The notes under the pieces were generated by a model. That model was not told the origin of the DNA, did no database searches, and was given only the letters and a program-made list of their open reading frames with translations. The translations under genes and the position numbers were made by a program. From NCBI GenBank assembly GCA_027382625.1, contig JAJKFJ010020972.1, positions 1 through 64,000 on the forward strand: 64,000 nt of DNA. Direction: 5' to 3'. Source of the stretch: Tetmemena sp. SeJ-2015 (taxonomy: Eukaryota; Ciliophora; Spirotrichea; Sporadotrichida; Oxytrichidae). Each line of letters starts with the position of its first letter. The first letter of the stretch is position 1. Shown here piece by piece: positions 1 through 64,000 of this stretch.

Positions 1-960
1 TTTTTTATATACTGTGTATTTACTCTATGTCCTCACTTATCTCTATACACTCTAAGTAGAAATGATGATTATATACTTGAAATGATAAGTATGAAAGTGC
101 AAATGCATTTTCCCTTGAAGGAAACTTACTTGAGTCGTCAATGTGCGATAGTCGCCGTGAAACGCTCTCTCGAATGATGCTATTGCGCACTTGTTGCATA
201 TGGGAAAAAGTAGAGAGAAGCTTGCCTGAAAAGTGGATAGTGTTTTAACTACCATACTTAAGTTTGACTTTTTGCAACTTGTATCTCTATATACAAAAAT
301 GCCATGAGTGGAAAACTAGTGATTCTGTTTGCCAGGATGTATGAATGATGTTAGCATGCATGACAGTGAAAATTTTTTGCAACACATAGTTTGCAGTGAA
401 AGAGGGGCTCTAATAAAGTGCATAGAGTTCATCATCCTTTAAATAATGATCGATTAAATTATGATCAATTATAAGTATTGATTATTAGTTATAGGATTAT
501 TGGTTATTCATTATTAATGGAGTGATGAACTCTATCGCACTTTGATTAGAGCGACTTTTTCCCTGCAAACTATGTGTGTGCGAAATTACACTGCTCAGCA
601 TTAACATCATTCATACATCCTGTCAAACATGAATCACTAGTATGCCCCCTCATGGCATGTTGTATATAGAGATCAAGTGCAAAAAAGTAAAAACTTAAGT
701 ATGGGGGAGTAAATCATATCGCATTTTCAGTGAAAGCTCTCCTCTTACTTTTCCGATATGCAACAAATGCGCAAGTAGCATCATTCGAGGAGCGTTTCAC
801 GGCAATATCGCACTTGAGCGCACTCAATAATTACGCTATCAAATGGGGAAAAAGCATTTTCAAATCTTCACATTATCATTTCAAGATAAATCATCATTTT
901 ACTTAGGTGTATAGAGATAATGATGCATAGAGTAAAAACACAGTATATAAAGAGTATATG
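1..960. repeat. Long imperfect palindrome (inverted-repeat element)
   Basis: The first ~470 bases reappear as an imperfect reverse complement in ~500-960, with the turn near 480. For instance, the stretch near 50-110 pairs with 870-940, and the stretch around 150-190 pairs with 780-815. Identity by eye is roughly 80%, with small gaps. The centre is AT-rich (ATTATTAGTTATAGG-like). No coding frame is supported. The structure fits a foldback or MITE-like germline-limited element. The left boundary lies at or beyond the window edge, so a target-site duplication cannot be judged. No known transposon family was recognised. Confidence 0.75.
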
Positions 961-3900
961 CTTGCTGCCTTCACCCCTATCGCAGTTGAAGTTTCGATGG
1001 GGCCCGGGCCCCCCCGTGAGATGTGAGGCGCACTTGCTTATTGTTTTGTAGTGATAATTTTTGCATTGAGTCTCTAATTTCCTTCATCGCATCCATGCTA
1101 ATGAACCTTAGATAGCTATAGATATATGTTACCCCTTTTATATTTATAATTTTTCCTCGAAAATTTTTAAAAAATTTTAAATTTTAGTTCTAAAATAAAC
1201 CCCCAAACCTAAAGGGGCCCAAAAATTGGGGGGTCCTCAGACAAACCTAAAAAACTAAAAAAAAGGGGGGAAATTAAAAGTGGCCCGGTAGTACCTTGCT
1301 CAACTTGTGAGCACCATTCCTCACTTTTTTCCCTCAACAAACACAGAGAGAAGAAGCACATCGCTGAGTACGTTATTGAGGATAAAACACTTTAAAGAGG
1401 GTGCCAGCTAATAGGCAAGCACGATCCCTTGAAAAGGGTTCAACTAAAAGGAAGCAAGGGGAGAAAAAAGGGGAAAATTAAGTTTTAATGGAACCTTAGG
1501 GGGAAATGGGTGTCAGAAAAGGTTTCAGCTAGTTTAAAAGAAAGGATTTCCATGCTTAGATTTTGAAATTTGGGGGAAATGTTTTTAAAAATTTTCTCCC
1601 CTTGCTAAAGGGCGAAGGAGACACCCAACAAAACAAAAAAGAGAAATTTTAAAGATCCCCCCTTTAAAAATCCCTTGAAAAGGGGAAGGAGAGAAGGGGG
1701 TTCCTTGGGATTTAAAAAACAAAACTGACAGTTTTTGGGGAGAGAAGCGGGGGACAAAACTTGGGGAACTTTTCTTAAACCCTTGCTGGTGTTCTTTATC
1801 AGGATTTAAAATGCCTTTTCGCCTTTTCCCAAATGGAGATCTTTTCCCCTGTTTTTCTTGAGGAAAGCAAAAGTGAGAGAATGTCTCCCAAAATTTGAGC
1901 AAGGTAGGACCCCCCACTTTTTTGTTTTCATATAGATCTTTGGTTTGTCTGAGTAAAACTTCCTTGAGGCTTAAAAGGAGATTCGAATTTTCCGTTAAAA
2001 TTTTTTTTATCGCATTCAAAAAGTTTCTTCCCTCATTGATCTTGGGCAGAAATAAAAGAGGAGCATCAGGTGGATATTTTTTAACGCCCACCGACTTCTC
2101 AACTCTTGGCCTGGCAATTTAAAGCAAGCGTTCTTGCTCGAGCTCCCAAGGGGTTTAAGAGGGTCTCCCTTTCATTTAGTTTCAAACAGCATTTGTTTTG
2201 GTTTCGTTCCGAAAATTAGTTTAGCTTGTGTTTTTTAAGGTTGTACTTGTTTCTTAGCCCAGTTAAAAAATTATTTTTTTTAAATTAAAATTTTTAAAAA
2301 AGCAAAAACTATTATTTTTTTGCTGTTGCCCCAGGTTTCAGAGCACTCACGAGAACATCAAGTGCAAAAAAATGCCCGTCAGTTAATTTTATGTTTTTTT
2401 TTCCCTCTTTCTTATTTTTTTAATTTAATTAAACTTTTTTATTTTTTTATCTTTATTTTTCTTGATTTTGCTACGAAAATTAAAGTTCAAAAAGCATTTT
2501 TAAATTTCTACCCCAATTTTTTTTTTGGAACCAGTTTTTGGTAATTCCCACGTCAGAAAGGCTTTAAAAAATTGCTACTTAATTTAAAGGAAGCAATTTA
2601 GGAAAAAGGGGTACAATTAAGTTTAAAAAATTTTATTGCCCAAATTTAAATTTTAAAGTAAATTTGTATTAATTTTTGGAGCCACCAAAATTAAAAAAGG
2701 GGGCTCAATCTTCACAAAAATTGCACCCATTCGCTTTTGTTTCCCAGCTCTATTTTATTTTAAACCCGGGCAAACCCTTTGGGTCCAAATAAATTAAAAA
2801 AGTAAGACTTTGCTTGGGAAGGTTTGGATCAAAAATCCAATAAAATAATTTTTAAATTTTTAAAAAAGAAAAACGAGTAAATGAGCAAGAGGGTGGAAAA
2901 CTTGAATGTTAACCGGGTTTTAAAAGTTGGAGCGCAAGAGTTGGCAATAGGTTCCGGGGAAAAAGGAAGACCCTACAGGTACCTTAATTAGAAGGTAAAA
3001 AACTCTCTAGGAGTAAAAATAATCTTAGTTTTTGGTTTTTTTTTTTCCCACAATGTATGGAACAAAGATTCGTTCCTCCCCAAAACAATTCTTTTCTGAT
3101 GAGAAGGGAAACTTTTCAAAAAATCGATTTTCCAAGGGTGGAGAATTCCCCAAAATATCCTTTAGTCTCAGTCACTAAATTTTATAAGGGTGCGATGGGA
3201 GATTCCGGGGGTTTGTTTTATTTTTAACAAGGAAAAAATCTCAAACAAGTTGGGCCAGAACGAAAGGGTTTTTCTTTGGCGGGCCCCTTTCTTTTTTACG
3301 TGGAGTTTCCCCAAAAAGAAACATTTTAAAATGCACACGGAAAAGATTCTTTAAATTGAGGAGAACGACCCAAAAAACAAGGAAAAAGTTTCCACCCACG
3401 AAGGTTTGAGCAGGCCCGAAGAATATCCTACTTTTAGTTAAAATTTTAAAGTTTTTTAACCCGTGGGAGAGAAAAACCTTTTTTGGGGCGGAAACTTTTT
3501 AAATTTTTAAAAGAAAGGGAAAAAGGTTTTGAATAGGTTTTTACTGAGCAAAATACAAACAGGTCGAGGTTGAAAAAGCGTTTCCCATTATAAAAACTTT
3601 TGGTTCCGAAGAATTGGCCCTATAGAGCGGGAGCAGGTTCGAAAAATGAGGGAAAACCTAAAGGGATTTGGCCAACAGAAAAAATTAGAAAGGGGTTCTC
3701 TTAAAAAATCCCTTCTTCCCAGAAAAGGGAAAATGACTTTAAAACAAATTTAAATTAAAAACTTTTAAATATTTTCCCAAATATTCAATCTAACCCGTTT
3801 TTCTCGCACAAACTTTGTTTTTTTCTTTCTGTGGGTTTTTAATTTAAAAACTTTCCCATTAAAATCCTCGTTTTGTACTTAATATTAACAGGCCCTTAAG

Positions 3901-5510
3901 GGAAAAGTTAAACGGTTCTTAAAAGTGTCCTTTTTTTAACAAAATTACAGTAAACTCTTTCCGTTGAACCCCGGGGGAGTTTTGGAACATTAAAAAAGGA
4001 GTTTAAGGGGTTCAAAATAAAACGTATGCCCTTCCTTTTTCGGGTTCCTTTTTGGGCTTTAAGTACGGCGAAGGGGTTTTTCAACCCAAATAGACATTTT
4101 CACCTCTTGTGAAACTTCCTCTCTGAGCTTCTTAAGGAACCGCAAAATTTGCCTCTCACGTTTATAGAGCGAGGAATTTAAGGACACTAACCTTTTAAGC
4201 CTGAGTCTTTGCCGATTCCCGCAAGTAACGCACCCTTGGGAGTTTATTTATTTTTACTCGAAAAATTTTATTTTTCTTTTCTTCTTGTACCCAAATTTTC
4301 TTCCCGAAGGTGTTTTTGTGGGGAAACAAAACTTCGTCAGCAATGGGGGAAAATTCACGCTATCCCCTTTCAAAACCCCGGCTGGTAACGGGAAATATAT
4401 TTTGATTTTTTTTTATTTTTAAAAAAAATGGCTTAGTGGGAAATCTTTAACGCCTTCACCTTCCGATTTTTACAGTTTTGTACGTTATGCCATTTTAACG
4501 TAGATGTTTTTCTAAAGTCCGGAGGATCTTAGATAAAAGGGAAAATTATTTAATTTGGGGAAAATTTCGCGCCCCACTAAAATCTCAACATTTTTGCGAT
4601 GGAAATTTATGTTGGGAAAAGGGGTATTTCTTTCTTTATAAAAAGGTTTAAAAAAATTTTTCCTTAGGGCCCAAAAAGAAAAATGAGATAGGGTGTGGGA
4701 ATTATTTTTGAGTAATTTTCAAGGTATTGATGGGAATTTTTTAAATATTAATAAAGAAAATTTAATTATACAAAACTTATTTTTTACTTTCTTTTTCATT
4801 TTTATGGGGTTTTGGGGTTTTGTGTTTTTTAAAAAATTTAAATTTTTTTGTTTAAAAAATTTCAATCCCAGAATTTTCTCTCTCAATTATTTTTAATCTT
4901 TAAAGGAAATTTAAAAATCCATTTAAAAATTTTAACAATTTAGAAAAAAAAGATTTTAAAACTTTTTCTCCTTTTAACCAAATTTTTAAAAGTCAAAAAA
5001 TTTTCTAAAATTTCAAAAAAGTTTTGGGTTTAAATTAAAAAAAATTTTAAAAAGGGTTTTAAACATTTTTCTTTTCCTTTTTTTTAAGAATTTAAATTTT
5101 AGAGAGTATTTTCTAAGGATTGAAACAAGAAATTTAAATTTAAAAAATTAGATTTTTAAAAGGGATAAACACATTTGGGTTTAATTATTTTATGATCTTG
5201 ATTATTTTTACCTAAAAATCCAAATTTTATAAATAAAAATTTTAGTTTATCTTCACAAATTGTGACACTAAAAACTCTTAATTTGTCTATAAAGGCTTGC
5301 GAATTTTACCTAACAACCCATTTTTTTTTAACCCGGGGTTCAAACCAAAAAAGGCCCAGTTTAAGGGCTAATTGAATTAAATTTTTTTTAATTGGGCGAA
5401 AAATACTTGGGTCCCCTTAAAATTTTTTTCCTACTTTTTTATACAAAAATAACCTTTAGGTGAGTAATTTAAGGAAGAAGGATTTTGCTAAATTAAAGTT
5501 ATTAGGAAAT
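961..5510. other. Homopolymer-mosaic non-coding stretch of doubtful quality
   Basis: From about 1,000 the sequence becomes a mosaic of short homopolymer runs (GGGG, AAAA, CCCC, TTTT strung together), unlike the rest of the window. It contains a run of GGGCCCGGGCCCCCCC at about 1,001. No frame in either strand resembles a known protein. An open minus-strand frame at 1,585-2,091 has a superficially protein-like middle (around NAIKKILTENSN) but nothing recognisable. Ordinary texture returns near 5,500. Either this is germline-limited repetitive DNA with heavy consensus error, or it is an unpolished read end. Confidence 0.6.
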
Positions 5511-5865
5511 TCAATGCAAAAATTATCCGCTTTTGAGAATTTGACTATAATCTACATCCTCTCTGAATTAGAGTGAATCTTGATCTGGATTTAATTGGGT
5601 TTTATTGCCTTCTTCTTGAGTCTTCTTTAGCAATTTATCAAAAGTAAAGTCTGCATAGGGGATCCCCATAATATAATCAGGAATTGGAGGCCAGTATGGT
5701 ACCCTATAAGTATGATCGAACTAGAGTATGATGGGTTTGAAGTAGGTGAATTCTGCTTTTGGAAAGAGAATACTCTTTAAGGCACTTATTGTAATAACTG
5801 GCTAGCAAGATTTGGATACTTTACCATAAATGCCAAATTAATTTAAAAAATGAAAGCCATTTCAT
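5511..5865 (-). CDS. Unknown protein, C-terminal part
   Basis: Read with TAA/TAG as Gln, the minus strand from about 5,790 down to the TGA at 5,511 gives a coherent stretch that includes FDHTYRVPYWPPIPDYIMG. It ends in a polar tail rich in K, E, Q and D. Upstream, another frame reads KYPNLASQLLQ and seems to be the same protein before a one-base shift near 5,780. The N-terminus was not found, because the next 900 bases on this strand are poorly coding. I do not recognise the family. The Pro/Tyr-rich aromatic motif could belong to a small mitochondrial subunit, but that is only a guess. Confidence 0.45.
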
Positions 5866-6826
5866 TTTACCACGTGTCAAAAAGTAGAGGTGGGATCTTC
5901 ATAAACCTATTTAAATAGGCCAAATTATTTCTAAAAAAATTTACCTTTGAAATTATATGAATTTTTTAATTGTCTGAAGTTTAAGAAGCTTACAATACCA
6001 AGGATTTTTAAGAATAATAAGCCAGCGAAATTACATTCTTACTTTTTTGTGGTTGAAGTTAAGGATGCTTTTAGAACTGAAATAAATTTGAAAAATCTCT
6101 TTAGATTTCTTGCTCTGTGAATTTAGAGCAAAGTATATTTTGGCAAGAGAGATTATAGTGAGACAACCACCACTAAAGGCCCCAAAACGTAGTCAGTTTT
6201 ATCATGCCCAAAATTATTTATTTTTTTTTCTTAAATTTTTGGAAAAAATTTTTTATCCAAAATAAATTTTTTAAAAAAAAAGGGGTTTTAAAAAAAATGA
6301 AATTTAAAATTTAAAAAGGGTTTTCGAGCTTCTTCTTATTCGAATATAAAAAAATACTTAATTTTTAAAATCTTTAAAGGATAATTATTTTCTAAAATAT
6401 ACATTAGTGCGAACTGAATAACTCTCTTGCACAATTAAACAAGCTTCACAACAATTATAATTGAATTATTAAACTTTTATTAAATTCTTATTGAATATAA
6501 AATTTATTTAGTTATAAATCGATTCTCAATCTTTATATATCTTAATTTCCACGTATAAACCTTTTAATTATATAAAATATATCTATTTAGTTTTCAATAC
6601 TTAATAGAATTATAAATTCTAGCAGAGATAGATCTAAGTTATTACTCACAAGAATAGCCCTTTAAATGGAATAAACCCGTGTAGATTCAGTCTAAGATTC
6701 AAAAGAATTCATAACTCAAAGAGAAAATTAAAGTTTGAATACTAGAGAAGAAATGAGTCCATTATTGAGTATAGTGCAAAGTTCTTGTAGTACTGAAAAC
6801 GAAGAGTGTCTCTTTGAGATAGACGG

Positions 6827-7873
6827 ATGGATTAGAGTGATAGAACTCTGGGTGAAGGTATGCAGGCCTCAGTCTACAAAATTTAAATTATTGATCTACA
6901 ACATCCGCATTTGAAGCCCTAGCTCAATTCTAAGGAAAAGCTGCAATTTCCATTAACTCAAAAAAGGGAAGTTCTATGCCTTAAAAATTTCAAATGGACC
7001 AGATCATAATTAATTCATGAGAAAGGAGTTCCAAACTTATGAATAGATATCAAACATCATATTGAATTCAAAATGATTAGGAGAGACTTAGTAAACAAAT
7101 TAAAGCTTATTGCTTTCTTGAGAATGGAGAGATCACCAAAATAAGAGCTGAAGGAGAAAAGAAGGACGAGTTCAATAATCCCGACAGTGTATCGGGAATT
7201 ATAATGGACTTATTAGAAGGTGCTGATCTCTTTTCATTCATTCAAGAATTCAAAGATTAAGTGGACTTGAAATCCGCAGTAGAGATATTCCGGAAGATCG
7301 TAATATTAGTTGATGATTTACATTAGAAATTTAACCTGGCTCACTTAGATTTGAAGCTTGAAAATATTTTGCTAAAATATAAGCCATAAATCTCTTCGAA
7401 TTTCACCCAGTAAACCGAACAGAATGAAAAAGAAGAAGAGATTGAAATTCAACTTTGTGACTATGGGTTCAGCAGTTAAACAAGTTAATTTCAAACTCAA
7501 GCTAAAGGTACTGATGGCTACAAAGCACCAGAAATTTATGAAGTCGAAAGCCTGAGATAAAAATCATATGATCCTGTTAAAGGCTGATATATTTGCTCTA
7601 GGCGTAATTCTGTTTATTCTGATTTTTAAATCTCCTCCTTTTTGCAAAGCAACAAATCAAGACCCACTTTACAAACAGCTTTACAAGAGGGTAAACAATT
7701 TCAAGTACTTTTTCACTCTACACCCTGGAACTAAAGAGCTTTATAAAAACAATGGTATACCCATTCCAGTTATAGAAGCAATCATGCTTTTGTTAGACCC
7801 TAATCCTTTGCTTAGACCGAGAGCGGTTCAGGACATTTTGGATATAGAATTATTCAAAGTAAATTTGTAATGA
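6827..7873 (+). CDS. Ser/Thr protein kinase, frame broken in the N-lobe
   Basis: This is a eukaryotic protein kinase in code 6. Visible in order are a glycine loop (LGEGMQASVY, near 6,853), the beta-3 lysine motif YALKI (near 6,984), a beta-5/hinge segment (IIMDLLEGADLF) and a catalytic loop HLDLKLEN in which the usual HRD Arg is Leu. DYG replaces DFG, an APE motif follows, and the C-lobe ends LLLDPNPLLRPRAVQDIL. The reading ends with TAA (Gln) then TGA at 7,871-7,873. The N-lobe needs at least two frame changes (between the glycine loop and YALKI, and near 7,060-7,080). These could be IESs or base errors; I could not assign repeats to them. The start is the Met just before the glycine loop. 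The Asp of the catalytic loop is kept, so it could be active. Confidence 0.8.
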
Positions 7874-7972
7874 TAGAATAAAAAATTATAACTCATATAT
7901 TATCCTAATATAATTTCTTTGGAGTTATCAACCTGGTGTAAGAAAACTTAATGTGTAAGTAGCAAATTAAAT

Positions 7973-9259
7973 TCAACTTTTGAAAGCTTTGAAGAAGTAC
8001 TCAAGTGCAAGGAAATGAGCTTTTCCGATTCCTTCTTGCTTCATATCTTCATTATATATTGTTAGTAAGCTCTTTTTATTAAGTGCCATCTACTCTACAT
8101 CTCCATCTTTGCTGATTGTCTTAAATCCATGGATAACTTCGTCTTCTTGAATTTCACTAGCTAGCATTTTCTAGATAAATTGATGCCAATCATTTCTAAG
8201 TAAATTGGTTTACATTAAATACAGTTTATCATCTGCACTAATCCAAGCTCCACGATCAACTTCTGTCCATTGAAGCTTCAGCTCTATATCTTCCTTTTTC
8301 TAGTTGATCTTTAGAGCATAGAAAAATATCACATGAGTAGATCTAGCTGGCTCATAGCTAGATCTAATGTCCTTGTAAGAAGCACTTTCAATAGCTGCAA
8401 AGGGATAGAAATGACAAACTTCCTCCCCCTTGAAAGTATATATGGCTCCATTCGAGACACTTGAAGTTCTTTGGATATATTTTCTAATTAATATAGTCAA
8501 AAAATAGTAGATATCAATTTTAATCCCTGTCTCTTCTTCGACTTCTCTCAGACAAGCATAATCTAGTTCCTCTCCTACTTCTACACCTCCACCTGCCGCT
8601 ACCCATGCTTTAGGAAAGAAAGCCATCCTCTCATGTCTGCGAGTAAGAAGGAGGTTATCATCTTTGTCAAATATAAGAGCGCATGATGCCACGTTAGAGT
8701 ACCTGCTTGATATTGGAACAGGCAAGTGCTCAGTTTCTTAGCATCTCCATCTGAATCTTCTGTTTGGACAGGTATCTGAGTGGATCAATTTTATATTGAA
8801 AGTCTCACAGTCTGGGTGGATTTTAAAGTAATTATAGTGCTAATCTGTAATATCTGATTTTAGTTTTAATAGCTCCTCTCTAAGTAGGGATTCTTCCCAT
8901 GTTAAAGATTGATGTGTACTTATCGATTACTCAAAAATTGATTGTTATAAATAATTTTTGGTTTATCGCAAAGCTTTGTTATAGAGAATTTCAACTAGCT
9001 CTAATTCTTAGTTTGAAATGTCTTCTTTCTGGTAGAGACTATCTATCAAGCATTAACCTCTTCTCATAGGATTTGCAAAATCAAAACCCTCCAGTTATTA
9101 AACATTAAGACTAAGAATAATTTTTCCATCTTAGCTTTTAAAGTTTACTAAAGCTGAGCCCTTTAGATTTTTAAAGACGCCTTCAAAATCTTATCCTTTC
9201 TTTTTGTCTATCACGTCTTGCTAATCTTTCCTTTCTTGTCCTGATGGTTAGTTTCCCAT
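7973..9259 (-). CDS. Nudix hydrolase, intact single exon
   Basis: An uninterrupted frame of 428 codons plus TGA is read with TAA/TAG as Gln. A Nudix domain lies at roughly residues 185-330. The Nudix box follows GX5EX7REUXEEXGU exactly (around residues 223-245, with REVEEETG at its core). The family hydrolyses nucleoside diphosphates linked to another moiety, using Mg2+ bound by the box glutamates. The N-terminal ~175 residues are charged, and the motif TCPNRRFRWRC just before the domain is Cys/Arg-rich. The layout is loosely like NUDT17 relatives, but the substrate cannot be inferred. The start is the first Met of the open frame. There is no IES and no intron. It converges tail to tail on the kinase, with only about 100 bp between the two stops. 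Confidence 0.9.
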
Positions 9260-9389
9260 TTCTATTTTTAAAACTAAGAAGATATTGATTCAGACTCATG
9301 GGGAATATTTTATAATTTTTAACATATGAAAAAAGCTAAATTTAGTTTTATATTATTTCATATATAGATAGATAGTAGAGGAGATTAGA

Positions 9390-10450
9390 TCACCACGATA
9401 GATTCTCCGTCGAGTAAATTAAAATTAAGACAATTTAATTTGGAAAAATACTTTATAAAATGTCCTTGCCTTGTAATCTGACGAAGTAGAGCACGATGAA
9501 AATAAGCATTATAAATACAACTACTCCAGCCATCGCCAGGAAAGCGATTCCCAGAAATTTATTGTTCCCTCCGAAGGCGTTTACCTCTGACAGGTAAATG
9601 TATTTCTTTCCATCGAAGCCCGACACATCGAACTAGTTAGTTATAGTAATTGTGTAGTTAGTGCCAAAAATGATTTCATTATGAATATAATTATGCCAGC
9701 TTTGATGGTTGTCCAGAGATGGCCCCATAGCTTAATGAAGTTGGGGAAGCTTTCCATTTGATACCAGACCATAACATGCTCATTTGTGATGTTAAGCCAC
9801 GCTATGCTATTACCGTTAGAAGGTAGCTTGAATTTATATTGCTTGTCGACTGAGTGAGCTATGTTGGTTTCATCTATCCCTATCATAGACTTATTCGTTG
9901 TGAATGCAAGTTAGTAAGTATCGTTAAAGAAGTATTTCCCAATCAGCCCACAGGGATAAGCAACGCTGTCACTTCTGAGAGTAGTACCATCGATGGCCTA
10001 TTTTGCTATATTGTCACCAAGATCGCTCATTTTTATGATTGGGTCGCACGTTGTTAAACTTCCACTAGAAAGCACATTGCCCCTCATTTGCTTGTAATTT
10101 CTGCTCTTCACGAAATTTCTATGGTTGGCGTAGAAATTTTCAAGCTGATAGTAGAATTTAGGATTCACCAAGTCGTGGTCAGTCACGAAAGTCAACTAAC
10201 AGGTGCTGACTCCGTTACAGACATCGTCATAGCGAATCGTGAAGTCTTTTATACTGCTGGCTTGCATGAAGCAAAGGATGCCGAAGCCTGCCAGGATAAT
10301 AGCAAAGACTAAATAGCAGAGCATGGCGCACTTGAAAGTGGGAGTAATCAGGATATGGGAGATCTATTAGTTTTAGATGCGGCCCCAGCATTTTAACTTG
10401 GAAACGTCTGTCTCTACTTCTTGTTTTCCTTTTTCTTCTTTCTTTGCCAT
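9390..10450 (-). CDS. CDC50/LEM3 family P4-ATPase flippase subunit
   Basis: CDC50 proteins are the beta subunits of P4-ATPase phospholipid flippases in the secretory pathway. Visible features are a first membrane helix at about residues 42-65, the family signature YYQLENFYANHRNFVKSR (near 10,120), and a Cys-containing luminal domain. A conserved KAG-TNYTITI segment leads into the second membrane helix (FLGIAFLAMAGVVVFIML). The frame is broken once, at 9,663-9,694, by a 32-bp insert flanked by GCCA. Removing it leaves exactly 1,029 nt (342 codons plus TGA). The family is about 330-400 residues long, so the length fits. No spliceosomal intron is needed. It is divergent from the kinase at 11.4 kb. 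Confidence 0.93.
9663..9694. other. IES, 32 bp, pointer GCCA (TGGC on coding strand)
   Basis: Direct repeats GCCA lie at 9,663-9,666 and 9,695-9,698. The insert is AT-rich and has no GT-AG ends in the coding sense. Excision with one repeat copy joins KAG to TNYTITI, the conserved CDC50 sequence before the last membrane helix. Confidence 0.92.
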
Positions 10451-11435
10451 TGAAATAAATTATTGAAATCTGTAAATATAATATCACTCTTTCTAATCCT
10501 AAATTAGCAAATGTAATGAAAGTTATATTGAAAAAAATTGCTGAAGAGACGCGATTTTTCGTAAATTATTTTAAGATTAAGCTAAAAATGATTTGTTGAT
10601 AAGTATATTATTTCTATAGTTCTTTATCGAATTTAATATGTTTTAAAATGGAAAATTATTATAAATTATTTATTTAACTAAATATATTTTCTTATAATAA
10701 AAATATTTAACCTAAAAAGAACTAATTGAAAATGTAAACAAAACAAGAAAATGATTCGGAATGAAATTCTTACATTAAAATCCTTGATGTGTATAATTAA
10801 CTATTTTTCACCCTTTATTTTTAAATTTATCCAAATAATATATGCTAAAATATTTTTTTAAATTTTTTTTTATATTCTTTAATCCGTTTGAAGATTATTA
10901 TCACTAATATACTTATACTTTCTCACAAGTGCTTCAAAATATTTCAAAAGCGAAGGAGCTAATAAATATGAATGAAAATAAACTCCCTTTTTTGCTTTGA
11001 TGAAATCACAGTTGGATTAGATTGAGAGACAATGAGTTAAAATACTGTTGCACATTTTATAGACCCTTTCAAGATTACGTTTATCATTTTGGGATTTATT
11101 TATACACCCTTCAGATTTAATTATTAATTTAAATAAGAAAAAACATAGTACCATTCTATTAAAATATAAACTGTAAATAACATAAATTCAAAAAAAAGAA
11201 TAAAATTAAATTATAACTAGTATATTGAATTAGTTAAAATATATTTTAAATCACTTCAGTAGAGTGATAATAATATTTATTGAAGTGGAATTGGAAATTT
11301 ATTAAATTCTTACATACTTATTCAAGCTCTTTTCTAATAAAGCTTAACTTTTATCAAAGACTGCACTGATTCTCATTAATCAATTAAGAACTGGAGATTA
11401 AAATAACTAAATTTTACGCAAATTAAAATACTCTC
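10451..11435. other. AT-rich intergenic region between divergent genes
   Basis: About 985 bp of very AT-rich sequence separates the starts of the CDC50 gene and the second kinase. I see no coding frame, RNA gene or long repeat. It should contain both promoters and, if the two genes become separate macronuclear chromosomes, the sites where telomeres are added. Confidence 0.6.
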
Positions 11436-14366
11436 ATGCAAACCAGGTCTCTCAAATAAGCCAACCTCCCTCTAATCTCCAACTCTCATACTCAACTTGA
11501 AGTCAATTCTTCTCTAGACTTGTAGAAGAGTGATGGATCTGTGTCGCTGATTAAAAGAAATACTCCTACTGCAAAGAAAACTCTCAAAAAAGAGCAAGTT
11601 ATTTCCTTATAACCGCATTATAAGAAGTTATTAAATATGCATTAAGTTATTTGTTGCATCTTTGCAACAAAGATGGAAGCGATCACAATACAACTTAAAA
11701 GCAAAATAAAGTGTAAAAATTCTAAGAAAAAAGTAGATTTCAAAGCTCAAAGCAACATACAAGTCAAAGAATCTCAATTAGCCTAAGAGGCCAGCAAATA
11801 GAAGAATCTAAGGTGAGCTCAAAACATCAGAAAGGCCTTTAATAGCGTGCACTTCATAATCTTTCAGCACCAAAGATGCTCCTGTAATTGCATAAGTGGA
11901 GATGAATCACTCGCAATATGAAAATTACTCCTTTTTCGAGGATCATATTCTTAAATCTCAGACCTCGCAAGAAAACTAAAGGGAACTGCCTAATAAGATT
12001 AGCTTGTAAAGCTTACCTGCTGGATATGTAATTGACAAGAGGTACTAGATATTGCAACCTCTCCTCAAAGGTTCTGGTGGCACTGTATACCTTGCTCTCG
12101 ATCAATATACCACTAACGCAATCTCCTCTCTCTCACTCGGATTCCAAATATTCTCAACCAAATCCAACTTTTGCGACCAATTCAGATCTCATATGCTTAA
12201 AATTAATCTTATCATTTCAAATTTATCTCAATACTGAAGCTAGATCCTATCAGCTCACTCTGAAAAGGATAATAGACTCTAGCTCTGAAAGTGGAAATAT
12301 TGCGGAAAAATTAAACTTGAACATGGGAGTTGAGTCGATATAATTTGAGTCAGTTAGAGTTGCGGACTCGAGTGAGACTGAATCAATTATCTGTTGTTCT
12401 ACCTCTAAAATGATAAGTAGACAATCATTTTTAGATACGAGTGAGAAATTGAGAGTGATTAAAATTTATTCAAGTGATAGTGAAATCGGATTATTTCAAA
12501 ATGAATTCACCGCACTCTCGCAAATAAGATAGGTCCAAGATTAGATAGCAGCTCTTTATTCAAAAGGCGTAGTTACAAGTCAACACTCGGAAGGTATAAT
12601 TTAGACGTATGGAACAAACCTGATAGTGCTATAAAAATAATGCTCAGTTCATTTTACAAACTTGAGTTATAATAAGTCTTTAATATAAACTCTTTTAATT
12701 ATTCACATTATGAATACAACAAAACTTGAATATTAGAGAAAGATTTGAAGATCAAAATGTGAAGCAAGAAAGCGACTATAGTAACAACAAATAAAGTGAA
12801 GAAGCTTCTAAGCAAAGTTAGCATGATTTAATAAACGAGCCAGCAATTTTGGGAGCTTATATTGCCTTTGAGTACTTTAAACCTCAATAAATTGTATGAT
12901 TGATCTTTTCGATTTTACTGCAAATATGGAGATCTGTTTTAGCTGGCATCTCAAAGTAAGACTCTCTTTAACTCCAAACTTTGCCACTCTCTCTTCTACC
13001 AAGTCATTAAGTGTGTCGAATTTTTGCACTCTTCTTGTAAAATGGCCCATAATGACATTAAACTAGAGAATTTTGTAGTTGACTCCCATTTCAGAGTCAA
13101 ACTCATTGACTTTGCGTTTTGCGAAAATATCCACAAAGTATTTCAAAAATACTTATTCGAAACTGAAAATTTGCTAATAAAGATTTTTAATAATTTTGTC
13201 TTATTTATTTATCATTAAAATATAAAGAATAAATCAACAAAAATTATTTTTAATGAATAAGATGCAGATATAATTCTGAGGATTATAAAAAAATGTCATT
13301 TACAAAAATTAAAATCCTGAAAGTGCAAATAATTGTGTCTATAATAAGTAGGCCTAGGGGAACGTTGCAGTATCTTGCCCCTGAGGCTCTTGAGACTTTA
13401 AACCCAGATAGAATGAACGTTTCTCAAGTTATGAACTTTAATGCGCAGCCACTTTAAGTTTTGACGTAGCTTAAACCTATTTAACCATAAAGCATGATAC
13501 ATATAATCCATTTTCGCTATTAGTTTAACTTATTTAATGATCAATGGCTACTCTGGAGAGAAAGCCGATGTGTTTGCTCTTGGTGTGTTACTCTTCTGCA
13601 CTTAAACTCACTCAACATTAATCAATTGCAACATCTTAACTTATTTGAATTTACTTCGGATTCGCTCCATTTGATGATTCATTAAATTCAGTGACAGACC
13701 CACTTTTCCAGCTGCTTTCATCTAGTGATAGCAACCAAGTGGAAGGTTACTTCTACCTCAAATTCAGAGAAAGAAATCTCCCATTCAATCTCCTAATGAG
13801 TGTCCCTCCCCAACTCAAGCGCCTTCTTGCTAAGTTATTAAGCAAAGATCTTGCAAGGAGACCCTCAGTGGAAGAAATTATCAAGAGTGATGAGTGGCTC
13901 AATGACTCTCGAAACGCTATGTCTCTATAGGATTATTAGTCCAATTAAATCTGCTTAACATATAGACTTAAGGATACTATTTGTATCCATGATGAAGGAT
14001 ATTTATAGAGATTTGGAGTCTGCGAGTTATCACGACTTTATAAGTGAGACTGAAAACATACAACACCCTCAAACTTAAAACCAGAGAACAAAAGTTGAGA
14101 CCAGCTAGTGTACTACATTTGGTACTATGAGATAATCAAATCAGCAAGAGTAGATAGGTAACGTGGAAAAAGGAATAAACGTTATCGCTGTTGAGCCCTT
14201 TGGGTTTCATATGCTTGGGAGTTAACGTACTCCATTTGTAATCCCTAAAATGTATTGCGGAATCGATGAGATTAGAACTGAAGATGAGTAGTCTGAAGCC
14301 TCTACCGCTCTTTGCCGTCAACTCTCAAAAGACTTCGAGAGATAGAATTTATTCAGCTCAACATGA
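11436..14366 (+). CDS. Ser/Thr protein kinase with at least four IESs
   Basis: This kinase has a ~200-residue polar N-terminal extension. Visible in order are a glycine loop KGSGGTVYLA (near 12,067), a long insert, the beta-3 motif VIKI (12,456), ILGAYIAFEYF (beta-4/5), a catalytic loop HNDIKLEN (near 13,051; HRD is HND) and DFA in place of DFG. Further on come a TLQYLAPEA segment, EKADVFALGVLLF, and a final RRPSVEEIIKSDEWL. IESs at 11,625, 12,184, 12,658 and 13,970 each restore frame exactly. Frame breaks near 12,900, 13,138-13,345, 13,440-13,545 and 13,600-13,660 are further IESs or introns I could not resolve. The C-terminal tail is polar and ends at TGA 14,364-14,366, though an alternative frame stays open beyond it. 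Confidence 0.85.
11625..11643. other. IES, 19 bp, pointer AAGTTATT
   Basis: Copies of AAGTTATT lie at 11,625-11,632 and 11,644-11,651. Removing 19 bp joins QPHYKKL to FVASLQQRWKR and brings the N-terminal frame into phase with the kinase domain. A third copy lies just upstream at 11,596-11,603. Confidence 0.85.
12184..12241. other. IES, 58 bp, pointer AGATC
   Basis: AGATC occurs at 12,184-12,188 and 12,242-12,246. Excision joins CDQFRS to YQLTLKRI and shifts from the glycine-loop frame to the frame that carries the beta-3 lysine. The insert contains a TGA that would otherwise end the protein. Confidence 0.85.
12658..12721. other. IES, 64 bp, pointer AAACTTGA
   Basis: The 8-bp repeat AAACTTGA lies at 12,658-12,665 and 12,722-12,729. 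Removing 64 bp joins SVHFTNL to NIRERFEDQN, continuing into the beta-4/5 region of the kinase. Confidence 0.88.
13970..13994. other. IES, 25 bp, pointer AAGGATA
   Basis: AAGGATA occurs at 13,970-13,976 and 13,995-14,001. Excision joins TYRLKD to IYRDLESASYHDF in the polar tail after the kinase domain. Confidence 0.82.
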
Positions 14367-15451
14367 AGATTACGAAATTGAACACGATCAAAATAAGGAG
14401 GGATAATAACTTCAAGATAATATGAAAATGTCAAGTGAAAGTCATAATATGCTTTTTATTAATTATGGTGTAATATTATAAGTAAAAGATAAGAAAATGC
14501 CGTCAGTTTATTCGGGATTAAAATCCCTCATAAACTTTAGTCATATATTCTTAAATTTTTATTTGATTTATAGACAACAGCAAATTCACTGTATTGCATT
14601 CCTTAGAAATTGGCTCATCTATTTCAATATGTCTAAGTTAAATTTCATTCTGTTTCTCTTAAAATGTAAAATTCTTAAAATGCGGGATAATATTTTAAGC
14701 TCTTAAAATTTTAGTCACTTTTTAATTGAAAAAGAATAGTTTAAGAATACTGAAGATGAATTTTTAATTAAATACTTTAAATACAAATTAGAGCTATATT
14801 AATTTTTGAAATTAAATATGATTTGAGTATTCTTTCATCTTTAAGGACCTCTATAAACTATAAACAAATCTGGCGCCTTAAATGAGCTAGTGGAAATCAT
14901 AACTTTAATCACAGCAAATCAATCTTCAATATTTTAGATTCGTCTTTTAAATAAAGAAGTAAAATTATAGGCTGCAAAATTTTAAATATGCTTATTTTCT
15001 TTTTAATTCTTTGAATCTCTGTTTAATTTCCAAAGTTTTTACACTAAAATATTTGCCACTAGTAAAACTTTAGTTTTTAATTCCATAAAAATCCCTTTCG
15101 AAATCACATTTGTATGTAAAATTGGCAATAAAGTATATTAGTAGATAAATATTTCACTTCCTATTATAATGAATAATCCAAAAAGGGTTTTACTTGGCTA
15201 AACTTGAGTAACTATAAGAAGTTTATATTTTGAGTGAATGTCTTATTTCGTAATAATTATTTTAAACTTTATTTTTTAGAAATTTATCTTATCCCGACCT
15301 CAAAATTATAAGTTCATCATTATCGATTTAGTTATGAAATAAACTTTTAGTTCAGCTCTTTCTGCCAAACCTAATTATTCTGCAGACACTTAAATTCTTG
15401 TGTCGCCTTTTATAGATTTTGAGTAATCTTTGCAGTCTATTTAAAATAGAT
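14367..15451. other. AT-rich intergenic region
   Basis: About 1.1 kb lies between the kinase tail and the convergent cyclic-nucleotide-binding gene. The first ~130 bp still read as polar protein in one frame (HEDYEIEHDQNKEG), so the kinase may extend to about 14,500. The rest shows no coding frame, repeat or RNA gene that I can support. Confidence 0.5.
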
Positions 15452-17555
15452 TCATTATAAATATAATAATCCAATTTATAATATGTATTCTTCTGTGATG
15501 GTACCAAGAGCCTGTTTTTTATTCCTCTTGGCTACATTTATCTTCTTTTGGTGAACTTCTTTTTCTTGCATGCTTCCTCCTTTGCTGATCTTTTCTAGCA
15601 AATCTTAAGACAGCAGGCTATTGAACCTCTATGGTTAACAATAAAGAATAAGTTGGTCTGGATTGATGAGTTCTTGCGTTGAGAAATCTAGATTGTCTTT
15701 GTCAGGACTGGCTTGAGAAAGTCAAGTAACCTTGAGAATCTGTCTCTGTGATTTAGGTGTGGTTTACTTTTTGATAAGTCTTGGAATTTTAATGATGCTA
15801 AGTGGCATCTATCCACCCATATTAAAATTACTAATATCTCTTCCTTGCTCCCTTACATCATGCTTTGCTTATAAGCCTCTATGACTATTTTGCTTTATAT
15901 TGATGTGTGGCTAAGATTTCGCTTATGCCAAAGACTTGACTTGTATTTATTCGTTTTAGTCCATTTGAAAGTCCCTAATTTAGTTTAGATTCTTTTTGGC
16001 TGAGCGCAGAACAGATGAGTGAAGCCTCTATGTTTTACCAGTTGAGTGAGGAGTTGCGGGTGAGTTAGAGTAAGTATCAGATACTTTGTACGAAGTAGGT
16101 GAGCGATGATTCTTCAGCTAATTAACAACTTCAATTTGATTGTAAGTGCTAGTGATCTACCCTTGAATGATATCTGCAAACTCCTGCTGAAAATTTAAAG
16201 TCAAAGAATAAATTTAAAGCAGAATTAAATTGGTGGAGATGGGTTTGTCCATTTTGACTAGGAAGTTGTGTATTATACCCTTATCTCGCTTTTTTGTCTA
16301 TTAAAACTTGCTTAAACTCCTTTAGTACTTCTGACTCCTCTGGGTAGGGTGGAGAGTACTCTTTCAAACGCTGCTGCACTCTTTTAGGCAGGCCCAATAT
16401 GTCATTCTCATTAATAGAAAGAAATATTTAATGCATGCAAGAGTCTTAAAAATTAATAACCAGGCACTCACTCGGAAGCATAGAGTAGACATAGACACCT
16501 TGGTTTGAAGGTGGGATCTCACTATCGTAGTTGAGGATATGTAGGTGACCAAAGTAGTCTCCTTACTCTAGACATCTATCTAGATGTATTGTCCGTTGCT
16601 CAATCTTTGGATCACTTAGAACCTTCCACTCAAAATGTAATAAGTTCAGAAGCATTTGAATAAATGAAGTAGATGTTCTTTGACTTCTTATCACCTGAAA
16701 CCACTACAGTCTTTGAGTGAAACTGCTGAGTGTGAGCTTTCATAGCTAAAATTATCACCTCATAAATGTCCATGTCTTCTCCGGCGAAGTAAGGCACGTT
16801 ATACAGAAACTCTATGCTCCTCTCGATGTCACTAAAACCCAGGCCTTGCATCTAATTCAAGTACACAGTCTTTGGAAAGCGGAGAATATTTTTTTTACAC
16901 GACATTATAAATATTTGACCAAGATTAAAATATGTGTCTTTGACTTTGCCATAACTGTTTGAATGCGAGGCATCTTGTAGATGAGTTCTATGTCACCGAA
17001 ATAGTCCAAGTTACTAAGGTCAGTAACAGCAAGCGGGTATTCCTCCTCAGTTAATTCGTTGTAGACAATTTGATAGATAGTCACTTGCCCCATCATCACC
17101 ATGTAGAAATAGTCAGCACTTTCGCCCTTCTAATAAATTGACTCTTTCTTAAAAATTAAAAGGCCAAACTATTAAACTATAGTTAAACCTATTTTCTCTG
17201 AATAGACCTAGAAGGAAGCTCTTCATAATAAAGATTATTATAAGTTAAAGTTTAGTTAAAAGTCTTCTCAGGATATTTGTTATTTGCTCTTGATTTGTTA
17301 TGCAGCTTTTGAATACCTTGCTCTCCTAAAAACTTGTTGTGAACACATTTAAGGTATTACAAGCAGATAAGAGACCAGTCTGGAATTCTCTGATTCGTTC
17401 CTCTATTCAGGGAGTTTGGTGAGTATGGCAATTAACTCTTTGTGGTACAACTCCATACCTCTCATCTCCGCTCTTAAGTTTCTTATCTTCATTTACTCCT
17501 TCTATTTTGAAGTCAGCTTGCTCTTGCTGCTATTTCGAGCTAGAGGAGATGTCAT
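15452..17555 (-). CDS. Cyclic-nucleotide-binding-domain protein
   Basis: The minus strand from the Met at 17,553-17,555 gives a charged N-terminus (KIRNLRAEMRGMELYHKEL). A cNMP-binding fold follows near 16,910-17,130: YFYMVMMGQVTIYQ, then FGDIELIYKMPRIQTVMA. The latter matches the phosphate-binding cassette pattern FGE(L)AL...PR..T, with Asp where Glu is usual. The C-terminal half is Gln/Ser-rich and ends TITEEYIL before the TGA at 15,452. The family includes PKA regulatory subunits and many ciliate cNMP sensors; no kinase or channel segment is visible here. At least four frame breaks (near 17,330, 16,900, 16,640 and 15,730) show that IESs or introns interrupt it. A TGA near 15,730 lies in frame between two coding stretches and is unexplained. 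Confidence 0.75.
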
Positions 17556-17792
17556 TTCTTAAACAGTAATTCTATTTCATTACAAATATTTCTCAAAATA
17601 GGGATCACGCTTCCCTATTTGTGTATCTAAAGGGGAAATGAAATAATTATTCTATTCGCTCTTTTGCCAGAGAGAATCATTCTATCAGATTTGAGCAGAC
17701 GCTATTAGAAAACTGTGATTTAAAGATATGTCCATTCTGTTTTGTTTTAATTCAATTTAAGTTGTTTACATTTCTTACTTATAATTTATAGC

Positions 17793-18115
17793 TCACAAAC
17801 TCTAATCAAGCTTTTCATTTATTTTAGAAGACAGGGCCTCAACCACCCTACATAAAGCAAAGCCCATGCGAGGTTTGCCTTAGATAGGGCTTGCCGGCAT
17901 CAGAACCCTGCCCCCGCTCCACTTGTCCACAAAAAGAGGGTCGATTGTAGTATAGATAATTGTCTTAATTTGAATAAGCAGTGTGACCTAGAGCTCTGCT
18001 CTCTTTTATGAAATACACCTGTGGTTTCGTGGACGCGTTTCAAAACTCTTGGTGAAGAGAGTAGCTAGTCTGAGATATTTAAACGCAGTTCTAATTAAAA
18101 GTTAATGGTTATTAT
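17793..18115 (-). CDS. Unknown small protein in a GC-richer patch
   Basis: An open minus-strand frame ends at TGA 17,793-17,795 and includes DPLFVDKWSGGRVLMPASP. The underlying DNA (17,840-17,940) is clearly richer in G and C than its surroundings, which favours a real coding exon. I do not recognise the family. The start was not determined, and the upstream part (about 18,050-18,115) may belong to another exon. The opposite strand is also open over part of it, so strand assignment is tentative. Confidence 0.4.
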
Positions 18116-18134
18116 AGTTGCAGTCAATAGTTGC

Positions 18135-18574
18135 TGCTATATTCATTTTTTTATTTAATCTGGAAGTTAAAAGTTTGCTCTCACTTAGAGATACCAGAGA
18201 CAATAAACGTTGAAATTCAAAGTTAAATTAGATTTCTTCTCAGAAGTAACTATTTAATTATAATTTTCAATTAAGACTTAGATTATTCACAAAAAATCAA
18301 TTCAAAATTATAATAAAAAAGTTGCACATAATTTCCTTTTTGCCTATTTTATATTTCATTCATTAAAAACACTTACTTCATTTTCTTCTTCTAAAAAAAA
18401 TGAAGGATACGCTTATTCATTATTAATTTGCTCAAAAATTCTCCAATATTTTAACTAAAGATAATCTCAGCATTAGATACATGTATTTATTATTTATTAT
18501 TTTATCATCTGAAATTAATGATGAGATTAAAATTGTTAATAATTTTTACTAATTCGTCAGAAGAAAACTTAATT
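18135..18574. other. AT-rich intergenic region
   Basis: About 440 bp of AT-rich DNA lies between the small unknown gene and the 3' end of the peptidyl-tRNA hydrolase gene. I see no coding or structural feature in it. Confidence 0.5.
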
Positions 18575-19230
18575 TCACTCAAGGATTTAAAATTTGTCTA
18601 ATATAGAGAGGGCTTCGATTGTCTCGCAAGGGCCTATTGAGCAGACAGTGCCAGAGTATCTCGCAATTTAAGTCCTACCAGCATCATAAACCACATAACT
18701 CTTGAGTCCTATGCTTTCAGCTTTCTCAGCTGCACCTTCTAAATCACTAAGACTGTGAGCTGCATAGGTCTGTTGCGCAAAGTCCACAGAGGACCATTAA
18801 GCGAAGAGCACTGGATCTTAATCGATCAAATCCTTGTACATTCCTAAAGACTGCATGCCCCGCCTAAGCACAAATCTTTCCTTTAGTCATCCCCAAATCA
18901 AGTCTAATTATTCTTAGTTTCATAAGATAATTAAAAGAATTTTAATTATCAATGCTATGTATATGACATGCAATTTGAATCCCTGATTCCAAGCCACACT
19001 CGGCACAAGAGCAGGATTTATTTTGGTAACATTCTGCTTCACTTATTAAACCTTTTCTTAGTCTTGATTATTTTTTATTTCTGAGAGTCTTCTAGCCTCC
19101 TCTTTTATTTTACTTCTGGTGGTTGGCTAGAAGTAATTTCTTGCGTTTATTGTTGAGTACTATTATTCTCTTGATTGAGTTGGGTTTATTCTAGAGCAGA
19201 TTAAGTCTGCTGCACAAGTTCTTCCTCCAT
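18575..19230 (-). CDS. PTH2: Peptidyl-tRNA hydrolase 2
   Basis: Pth2 cleaves peptidyl-tRNAs released from stalled ribosomes. The domain is clear: RLDLGMTKGKICAQAGHA (near 18,880), then MYKDLIDQDPVLFAQW, and finally YVVYDAGRTQIARYSG with SIGPCE. These are the family's Lys/Gln/His and DAGRTQ signatures. A Gln-rich leader of ~60 residues precedes it from the Met at 19,228-19,230. One surplus T in a TTT run at 18,845-18,847 breaks the frame inside the conserved GHAV-LGMYK segment, and I read this as a base error. A further frame change between the leader and the domain (about 18,900-19,040) is probably an IES or intron; the repeats there were ambiguous. Confidence 0.88.
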
Positions 19231-19367
19231 TATGTTTTTAGTCTTATATATTTTGTATTAAATTATTATAGAGCTGCCCTAATTTAATAATTGAGCCAAA
19301 TCGCAAAAGAGCTTTAATTAATTTATATTTTGGAAGCATCTAACTTAAATATATTATTGGAGAAAAA

Positions 19368-22300
19368 ATGAAAATTCTCATCGTCAACGCTCATCAAACT
19401 AATCCTGAGGGCCAAAAACGTTTCGACTAATTTGTACTACTAGTCAAAGAAGTAATAATTATATTGGAGGTTTTCTTAATTACTGTTTAGATTTTCTCAA
19501 GGCAAGTACAAGCATTAGCTGGTGTGCCTGAATTTATTATTATGAGAATTTAATTTAAAATGAAATTTAGAAATTAATTCCTTCTCAATTTAATTTTTTT
19601 AGAGTAGTACTTAATGAGTCTTTATTTAATTAAATGCTATCTGCACAAAAATCAACTTTAATATACTAAAAAGTAGATAATTATTTTTTAATTTTAGAAT
19701 ATTTTTAGCTATACTAGAGATAAGTAAAACCTAGATGACTATCTCTATGAGCCTGAGTCATTTTATGCAAACCACGAATCTCAAAAAGTAAGAAAAGTTC
19801 ACTTTTCAAATGAGCGAGAAATAATCATGATGATGAGTAGATGTTTGACTATTTGGATTTTGTGTTCATCGATGGGGAAGGAGGCATGCTACCTTGGTAG
19901 TCTAAATGCAAAAAGGTAAACTATAATCTTTTAATGAGAGTGTATAATCTGTGTCTATAGTTAGGAGTGCTGTTCAGGATGTGCAAGCTAGCAAACAAAT
20001 GCCTCTTCGTTTCTGGGATAGGGATGTAACTGCTAGTTTACTACTGTGCTACTAACTTCGCTAATCTGCAAGTCATAAACAACCAAGAGAGAGGAGGGCC
20101 CTTAACCTCAATCAAAGATGTAGACGCGAGGATACTCTAACAGCTCAAGCCTGGCCAAGTGTATCTGGACAATCTCACTGGAGACTATTACAAGTACGAT
20201 GCCTCTAAAAGCGAGTGGCTGCCAGAGGGAAACGTTGGACTTCATTACTCTCGAGCCATGGCCTCTTTGGGAGGAGTAGTTGGAGGAGACCTCGTCAAAA
20301 AAGTCTCAACTTACAAAGAGAAAAGTAATTTGCCATTTCGTCCTCATTCATTTTATATTTTAGTGAATACTTTAAAGCCTGCCTTGTTCTATTCCAAGTT
20401 GACAGATGTTCGCTGCTCTCTCAAGAAGCAATATATTCAACACTACATATCTGTAGACCTGCCTCAAGAATTCATAGTTGAGAATAGGAACACCTGGGAC
20501 CCACACCCTGTTAACATAACCAACATTGATTTAGTAGAGCAGAACTATGAGACCGTAGCTGAGAGCGAGCGAGGGCCTCAAATAGCTCTGCACAAGAACA
20601 CAATCGCAGTCCAGTTTCAAGTAGATAAAAAGTACAAGGAGAGCGTGCAGATTCTATAGAATTTCATCGCTCATAAGATGCAAGTGATTCAGGATAAGGG
20701 CAGGATTCATGAGACTTTAGAAGTTGCAATTGCGAGACTTCATAAACTTAAAATCAAAGTGCCACAGAAGATTGTATTAAGTAGCGCGGTCTTTGATATC
20801 ATTAAAGCTGAGAAAGAGAGAATTAATTCAAGTCTGAGTAAGAAGATTAGTCAAACAGTGGAAGTATTTAGAGATGAATACAATGACAAACTTAAATTTA
20901 TAAAATATATTAATGCATATTGAAATGATGATATCCCTGAAAATTCTAGCACGAAAGCAAAGGATAGATACAGATAGTCAACAAACGATAGTCAAATCTA
21001 AAAGAATCAGACAGTCCGACAGTCTCAGCAAAGCAATCAGAGTTATATAAATATAGACAAGGTGAATCTGAAAAGTGAGAGGGTTGATCTCTTACGGAAA
21101 TCAACAATGACTTAGGGAGAAAAGAAAATCAAGTCCATGCTTTAGCTTGAAGAGCAATCACATCCAAACATGGGCAACTTTACAAAAGAGTTCAAACATT
21201 CTGGCCTTAATGTCTCCAAGAATAGGCACTTCAGCTTTAGTAGTAGATAATAACGCAGTCAGCTAGACAAGTATTCCAGCTACTACTTTGAAAGAATAGT
21301 TGAAGAAGCTTGGCTTAAGAAGCTCTTATCAGAGTTAGTCTACCAAATAAGGGTAAACAGCAGCAGCTTCAAAATCTGAGTTAGCTAAAGCAACTGGCTA
21401 TGACCCTTCTGTGAATTAATATGAGTATGGAGGAGAGTATCAAGAGTCTAGTTACAAAATGGGTGGTAGTAAGATCTCAAACGAAAGCAGACTGTAAAGC
21501 TCACACGTATTTAAAGGTTTCAATAGTGATAGAAAAGTCCTTCAGTCAGATTAGAACGTCTTTAATTTCTCTAGACAGAGCTTATGTGACTAATAGCAAC
21601 GCTCAACTTTCAACCTAAATTAATCATCATTACCATTATACTCTTTATCTAATTTTTATTAAGAGCTCTGAAAAATTTACAAATTCAGCCACTACTCTTT
21701 CACAACAGACTCATATTGCAGCCAACCAAAGTACAGTCATCAGACCCAAGCGTCCACAGTCAGGTTTTAGACTCAGGAATATCCAAATTTTGAACTCTAA
21801 GTCAGAGCTTCAAAGAATCAACAGACCAGAATAAAATAGGGCCTAACTTGAATTCTTCAAACCAGGTAATCAAAGAGGATAGTTCGAGTTAAAGGAGTGA
21901 CATTTAGCGAGACTCGTAGATATAATGAAAACCCAAGGGATGAAAAAGGAGAGAGTCAAAGGATTCCTAATAAAGATGAAAATGACTATTCAAACAGAAG
22001 TCAAGTCGAGGGCTTTTAGTTGCCTAAAAGTTCATTAAGCAACCCTATAAGAGTATCTCATTCATAGTTCTCACAATAAACATCTTTACCTATTTTCTAA
22101 TAGATTATATTTACATGGTAAATTTACTAGTAAAGAGCTTTGCTGCGAAGAAGAAACTTATTTAATATTATAATTTTAATAATATTAAACTTAGATTCCC
22201 TGACAAAGAATTAGTTCAGAGAGCCTCAACAGGCCTATGCGAACTCCTAGATGAATCAATATGCGAATCCTATAAAATCCCAAACCTCAAACTATTTCAA

Positions 22301-23350
22301 CTCCTCCTCCCGTTAAAAGAGCATCCCTCCCTCTACCACCTCTCTAGTAGCAAATCATGCTCATTTGAATGAAGATTATACTAGGAATCTCAACTATAGC
22401 AAAGAATAGAGATTTATGTCCTCCAGCTAAGGCTAACTAGAGTACTCGAATTTCAACTTATCGCAAAAAAGAGAGTCTAAAGATAATATCATCTCTGGTA
22501 GATAGCAAGCTCAAACAAGCAAGAGGAGAAGCGATTAAAGATAAAGAAGCTGAAGGACTTTGTGATAGAGAAATAGTTTAGAGAGTAGTACATGAGGGAT
22601 TCTCAAAATCTTTGGAAGAATGCAGAGGAGATTAGACGCATCTTGCATCCTACACTCTCTGTGGAGGAGGACAAAGAAAAGGCTCTTGATTCAAGTGGAA
22701 GTCGAGAGAGATAGAAGTAGAATGAAGCGAAAAAGGCATAGAAGCAGCAAAAGAAAGACAAGCAATCAATACCCGTAAATGTATCAAGGAATACTAGGAT
22801 AGAGGCTGTTGCCTAATCTTTGAACCAAGCGGGGATGTGCTCCTCCAGATCCTAAAATTCAATTAAGGTTTATAGGTCTTTGCCTTTATTTTCTTATTGT
22901 AATGATTCATTGTTTGGAACTCTAAATAGAAGGAGTGTTGTAGACCAAACTCCTCAATAGTCAGTCTTTACTCGCTACAAAGAATTCTAGCAGCTACCTC
23001 AATATAATCTGGATATAGTAAGTATTCGAATTCATCTCTCTAACTTTTATTTTAGCCAACTATCAGAAATGCTTCACCTTATGTGGGAAATGAAGAAGAG
23101 CAACTTTTTATCTCACTCAGTTAATTTTTTGTTTGGTGTTGATATAACTAAGAAGAAAAGAAATAGAGAGCAAGAAACACTGGATTGTCAAAGGGAAGGA
23201 CTTCAGAGCAAGCTTCGGCAAGGCCTCTACAAATTCGAGAGGACCTTCATAAAGAACTATGTGACAGCAGATCCCTCTCCTCCCCCCGTTCTTCACAAGT
23301 TTAGAGAAGAGAAGCGGGAAGAATGGATTGGCGGTCATTTCAAGGCTTGA
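19368..23350 (+). CDS. Long ciliate protein with degenerate class I amidotransferase-like domain
   Basis: The start KILIVNAHQTNPEGQ and the segment FDYLDFVFIDGEGGMLPW look like a Rossmann/class I glutamine-amidotransferase fold. LFVSGIGMQLLVYY sits where the nucleophile elbow GxCxG should be, but there is no Cys, so catalysis is unlikely. A Ser/Gln-rich region follows, with RPKRPQSGFR near 21,750. The C-terminal part contains FVIEKQFREYYMRDSQNLW and ends HKFREEKREEWIGGHF. Introns are GT-AG at 19,452-19,490 and 19,916-19,960, plus one ending at 23,055. IESs are placed at 20,912 and 23,097; more are needed near 19,560-19,690, 21,630 and 22,100-22,190. Whether the first 1.6 kb and the rest are one gene is inferred from the continuous frame across the 20,912 IES. 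Confidence 0.65.
20912..20923. other. Candidate tiny IES, 12 bp, pointer AATG
   Basis: An in-frame TGA at 20,921-20,923 separates two coding stretches in the same frame. AATG repeats at 20,912 and 20,924 would remove 12 bp including the TGA and join KYIN to DDIPENSS. The repeat is short and the insert tiny, so this is plausible rather than certain. Confidence 0.5.
23097..23166. other. IES, 70 bp, pointer AGAGCAA
   Basis: AGAGCAA lies at 23,097-23,103 and 23,167-23,173. Excision joins VGNEEEQ to ETLDCQREGLQSK. This moves from the frame used after the upstream GT-AG intron to the frame that runs to the TGA at 23,348-23,350. The insert contains a TGA. Confidence 0.9.
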
Positions 23351-23898
23351 GATGCATCTTATCTACAACTTATATATTTTCCATCCTATCAGTTTAATCC
23401 CAATTTATCTGCAGAGAGCTTTTATTTGATTATCATAATTTCACTATTTTTTTTAGTAAGTATCTTCTGTAAGTTTCGAGGTTGGTGAGAAAGGATGAAA
23501 AGGAATTTTAAAATAATTTATTTTTTGATAAAATTATTAGAAATTTGAATTATGGCTATAACTATTATCCCTCATTTGCAAATTGAATCTCAGATTCTTT
23601 CAATCTTACATTATCATTTATATTTATTTGATTGGGCAATAATTTTAAAAGTATCAAATACTTAGAGTTTTGCTTGTTTGGCCAACTCTCTCGAGTAATA
23701 ACTTTAATATCCTTATTTTATTCCACTCCCCTCTTAATCTCACTTTAAATAGTTGTAAGTAAACCACTTCAAAAATGATTAATTTAAATCATTCCTAATT
23801 ATTATACTAAAGAAGAAGAATTATAATTACATAGCAATTTTAAAATAAGTATTATTGTTTTCATATTTATTGAATGATTGAGGGTTTAAATTGAAGTG
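23351..23898. other. AT-rich intergenic region
   Basis: About 550 bp lies between the amidotransferase-like gene and the SET-domain gene. It is AT-rich, and no coding frame or repeat could be supported. Confidence 0.5.
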
Positions 23899-26681
23899 AT
23901 GAACGTTGAGAGCAACATTTACAAGCGACCGGCTGCTCGAGTGACCGGGATGTCCTCGCGCCAGCAGGTGCTCTATCTAATGCAAAAAACGCAAAAAGAA
24001 GCTAACTGGGATATGGACAACGACTCAGACTTCTATGATGGTATTCCAATCTAATATATTTGTCTTCTTATCAGATAGTAAATTCGATTATATTAATTAT
24101 AGCAATAAGAAGATATTAGTGTTGGTGTAAAGTGTGCGTCTAGAATATTCTCAGGAAACTGATATGCAGACTACCTATGGACCCACAGGAGTTTTAAACT
24201 CAAGTTAGTCCACTCAAAAACGTTAACTCAACTCCTACTCACTGCCTTTTAATGAGGAGTTCGAAAGGAAGCAATTAAATCATAGAATATTAATAAGAAT
24301 CATGGATACTATACTATTTCGAATATTTTGAAGCGAGAAAAACTGGTTCGTCGTATTTGTTTGTATCTTAATGGTTAGCTAGAGGTAGTAAGAGTTGCGG
24401 GAGCACCGAGAGCGATTTCGTTTACTTGCTCATTCCCTTTCTCAGTTTCAGCCCATAAAAAAGAACAAGTACTTGGAGAGGAAGCGCTACATGCTCACAG
24501 AGAAAGAAGCCAGCTCATAACTTGTCTGCAATTGCCAAAAAGCCTCCTCAAAGAAAAATGAGAAGACCAATCCTATGTAATCTTTCAATTGCGGAGAGCG
24601 CTGTATCAACAGATGCATTATAACTAAATTTATCAAGGTTATGGTTTTTTAATTATAATGCGTGAGTACTGAATGCTTTGGTAGCACTTGCCCAAGTGGA
24701 CCCTTCTGCAAGAACAGGAAATTCCAATTACATCAGAATGCGTATGTGTACCCGGCAAAGACTGAGAAAAAGGGCTGGGGACTATTTGCTGGGGAGTTTA
24801 TCCCTAAAGGAACTTTTGTCATGCAATACAAGTTTTTCCCTATATCTCATATAATGTCTTAGTTTATAATACGTTGGTGAGGTATTCTCTGTGGACACAG
24901 ATGAAGGGTAGAAGCGAGTTATCGAGTATAGAAAGTCAACTTGCACTTATCTGATGCGTACAACTAACAATGAAGTCATCGACCCAACTTATGTTGGCAA
25001 CGTAGCTCGTTTCATCAACCATTCTTGTGAACCTAACTGTGAAACTCAAAAATGGAATGTCCTGGGTGAGTAATTATTGATCTCTCTTTATCACACTCTT
25101 ATTATTTTGAGGTATGTGTTGGAATATTTTCCTTACGGGATATCTATGAGAACGAGGAGCTGACCTTCGACTACCAGTTTGATTTCTTTAAAACTCCATT
25201 TACTAAGTGCTATTGCGGAACTTCAAGTGCAAGGGGTATTTGGGAGTCCTCTCTAAAATCACCGATAATGAAGATGAAGAGCTTGAGAACCCTACTTGCA
25301 ACTACTCTATATAAATACTTATAGGTGCTTATGATATATTTACTACTGCACAGATTTCATTACAGAAAAAGATGATCTTTTGGTGTGTAATGGCTCTTGC
25401 AGAGAAACCTTCCATCTCATATGCATTATCCAAAAAGAAGGGAAGACTAAGAGCCAGGCACAGGCCTTGATGCAGCAGACTGACCGACGCAACTTCATTT
25501 GTCGGGATTGCATCGTAAATTCTCGCAAGAGAAAAGCCCGAAAAATAGGCAAAGAAGAAGCCTCGCCACCATACTCCGGAGGTAAGCCTCTTAGAAGTCA
25601 AATGGCTGGCAGTTTTTATGAGGGCTCGGAAATGATACTAGAAAATCCACAAGAAGATAAAGATGAAGGTGATGGTGACAACTATGGCGAGATATAATAT
25701 AATTGCTTCCATTAAGAATCTTTGTTTAAGTGACGCAGAGTTTCAGAGTGTGCCGCCTTGGGAATCCACAGATCCAGCTATCATGCGCTTTTTCTCGGAC
25801 AATTAGGAAAACACGGAACTAGACATCATAATCAGGAGAGAGTGTGAACAGATAGAACAGCAACTTAAAACTATAAGAGAGTTGAACTCCACCCCGGGAG
25901 TAGTAAACTCGAAGCTTAAAAGAGTCAAGAAGAAAAATTCCCAATTTAGCGAGCACTACAACTTCATGTGCGACTTCTAGAAGAGGATGAAGATGCGCAT
26001 CGATGGAGACAGAGAACACTATAAGTTCAAAAAGTTTAAAGAAGAGATCCAAGAGATAAAGAGACTCAAGTTGTAGTAAATTTATCAACTGTTTTTGATA
26101 ATCTCATTTATAAAAATGGAGGTCAAAAGATAGTAAAGGCAGGAGACTTTGAGAGCTAGGAAATTGAAACAGCAACGTCAATAGTAGAGACAAGAAGAAC
26201 TAAAAAAGAGGTAGATAGAGGTTTAACTCTAAAAAGAAAGGAAGCAGCAAACTATCGCATAGTTTATAGGCTAAAAAGTTATGGCAACTTAGCAGTAGTA
26301 GCCATAGCAAGCCCAAAAGATCTAAACTCTCTTCACCAGAAATCTTCGAATACTACGATTGTGTTAAAGGGTCTCAACGCACCTCAAATAAGTAATGCAA
26401 GTTTGACAGCTGGACAATAGCAGGATGATGGGAGGAAGAAGAGAGGACGCCCTAAGAAGTAGTAGTCCTCGTCTTCTTTCCTTAATCCAAGCTTCGAAAA
26501 TATGCCCTTACCACACTCATCCAGCAACTTAACTCTGCACTAGAGCAAAGTGTTCAAATTGAAAGCACCTCAAAGCAAGACCTAGATCCTCATCTGCACT
26601 AAGATTTATTATTTAATTATTCGCATTATATCATTTAAGATAAATTTTAAATATGATCTCTCCTTTACTTAATTTAAATGA
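23899..26681 (+). CDS. SET2/NSD-type histone lysine methyltransferase with PHD-like finger and AT-hook
   Basis: This nuclear histone methyltransferase has in order an AWS-type Cys cluster (CNCQKAS, CGERCINRCVSTECFGSTC, CPSGPFCKNR), then a SET domain. The SET motifs are KGWGLFAGEFIPKGTF, YVGEVFSVD, RFINHSCEPNCETQKW (the NHSCxPN motif) and ELTFDYQFDFF. The post-SET CYCGT..CKGYLG follows, then a Cys/His finger (LLVCNGSCRETFHLIC...FICRDC) like a PHD. A coiled basic region leads to an AT-hook KKRGRPKK near 26,435. AWS plus SET of this type is typical of H3K36 methyltransferases. A GT-AG intron is read near 24,041-24,075 and a 29-bp one at 25,324-25,352. Three IESs (24,613, 24,825, 25,067) restore frame exactly. 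One missing base near 25,225 breaks the post-SET Cys motif and is probably a sequence error. Frame changes near 24,330, 26,220 and 26,425 remain unresolved. Confidence 0.9.
24613..24657. other. IES, 45 bp, pointer ATGC
   Basis: ATGC occurs at 24,613-24,616 and 24,658-24,661. Removal joins CINRC to VSTECFGSTC inside the AWS cysteine cluster, where the Cys spacing is fixed by zinc binding. This makes the excision boundary very secure. Confidence 0.93.
24825..24867. other. IES, 43 bp, pointer AATAC
   Basis: AATAC occurs at 24,825-24,829 and 24,868-24,872. Excision joins FVMQY to VGEVFSVD, the canonical SET-domain segment (Y-x-GE). The insert has no GT-AG ends. Confidence 0.93.
25067..25107. other. 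IES, 41 bp, pointer TGAG
   Basis: TGAG occurs at 25,067-25,070 and 25,108-25,111. Removal joins WNVLGE to VCVGIFSLRDI in the SET domain. Taking the flanking GTGAGT as an intron donor instead would shift the frame. Confidence 0.88.
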
Positions 26682-26882
26682 ATTTTAAACTTCTCTTTGT
26701 TTAGTTTCCCTAATTAAAGTTAAGACCGTTGTTTTATTTGCAATCTATGAATCATTTAAATTTGTAAGCCTACATAGGATAGTAATTTCGGTTTCTTATC
26801 AAATACTGTATAAGTGCTGAGTTTTGAAATTGATTATTATATTTATTCCTTAAATTTAACTTTACAAATTTTAAGATCAAAG

Positions 26883-28354
26883 TATGCTAATGGTTCCTGA
26901 GTAGATAGCGCATTAGGATTTAAACTTCAACTCCTATGATTAAATAGCGCACCACCAGCATTAAATTACTGGGCCACTTCATGATCACTTTATTATTCAA
27001 AATTTTGATCACTTCGGTTCAAATAACTTCTATGATTAGCCATTTAGCATGCCCTTCTAGAGTTACAGTAACAGAAAGAAGAAAGGGCTTTTGAGCTTGG
27101 ACGGATCGGTTAAGTCAGACGAACAAAGTGAGGAGCTAGATTTTCAGATGACAGATCCAGGAGCGATAGCAGCAAACCTACTCTCGCAATTTGAGAATCA
27201 TGCATGGCCTAGACCTGATCCTAACTTGATTGGTCTCCAAGACTCACTGGGGCACATCTCAGATGCAGGCAGAGTTGGCTTCATCTCTAGAAAGGGAACT
27301 CTCATTGAGGGACAGCTTTAGGGAGAGTTGAAGTTCGACTCTTAGAACACTCTCCCCATTCTTAAAGTTATTGATCAAGAGAAGCAAGAAGCCAAGCCAA
27401 CCACTCAAGAGTTAAAAGAAGAGACTGAGAAGGAGGGATCGACTCAAAAGGATGAAGATCTTAAAATGAGTGAGCAGGAGATACCCATTGAAGAGGTAGA
27501 AGAGAGTGACTGTGAGAACGATGAGGAACCTGAAATCGATATGGAGGAGGTTGACGAAGAAGGCGAGGAAGAGTTTGAGGATGAGGACATGGAGGAAGAG
27601 ATAGAAATTGAGAATGAGGATGACCAGGACATAGAGATGGAGGCCTATGAAGAAGATGAAGACGATGAAGAGGACGAGGATGAAGACGAGGAGTAGGATA
27701 ATGCAGATGACTCAGACTCTGATCTAGATGAAGAGGGTGATGACCACCAGGAGGAACTTAACTTAGAAGACTTACAGGATGAGTAACACTCTATATAGTT
27801 ATTAGCTTTAGAGTAGGAGGAAGTGGAAGAAGTGAAGGAGAGTGGTGGGAGCAAGAGTAGGCTTGTGAGACAGCGAGTTCAGTCTCACGACTCTGATAAC
27901 TTAGCATTATTGTGGTATAGTTTTGAGAACTTTCAATAAAGATCTGGCGCCACCACTCATCGCTAGAAGTCAACCTTCAAGAAAGACCATCACCATTTCT
28001 AGCACAATTAAGTGAGCCCTACTAAGCAAGGCCATGCCTCTGAAATTGAAGTTTCTTTGTCGCCGCAAGAAAAGATAGCTCAAGAGATAACAGCTAGGCT
28101 GGAGTCTTTCTTGGAGAGCAGCTTAAAAATCAATCGAGTCTCACGCCCTCCGAGCTGATAGTGAGAGAGTCTAAGTTCAACGTCTATGAAACTGCTTTCA
28201 ACGCAGTCGTACCTGATAACATAGATCTGATTCAGTGCCTCCCCACTAAGTTCCAAATATTCTGGGAGCAAGCTTGGGGAGGACTCGTCACAGTTCGCCT
28301 ATCCAGTACTCTCAAGCAGTACTATCCAAATATCAAGTCAAAATGGGAAATTTA
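26883..28354 (+). CDS. Acidic protein, possibly N-terminal part of the downstream KH/RS gene
   Basis: From the Met at 26,883 the frame gives a His/Gln-rich start, then a globular-looking segment (ANLLSQFENHAWPRPDPN). A long Asp/Glu tract follows (27,466-27,760), in which nearly every codon is GAG, GAA, GAT or GAC. After a basic/His patch there is a segment ending FWEQAWGGLVTVRL. An A seems to be missing from the AAAAA run near 28,128, because adding one joins FLESSLK to NQSSLTPSELIVRES. After 28,354 coding resumes at about 28,455 on the same strand, so this may be one gene with the next entry, separated by an AT-rich IES. No enzymatic domain is recognised. Acidic tracts of this kind are common in nuclear and chromatin proteins. 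Confidence 0.6.
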
Positions 28355-28454
28355 AACATAATTAGTTAATTCGATTAGTTTATTATACTTTATTTCATCT
28401 GAAATAATCTATATAAAATAAATTTTCGCAATAATTCTTAACGAACCTATTCCT

Positions 28455-31400
28455 TAGAAGCTTCAGATAAACTTTACAAAGCCAATTTGCTCTAAGGCCA
28501 CTAGTCGCTATCACTAGGCTAGATCATTCAAAGTCTACACTTCACTCAGTCTGGGAAGGGAGACACCAAAGATAACTACAGCTCTAAGCTGCCTTTCCTC
28601 ATAAACTCTACCTTATTTTTAAAACAATCTAGATTTTGACTTTATTTTAGTAATGGTGAAAGTGCCCAAGAACTTTATTCGCAAGTTGGTAGGCTACTAG
28701 GAAAAGACGCTCACTGAATACCGAAAATACTACCAGGTAGATTTCAACTTCGACAGAGACTTGCTCACAGATGACGTCTTCTAGATGAATGAGACTACTG
28801 AGTTGCGCATCTTTGGCAAGACACAGGATGTAATTGCAGTTAACGAGATTGTGCAGAAGGTCTTAGAGCAGATTAAGATGAAGACTATCCTGCTCTCGAT
28901 TGCAGATTGCAAACTTATCATGGACAACGTAAGGAAGTGAAAGTCATGGTGATCCATGCGAAATGAGGGTTAAGCGACTTACTAGAGAATGGAAAGATAT
29001 CAGGCATCCCTTCTTCTACCTCCCCAATTACTTTAGAGAGATGACTCTAATCGGATTGGAAAGTGAAATTAGAGATGCTGAGGCTAGAATCGAACAGTTT
29101 TTCATTGCTAAGAGAGACCCTACTCTCATGAATCAGCAGCAAATCAGTTTCCTTCTTCCCTTTCATCTAAAGAGTTTCACTTAAGTCATCAAGGATAACA
29201 TAAATAAGACCAATCCTTCAGTGCAAGTATTCATCTATGAGCCAACTTTTCCGAGAAAGCACCTCACTGTGCTTTTGATTGGCCCTTGGCAAGCTTTAAT
29301 GTAGTCAAAGATAGTGCTTGAGGACTCTGCAAATCTGTACTTGAGGCAGAAAAATGACCACACCTTTGCAGGATTTTAGCAATTTACCTACCATCAGTAA
29401 ATCAGATTCTCCTTTAAGTCCCTCAAAAGATTTGTGCTGGAATAATTTGTGTCAATCCCCATTTTTACTTAGCTGGAAAAGGATATCAAGTATCTAAACC
29501 ACTGGGACTTGTGTTCAATCTTTGTTGAAAATGCCGGCAAGCCCATAAACTGGCCATCCTTCTTTGAGGATCCTTAACCCTCCCCTTAGAGACTACTCCA
29601 AAGCAACTAAGCTCACAGTATAGTTCATAAAAAGCTTGCTTTCAATCCATTGCTGATGAATCCTGCTGAGCTTTAATTGCTTTCGTAGCAATAGAGGATA
29701 TCTTCACTTGGTTATGGATTGCCTCACATCTAAAGCTAATCGTATGGAAGCCAGCTAAGTATTTCTACTACTTTAGTTGGCAAAGTTAGCATACTTGGTG
29801 CTTCAACTGGAAAGCTCTTCTAATCTTAGGAAAAGGCAAATAAGGAAAGGCAAGAGCAGTTAATCAAAGAGGCAGAGGAAGAGTGGAAAAGAGATTAGGA
29901 AGCTCTAGTTCGATTCATCAAGAATGAAGATGCTAACTTTCTAAACTTATGCTTTAATTTACTATAGATGTTGAGACTTGCATCAATAGCATATTCGTGT
30001 TGATTGACTCTAAGAAACCTGAAGAGTCTTTGAGAGATCTGATGACTAGACTCTAAGTAAGCAGGAAAGATTTGATACTCTACATGGACTAAATGCTGCG
30101 CAAGAATATGAATGACTATGAGGTTGCCTTGAAAATCTCAGCTTCAAAATCTTCATCTTACCCCTATTACCAAGGCTCTTCAAGCTATGGATAGTACTCC
30201 TACGGAGGCTATCAAAGCTATGGAAAATATGAGCCAATCAAAGTCATTGACTAAGAGAATCCTAGTGCTTAGTCTGAAACTTTGGTAATCTCTCAAACCA
30301 GAGAGACTGGCAGAAAGTACTAAGGATATCACGCCTATGTCTCTCAGAAATAGAGCGGCAGGAGTAATTTTGATGTAGAGAAAGTCGAATAGTAGGATTC
30401 TGCTGTGAAAGAGGAGGGATCTTTGTCAAACTAAGCTTCATAGAATCAGTAATCTCAGACTTTCGTCTTTTCAAGTAACAGTGTACAACACTAGAGCAGA
30501 CAAGCTAAGCGTAGTCGGTCTTCTTCTTCTTCAGATAGCGATCGCTACTACGGACATTCAAAGACTCACAATTCCAGAGATAAACATAGGAGCAGCCATT
30601 ACTTTTAATGATATTATGAAAATCATTTTTAGCTTACTTTTTTACTCTATAAAGCATCACGAGTCTTATCATAGATATAGAAGAGAGAAGGAAAGAAGGG
30701 ATAGATCACCTGCATTTGATAGAAAGTATGGGGATTCAGAAAGAGTTTTATTCAAAGATAGACTTGAAAACTAGGCTATTAGTTCCAATAAGATAGAAGA
30801 CTTTGAAAAGGACAAAATTTTAGCTGAAGAAATAAAGAGAAATCAAAGGGAGGAAAGCTTTATTGCATATTCTACGTCTTACTTTCTTAATTTTAGATAG
30901 CGTGAGTAGCTCTAAATCTGGACATTCAAAGCCTGAAATAAAAAAGCGTCGTAGCTTCAAAGAGTTCCAACCTAAATCCCCAACTCATACTTAAAGAGAT
31001 TTTAGCAAGCTGATTGAGAGTCCAGATTTCACTAGACCTAACGAGATAAGTAGACAGCAGAGCAAGAGAAGCCCCTCTCAAAGGCACAAAGAGAAATCTC
31101 GAAGATCCAGAGACCGCCATCATAAGTCATCAAGATCGAGATCTCGAGATAGACATTAATAGAGAAGCACTTCGAAGCATAACAAGAGTTCAAGAACTAC
31201 GCATAGAAATGATCGTTCTCAAGAGAGGGACAAAAAGAGAGATGGCTCTAAATTCTACAGTTTATTCCACCATAATGCATTTACCTCAAAAGATTCTCAT
31301 GCGAGGAAATCAAGATCTCGAAGCGTAAAACGAGAAAGAAAAGCATCTAAGAGAAGATCTCATAGTAGGAGTCCCCGCCATCACTCTAGGAAGAGAAAAA

Positions 31401-31870
31401 GTTCAAACTCCAGAGATAAAAGCCGTCATAAGTCCTCAAGATCTCGCCATAATCATCATCACAGAAGTTCAAGATACTCGAGAAGAGAGAGGAATAGAGA
31501 AGAAAAGTATCGCTCTTCGTCTTCAAGTTCGTCATCATCCAGATCAGTGGTTTCGAAATCTGGCAAAAGAAGCGTAAGAAGAAGAGAGAAAAGTGATAGC
31601 AAGAAGAAAGAAGGAATCAATTTTAAATTGGCAGTTAGTTTGAATAAGGATGATCCTTATTTCACTGTCAGAAGCTTATAGTAGCCATACATTATAACTC
31701 TGATTTATATTTCTAGCATTTTAAAGTAACCTAATAGGAGTAAAATTCGCAAGGGCTTCGATTATGGTGAAGCAAAAGATCTTATTGGGAAAAACTAAGA
31801 TGACTTTTAAACTCTTCCACAAGCTTAACCAAGCTAGTTACCTATATAGCAGGAGGAAGGGCAGATATGA
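28455..31870 (+). CDS. KH-like and RS-rich nuclear protein (splicing-factor-like)
   Basis: Coding resumes with SDKLYKANLLQGHQSLSLG. A KH-like segment follows (VKVPKNFIRKLVGYQEKTL, near 28,655), where KVPxxxxxxLVG stands in for the usual VPxxxxGxxIG. The middle is a ~330-residue charged region with Tyr/Ser/Gly repeats near 30,160-30,230. The C-terminal part is a classical RS domain from 30,500 to 31,590 (many SRSRS, RRSRDRHHKS and SSSSSSSSS runs). RS domains mediate contacts among splicing factors in the nucleus. One IES is placed at 30,597. Frame changes near 28,625, 28,940 and 30,880 remain unresolved; the first has a TGA in the alternative frame. The stop is TGA at 31,868-31,870. Confidence 0.7.
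30597..30654. other. IES, 58 bp, pointer CAT
   Basis: CAT repeats lie at 30,597-30,599 and 30,655-30,657. Excision joins DKHRSSH to HESYHRYRREKERRDR, keeping the RS-domain frame. The insert holds a TGA. Confidence 0.8.
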
Positions 31871-32303
31871 CCATCTAATTAAAATTATGCAAGCACTCTC
31901 ACTGGCTTAGATAAGATTCGGCTTATTGTTTAGAGTTGAGAATTGGAGGGTAAGTATTGCGAAGAGAAGATAATCGATAGGAAAGTATGTTATAAAAATA
32001 ATGATAAATTAATTAAACTATCAGAAAATGAGGAGCAGAGAACGCAGAAGGCGGAGCGAGTGAGAGACGAATCTATTCGAGCAGGAGTGATGAATGAGTG
32101 AATTAATGAACGAGTGAATGAGTGATTGGTTGAGTGAGATTAACCTAATAATTAAATAACTTCTCCCCTCTTTTCTCTTCTCATCTCCACCCCAGCCATA
32201 AATTTCCGCGTTTCTGCATTATACTCATCATGATTATCATTTTTACTACATATCATCTGCTTTTTTATAACACCTTCTTTATTCAATCATGATGCGCTGA
32301 GCT
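31871..32303. other. Intergenic region between convergent genes
   Basis: About 430 bp with a run of GAGTGAATGAGTGA-like short repeats near 32,085-32,140. Otherwise AT-rich, with no coding frame supported. Confidence 0.5.
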
Positions 32304-32600
32304 TCAGAAAAATCTATTCTCTATCTCTGCTTCCAACTCGTTTGCATCTGCATTGGTTCTATTGGCCTTTATTAAGCAAGAGTTCTAGCACAAGATCTCC
32401 TCCTTCGTGAGTCTTGGCTGCGAGAAATCATTGACACATCCCTTGAAGCATTTGCCTATCGTCTTCATTAAGAACAATTCCATAGAGTATCGCTCCAAGT
32501 TTTTCATGTCAGCTTCTTGCCCTCTGAGCATGTCTGCAGGTGAGAGTCGGCCTGCTGGCGTACCAGGAGTGCCCCTGATTTCGTTGGCTCCTCTGTTCAT
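32304..32600 (-). CDS. Small Tim chaperone (Tim9/10/13-like) of the mitochondrial intermembrane space
   Basis: The minus-strand frame encodes 98 residues ending at TGA 32,304-32,306. It carries the twin CX3C motif: CFKGC, then a 15-residue spacer, then CQNSC, flanked by helices (DMKNLERYSMELFLMK and IKANRTNADANELEAE). The small Tims form hexamers that ferry hydrophobic precursors across the intermembrane space, with each CX3C pair forming disulfides. Length and motif spacing fit the family (about 80-100 residues). The N-terminal 20 residues are Gly/Pro-rich and unusual. One TAG (Gln) lies between the Cys of the second motif. No IES or intron is needed. Confidence 0.88.
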
Positions 32601-32855
32601 TTAAACCTAAATCTTTATAAGCAAGACTGTGGTGATAAATTAATAACTAATTTCCCTCGCACCTTACTCCCTTAAATTCAAATTTCGCTTCTGCAGTAGA
32701 ATCCATATTTATGACTGGCTATTTATGATAGACATTCGGGAAAATTTAAGAATGAAACAATAAAGTAAAAATTAATTCAGTGCTTATTCATTCATAATAT
32801 AATATTGCATAGAGAAAACTTTTTACTCCTAGTTAAATTACTATATGAGTATCAA

Positions 32856-35800
32856 TCCTTGGAAAGTTTATTATTGAGGAGATACTCTAGCCTTTCTTCA
32901 TCCCTTCTATTTTAAATTTTGCTAACTATTTTATAACCTAATGCACTTTCAAAAGCTTTATTCTTCTCCATCATTTTCTCAAACTTGTACATAAACAATT
33001 ATGAATAAACAAAACTAATTGATTAAATATCATGGATATAAAGCATACTTAAGTTTACCAAGAGCAGTAGGCATCATGGAAGAAAGATAATGCACTTCAG
33101 CTGTCATCTTGCGCTCACTTTCATTCTTTTTCTTCTGAAGTCTCTAAATGACTTGGCCTTGATAGCGCTTCATTTCACTAGTGGCTTTAATAACATTCCC
33201 TTAATCATCTTTCTCTTCTTTGTATTTGACATCATCTAACATAGATTCTCGACTCATGTTTTGAAGAGCTTTAGACAACAAGTCTTAAGCAGATTTATTT
33301 TACTGAATCTTTCGAGATTAATTATAAACTATTTATATAATCACATCAAGAACTTGCCTGATCTATTCTCTTTGAACTTGCTAGGACTTAAATTCAAATT
33401 ATTTCTGTTGCTAAACTTATCCTCTAACTATTCTTTGATGCAAATAAATTATAATCTTCATTTACCTAGCTTTGTTAAGATCAGTGTACTCGTTTCTAGA
33501 TCTTTTGGCTATACTTTAATTGTTCTATATTCTCTCCGTGAAATTGCTGTCTCTTCTAAATTTCTCCTTTGGCTTTTTATTTTCACTCTCATTTTTGTAC
33601 CTATCAAGAGCACTCTTCAAAGCCACTTTATGCTCAGTTTTAAAAAGCTTATCTCTTAGGAAATGCATATTTTTATCTTGACTTATATCCTTCTTCTCCT
33701 GTGATTATTGATAGTCATTTTACTTTCTTTCACTCTGATGTTGGATCATGAGCAAATGAGGATTATTAATTTAGCCTGAAACAGTTTTGAAGTGATTGAT
33801 TTTTAGGCCATTAGAGTTAGTTGTCTCTGCAAGCAGCTGAAGTGATTCCTAAGTATGATTGAACATATTATCTTGAGTTGCTTCTTGCTCAATATTTTGA
33901 TGGTTATCCTCTGTGCTTGAATCATCTTGGGGGTAGCCGTTTTCATTTTATTCTGTCTCAGTGAAGAATGTTTTGTTGAAAGTGTCATAGAAGGTTCCTC
34001 TGAAGGGCTTCGATTGAGTTCCTCAAAAAAGAGCAACTTACTTTGAGCTAACTCCATCTGCTTGGGAGCTATCATCCTAAATTCCTTAAATAGAGATACT
34101 TATGAAATGAATTAAACGTATGCAGTTTACTTTTCCTTGAGGTTGGTGAATGTAACATTAAGCTATCCTGCATTAGTGCTCTTTCTTTTATGCTTAGTAA
34201 CTTTCTTTGCGATCCCTTCTTAGTATTCTCCCTCTTCCTCTATGATGCTTTGACTCTGAGCTGCTACTAGTCGATTTTCAACAAGTTAGCTTTGATTTTA
34301 GCGCTGCCTCTCTTTCTCTTTTACCCTAGAGAGAGTAGGCTTAAGTTGTATTCCAATCTCACTCTTGTTCAATGATCCTCTTAGTTTGCTGTTGTTTATA
34401 TTAGCTTGCATTTTGCTCCGATTCGCAACAGCCTACTCTTCTTTCCGATTGATCCAATATAATAAATGCTCTAAGTGAATTTAGAGAAGGACGATTTGAG
34501 GGGAGAAAGCTTTTTAAGAAAGGGCTTCTAGATTGCTTATAAGGCTCAAATGTTTACTTGGGATAGTTGACGACATCATTTGCTTTTAAGCGATCTCTGC
34601 GCTCTTCGTCCACATTAAATTCCACCACTTCTTTATTGAGTAATCTATTCGACCATTTAGATAAATTACGCTACAGACTTTTCTCTCCCATCTTAAAAAA
34701 AAAATTAGGAGTAGTAGAATAAAATTCAAAGGATATTTGCTATCTTGTACTTCATAGTCATTGCATCATAGAGTTTGTAGGGTGATGCATTTACTAAGGG
34801 GTGCTCATCGATATTATAGCTATTGAATTTTTTCATCTCTGAGTTTCGTGGAAGAGTCTTACTCACATAGTCTGGCGATTGAGAACTATGAACAAGAGTA
34901 TTTTTGTAAAGAATGATTACTAAAATATAATGCTTTAGAGGGAGGCTATTACTACTGCTCTAGTTAATTTTCAACAGAGTTGTGGGAAGTCTAGCCCTTG
35001 GTTACGTGAAATAGGGGTTTTGATTATCATTACCTAAGGCTGACTTTTACAAGCTTTCCTTATTAGCAGCAGTCTGCCGCCTACTCGCCTATATTACGCT
35101 AATCTGGTACCTCTTGGATGAGGAGGAGCGACCCTCAGTTCCTGCATGCTCTCGCTCGTCTACAATCTTAATTTAGTTTTGAAAAGCTCTGGCTTGCTCC
35201 TCCTTTATGATTTTCTATTCTTGCTTCATTATGAAGAGCGCATTCTTATAAAGCCATTTCTTAAACTTATCGTACTGAAACTTCCTCCCAGCATCCATCA
35301 AGAGAAACACATCATTAAGTTAAACTTTGGAAAGCTCATATCCTCCGAATGAGAAAATCTCCTGGACCTCTCTTAGCGCTATCTATTTGAGTATCAATAT
35401 ATGAAAAAGAACTTAATATTATAAGCTATCTTTTAGCCTTCTTCGAATTTCAGCTTATCTGAGGAGATTTTAATAAATTAGTCCCTAAGTTTGCGTTTCT
35501 ATGCTCTCTGCCTTTCTAATCTCTATAGTTTAGAGTTGCTCTCGGACCTATCGATATTTATAATTTTTTATTTTTAAGTACAGCAAGATATTATTTTGCA
35601 ACTGATTTAAGTCTATCTTGTCCAGAGAAATCTCCCCAACACTTTATCGTTGGCGCGAGGAGAGTCTTTGCCATTCATTCTCCACATACTTGCGCTCTTC
35701 ATCCTCTGCCACCTTTTCCTTATCACCTCACTCCTCCTAATTTTGAGTCCCGTATCTCTATTGATTTCCCAAATGTAGCTACTTCACTTTTATGCTAAGT

Positions 35801-36078
35801 AGAAATATACATTTATTTTTTATTTACACTTTCTTTCTTTAAAGAACTGGCGAGTTTTGCAACTGGTGAAGATCTCCATCGCTTAAGCCAATTTATTTGA
35901 GATCATGAGCTAGCTTGTTAGAGTTTATCATTCTGCGAGTCTGGTCTATTTTGAGCTAAGACTAGATCTCTTTTTATTCCCTCTCTACGATGCTTTTATC
36001 GAACCAGAGCGCTCTCTTGGAGAGGTCTAAGCCAAATAATTCTCTCTCCTGCTGTTTTAGTTCCTTAAGGGAAGTCAT
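32856..36078 (-). CDS. Large coiled-coil protein
   Basis: The minus strand from the Met at 36,076-36,078 gives a charged alpha-helical protein: KELKQQERELFGLDLSKRAL at the start, then EERKYVENEWQRLSSRQR near 35,680. The central part contains NLSKWSNRLLNKEVVEF (34,650), and the last third contains MSRESMLDDVKYKEEKDD and YLSSMMPTALGKLKY. It ends at a TGA near 32,856. Heptad-like Leu/Ile spacing suggests long coiled coils; cytoskeletal or ciliary function is only a guess. Two apparent genes abutting at 34,690-34,741 are joined by a clean 52-bp IES. An 18-bp candidate IES lies at 35,717, and further breaks occur near 34,385, 34,100 and 33,000. I do not recognise the family. Confidence 0.65.
34690..34741. 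other. IES, 52 bp, pointer ATCTT (AAGAT on coding strand)
   Basis: ATCTT lies at 34,690-34,694 and 34,742-34,746. Removal joins DAMTMKYK to MGEKSLQRNLSKW. Without it the upstream part would end at a TGA only 34 bp before an apparent new Met, too close for two separate genes. Confidence 0.82.
35717..35734. other. Candidate tiny IES, 18 bp, pointer TCCT (AGGA on coding strand)
   Basis: An in-frame TGA sits between two strongly coding stretches in the same frame. AGGA repeats 18 bp apart would remove it and join YGTQNQ to EKVAEDEERKYV. The repeat is low in complexity, so the exact boundary is uncertain. Confidence 0.5.
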
Positions 36079-36295
36079 TAATATTTTATTCTCAAACCTC
36101 TAAATCAGCAGGAGAATTAAACTTTACTAAATAATCTAGTTGAAACAATCGATCCCTGCTTTAGTTAATTTATTTCTTCTACTACTAATTTAAGAAAAAT
36201 TTAAGCACTCTTATATTAACTTATGACAAAAAATGTTAAAATATTACAACAGGTATTTAATTGATTTATTGTAACAGCAGTTTTAAAGTGAGGAC

Positions 36296-37873
36296 TCAGA
36301 AAATATTCTTAAGGTTACTTTTAAGATCTTAGAGTATCTAATCTGTGTCATTTTCTAGATTAATTTGTATCCCCTTCTATCTCTCAGTGATTCCTATCTC
36401 CTCAGGATCTTTAACTCTTCTTATTCTCCTCTCTGTTGTGTAATTTATGAGCCCTCTATTGCTTTATCCACCTCCTTCCTATTCATTTTGCATATCTCCT
36501 CTAAGTTGTTAAAGGAAAGTCATAGTCTCTGAAGAATTGTTTTGTTGATAGTTCTAATTCTGATTATTGTTATTAATGTGGAGTAGATCAATTGAATTCA
36601 AAGGATGGGTGCTATTTATACTTTGTTATTGATTATTACTTTGAATGTTGTTTAAGTTAGCATCCACTACGACTACCTAGTCTACTAGGTCTATCCTTGG
36701 AGAGCGGGGAAGGGTTCTAAAAGCCTCTGGCGAAGGGTCTCTTTCATTTATGGACTCTGCAAATTCAACCCGCCTTTTTGATTCACTCTGTTGGCCACTC
36801 ATGGTAGAATAGTCCAGGTCTCTACCTTGAGAGGGAGATGGCTTAAGATGCAAACTCTTTTAAGTCAGCTTGCTGCTTGATCTAACTGATTTGTAGGGAG
36901 ATCTGCCCACTTCCATGGTTTTATTGCCATCATTGAAGGATGACTAATGAGCTGATCTTAGAGGCTGAAGCACATTAATCTTAAAGACTAATTTATAATT
37001 AAAAATAGCATGTATAATTTTAAAAATGGAGAGATAGATACATTCTAGTTTAGCTTGAACGAGATCTTATCTATTAGAGCAACTTTAAGTTTCTATTCTA
37101 AATATAAATTCAAGACCTTTAACTTTGCGTCAGTACATTTTGATTCATTTTATATATAGATTCCAACAAGCACCAAAAAAGAATTTTCTTTAGGAGTGTG
37201 ATCAAGAGATTAGAAGTTGGAATAGTACTAATGAGATGGTTGCTTCAAATTCATGCTATCTTTGTTAGACCCTCCTCCATTAAGCTGCTGCTTTTTAAAA
37301 TATGGGTTGGAGAGATTTCTGCTGCTGTTATTTTTCATAGAAGGCAGAATAATCTTTCCCTATCTCAGAGGCTCCTCCCCGTATTCACCAGGCAAATCTT
37401 AGTTAAAAGTCTTGTTGATTCTTGCTTTCGAGTCTTACCTCTACGTTTTCAACTTACCCTGTGAACGATCTTTTAAAAATGAAAAATTTCAAATAATTTA
37501 TGACTTTCCCAAGCAAGAATGAATAATGCTCGTTTATGCTCTTCTTCTTTTTAAGTAACTGAGGTCCTTCCTCTATGTTAATCACAGTATTGTTTAAAGT
37601 TGAGAAAGGCTTGCTGTGATCAAATACAGTCTTTACTTTAGAGGTGAGGTAGTTCTTCTAGTTTCCTCTTCCAGCAGATTTAGCCTACCTCCTTGGAGAA
37701 AACTTTCTAATCATGTCCATCTGAATCTAAGTTTGCAAATCCTTGTTGTTAGCAAGCTCCTTCATCTTCATCTTTATCAGCTTGTTTTCTTAGATTCTTC
37801 CTTACATCAACTCCTCCAACTGTATTATTTTGTGGAGCAACTGAACCTAATCGATGTCTCTATACTCAAGCAT
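36296..37873 (-). CDS. Coiled-coil/Asn-Gln-rich protein
   Basis: The minus strand from the Met at 37,871-37,873 gives a helical N-terminus (LLHKIIQLEELMQGRIQENK) and a basic patch (FSPRRQAKSAGRGNQKNY). The middle contains SKRRVEFAESINERDPSPEA near 36,790, with Ser-Pro sites typical of kinase targets. An Asn/Gln-rich segment follows near 36,560-36,680. The C-terminus is ITERQKGIQINLEND before TGA 36,296-36,298. At least one frame change lies between 37,430 and 36,850 (IES or intron, not resolved). The family is not recognised. The N-terminus may extend upstream, since the frame is open beyond the chosen Met. Confidence 0.6.
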
Positions 37874-37984
37874 TGGATTATAGGGTGAATATTAATAGCA
37901 TGATAGTTGATTGGTTTAACTTACAAATAATTCTGATTTAGTTCTTGAAGTGTGATTATAATATTTACGCTTTAAATTGAATTA

Positions 37985-38400
37985 ACTCTATATCTTAAAT
38001 GTCTACTACAAAAACTACATTAATAACTCCATCAACAACGTCCTTACCTCAATTTCGACGACTTGAATGTGGAAGTCGAGGAACAAGCGATCTAGGACAA
38101 GAAAGACATCCATCCCGATCAACAGAGACTTATCTTTGTAAGCAAGACCAAAGAGTTAAAAAAAATATGCTTCCATTTGCATACTTTTGAACATCATCAT
38201 GACAAGAATTTCAACTTAGGAGAGAAAAATCTCAGTGAGTGCAACATACAGAAGGAGTCTACACTGCCCATAAACAGAAAACTGCTCTAAGCGCGGAAAC
38301 AAAAGCAATAGCTCAGACTGAGGCGATGGTGTTAATGTTTGACTTTGATCTTGTTGGAGCTGACTCCCTCATTAAATTTAAAACATAATGCATTTAAATT
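37985..38400 (+). CDS. Divergent ubiquitin-like protein
   Basis: The frame reads DDLNVEVEEQAIQDKKDIHP, then DQQRLIFVSKTKEL. After the IES at 38,156 it continues GEKNLSECNIQKESTL. These match ubiquitin's DTIENVKAKIQDK, PPDQQRLIF and LSDYNIQKESTL in order and spacing. Beyond STL there is an extra stretch with LRLRRWC near 38,315 where ubiquitin has LRLRGG, so the diglycine needed for conjugation is missing or lies beyond another unresolved IES. The first ~25 residues are in a doubtful frame: a Met at 37,999 is one base out of phase with the ubiquitin frame. It could be a ubiquitin-like modifier, a ubiquitin-fold fragment or a pseudogene. Confidence 0.75.
38156..38215. other. IES, 60 bp, pointer TTA
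   Basis: TTA repeats lie at 38,156-38,158 and 38,216-38,218. Removal joins SKTKEL to GEKNLSECNIQKEST, giving exactly the residue spacing of ubiquitin between LIF and NIQKEST. Its length is a multiple of three, so it would otherwise pass unnoticed as a protein insertion. Confidence 0.82.
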
Positions 38401-38478
38401 ATTTCTAATTTAATACAACACTTTGCTCAAAACTCTTTCTTGATTAAGTTTACCTTACCCTCGATCAATAATTCATAC

Positions 38479-40207
38479 TCAACTTATAATTGAGCGTTTC
38501 AACTCAGGCGAAGAGTTTAACTCCTCAATCAGAGCTTATGAACTTGTGCCTTCTCCGTTTCTATAAGCATCTGTTTCCATCTGACTCCCTTCCCTGACAC
38601 CTAATTTCATGATCTGTTTGCGATATCTCTGCTCCAGGTCCTTCTTAGTTTCCTCCAAGTTAAATAGCTGCTCTTTTTACCTTCTAGCTAATTTCTCCTC
38701 ATTCTTCATCTTTTCCTCTAACTCAAGAGATTTGTCTTTTGCCCAACGAACTTCCTCCATCAAGGACTTTATCTTCTCAGGATAGTCATCTGTGTTCTAA
38801 AGTCCAACTAGCTGATTCCCCTAATCATGCTGCATACGCTTTAAATGCTTGATCTCTTTCTCGAGATCTTTATTCTTGCTCTCGACGCCTTGAATTTTCT
38901 ATTCTAGATCAACAACCCTATCTGCTTCAGTCATGCGAGCTCGCTTTGAAATATGCACTAGCTCCTTTTTACTTTGTTGAATCTTATCTAGAGTCAAACT
39001 TATTTCAATTTATCAGGAGAAAATATTTATAGTTAAAGTATTTCCCGCTCTTTAAGTTTAAGTTAAGCCTCCATCCTATTCTTTATCTTCTAAATGTCTG
39101 CTTCTCTATCGGCTATTTGTTTCTAGAGCCTTTCAATTTACTAATCATGACCACACTCCCCTAACTTTTGCAGATCTTTATCATCTTACAGCTGTTTCTG
39201 TTTGACCTTCAGCATCAATTCATCAAGTCTTTGGGCCAGTAAGTAAAAATATATACTTACTTAGCAAGTTGAGTTGGTTATTAAGTTCTTGATTAGTGTC
39301 TTTGAGTCTAGCAATTGTGACATCTCTCTCATCAATTTCCTATTTAAACAGCAGATTTACTCCATTACTGTTGTTGTTGTTGAGCTCGCCATATCCAAAG
39401 TCTTAATCTTCTACTGGATTCGCAATTTTCCTCTTATGGCCGAGGGATTTCCTGATGTTGTCAACATTAAGATTAGCTAGACTCTCGTAAAGGTCTTCTC
39501 TACTCGTTCTATTCACATTAGAGGTTTGAAAGTCATTTCTTAATGAGCCAATTTCACTAAGTTGCTGTCTCTTTTCATTGAATTCTGATGGGTTCATCTC
39601 AGTCTAAGTTAAAAACAATGAATGAATCACTTTCTCTCTCATTTAAAAACTTACTTACTTTGTAATCTTAAAAGTGGCCTGTTACTTTTGGGTTTGGCTG
39701 CTCACTCATTTGATAGCGAGAAGAAGTCTCGTTATTAAACATGCCTTTTATTAGAGTATGTACCTCGGAGAAGGTATTGTCAACATCCACCATATCTCTT
39801 TACCGCTCACTCTCTCTATCCATCCTCTCTATTTAAAAAGGCTTTGAAGATGGCAAAGCTTGAGAGTCTAAAAGTAAATTTAAAAAAGTGAAAGCCTTAC
39901 ACTATCTGGGGGATCGCTTCTGCTACTCTCTACTAGCAATCTCTCTGTAAAGTTTTGACTGCCTCACTTTACTATCGCCATAATTACTGTCAAAAATTGA
40001 TCCCTCTCCTTTACCATGATTCTAGCTCTATACGTGACTGCTGGTTTCATTATTTCTCCTATCTATTTTGAAAGTGGTACCCGTGCGTCTGAAAACACTC
40101 GAGCCATCATCTTGATTGGGATAACTTCCTTGATTTTGATTAGTTTTATAGCTATATAGTGAGCCACCTTCTCGGCTCATTTGTAATACATTCTTGCTAG
40201 CTCTCAT
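38479..40207 (-). CDS. Coiled-coil protein, possibly ciliary (lebercilin-like architecture)
   Basis: The start is the Met at 40,205-40,207. The N-terminal ~150 residues are Ser/Asn/Gln-rich. Two GT-AG introns (about 39,870-39,903 and 39,608-39,654) lead to PSEFNEKRQQLSEIG and KQEIDERDVTIARLKD. The C-terminal half is a long coiled coil (KIQQSKKELVHISKRARMTE, KDLEKEIKHLKRMQHDQGNQ, KDKSLELEEKMKNEEKLARR). It ends at TGA 38,479-38,481. A small IES with a 2-bp CT repeat is suggested near 39,230-39,260, joining LNLL to AQRLDELM. The run EIKHLKRMQ followed by a helical rod recalls the lebercilin domain, but I would not assert it. Confidence 0.65.
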
Positions 40208-40513
40208 TCTTTGTTATTGCTTTCTAATTTGAGTTATTAATTTCAAAACTTGTGAGAAGTTTCTATGATAGGATAGAGGATAAATACTTTAGAATGAAAA
40301 GAGATAATTTTCCTTTTTAGATTATAATATTTAGGCTTTATAATTTAATTATAATCAAATCAGGGCACTAATATCCCCAACTTACTCGCAAATACATTTT
40401 CAAAAGAATTCAACAATCAAAACCACACGCTAACAAGGCAACTAAACAACTTCTTAAGAAAAATAAAACTCAAAAACTAACTCAGATAAAGTTAAAAACA
40501 TACAATTATACAG

Positions 40514-41241
40514 ATGGGTTGCGATATGAGCTTCATTAAAAAAGCCAAAATGGGCCGAGGTGGTGATACCACAATTGATGAGATGTACGACAAACGAGTA
40601 CTCTTTCTTGGACTCGACAATATAATTCTCTTTAATTTAATTCTTCCCATAAATTATAACTTATTAAATGCTGGCAAGACTTCTCTCCTTTTTCAGATGA
40701 GAGACAACTAATTCAAGCAAACTGTGCCAACTATCGGCTTGAACATCGAAACATTGACGCACAAGCGTTATAATTTCACATTTTGGGACGTAGGAGGTCA
40801 AGCTACCAAGCTCTGGAAGCACTATTTTGACAAAATAGATGGTGTCGTCTTCGTCATAGATTCAACAGATCACTCATCATCTTTATATTCTCTACTGTTA
40901 TTCCTCTTCATTATTTAGATGAAGAAAAGCTGCTTTTTGCGAAGGAAGAGTTCACCAAACTTCAGAAAGATGAAAGTTTGCAGATGATTCCATTCCTTCT
41001 ACTCTTCAACAAAGTGGATGATGTGCTAAAGTCCAAAAGCACGGAGGAACTGTGCGGGAGACTTGAGGTGGAGCAGGCCAGAGAAGAAAGGGAAATTGCT
41101 GTTAGCCGATGCTCTGCTAAGCTCGGTGAGGGTATTTGGGAGGGCATAGACATGCTCATTGAAATTTTTGAACGCAGGAAGAACGGGTAGCATCTCTTCC
41201 CTATTCCTGCTGAGAATCTTCACAATGAAATATTTTAGTGA
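40514..41241 (+). CDS. ARF/ARL-family small GTPase
   Basis: This membrane-traffic type GTPase has all G boxes. The P-loop GLDNAGKT is at residues 33-40, PTIGLNIET is switch I, FWDVGGQ is G3, NKVD is the G4 variant of NKxD, and SRCSAK is G5. MGC at the start suggests N-myristoylation at Gly2 with possible palmitoylation of Cys3. Two IESs (40,619 and 40,867) interrupt it, one inside the P-loop itself. Removing both leaves 630 nt, 209 residues plus TGA, so the gene is intact. There is an unusually long 20-residue leader before the core, and an insert after NKVDD. No GT-AG intron is needed. Confidence 0.95.
40619..40666. other. IES, 48 bp, pointer AAT, inside the P-loop
   Basis: AAT lies at 40,619-40,621 and 40,667-40,669. 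Excision restores GLDN-AGKTSLL, an invariant nucleotide-binding motif, to the base. The insert has no GT-AG ends and does not start or end with TA, excluding a Paramecium-type IES. Confidence 0.95.
40867..40916. other. IES, 50 bp, pointer AGAT
   Basis: AGAT lies at 40,867-40,870 and 40,917-40,920. Excision gives FVIDSTDEEKLLFAKEE, which aligns residue for residue with the ARF family segment after G3. Confidence 0.94.
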
Positions 41242-41275
41242 GATTGGATGATTTACTATTATTGTTAATGAGTAG

Positions 41276-41410
41276 ATGAAACAGTCAGTCGGAGGATAAG
41301 GAAATAAAGGAAACGGTTAGTAATAAATGGACAGCGATGCGGGCTCAAGCGCTGCTAAAGAGACTAAAATGAGTACCGGAAGAGGTGAAAAGCCTCCTAC
41401 TATGAGATGA
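41276..41410 (+). CDS. Possible 44-residue Gln/Gly-rich peptide
   Basis: A Met-to-TGA frame of 44 residues begins 35 bp after the GTPase stop. It is rich in Gln, Gly, Ser and Lys (MKQSVGGQGNKGNG...) and reads four of its glutamines from TAA/TAG. No family is recognised. It may be 3' untranslated sequence that happens to be open. Confidence 0.25.
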
Positions 41411-42083
41411 GTCTCAACTGCTTGAAATGAAATCTTCTTGTTTCTCTCTCTCTTCTAAACTGTGTAAATACTTATAAAGAGTCCTATACTAACAATTATA
41501 AAGGCTTCACTCTAATTTATCAATTAAAACTCACACAATTGCTCGGACAGAATTAACGCAGCAGTATTATCTCCAAGCTTTCAAAGAAGCTATCAGTTAA
41601 AAGTTTAAGTTCAAGAAAATAATAAGTTTAATAAGCCTGAATTAATCACTCAAATCTTAGCTGCCACTGAAGATCTGTGATTATGATTAATTTATAAACC
41701 AGATTAATTTTCCTAATAAATTTCTCAATCACTCTTCGCTTCTTTTAAGCTTCTTCTCTTAAGCTCAGATGTAACCCTCAAAATATTGAATCCTTTTTAC
41801 GAATTGATATTGATACTCTTGGTCTTGCCCTGATGTCTACTTGTTTCATGCCTGTTTCGTTTTCTCAGAGACTCGATGTTTCTTTACTGTAATATAATTT
41901 GTCCAGCCATCGTATTGAATGATCCTATATTATAAAGGGCAGGTAATCTCAACTGGAACAATCTTTCCTTCAACAATATACTGGTTTATCAACTGAGTAA
42001 AAGTGAAAATCTTTCTCAAATAATATCTCTTAAGATAAATTCCTTTAAAATTTATGAAATTATTGAGAACTGTAAATCTTATA
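41411..42083. other. AT-rich intergenic region
   Basis: About 670 bp between the GTPase and the convergent nucleotide kinase. I see no coding frame, RNA gene or repeat I can support. Confidence 0.5.
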
Positions 42084-43151
<1,068 letters not shown>

Positions 43152-43930
43152 TTTACGATTAAGGTGATGTGAAAAGTAATATCTTTAAAAATAATTTATA
43201 GCTCTACTCTTTGACGCAGCTAATTAGATTAGCATGTAATAAGCAAAATTCTCCTAATTATAATCATCATACGCAATCAAATTAAATATTCCACTCAGTA
43301 TTTGGAAATTAAGCTAAATTATTTAGTATTTTTAGGAATTTGGATGCCAAGTGGATGCTAATGATGAGCACGTCATAGAATAAATTTGGGAATGTTAGAA
43401 TGTTTTCTTTTTAGCTGGAACTGATGGGTCACTCAAACCTCAAATTCCAGATTGTTGAATCTATAATTGATTATGTATGATGCAGGAAGTTTACACTCAT
43501 ATTGATGAGAGGAATAATTTTAATATAGCAGTAGGCAAGTTAGATAGAGATACACGTATGTAGATGTATTTTAAGTAAAATAAATTTACTCATACTTAAA
43601 AATCCTAGATGGAATCATCCCATTATACCACAAATATAAATCATAATCGAATGTATAAGCAGAGATAATAAAAATGGATAAGAAGTGAAAACCTAGGTTT
43701 AATTTAAATGAGATCTACTTCTGTTTTAGAAAATTAAATCTTAAGAAAATTATCTCTATAATTTTTATTGAGCGTGAATGCTTTATATCACATCACAGTG
43801 CTAAGAAAACTTTTCTAAATCTTTAAGTTTCCCTTTGATTAATTATTGAATAAGCTGGAGATTGAATGAAGATTAATATTATGCTTATTGCGACTATTTT
43901 ACAGCACCCATTTAATATAAAAATGAAACT
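43152..43930. other. AT-rich intergenic region between divergent genes
   Basis: About 780 bp upstream of both the nucleotide kinase and the WD40 gene. Nothing beyond AT-rich sequence is seen. Confidence 0.5.
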
Positions 43931-45318
43931 ATGAATTTAATAAATCGTAAGCTGTAATACTTAGGCTTAAATTCTATCCCTCATCATTAAGAGAAAATTT
44001 CTCCAAGAGGAATATCACCTAGGGATGACCCTAATCATCCTGATCATCACAAGAAGCACTCTATCAAACTCTTCAACAATCCTTTTGCGTAGCTTAAGCT
44101 TGAGATTACAAACAATATCAACATCAATAAGCAAGTCGAAACAGAGATATTTGGATGCCAATTAAGTTTTTAATCATTACTTTGGAATAATAAGTATCGA
44201 TTATGAGCACGTGGCGATCTGCTGTGGAGATGGAACAGTAAGAGTTTACGGGTTCTAGCACCCAGGGGCAAAATAACCTGCCATAATTAAGACTCATACT
44301 TTCGAAGGTGCCTCGACTAATGAGCCTCCTCTGTCTAGTTTGAAGATATCAAAGCTGAAGGAGGTAGTAACAGACGATGTTGATAGTTACTCCATCGGGG
44401 TGTCTTAATCTAAAGACATTGCAAATCACAGCGGATACGACTTAAATAACATCTTTGTAGCTCAATACAAATTAGTCACTCAAGGAAGTTTCAGTGAAGT
44501 ATCAGAGGCAGACTTACACTCATTCCATATTTTAAATGCTGAGAGGAATAACTAACTCTATGCTCTAGATTTCGACAAGCAAGGCCATAATTTTACCACT
44601 GCAGGCAAAGATACATTTATTCGGCTCTATGACACGAAATCTAAACAGCTAATATCCAAGCTCCATTCTTCAAAAGAGCTTGTTGGTCACTCCAACAGAG
44701 TTCAGTGCCTCAAATTCAGCCCCATCAAAGAGGAACTTTTATATTCGGGAGGTTGGGATTCGCAAATCAACGTCTATGATATTAAATAACAGCAGCCAGT
44801 CATGCAACTAGTCGGCCCTTCAATTTCAGGAGAGGCCATAGATATCCATAAATCTGATGGTCTCGTAGTCACAGGCAGCAACTCCCCTCAAGATTGCTTA
44901 CAGATATGGGATATGAGAAAAGTTCATGAGCCTATTAGAGTTATTGACTGGAACGGTGGCGATAAAACTGCATCCGGTGAGTGGCTGCATGATTTCACAG
45001 AGGAAAGAGAGTCTCATCAAAAGGTCTTTGGAGCTTCAAACGCTTTTGTTTATTCTGTGAAACTAGATGCTTCATAATTTTAAAAAATATTTCTCTTCCG
45101 GTGAGTTGATTCTTGCAGGCGGTGGTAGTGGGTAAAACTCTTTTAGAGTGTTTAATTATGCTGATGGACAGCTAATTTCCTGCATACATGACTTAGGTGG
45201 GCCAATTTATTCAGTGGATGTCTCAAAGAAGCAGGGTCCTGTTAGGGCTGCTTTCACCTCAGCCGATTCTCACCTGAGACTGGTCAACATCAAACCAAAT
45301 GACAGACTCTAAAACTGA
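43931..45318 (+). CDS. WD40 repeat beta-propeller protein
   Basis: WD40 blades are visible as DYEHVAICCGDGTVRVYGF, LDFDKQGHNFTTAGKDTFIRLYD, KFSPIKEELLYSGGWDSQINVYD, and a later blade with CLQIWDMRK. The last is LILAGGGSGQNSFRVFNY. Propellers of this kind serve as binding platforms; no specific partner can be named. IESs at 44,163 (28 bp) and 45,070 (25 bp) are the only interruptions. Their removal leaves 1,335 nt, 444 residues plus TGA (45,316-45,318), so the gene is intact. The start is the in-frame Met at 43,931; the next ~65 residues are polar and outside the propeller. Confidence 0.92.
44163..44190. other. IES, 28 bp, pointer TAAGT
   Basis: TAAGT lies at 44,163-44,167 and 44,191-44,195. 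Removal joins TEIFGCQLS to IDYEHVAICCGDG, restoring the first blade. Confidence 0.92.
45070..45094. other. IES, 25 bp, pointer CTTC
   Basis: CTTC lies at 45,070-45,073 and 45,095-45,098. Removal joins FVYSVKLDAS to GELILAGGGSG, a typical WD40 blade transition. Confidence 0.93.
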
Positions 45319-45482
45319 TCTTAAGGGAAACTTATCTTATCTGCGTCTACTATGTTTTTATTTATGGATTGATTCCTTAATATATTTGCATAGCCTAATT
45401 TTTCTACATAATTTTTTTAATCAACATATTAAAATACTCTCTTTATATTGTACAAGATATTTAGTTATAATTATTTGAGAAA

Positions 45483-48400
45483 TGAAAAGAATTACAGTTA
45501 GCAGGCTTGACACAAATAAATTTATAAATGGGCATTTAGAGGTGAAGAATCCAGGGATATAGTCAGAACGAGTAGTGCATAATTAGACTGGAATAGGTAC
45601 CATAAAATAGCAGACCCACTCACTTGAAAAATCACAGAGACCCTAGACTTCTCTCAAAATGAGAATTCAATAGAAAACTCAAGAGGCTTCTTCCTTATAA
45701 GGTATTTATTTATACAACAATCAATAAATAAATTAACTCAAAATTTAGAGAGCCAAATAAGTCTAAATCTTAAGAGTAGTCAAGTGCTGCCTTAATTTCA
45801 ATAATTCAAGAAAAACGTTGTCGCTAATTAACTTCTTAAATCCGCTTCGGTTTCCACTTTCGATCAGAAAAATATTCCACTTAAGATAGCAGACCTAAAA
45901 TAATAGTAACAACAATAGTACGAGCCTAAATCACAAGACTTAAGATCCAAGAAGTTACAAAAAGGAATGGTAGGTTTTTCAACAAATCGGACCATCGCCC
46001 AGCAATTTTAAAACGCTGAGACAGAATCAACCAAGTTAACTTTCCAGTAGAACACTTTAGGCACTCCGACAAATGCTCATTCTAAAGTAACAACATTTAG
46101 GCATTTTAATGAAACCTCTAGACCCTCCTCAAACATTAAGAATTAAAATCCGATTAACTTAAACTTTTCTAAATCTCAAGCATTTATTCAAAGTAGTCTT
46201 TAGCATAAAACATTAAGCAGTAATAGTTAAAACAAAGGAAGCCAAGAAATCAACTAAGAGGAGCAAATTAAAGCTCTTCCCTACGGACTAAGAAATAAGA
46301 TAAAAAGGAAAGTTGTGACGCAGAAGCCAGGTTCACCAGTCCCTTTTGAGTAATCTGATATCACCGGTGGAAGCTTGGGATCTCTCTCTCATCTATTGAT
46401 GGGAGAGAAGATGAAGATGGTGAAAATACTACCCACAGTAAGAAAAGTATTGTAACTTATGGAATCAGTAGTTTCTAAAAAAATAGAGAGAGCAATATTA
46501 AGCAAAACTCTGATCTGTAAAATTATGAAAGAACTGTGGCGCTTTAGTCCTAGAAATCTATTCTTAAATCCAACGGAGAATTAATTCTGACTAAGACAAA
46601 TTGTAGAAAAATCTCAGACCGTCTTTTTCTCTTTAAAATCTTATTCGAAAAACTCAGATGGATCAAGACTAGGAAGAAGATGAGAATGCAGGAAAGTCAA
46701 AAATTAGAACATAGATAATTTCTGAAAGTCCAGCGCTTACCACTTCATCCGCTTCATTTGTCAACTCTTCGCATGTTTAGAAATTGAGGTAGATTATAAA
46801 ATCCTAGTCTACAGCTTTGCTATCTTAGCCAGCATTATCAAGGTAACTGCTAAAGGATACTAACTTGTCGCGGGATGAGTTTGAAACTATCTTAATTCCT
46901 AAGGACTCTGAAGAAATAACTGAGCTTGATGAGATGAAGAGAACTTATTATCGTAGCTGGAAGAGGAGAGGAAGAAAGCTGTGAGATAATTTAAGCTAAG
47001 AGATTACGAAGCATGCGTAGGAGCAATCTAATAAATCATAAAAATGACTTCTCATGCTTATGACTTAGAAGCACTGTCAATTTATTATAAATGTGCTGAA
47101 ATTATATGATACTGCGATTAACCTTCCATCTCTAAGCTTTGATAGCTATTTTCTTCGACGACTTTGAATTAGCACTTCAATCTTTCAAGAAATTGAGAGA
47201 GGTTGCTTCAGACGAAGAGAATTTGCAGGCGAAAATGTTAGCGTACGATAGTATGGGAAGATGCTACAATTTATATTTTACTTAGAGATGTAATTCTTCA
47301 AATTTCATCTTTTAAATGCACTTAGGCAGTATGAAAACGCAGTGAAGTGTTATAAGAAGTTGCTAGAGCTAGCATGGCGCAATAATGATATCGGCTCAGA
47401 GCTTCGAGCATACGAACAGCTAGGGATGCAGTACTATTACCTGGGCAACTTAGAAAAAGCCAAATACTACAACGATAGACACATGAGAGGAATGATTGAG
47501 AAACCTACTTCCAAGATTCGTACTCTCTACGATGGATTCACTCTTTCGCGTAGAGATTCTAAAAAAGACAAGATATCGTTCAAGAGACTAAAAGAAATTC
47601 TAGATTCATTCTCTAACATCCAAAATGCTATCCTCAGGAACGTCAAAAGGAGGATTATTGCGCAGACCTTTGGAACTGGCAATTTGTAAGAGCCCATCGA
47701 TTTCTATAGAAACGGTATTTATTAAGAGGAACCACCTCTAAGGCTAAAAGAGGGATCGCCTATTTCATCCTTATCAATGAATGAGTTACCCTCTCCAAGA
47801 ATTATGATAGAGAACAAAAAGATAAAGAATGCTTAGGGACTTCCTCATGAAGGCGATAATGACTTTAACTTCCTTTGCTATGATGAGCTAGAGGAGAATA
47901 AAGGAAATGAGATGTCTCATAAAAAGAAGAGAGATAAGTTTCTTCTAGCAGTTGCAAGGAACAAGAGCAAGAACCGCATTTATAATCGCAAGGAGAAAAC
48001 TGAAGCAGAGAAAGGTATTTTCAAGGTTGCTCAGTAGTATGGTGGAGATTTCATTAATGAGTTAAATATCTTAAACAGAGGCAAACTCAAATCGAATACT
48101 GTGCTGAAGATTTTCGAGAGAAAAGACTTCGCTCGGAGAATATAAAGGGTGAGGTTGACATGGGGGAAGTTGTAAGAAAGGCTTTGCAGAGGTAGTAGAA
48201 GTAGAATCAAAATATAGCTATAAACCATTTATCTCCTAATAGAAATCTCCGCCACTTCTAAGAAAAAGAAGAGCTCAATACTATGGTAACTTAGAAGTAG
48301 TTGAGTGAACTTGAGAATGAAATTAGGTATAAGTCTTCATTAGTGGACAATTAGGCAGTGAGAGCTGATTCTCTGAATGAACAGCATCTACAAAAACTAG

Positions 48401-48768
48401 TGAATTAAAAGCTAATGAGAAGCATGAGTAACGCAAGGGGAATTGGACTGCAAAGGAAAATTACCCTGAAAAAGAAGACGACTAACCTTACTTCAAAGTC
48501 AGCAGCGTGGAGTAGCTAGGAAGATTTTGGATCAACTTATAATCAAGCTTTGACTGGAGGAAGTGCTTTCAGCATTGACAATGGAGCAGCTTTTGGTTCT
48601 GGCTTCGGTGGCTATCTTAAGGCGAATGAGAAAGCGAGATATGGGAACACTTAAGCAAATGACAACAACGCGAATGTTAGATTAGACATCACACTGGTGG
48701 CTGCCGTGAAACAGCCTTAGAATAAATATTTTATTAATTTTTATCTTACATATTTCTTAAGAATCTGA
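45483..48768 (+). CDS. Large TPR-repeat protein with polar N-terminal half
   Basis: The N-terminal ~500 residues are Ser/Gln/Asn/Lys-rich and low in complexity. A TPR region follows: DDFELALQSFKKLREVA (47,165), LAYDSMGRCY, YENAVKCYKKLLELAWR (47,330) and YEQLGMQYYYLGNLEKAKYY. These are helix pairs with the W/L-G-Y-A-P-type spacing of tetratricopeptide repeats. This TPR arrangement with YYLGNLEKAKYY is common in ciliate proteins of unknown function. The C-terminal part is basic and ends in a Gly-rich tail before TGA 48,766-48,768. Frame changes near 45,700, 46,390, 46,600, 47,100, 47,300 and 48,140 show several unresolved IESs, introns or base errors. Confidence 0.7.
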
Positions 48769-48930
48769 AGGTTGCGAAACTTAATGAACAAGTCAATAAC
48801 GAGATACATAAAAGTCTCAATTATAAAATATGAACTTAAGACTATCCAATTGCAAATACCTTACCGCAAATAGAATTATATAAAGATATAAGAGTAAGAT
48901 AAATAAATCTATAATTTTAGCTAAATCAAA

Positions 48931-49723
48931 ATGACAACTATCACCGATAAGATTACTGAGGCTCTTCAAACACTCCAATGTTTTGATGATCCTTCAGGTA
49001 AATCCAAATCCTCAATCTGATATTCTTTAATAAAATATTTTAGAGTTCGGAGAATTATCGACACTCATTAGAAACGACCTCCTAGGATTCTCATTATAGC
49101 TAATACGAGTTTATTTAATGTTTGAAAATTTAGAGAGATTTGGATTAGACCCTCTTGAGTTGCAATAAGCATTTTTATGATTTATAAGTGGCTTATTTGA
49201 TTCTGCACATAGCAAAGGTGAAGGCAAACGAAGAAGAATTCGACATAATATACGAGCAGTCTTAACTCAAGCCTCAGTTCAAGAAGGCATTTTTCGATGT
49301 AAGCATAACCTGTCTGTTCATATTTATTTTTACCTACCAATATCATTCATCTATTGAACTCTTCTTAAATTTAACTTGTAATAGGCTGTATTCCCCCATG
49401 TGAATGAGATAAGGAGCATCTTGCAAGAGGAAAATGAGCGTAACATCAAGCATTTTAAGGACTTGGATTGGAAACTGAGTCTGGTCACTGGCTGCAGAGC
49501 TCGTTAGAAAATCCTGCTACCCAAGTACACACTGAAACTAGACATCCAAGAGGGCTGCTCTCTTGCTTCAACTCAGGAAGGGGCAAACAGCATCGAGGAC
49601 ACTGAGAGCTTTGTGATGGACAGCGACTACACAAATTTAAAGAGAATCTAAGAAGCCCTGGAGGACGCACTCAAGAGTATTGACACCACTTACTCAAAGA
49701 AGGTTTTCAAGTTCCTTAAATGA
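48931..49723 (+). CDS. COMM-domain protein (COMMD family)
   Basis: The C-terminal half reads FKDLDWKLSLVTGCRARQK then LLPKYTLKLDIQ, the COMM-domain signature (a Trp-containing strand and a P-x-Y-x-L-x-L strand). COMMD proteins form the Commander complex that works with retriever in endosomal recycling. The N-terminal helical part includes LSTLIRNDLLGFSLQLIRVY. GT-AG introns are at 48,998-49,043 and 49,299-49,384. After removing them one base remains out of phase; the frame changes near 49,168-49,180 (ELQ then KHFYDLQVAYLILHIAK), likely a base error or an unresolved tiny IES. The length of about 220 residues fits the family. The exact COMMD paralogue is not clear. Confidence 0.85.
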
Positions 49724-50207
49724 AGAAGAAGTAGGGCAGTTTGGAAGAATATCAAAGCAGGCACTACTAGAATTTATTCCGACTGGCAATCAAATTTTAT
49801 CTATCATTACGATTATTCCATCGAATTAAACTTCAACTCCAAAAGCTGAAATTTACAAAAATCCCTAGATTCTCTTCGAATATATTAAAGTTGGTAGGAA
49901 ATTATAAGTTTAAGGGGGTCTTCTTGATTTATAATTAAAATACTACCGTTCTCTCGAATCAATCCCATCTACAACCATCCATCATTCCCTATTTTTAAGT
50001 AAATTACCTCATGATAACTTATTTGTTGCTTTAGATCGCTCTAAGATTTCTCTAAACCTAAATTTGAATAAACCCTTCTCAGAAGAAGACTAAATTGACT
50101 CACAGTCATTCCATTACTCATTCCACTATTTAAATACCTATAAACTATAATAATTGCCCAGGCAGCCATTCTCACCCACATTAATTAAAAAAGAATATAT
50201 CACACTA
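49724..50207. other. AT-rich intergenic region
   Basis: About 480 bp with no supported coding frame or repeat, between COMMD and the membrane-protein gene on the same strand. Confidence 0.5.
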
Positions 50208-51211
50208 ATGAGTCAATCCTCAACATAAAGCATAGCAATTTTCATTCCAGTCGCTGTAGCCCTCGTCATAGTCATGACCTTGATTTCATTTACTAAGTTT
50301 AAATGTGCTTTATTGGATGATAGGCAAATGCGTCAGCAGAAAGTAAAAGCAGAGAGACTTGAAGTATTCACTGATGCGGAAATAAAACGGCCTCGTTGTG
50401 ACGAAGGGCATAAGGTACCTTGTGCCCAAAGAGACATGAATATCTAATTAATAACATTCTGGATCACTTTAATTTCTCAACTAGTACTGAGGATAAGTAG
50501 CTAGTTGATGGGCTCGATGGAATGCCAGAAAAACAGCTGCCTCACATCTCTATCAATAAAGAGCTCACTCCCAATCAGTTGAGTTTTAACGTCTCGATTA
50601 ACAAGTCAAGGAGGAGAGTGGGAGAGGAGAATGAGGGTTCGGTGGGTGCAGCACCAACTTTTTATAATCAGACCTGCATATCCATCTTCAACTATATTAG
50701 GAATCTCCCTTCAAGCACGCAACTCTACTTCGAGGAAAGACCCATCGAGGAAGATTTTGACAACACACATGATGGTGAGGGAGACTTCTTGTAGACACAC
50801 CCTCACCAAATTTTTGTGCCTGTGATTCAGCGTCACGGTCTCACTCTCTACCACCCGACAGGTGCACCGTCTAACAAAAAAATCAACACTTAAATTTAAG
50901 ATTTGCCTATTACTCCTCTTCAGAAAAAGCTTAGCAATGGTAAGGGCTTCTTCTACACAGACTTAAACGAGGGAGAACTAATGCTACCTAGAGAAGAGGT
51001 TGTTGCAGAAGAGGAGGAGGCTGATGATAATTTAGAGACAGATAGAGTGCTCCTAAATCAGGAGGAGGATGCGCTATACCTAGATGACATAAAATATATT
51101 AGAAAAGATGTTAAGAGCAAGGAAGACTCAAATGAGAATAATCAATTACACATTCATGATCCCAAGAATCTAGATGGATCTCGTAAGTTGCATTTATAGA
51201 ATATAAAATGA
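50208..51211 (+). CDS. Single-pass membrane protein of unknown family
   Basis: From the Met at 50,208 a short polar leader precedes one hydrophobic helix (IAIFIPVAVALVIVMTLISF), then a basic stretch with a few Cys. After a one-base shift near 50,410 the frame continues YLINNILDHFNF, PEKQLPHISINKELTPNQLS, VIQRHGLTLYHPTGAPSN, and an acidic C-terminal region (EEVVAEEEEADDN). It ends at TGA 51,209-51,211. The family is not recognised. The helix near the N-terminus with no clear signal cleavage site suggests a type II or signal-anchor protein. The frame shift could be a homopolymer error (CCCAAA) or a tiny IES. Confidence 0.6.
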
Positions 51212-51754
51212 GAGAGTATAACGATTATTCCTATAGTTTAATTCAAGCATCAGCAAAACTCACAAGATGGGAACTAATTGGGCAGCTTTAACAGCAAAGG
51301 AACAGCTCTACCTATGCATCCAGAGCCCATAAAGATTTGAGAGCCCAACAATTCCTCAAATTTAGCACTAATTATAGACATATAAAAGCATATGTAAGAC
51401 CAATTAATTAAATTTACCTGAGTCTCTCAATTATTTTATAGAAGCAAATAGAAATATAGCTATTCATCATCAAGTCTCAAGAAAATAATTTTCAACACAC
51501 AATAATTTCACTATGGATTCAACTAATTCTCAAAAAACATTATTCATTCTAAGGTTTCCTTGAGCTCACTTTTAGAGTTCAGAGCCTTCTAATTAACTTA
51601 TTCAAACCAACAACAACTGTATATCTATATTGAATTTTCTATTTTATAATATATTTTGATACTTTATATAAATGACTGGAAAGTTAAAAATGTGTTTTAA
51701 TTAAGTACTACTCCTTAAGGAATATCGATCGCCAATCCATATAGGTGACTAATT
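51212..51754. other. AT-rich intergenic region between convergent genes
   Basis: About 540 bp. The first ~150 bp are weakly open on the plus strand, but nothing is recognisable. Confidence 0.45.
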
Positions 51755-53465
51755 TCATCTTCTCTTGTTGAAGCTCGGCTTGCCTCCTTTGCCCTTGAAG
51801 CCTGCCTTAGAGTCTCTCTTCTTATCGAAGCCTTTATTGCTCCTGTTGTTGTTATTGTTGTTTTGCTTCTAGATGTACTTTTTAACACCTCTCTTAAACA
51901 CTGAGTTATCAAATAAAACTCAATCATTAAATCTATAAGGAGTTGTCCATCTCAGCCTGGTCCTCATAATCTGTCTAGCCGCGTCCTCTCTTTCCACCAC
52001 CGATTATATTCTCCAGGTCCCTCAAGTCGTCGAACTAGTCCAGTCTTTCTTGCAAACATTCAAAATAGATTTATCAGTTTAAGATAAGCAAGTGCTGCTT
52101 CTCCATCTGCTTGAACTGCTTAGCCTCCTTCTTGGAGAAACTAATACGCTTGAAGTTTTCCTGCTCAAGCTGCTCCATAGTCTCCATCTGTCGCACATAC
52201 TGTGACTTCTTGTTGGTGATACCTCCCAAATGGATCTCCTCTGGCATTAAATGCAAAGAGTTTATGATGATTATGGAAAGCATTTCATATACTTCACGCC
52301 TCAACTAGTCAACATAGTCCGACTTGGCCATCTTGCGCTTTGACTGCTAATCATTGTGATCCTTTCTCTTGCTCTCCTTGTCTTGGAAGTACACTGGATT
52401 CAACTTTGAAGCTTTGTACACTTGGTTGTCGCCTTTACCCTTTCTCTTATCACCATCCTCCTCATCTTCCTCTGAGTCGTCATCCGAGTTGGCTCTCACT
52501 CTATCTACTTCTTCCTCGTCATCTGAGTTCTCCTCCTCATCATCTCCAACCATGGTCAAGTCTCTCAGGTTATCCAGATTGGGTCTGTACTGTAGTGGGT
52601 TGTCTCCCTCCTACTACTACCCACTCTCTCCATTTTCAACCACGCCTGCCTCAATATCTCCCTAGGCCTCTGAGATAGCAGCAGTACGGAGCATCTTATC
52701 GACCTGGTACTGCAGTTTCTAGTCCAGAGGGCGAAGCTTTTCAAGCAGAGTTTTTAAGTGCAGCAGTCTGTCCACGACTGGGTGATTCTCGATGTTAGGC
52801 TCTCCCTCCAACTTCAGAAGAAGGTAGACTGAAAGGAACTGGCAGTATTGAGAAAGCAGATTGTACTTTACTATAAAAGAGCAAGTAAAAGTGGGTAAAC
52901 TTCATCTCAAGGTAAGTCATTCCGTGCTTGGTCTCAATTTCTTGATTCTTGTGATCCTGGATCTTTGCTACGAGAGGCTTGAGCTTGTTATTGAGAGTGT
53001 CTACGGTCTGAATGAATTCCTCAAGAAGCTTATTAAGCTCTGGCGAGTCCTTGGCGATGATTTAATTGATCTCTTTGTCTCCTATTAAATGAGATTCACC
53101 ATCACTCTCTTCTTCCTCATCATCTTGGTCAGATTGGCTTCCGGACTCCTCATCCTCAGAATCTTCATTATGGTTTCCATTCATGCCTTTATGTAGATGG
53201 CTTTCTGAGTTGCTATCACTCTATTGTGACTCATCGAACTCCTCCAGTGAAGTAATCTCCTCATCTTCCTCCTCACTTTCTTCAACTATTTTCTACTATT
53301 TCCTAAAATATTGATTACTTGCTTTGAAATATTGTACTTCTTGAGATCAAATGAGTCTAGCTTCCCGAACTTATTTTCATTCTTCTTGAGTTCAAATGAG
53401 TCCAGCTTCCCAAACTTATTTCCATTCTTCTAGTTTTATCCATTCTTCTATTACTTCTGTGAGTT
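51755..53465 (-). CDS. Neuroguidin/LCP5 (Sas10/Utp3 family), small-subunit processome factor
   Basis: LCP5 binds the U3 snoRNP and is needed for 18S rRNA processing in the nucleolus. The Sas10/Utp3/C1D domain is at 52,690-53,050: KDSPELNKLLEEFIQTVDTL, MTYLEMKFTHFYLLFYS, then HPVVDRLLHLKTLLEKL and RPLDQKLQYQVDKML. The LCP5-specific C-terminal part is KLNPVYFQDKESKRK, YVDQLRREVYEML, EEIHLGG and ENFKRISFSKKEAKQFKQME. It ends in an Asn-run and a KGKGGKPSFNKRR basic tail. Acidic Ser/Asp tracts lie before and after the domain. The N-terminus holds two tandem copies of a 14-residue unit (NKFGKLDSFELKKN). IESs lie at 51,903 and 52,052; a frame change near 53,300 is unresolved. The start is uncertain, and a CAG acceptor near 53,465 suggests an upstream exon. 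Confidence 0.9.
51903..51939. other. IES, 37 bp, pointer GAGTT (AACTC on coding strand)
   Basis: GAGTT lies at 51,903-51,907 and 51,940-51,944. Excision joins YEDQAEMDN to SVFKRGVKKYIQKQ, linking the LCP5 body with its basic tail. Unexcised, the protein would stop at a TGA within the insert. Confidence 0.9.
52052..52087. other. IES, 36 bp, pointer GCAA (TTGC on coding strand)
   Basis: GCAA lies at 52,052-52,055 and 52,088-52,091. Excision joins KQMEKQHL to QERLDQFDDLRDLE, keeping the frame and removing an in-frame TGA. Confidence 0.9.
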
Positions 53466-54173
53466 TAATTAAAATAAACATATAGTGTATGCCTAAGTAT
53501 ATAATAGTTTGCAGATTGCTTTCCCATTTAGTTTTACCTTTTCGCTAACATTACTTTTTATAAGCCCTATTGCAATTATAAAATAGTCCTCTTATTTATG
53601 CAAAAATAATATACTCTGCTATTTATTAGCACCCTCTCTCCTATGATTATTAGAGAATGAATTAGGTGAGAATTAGAAAGAGAAAAGTTAAATAAATATA
53701 GACGAGCTGATTGTTTGATAGTAAGTAGATCAGAGCTTGTTTTAACTTTTATTGCAAACTCAAACTCAAAATAAAAGTCTGAATTTACTTACCCACTTTT
53801 TATATGTTCGACTGGCAATATATTATTTTATTTCATTCGTAGATTTATTCTTTGATCTTAATGGCTTTAATCTCATACATACAAATACAACCACTTCTAA
53901 TACTACTATATAAACAGCTCTAACTGTCCAATCACCCTCATCCTCTCATCTGCCCGAGAGATTAAAAGAGGGGATTGAAACTCTCTGCTTACTACTTATA
54001 TTAGGGTCAACACTCAGTCTTCACCCAAGTCTGTGCCTTCCATTCAGTCAGTCCATCAGGCTTATTTAAAGTAAAGAAATGCAAAAATGCGAATGGATTT
54101 ATTGTTGTGAGTTAGATAATTATCAGAATTAAGGTCGCGTTCTTTATAAGAACGGGGTTCACCTCAGGCGAGC
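53466..54173. other. AT-rich intergenic region
   Basis: About 700 bp between two minus-strand genes. No coding frame or recognisable element. Confidence 0.5.
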
Positions 54174-56710
54174 CACTCGTCCCTCAGAGCCTCAAATGAT
54201 GATATACGAAGTCTTGGATCCACCTCCAAGAATTTACTTTCACCTTAATATAGAAAGACTAAGATTTCGATATCTTGAATTTCCTGAGTAGGGTTTTCAT
54301 TTAAGGCGTCCAGGAGCCAAACTTATCTACTTTCTTGAGTCTCTTTTCCACACACTCCTGAATCTCCTCAGGGTCATCATAGCAAACTCAATTTAGCAAT
54401 AGATATATATCATAAGGGAAGAACTTAATCTTCTTTTGGCCTCTGGTCATGAGTAGGTACATGAGATACCTACACTCCAGCAGTCCACGTTTTCACCATA
54501 GTTTTGAGAGGATGAAAGCTCAGGATGCCGAGAATTGTTCTTCGCCAGTCTTGCCAAACATAGTTGGTTAATAAACCAGTAAAATAAGGAAATTCTTTCA
54601 GCTTATCAAATATTGAGTTTACTTTTCCGAGGCTTCGTGTTTGAACTCTAAGGCAGCGTTAAAATCAATGATTTTGAGAGTTTTAAGATCCTCCGTGACA
54701 TAAACATTGCCTGGCTTTATGTCTCTGTGGCAAATTTAGTGTCTATGAATATAGTTAATGCCCTCTAGCAACTGCCTCATTAGCCCTTTGATGGTTTCTT
54801 CAGAGTTATAGTGAATGATTTGTTGTGAATCTGCTTTTGAGAGTTCGGCTTCTTCCTCGTCGTCTGGAAGGGTGGACTTGAGTTATTTTATGAAGGATGC
54901 GAGGTTATAGCCCTTGCCTGCATATTCCATCACAATGAACATATTTTCTCGAGCCACGTTATAGAAGATGTCATACACCTTCATAATGTTTACATGCCCT
55001 TCCCCGAGGCCATCTGAGAGAAATATATTACAGTTTATGATTAATCTAGCATGTGAAATTCCTTGAGGGCAATGTTATAGAGCTCCTAATCTGGCACTTT
55101 CATGATCTTAACTGCGTATTCGGTTTAAACTGCTCCCAGAGATTTGCATATCTTCACATAAGAAGAGCAACCCTAAATAAAAATTAATCATTCACTCCTT
55201 ATCTAAAGCCATTTTGGCTTCTTCAGACGGCATTTATTTTCTTAATTATATTGAGAAAATTATCGAAAGCCTTTAATTCTTATAATAGCGATTATTTAGC
55301 CTCTGGTGGTTTATTTCAGAGTTTATAAAAACTGTGCTTTTTTAAAGATATCGAAAATGTTCGACAACACTTAAGTATTTCTTCCTATAAAGATGGTGTT
55401 AACTTACCTCGCCTAGGAACATGTCATCTTAGATCTCAAATTAATCCTCGAAAGCAAGTGCCTCTGGCAAGTTATTCAGTGGTTCCGAGCTTTTCTCAAA
55501 TTGTACAAGTTAATTCTTTGAGTCGGTGGAGACTTCGCTGTCGCTCTTGGGCAGTTAGGGAGTTAGCACGGCCACAGGAACTCTTTAGGAACTCCTCCTG
55601 CGGATTGCAGTCACATCATCCATCAACTTTATTTGCAAATCAAAGCTCAAAAATATAATGAGCTATTATTTCAAAGTCCTATTTGAGGAGCTGAACCTCA
55701 TCCTCGCATTCAAAATCCACTTCTTCCTCATTCTTAGTGGATTTAGCGATGTTTTGATTGATTGGCTGCTTCACTACGATTTATGGGGGCACTTGGGGTT
55801 TCGCGAGTTCCTCAATTTAAATGGAGATTCGATGTTTTTTGCCAGTTCGCACTTCGGTCTTCATCTTCTTCATGGGCCCACCCACATTTATCTCTGCATC
55901 CTCACTTATATCAAACCCTAACCTCTAAATAAGTGGTGGGCAAGAATAATTTGTAAAAGTCTCTGCTATGATGGCACATCAAATTGTGTCTATTGATGCT
56001 ACAGGAAGGGTAGTATGTTGCTTCGACCTTGAAGATTTTTTGAACACCTCACAGGTGTTCCGTTCCCAGATTTTTTTAATTTAAATGCGTCATAAATATT
56101 CTTAGATTGAGGGCCTTCAACTTCTGACGGATCTTACACATTGAAATTCTAACTATGTATTTAAAAGTTGATCTCTTCGGTGTTTTAAGTAGTCAGTTGC
56201 ATTATGATCTCTTTTGCCCCACAAGTCATTATAGTTATTAAAATGAATGTAAATCTAATTCAAGAATGATTATCGCTTATATTAAGGGGGAGGATGAGCG
56301 GAATCGCTGAGCTGAATTCCATCTCTAGATCTCTTTAATTCTATAAATCGTCTTCATCCTAATCAAATTGATATATAATATTGGTATACAGATCTTCATC
56401 CATTCCTGCAGATGAGGAATGACCATCAGCTTTGTGTGAGATCTGGCCAGTGGCTCCATTTACTCCCCTTTGTTTTCTTATATCTGAGTTTGGTGAGATC
56501 TGACTATTTCTCTGAGAGTGGAACAAATAAAAATCATCTATAATTAACGAGTGATGTGACATATTGCTGCTCTTGACGCTAAAAGACTTTTCACTTAGAA
56601 CTGACTGAGGTCCATTCCCCCACTGCGTGAGTCTGGTCTGCCCGCCATCAGTGGTTGCGCTTTGGAGTTACTAAACCTGCCCTGAGAAGCGAGGCCTTTG
56701 GATAACCAAT
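54174..56710 (-). CDS. Ser/Thr protein kinase with DFN in place of DFG
   Basis: The kinase domain has LGE-GCSSYVKICKSLG as glycine loop (split by a 235-bp GT-AG intron, 55,173-55,407). The lysine motif AVKIMKV, the hinge MFIVMEYAGKGYN, the catalytic loop CHRDIKPGN and IIDFNAALEFK (DFN) follow. Next come ENVDCWSVG and a final FLEVDPRLRISSFEALRDEW before TGA 54,174-54,176. HRD, Lys and Asp are kept, so it is probably active. An IES at 55,012 lies in the alphaC-beta4 region. The polar N-terminus includes SDSEVSTDSKNQLVQ and DEDLYTNIIYQFDQDEDD. Frame breaks near 54,250, 54,380 (an unexplained in-frame TGA), 54,480, 54,600, 55,650 and 55,930-56,320 remain. The start was not determined. Confidence 0.82.
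55012..55043. other. IES, 32 bp, pointer ATCT (AGAT on coding strand)
   Basis: ATCT lies at 55,012-55,015 and 55,044-55,047. Excision joins ALKEFHMLD to GLGEGHVNIMKVYDI, restoring the kinase helix C to beta-4 linkage. Confidence 0.9.
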
Positions 56711-57567
56711 GAGTCTAAACGTCAATGTTTGATTAAAATGTTTCCTTTATTCGGATAAATTATATAATTAAAGCTCCCAAAATACTACTCCTCTCCCTCT
56801 TCCTAAAGTGTTCTATAACATAGAAACTTATAGTAAAACCAATGCCTATCCTGAGCTAAACTTAGGAATGCAAGAAGGTAATTTTACAAAAGAAGCTAGA
56901 GAATATATTTGAAATTATGGGTGAAGTATTTCCTAAGAATGATAAGTCTCTAATATATTAGGGTAAGTCCATGCGATATTTACTGTAGCAGAATGAGATC
57001 TATTTTTAAAATTGCTCCGATATATGAAGTGATCATCTTCATAACTCACTTCAAAACCAGGAATTTAAGTAAATTTAGCTTATACACGTTCACCAAGCGA
57101 TCCCTTAATATAAACAAATGTTTTGAATAATGCAATTTTTAATATAGGGTTATTGCCTTAAATTAGGAAATCCCTTGATTTTTTTAAGGAAAGCTTGACA
57201 AATTATATTGAGCTTATAATTTTACCTGCAATTATACCTCTCAGCATCCACAAGAGATGCGTTTTTCAATATCGCTTTATCTTCGAAGCCACTCTAATCT
57301 AATTTTAATAAAAGTTCAATTAAAAATTTAATCGTAAGGGCGTAACTGAGTCAAGTTAAAAATGAGAAGACCCATGAGTTAAGAAAAAATGAATGAGAGA
57401 AATGAAATAGAGTTTGGTGATCTGGAGGGCATAGAGAGGGAGATTTTTATTATAGGTAGCTGTGCATCAACTACTTACCTTTGCATCTGTTCTGGAGAGT
57501 CAGTCTATTTTAAGACGAGGTTAGCTTTCTCCCGATCGTAGGGACGTCAAACGATGATGGTAATCAA
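56711..57567. other. Mostly non-coding; possible short plus-strand coding fragment
   Basis: On the plus strand at about 56,830-56,920 a frame reads YSKTNAYPELNLGMQEG, ending at a TGA, opposite in strand to the flanking genes. It could be a stray coding segment or chance. The rest is AT-rich with no feature. Confidence 0.3.
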
Positions 57568-58046
57568 TACAAATCTTTACTAAGGATGAATTAATAATGC
57601 ATTGCTTTAAATATTGATTGGTTAGTGGACTTCTTCTTCTGGTTGCAGCTTCCGCCAATCGAGAGGAGACTTCTGCGCTGAAGTAGCTTGAGCTAATACC
57701 CGAATGCAGCCTGCCCCGATTCGCCTCCTTCTGCATTTTTAGACTTTAAAAAGATTTATGCAATATTTATTATTTGAGACGAATCGATATCGTCTGGGCT
57801 CGCATTGATATCAGCATTAAAGTGCTTGATGGTCTCCTCGTCGCCTCGCTTTGGCGAGCCCTGTCCTGAGTCTGTCTCTTGCACGCTAGTCAGAGCTGTT
57901 GCGCTCATTCGCAATGTAGGAGTTAGATGTTCTCGTGGCCTCGAGAGGCAGTTAAAGTTTTCGACGCTGAGCAGAAAGCTATTCCTTTCCGGTTCTCTCG
58001 CTTCTAATCCTTGATTTACATTCGTATCACTTCTATTGCTTTCCAT
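57568..58046 (-). CDS. Ser/Asn-rich N-terminal segment, perhaps of the downstream kinase
   Basis: An open frame from the Met at 58,044-58,046 gives a polar protein (SLLSVENFNCLSRPREH-like, then TDSGQGSPKRGDEETIK). It stays open to a TGA at about 57,568; another frame (MQKEANRGRLHSGISSS) is also open in its second half. The base composition is richer in G and C than the flanks, suggesting real coding sequence. No domain is recognised. As the next coding on the same strand is the kinase N-terminus at 56.7 kb, it may be its first exon/MDS. Confidence 0.45.
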
Positions 58047-59149
58047 GTTATTAACTAATCACAAATATTCCAACAATAAGAGGAAATTAAGCTCAGTCTA
58101 TTTTTATAAAACTCTTCAATGAATGAATTTATCCCTTTTCTTATTTGTTATGGCAATAATAGTTATATTATCGTGGTCGGTAAGGAATTATAAGTATAAA
58201 TCACAGATCAAAGGCAGTGAGATAGCCTGGTTAAAATCCAAAATAATGAAGGGTTTTCACTCCGAGACTTACTCTTAATGCTCTCTGACAGCTTTTCCAC
58301 AAAGACAAGCCACTACAAAACAAATAAAAATCTAATTAAACTTCATTTTTCTCCTTCTCACTTTGTTTTCAAATCATAACCATAAAAGTAAAAAATTATA
58401 TATTTAGACTTCGAATAAAGGTAAGTTTGATTTATATTCTTTTTAAAATATTACATAGACAGTAATTGGTTTCTTAAATCAGTACACTAAGTGCTGGTTT
58501 TTGAAATTGATAATTAATTTTACATTCCTAATATTACTTTACTTTTTAAAATAAGCCAAGGCATCGAGTGCTTATTGACAATTCTATCTCTCTAAAAAGC
58601 AATTAAGATTATTGATAGAATTTTACTAGAGATCTTCTTGATGGGAATGCTTTTTGAGAATCCTACTGAATTTAAATGGAGACATAACTATAGTTTGCGA
58701 TGATGAGTACTAAATTAAGATTTTGGGATAATTATAATTAATAAAATCAGCGTAGTTTCCTAAATGAATAGAGAGGACTTAGAAATCATACAAGCTTAAT
58801 TTTATAATAAAGTTTTAAATATATTAAAAAAGATTATTCAATAATTTAAAGTAATTTTTAAATAAATTTGTCACAAATTCTCCTATTTAATTTATGAATT
58901 AAATGCATCAAGTTGAAAATACAAAAGAAATAAGAATTTTTTATGGTAATCCTTAATTTATTAATTTAAACAAAGCTTACCTTACAAAAAAGTACGCTAA
59001 AACTTTAAAATGTCATTTATAGTATATTTCTAAGGTGACTCCTTTAAAATTCTTGCTTATTTTCATTTTCCAACTCTCACTATACCACACTGCAACTTTT
59101 CATTTAAATTTGCAACCATATCTGATCTTGATTATTTAGAGGTCGAAAG
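58047..59149. other. AT-rich intergenic region
   Basis: About 1.1 kb of AT-rich DNA between divergent genes, with nothing supportable in it. Confidence 0.5.
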
Positions 59150-60531
59150 ATGGCTAAAATAATACTAAAAGGCCTATTACTGTCTCTAATCGTGCTGCTT
59201 GAGATCTTCCTCCAAAGCAGTATGCTATTTACACTAGTAGGACTCTGCTTCTGGGTACTGATGCTCATAGTTTTCACTAGCCCTCTATGGATTCCTCTAG
59301 CAATACTCTGGTGTCCTGCAGGCCTCCTAATCTTCCTGATCTTCAAATATACTCACGTAAGTTCCCTCCTCCAAACACGAAAACATTTTCATGAATAATC
59401 ACCTTGTACAAATATTGATTTCGTATTTAGGCAGGCGAAAAGGTGTACGATTTGAGTGAGAGGATTTTCTACTATATGACTTACAATGTGACCTGGTGTA
59501 GGAAACTAGTGTGGCAATCTGTCTACAATCTATTCTCCTGGTAAGAATAGCACAGAAGTTATTCATCATTTCAGGTACATGAGAAATGACACAAAGTTGA
59601 CAAGTTTTAACTGTGGCTATGCTATCTTAACTCAAACTGGAGAGACTATCAAGTTAACAGCAAAGCAAGACAGAAGAAACTAGTTCCAGTTTTAACTTTA
59701 CCACTACGCTGCACTTAGTAAGAGAAACTTAAAAATCTAACATTCTAACCAGGTGTGAGAAATCAAGAGAAACTGAATGACCTCAGAATTTATAGTAATT
59801 ACTTTTCCATTTTAAATCTTGGATGTTGGGTGTGGAAGAGGTGGCGGACTTGCCTTTCTGTCAAGATATTACGATCCAAGTGAGGCTGTTGGTTTGGACT
59901 TCAGTCACTAAAGCATTAAATTCTGTAATGAAAGATTCTAAGAAGAAGAGAATCTCACTTTCACAAGGGTAATAACTAATTTATAAGAGATTAACCTTAA
60001 CTCAATCCATTATAGGGAGATGTAGAGAAAATCCATAAAATAAAGAGCTTGAAGGAAAGCAGCTTTGATCTAGCACTTTGCATTGAGACATTCCACTGCC
60101 TTTCTAACCCGTAAAAGGCTCTTAAGAACTTAAAAAAGAATATCGAATAGCATAGTGGGTAGATTGTCATTGTTGATATCTCACAATTAGTTTGAATGCT
60201 TAAGCAATTTCATTTAATCTTTGAGAAGAAAGACTCTGAAAAGACAGAGTAATTGTTCTCAGATGCTGGATACAAGATTGTAAAGAGAGAACTACTGACT
60301 TTCAATATCAAGCATGCCATGAACTTGGACAAGCCAAGATTAGAGAGACTGATTTAATCCATTTCGGAGAATTAATACGTAGTTAGAATCCTTAGAAACT
60401 TCTTGGCTTCAGCTGAGGACTCAAAGACTTTCAGAGAACTTGGAAAAACGAAGGACTATATCTAAATCTTCATTATGTTGTAGCAATATTAAAATTTACT
60501 ATATCTGTTACGTTCTTCGTCCAATAATTGA
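59150..60531 (+). CDS. Membrane-anchored SAM-dependent methyltransferase
   Basis: Two hydrophobic segments at residues ~5-55 precede a class I methyltransferase domain. Motif I is ILDVGCGRGGGLAFLSRYY, motif II ends in EAVGLDFS, and the later strands are SFDLALCIETFHCL and GQIVIVDIS. The substrate is unknown; membrane anchoring suggests a lipid or quinone-like acceptor. GT-AG introns lie at 59,357-59,430, 59,541-59,574, 59,718-59,752 and 59,969-60,015. IESs lie at 59,787 and 60,184. Subtracting all six leaves 1,143 nt, 380 residues plus TGA, so the model is arithmetically exact. The second IES carries an in-frame TGA and would look like a premature stop. Confidence 0.93.
59787..59814. other. 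IES, 28 bp, pointer AAT
   Basis: AAT lies at 59,787-59,789 and 59,815-59,817. Removal joins NDLR to ILDVGCGRGG, placing motif I of the methyltransferase in frame. Confidence 0.92.
60184..60204. other. IES, 21 bp, pointer CAATT
   Basis: CAATT lies at 60,184-60,188 and 60,205-60,209. The 21-bp insert keeps phase but contains a TGA. Excision joins IVIVDISQ to FHLIFEKKDSEK. Confidence 0.9.
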
Positions 60532-60879
60532 ATAAGACTAATAGGAAAAGAGTAGCGGAAGAGGGGCAGGAATTAAACTTAAAGCGAGGACTCCTGGATG
60601 CACAGCTGATGTGCAAGGCTCCGCAAGTCACTAACACGCGCAGAGCAGTGGAAATTTAAATACAAAGTGAGATTGAAAATCGTAAATGGAATACAATAGT
60701 GTTTATTGAAACCTCGATGAATAATGAGGACGTAAGCATTATCCTCAGTTAAGGTCATAGCCTATTTTTCTTAACTAATGACGGCAGCAAAATTATTTAT
60801 GCATCACTCACTTCAAATATCATCTTAGAGTATTCTTAGAAATAATAGGTGATTCAGAATTTTTCGAAATGAAAATTAC
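60532..60879. other. Intergenic region between convergent genes
   Basis: About 350 bp between the methyltransferase and the S9 peptidase stop codons. Partly open but not recognisable. Confidence 0.5.
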
Positions 60880-63637
60880 TCAATTTTGGATTTGAGATGA
60901 GAAGTGTTCTTCAAACCATAAGCTGAGATTTATATAGTGGTCAACTCCAGATTCGATGCCTGTAATATTATGGCCATCATTTGGATAAGTATTCATTTTA
61001 GTCTTGACTCCATTGGCTTTAAGGATATTGAAGTAGTGATAGCTTTGCGGAGGAGGTACTCTCTTGTCCAATTGCCCTATGATGAATAGACAAGGAACTC
61101 TGACGTTTTGGACTGCCGATATCGGAGAGTTCTTAAAGAATACCCTGTTATCCTCTTCAGTTAGAGAGTACCTCAGGTCTTCATTTAGGTTATTAGAATA
61201 GATCCAATCAGTAAAGTCAGCTGCTGACACCATAAATGACATGTTTATTACTGGATTCAAAAGCACAGCTGCAGAATACAGATCTTTGAAAGAGGGATGA
61301 CTTATTTGCCAAGCTGAAGAAAAGCCACCATGAGACCAGCCAAATACCCCCACTCGAAGAGGGTCTATCTTATCTGAGAATTTTTCTAGAGCTAGCTTAA
61401 CTAGGTTTCCTTCGTCTTCAACTTCTACAGTGCCAACTTTACCCAAGAGACTATTCATAAATCTTCCCCATAGCCCTTAGAGCCGCGGTAGTTTACTATC
61501 AAAAGCTGATACCCTTGAAGCAAGAGAAAGATCCTATTGCTAATGAAATGATCTTAGGCTGAAGAATTAATTGGCCCTCCATGGAAAATCACAATCATTG
61601 GGTGCTTCTAGTTCGGATCCAGTTGAGATGATCTTAGAAAATAGCCTTCAGCCCCATTTTCAAGAGCTATAGTTTCTCTAGTTATACTTTAAGTGAGTTG
61701 TGCGACCAAGTCATCTAAGTTGTTAAAATTTGATTTATTGAATCCTGTTTTGTCAACTAATCTCACATGCAAATTTTATCGAATACAAAAAAGGAATAGT
61801 TTGATTTTACTCGTGAGTCAACTCTTCAATAGATAGTTTGTCTAAGGATTTGAAATTGACTAGATATATCATTGGTGGAATGCTGCTCGTGCTATATTTA
61901 ATTATGAGATACTCATCGAAAGCATTTATAAGTTCGTATTCCCCATCCATGTGTGCTACCTTTTCTTTATTTAAAAAGTTTAGCCACTTTACTTTGCTCT
62001 TTTCTATGTCAGATATGAGTTTTTTAAAAATAATTTAATCTAAAGATATGTAAATCTCTCCTGTCCTTTGAAAGAGGTTTGGAAGTAGGTGTATCTATTT
62101 GAATTTCCAATAAAGCCATGGCAGAAGAGAGATTAGTTATAGCCAAATATTCCACAAAATTCTTCATCTTCCTTTGGATACTCTTTATGTCTGCCAATCA
62201 CTAGATTAGAGGAATCTTCTTGTCCTGAAATGGGCCAGTTTAAATATCTCTGTTCATAATTTCCAGCATGAAAAATTTAAATGAGTTTCAATTGTAGCAT
62301 AAAATTTGTTTCATGAGATATAAACTTTTCTCTTGAGCCAAAGTACAAGATCTTTGAGAAGTCACTAGAAAACTTTGGAAGGAAAGATGTGTGCTCGAAT
62401 GGGTTCACGCATTTTATATAGTCATTCTTCTCTTGTTAGGTAAGTGCTTTATAAATCTTCTTATCACTGACTGGATTTTGAATGTAGTAAATCTTTGAAT
62501 CTTTGTTCAGGCAAAAATTTAATCCCAGTCTCTGAATGGGCAAATTATATCCTAGGAAAACTATTCCCTGACTCTTTTCATCAAACATGGGAGTAGCTGG
62601 ATAAAGAGTCTCCTCCAGGCCTTAAACTTCTTCAAAAGAATTATCCTCGAGGTTGTAAATGAATATTGTTTTATCAATAAAGAATACCATAATTCTATTT
62701 TCAATTGCTGGTCTTCTCTTTCCACTAAGATTTTCGCCAAAGTCATCAGCATAGAGGTATTTTTCATCCTGAAAATTTCAATATCATATAAATGAAAATG
62801 CGTTTCTTCCTCTTCTTCTTAATTTTTCTTTTCATCTTCTTCTTTCAAGGGATCCAACTTTTCTAATTTTCTCATCAACTGTGTCGTTGTGCTCCCAGTA
62901 GTTTTTATAGGAGGAGGGACCAGACTTCTCTCCAATGAAAACAACTTTGGTAGAGTCTCTAGACCAAGTAACCCCTCCAAAGATAGTGTTGTTATAAACT
63001 TTAGAATTATTATATGAAATTAAAAATCAATTATACACTTGAGAACACTTGTCATGTATCTTTTAACTGGCCACAAACGCAGCAACCTAATCACTCTCAG
63101 ATGAAGCATCTCCTTCTGATCTCCAGTGCTCAATAAAAATCTCTTTATCTGTTGTTCCTTTTCTAAATCTGACTGACACATTTGAATTATAGGGAGAAGT
63201 TGAGCTGAGGATTATTTAGTTGGGGCTGGAATCAGTAGGGACTGAGGTCAACTTAATTATTGAAAGCGAGCTCTCTCCATCATTTTGCACTCTCCTCTCT
63301 ACCAAGTAAGTGTTCGTGTAAAAATTTAATTTATATCTTAATAAGTATGGCAGCTTGGCCATTCTTCTCAAATCTAAGGCTCAATAAATAAAGATGAAAA
63401 ATATAATGTTAAATTTGAAGGCTTCCTTTCTTATGTTTAAGAGGTATCGATTTATACCTTTCTAGGAATCCTTATAAAGTTAAATAAAACTAATATGATA
63501 GAAATACAATCATTATCTACAGGCACACTTTGAGCACTTGCAGATACGTATGTAGGAATATTCTTGTTTATTGAGTCGTAGAGTCTAGTTAAAAGCTCTC
63601 TCTTGCTTGAGTACAATTGATTTAGCTAAGATATCAT
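60880..63637 (-). CDS. Acylaminoacyl-peptidase-like S9 serine peptidase
   Basis: Prolyl-oligopeptidase family (S9C type): a beta-propeller gates an alpha/beta-hydrolase that removes N-acylated residues from peptides. The catalytic domain shows HPMIVIFHGGPINSS, NYRGSKGYGED, the nucleophile motif FGWSHGGF (GxSxG), the acid GQLDKRVPPPQS and the His in NDGHNITG. The propeller part includes GVTWSRDSTKVVFIGE, YLYADDFGEN and FGSREKF. The start is the Met at 63,635-63,637; the stop is TGA 60,880-60,882. An IES at 62,992 is resolved. Three single-base frameshifts (near 61,460, 62,775 and 62,870) lie at or near homopolymer runs. Other breaks near 61,720-61,800, 62,070-62,280 and 63,340-63,500 are introns or IESs not placed. 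Confidence 0.88.
62992..63030. other. IES, 39 bp, pointer TTATA (TATAA on coding strand)
   Basis: TTATA lies at 62,992-62,996 and 63,031-63,035. Excision joins KIHDKCSQVYN to NTIFGGVTWSRDS, keeping phase and removing a TGA. Confidence 0.88.
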
Positions 63638-63795
63638 TTTATTTAAAGATAATAAATTAATCTTTACTAAAAATTTTCATCCTCTTTAACTAATATTTAC
63701 ATTAAATATTATTGCAAAGCAAGATAATTCACTCAATTTAAAGATAGTCTAATTTTTTAAAGAAATTATGAATCTTTGATGGAACTTCATTATAC

Positions 63796-64000
63796 TCATT
63801 CTTGGTGTTCCTAAAAGTTTTAATCGAACCAGAGACTGATGTTCATGAATGCATCAAGACCAGGTTCTGCGCTAGCAATAGAGTGACCCTCTCCCGGGTA
63901 GTTATATAGAGCAGTCTTCACACCTCTAGCTTTGAGGATATTGTAGTAGTGGTAGCTTTGATGAGGAGGAACTCTCAAGTCGTTTTGCCCGATGATGATC
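63796..64000 (-). CDS. Second S9 peptidase, C-terminal end (cut by window edge)
   Basis: The minus strand reads IIIGQNDLRVPPHQSYHYYN, then YNYPGEGHSIASAEPGLDAF and MNISLWFD, ending at TGA 63,796-63,798. It aligns closely with the last ~65 residues of the neighbouring S9 gene, including the catalytic Asp (QND) and His (EGHS). It therefore looks like a tandem paralogue in the same orientation. The rest lies beyond the window. Confidence 0.88.

Follow-up and report, generated by a model that had tools for sequence, protein, structure and literature searches.

The 64,000-nt window (the whole stretch of DNA that was analysed) is, at a probability of roughly 0.94, micronuclear DNA of a spirotrich ciliate, most likely a hypotrich, that reads UAR as glutamine and whose genes are split by non-scrambled internal eliminated sequences (IESs) cut out in development. 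That it is germline DNA of a TAR=Gln, hypotrich-like spirotrich carrying IESs with non-TA pointers is a well supported interpretation of the sequence because of 16 anchored inserts, contig starts bearing C4A4 repeats, the genetic code and empty sites among paralogs. The genes would be divided into macronuclear-destined segments by short AT-rich IESs, and as a new macronucleus develops, each IES would be excised together with one copy of its pointer while the second copy stays in the somatic gene. Ordinary GT-AG introns sit in the same genes, and tiny indels in the assembly imitate interruptions.

Inserts whose ends are fixed by homology number 16, in seven conserved genes, spanning positions 9416-63035 of the window, and since only conserved domains were anchored the true number of IESs is probably higher. 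The original figure of about 25 came without a list of sites for comparison. The 16 candidate IESs are as follows, with a slash marking the junction in the restored protein:

9416..9461, minus strand: IES, CDC50 gene, pointer ATTT, 42 bp excised, GKD/IYSTENLSW-stop
9662..9698, minus strand: IES, CDC50 gene, pointer TGGCA, 32 bp excised, IKAG/TNYTIT, body without GT
24613..24661, plus strand: IES, AWS domain, pointer ATGC, 45 bp excised
24825..24872, plus strand: IES, SET domain, pointer AATAC, 43 bp excised, MQYVGEV restored
25067..25111, plus strand: IES, SET domain, pointer TGAG, 41 bp excised, NVLGE/VCVGIF
40619..40669, plus strand: IES, ARF P-loop GLDN/AGKT, pointer AAT, 48 bp excised, body without GT
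40867..40920, plus strand: IES, ARF gene, pointer AGAT, 50 bp excised, VIDSTD/EEKLLFA, gapless against ARF1
42298..42350, minus strand: IES, UMP-CMP/adenylate kinase gene, pointer ATT, 50 bp excised
54562..54619, minus strand: IES, protein kinase gene, pointer AACT, 54 bp excised
55012..55047, minus strand: IES, protein kinase gene, pointer AGAT, 32 bp excised
59733..59819, plus strand: IES before methyltransferase motif I (LK/ILDVGCGRGG), pointer AAATCT, 81 bp excised
62011..62050, minus strand: IES, acylaminoacyl peptidase gene A, pointer CATATCT, 33 bp excised
62267..62316, minus strand: IES, peptidase gene A, pointer TCATG, 45 bp excised, site empty in B and in C
62665..62707, minus strand: IES, peptidase gene A, pointer CAAT, 39 bp excised, no insert in B and C
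62767..62811, minus strand: IES, peptidase gene A, pointer AGGA, 41 bp excised, B and C interrupted too
62992..63035, minus strand: IES, peptidase gene A, pointer TATAA, 39 bp excised, B interrupted too

Left out of the count, as their ends were not fixable, were a kinase insert of about 200 bp near 13.13-13.36 kb, a peptidase junction near 61.76 kb, an in-frame TGA of the methyltransferase gene near 60.19 kb, and the inserts of peptidase paralog B at the TATAA and AGGA sites of A together with an insert of about 330 bp in B. Genes lacking a Pfam match above the cut-off (25.2-31.9, 33.0-38.4 and 45.6-48.7 kb) were excluded from it as well.

Every one of the 16 inserts has a direct repeat of 3-7 bp at each end (a flanking repeat being a requirement when the inserts were resolved), and its removal with one repeat restores the protein. 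The repeats measure 4 bp in eight cases, 5 bp in four, 3 bp in two, and 6 and 7 bp in one each, and none is a TA pointer, which bears out the original prediction of non-TA pointers, where a range of 3-8 bp had been given. Excised lengths run from 32 to 81 bp with a median of 42.5, and the inserts have a GC content of 20.0% (645 nt) compared with 40.4% in their 60-nt flanks (1920 nt). The choice of junctions was guided partly by the presence of repeats. The pooled repeat length was compared with that in dinucleotide shuffles of the inserts. With length fixed, the chosen junctions gave 70 (71 at best) against 31.7 ± 3.7 in the shuffles, and with a freedom of ±2 residues in length and ±6 nt in position they gave 70 (73 at best) against 50.6 ± 3.9; 0 of 3000 shuffles reached 70 under either null. 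Single repeats of 3-4 bp are weak one by one (per-event p up to 0.28) and the strength lies only in the pool.

Removal of the inserts fused split Pfam domains, as had been predicted for excision with one repeat. Scores rose from 101 and 58 to 171 bits for CDC50, from 87 and 36 to 158 bits for Arf, and from 34 and 17 to 93.9 bits for SET. With one intron taken out as well, ADK went from 50.5 and 51.5 to 135.6 bits and Methyltransf_31 from 24 and 24 to 67.2 bits, while Pkinase rose from 64.7 to 115.8 bits with one base also corrected and APEH_N from 35.3 to 66.5 bits with one-base changes also made. The corrected CDC50 (328 aa) and ARF (209 aa) genes are complete ATG..TGA frames. Once restored, the proteins can be aligned over the junctions to SETD2, ARF1 and UMP-CMP kinase, both ARF junctions being gapless, and a metagenomic CDC50 relative (P0007, 83% identical over its own aligned part) contains KAGTNYTITIS and has GKDLYSTENL as its end. 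For the second ARF insert a pointer TTTA was dropped in favour of AGAT because the alignment with ARF1 left six surplus residues; AGAT gives no alignment gap and an Arf score of 158 rather than 149 bits. The motifs expected to be split by AT-rich inserts were recovered for the ARF P-loop, AWS, SET, methyltransferase motif I and CDC50. The exceptions were WD40, considered below, and ubiquitin, which was not found by loose motif or Pfam scans over part of the strands and regions.

The reassignment of TAA and TAG to glutamine was likewise upheld in the window, with TGA as stop. In-frame TAA/TAG codons number seven in CDC50, three in ARF and four in the kinase, where a TAG falls at the glutamine of PRNQDN, and TGA closes each of the three. 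Telomere-type C4A4 sequence occurs elsewhere in the assembly, nine further contigs having CCCCAAAACCCCAAAACCCC (C4A4C4A4C4) from base 1 on; a reversed-pattern control was uninformative here, the pattern being its own reverse.

Not all interruptions are of this kind. Three further ones, the first ADK insert, the second methyltransferase insert and the COMM insert, were considered as IESs and rejected as spliceosomal introns, with GT-AG exactly at the homology junction and a flanking repeat there of 1-2 bp:

42659-42800, minus strand: spliceosomal intron GTAAGC..ATATTAG, 142 nt, UMP-CMP/adenylate kinase gene, not an IES
49299-49384, plus strand: spliceosomal intron GTAAGC..TAATAG, 86 nt, COMM-domain gene, not an IES
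59969-60015, plus strand: spliceosomal intron GTAATA..TATAG, 47 nt, methyltransferase gene, not an IES

Their presence in the same genes raises the question as to whether the 16 inserts could themselves be unusual spliceosomal introns removed from RNA, and repeats at the ends of some spirotrich introns do appear in the accessible portion of PMC1805493. The two groups differ, however, in the 3-7 bp repeats found at 16/16 inserts compared with 1-2 bp at the introns. Allowing ±2 residues and ±9 nt around the homology junction, 0/16 inserts offer a GT..AG alternative, and six of the 16 bodies contain no GT at all, which makes this explanation very unlikely; its other point of support is the SET-1 insert, where reading by eye gives a GT..AG alternative of 31 nt if four extra residues are tolerated. 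The absence of GT-AG ends holds for the anchored inserts and fails for the three introns. From the repeat-bounded ends, the missing GT-AG and the presence or absence of inserts among paralogs we infer that IES excision would take place at the DNA level in the developing macronucleus.

Tiny indels underlie at least nine further frame changes; a second haplotype contig lacks seven of these indels, and two are identified by homology alone. One feature of this type lies in the PTH2 gene:

18840..18850, minus strand: one-base indel, PTH2 gene, base 18846 missing in haplotype C1339, not an IES

The PTH2 break was accordingly rejected as an IES. In the gene at 19815-23347 three frame changes (indels of 1-4 bases) are gone in C1339, leaving 20924-23347 as one frame, and those at 62867, 62055 and 61460 are also missing from a second haplotype contig. 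The two resting on homology are at 54525 and about 45068, the latter in the WD40/THOC3 gene. Here the break was rejected as an IES since one base in an A6 run restores the frame, contrary to the expectation that an insert splits WD40, and the part of the gene that was read contains no IES. At some places it is the haplotype that has a frame-changing indel while the window keeps an open frame, namely 62305 and 61783 (C3833) and 62021 (C4449), and C1339 is shifted to another frame over 20229-20923. Assembly or sequencing indels, or pseudogenes, account for at least nine frame changes. As an explanation of the interruptions at large they are highly improbable, as they cannot yield repeat-bounded AT-rich inserts of 32-81 bp and all six IESs covered by haplotypes C3833 and C4449 are present there. 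The claim that conserved genes are interrupted by IESs stands for the 16 anchored inserts, but it goes too far as a description of interruptions in general, since some of these are introns and others tiny indels.

The tandem peptidase genes A, B and C provide empty sites for three IESs: two IESs of gene A are missing from B and C, and one is private to C. At the CAAT site C is uninterrupted and B has a one-base frame change immediately before it. The site at 62011..62050 carries an IES in all three paralogs with differing pointers, CATATCT in A, TTC in B and GTTTT in C. In haplotype C4449 the fourth peptidase IES (62767..62811) is missing one of its AGGA copies, and two other pointers are altered at one end, which counts against the IES reading. 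Having shared and private IESs next to others whose pointers have changed, these genes offer material on IES origin and the drift of IES ends.

The window also contains a hairpin SINE-like repeat of about 100 bp that is polymorphic among germline haplotypes:

58451-58541 (58439..58553 including 12-bp direct repeats), plus strand: SINE-like hairpin repeat, not in haplotype C4449

Its alignment shows a (TTTAC)n tail, so that both target duplications and a simple-repeat 3' tail, as used to recognise SINEs, are present. Among nine distinct insertions, five share a flank word of 8-14 bp and four give 0-6 bp (raw counts, no null applied). One of the five, a perfect 14-bp duplication, is shown against an empty allele; the 12-bp duplication is supported by haplotypes C2051 and C3833, which contain the repeat, and by C4449, which lacks it; and two other flank words may be extended by tail bases. 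An Rfam scan of the window and six loci gave no matches, and among the papers listed in literature searches none dealt with SINEs of hypotrichs or with IESs born from SINEs. The existence of such a repeat would suit an explanation in which the 16 inserts are small mobile elements with target duplications that simply break genes in an ordinary nuclear genome. This is extremely improbable given the short, variable repeats of the 16, the several inserts per conserved gene, and the ciliate-like code and telomere repeats.

Returning to germline DNA with excised IESs, the insertion with the perfect 14-bp target duplication lies in C3833 inside a coding segment of peptidase paralog B (the site is empty in C2051 and C4449), and because of these two features it is IES-shaped; it also reads through in frame, the 103-bp element with one 14-bp repeat making up 39 codons. 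A tentative and on balance doubtful idea is that a hairpin retroposon of about 100 bp is still moving in the germline of this ciliate and creating new IESs, the C3833 insertion being an IES caught while segregating. Were this so, an insertion in a coding segment would be born excisable, as its target duplication would double at once as a long pointer. The segregating retroposon insertion is useful for the question of how IESs arise.

In raw ciliate germline sequence many conserved genes look broken unless IESs are removed, and calling every frame break an IES is also wrong where introns and tiny indels occur. Short, AT-rich inserts in coding sequence are shared with the IESs of Euplotes and Paramecium. 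Euplotes, however, reads TGA as cysteine, whereas TGA is a stop in the window. In the sections of PMC10901763 consulted, E. vannus, like Paramecium, has mostly TA pointers in contrast to 0/16 here, while Halteria and Strombidium IESs resemble ours in their diverse AT-rich pointers, mostly below 10 bp, but have reported medians of 104 and 180 bp for IES size; the Oxytricha median is 73 bp against 42.5 bp for our conserved-domain inserts. The hairpin repeat is similar to the MITE-derived Blepharisma IESs known as MITIES and to putative Paramecium SINEs, which excerpts of PMC9942856 and PMC5405496 describe as short non-autonomous germline repeats, some of them IESs. Its RNA-strand hairpin, its tail of (TTTAC)n units and target duplications as long as 14 bp speak for a retroposon and not for a MITE. 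A close likeness is to Oxytricha trifallax and Tetmemena, for which the available part of PMC9797194 reports repeat-bounded coding inserts, coexisting introns, germline telomere-bearing elements, and non-scrambled IESs whose positions are often kept while pointers differ. Unlike in those species, no scrambled gene was recognised in the window, where the search for them was not systematic. The splitting of germline genes by IESs seen here is an arrangement of an already known kind.

Genes in the window were re-read with junctions set by homology, the repeats at those junctions were compared with a null, the inserts were checked as introns and other contigs of the 146-Mb assembly were compared with the source contig C2051 (115,973 bp, of which the window is bases 1-64000). 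A self-trained six-frame coding model gave repeated frame switches on one strand within genes, and single-frame Pfam scans found the CDC50, PTH2, SET, ARF, ADK and methyltransferase domains divided among frames, together with partial kinase, cNMP-binding, COMM, Sas10, APEH_N/Peptidase_S9, WD40 and NUDIX domains. Pfam domains fuse once the inserts are removed, leaving an ATG..TGA frame of 328 aa for CDC50, both junctions of which match a metagenomic relative (83% identical over the relative's aligned part), and one of 209 aa for ARF. Restored proteins align across the junctions with SETD2, ARF1 and UMP-CMP kinase, with small gaps near, not at, some junctions. TAA and TAG stand in-frame in restored genes, a TAG occupying the Gln of PRNQDN, a motif common to UMP-CMP kinase, and TGA is the stop.

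Sixteen inserts have ends set by homology, with 32-81 bp excised (median 42.5) and a GC content of 20.0% (645 nt) compared with 40.4% in their 60-nt flanks (1920 nt). Their pointers, the short direct repeats of which one copy is kept, measure 3-7 bp, the one near 62.0 kb in the peptidase gene reaching 7 bp, and TA serves in none of the 16, as had been proposed. When each insert was shuffled with dinucleotides preserved (3000 trials), the pooled repeat length of 70 compared with a null of 31.7 +- 3.7 at fixed length and 50.6 +- 3.9 with a freedom of +-2 residues and +-6 nt, the latter being the fairer null because junctions were partly resolved by looking for repeats; no shuffle of the 3000 reached the observed value. 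None of the 16 offers a GT..AG alternative within +-2 residues, and SET-1, an insert of the SET gene, has one once four extra residues are permitted. The anchored inserts, the repeats beyond the null and the fused domains together bear out the reading as ciliate germline DNA with internal eliminated sequences (IESs), and we infer that these are removed at the DNA level.

The original prediction of about 25 IESs in conserved genes has these 16 behind it, and its list is impure. Three inserts were rejected as IESs: they start with GTAAGC, GTAATA and GTAAGC, end with AG exactly at the homology junction and carry repeats of 1-2 bp only. The spirotrich intron consensus is reported to be GTAAG..TAG, with direct repeats at some introns (PMC1805493). 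At least nine frame changes come from tiny indels. A haplotype contig lacks seven of them (18846, 62867, 62055, 61460 and three within the 20.9-23.3 kb gene), and two more (45068, 54525) are supported by homology only. Indels also shift the frame in the haplotypes themselves (at 62305, 61783 and 62021), and C1339 differs from the window by 35 one-base indels over 10,938 aligned bases, so a broken frame taken by itself is weak evidence in this sequence.

Window 13029-24055 has a second haplotype in C1339 (95-96% identity), and the stretch 57954-64000 and further is matched by two haplotype contigs, C3833 (98%) and C4449 (94%). All six window IESs covered by the latter two are present in both, with pointers unchanged at both ends in 6/6 in C3833 and 3/6 in C4449, where one pointer copy is changed in the methyltransferase IES and in the 62.0 kb IES and one AGGA copy is gone through a 6-base deletion. 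Among the matches scored for window 1-40000 and 44001-64000, none was a copy of an anchored gene without its inserts. Small AT-rich presence/absence differences between haplotypes (window 58822-58855, 58937-58961 and 19630-19682; 27 bp extra in C1339 at 14469), some with ~9-bp direct repeats, may be IES-like or reflect repeat slippage.

CCCCAAAACCCCAAAACCCC stands at base 1 of nine other contigs of the assembly and is shaped like a 20-nt hypotrich telomere. A 20-nt C4A4 repeat at C298:1-20 (L071) is where a match to C1815 begins, inside a contig; C1815:29965-36471 appears to be a 6.5-kb insert starting a few bases from C4A4 repeats with a 3-bp overlap, and presumably resembles a telomere-bearing element. 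Window 1-1197 and 1200-8000 are repeated in many contigs, the former in inverted orientation too. The segment 7056-7924, which holds a kinase domain, matches C2580 and C1946 at 85-86% identity. Between coding segments, 37877-38490 belongs to a ~615-bp repeat family (39 of 1326 candidates scored in a first look).

A ~100-bp SINE-like repeat at 58451-58541, with a 12-bp flanking duplication, is found in the window and C3833, not C4449, and is polymorphic among germline haplotypes.

Copies of the SINE-like hairpin repeat
Window 58451-58541, SINE-like repeat copy
Window 26776-26865, SINE-like repeat copy
C3833:6751-6853, copy on a haplotype contig
L040 and L042-L050, repeat copies at these loci

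Copies end in a (TTTAC)n tail, and flank words are 8-14 bp in five of nine distinct insertions and 0-6 bp in four. RNA folding of nine copies gave -12.6 to -25.9 kcal/mol for one strand and -2.7 to -9.3 for the other, the fold relying on G-U pairs; two of these copies, L047 and the one at 26.8 kb, barely beat shuffled letters. In C3833 a copy with a perfect 14-bp duplication lies within the coding sequence of paralog B, a tandem neighbor of the acylaminoacyl peptidase gene A at the window end; C2051 has a single copy of the 14-mer there and no insert, and C4449 is empty with one base different. Insert plus one repeat make 117 bp, a multiple of three with no stop, and the C3833 copy may be either excised or retained as 39 codons.

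C2051:60883-69250, which runs past the window end, holds a tandem array of three or more acylaminoacyl peptidase paralogs, gene A at 60.9-63.4 kb being followed by B and C, which are ~62% identical to A in the catalytic domain. The IESs of these paralogs are of three sorts: shared, private and pointer-changed. The TCATG IES of gene A has an empty site in B and C, and its CAAT IES is missing from both: C is uninterrupted there, and in B the frame changes by one base immediately ahead of the site. An insert of ~330 bp occurs in paralog B but in neither A nor C, and C has a 24-bp insert with a TATCC repeat, read from sequence, that A and B are without. One site holds an IES in A, B and C with pointers CATATCT, TTC and GTTTT and lengths of 33, 45 and 36. 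Conserved IES positions are reported to have mostly differing pointers in Oxytricha and Tetmemena (PMC9797194). This kind of system, germline IESs with pointers, is already well known.
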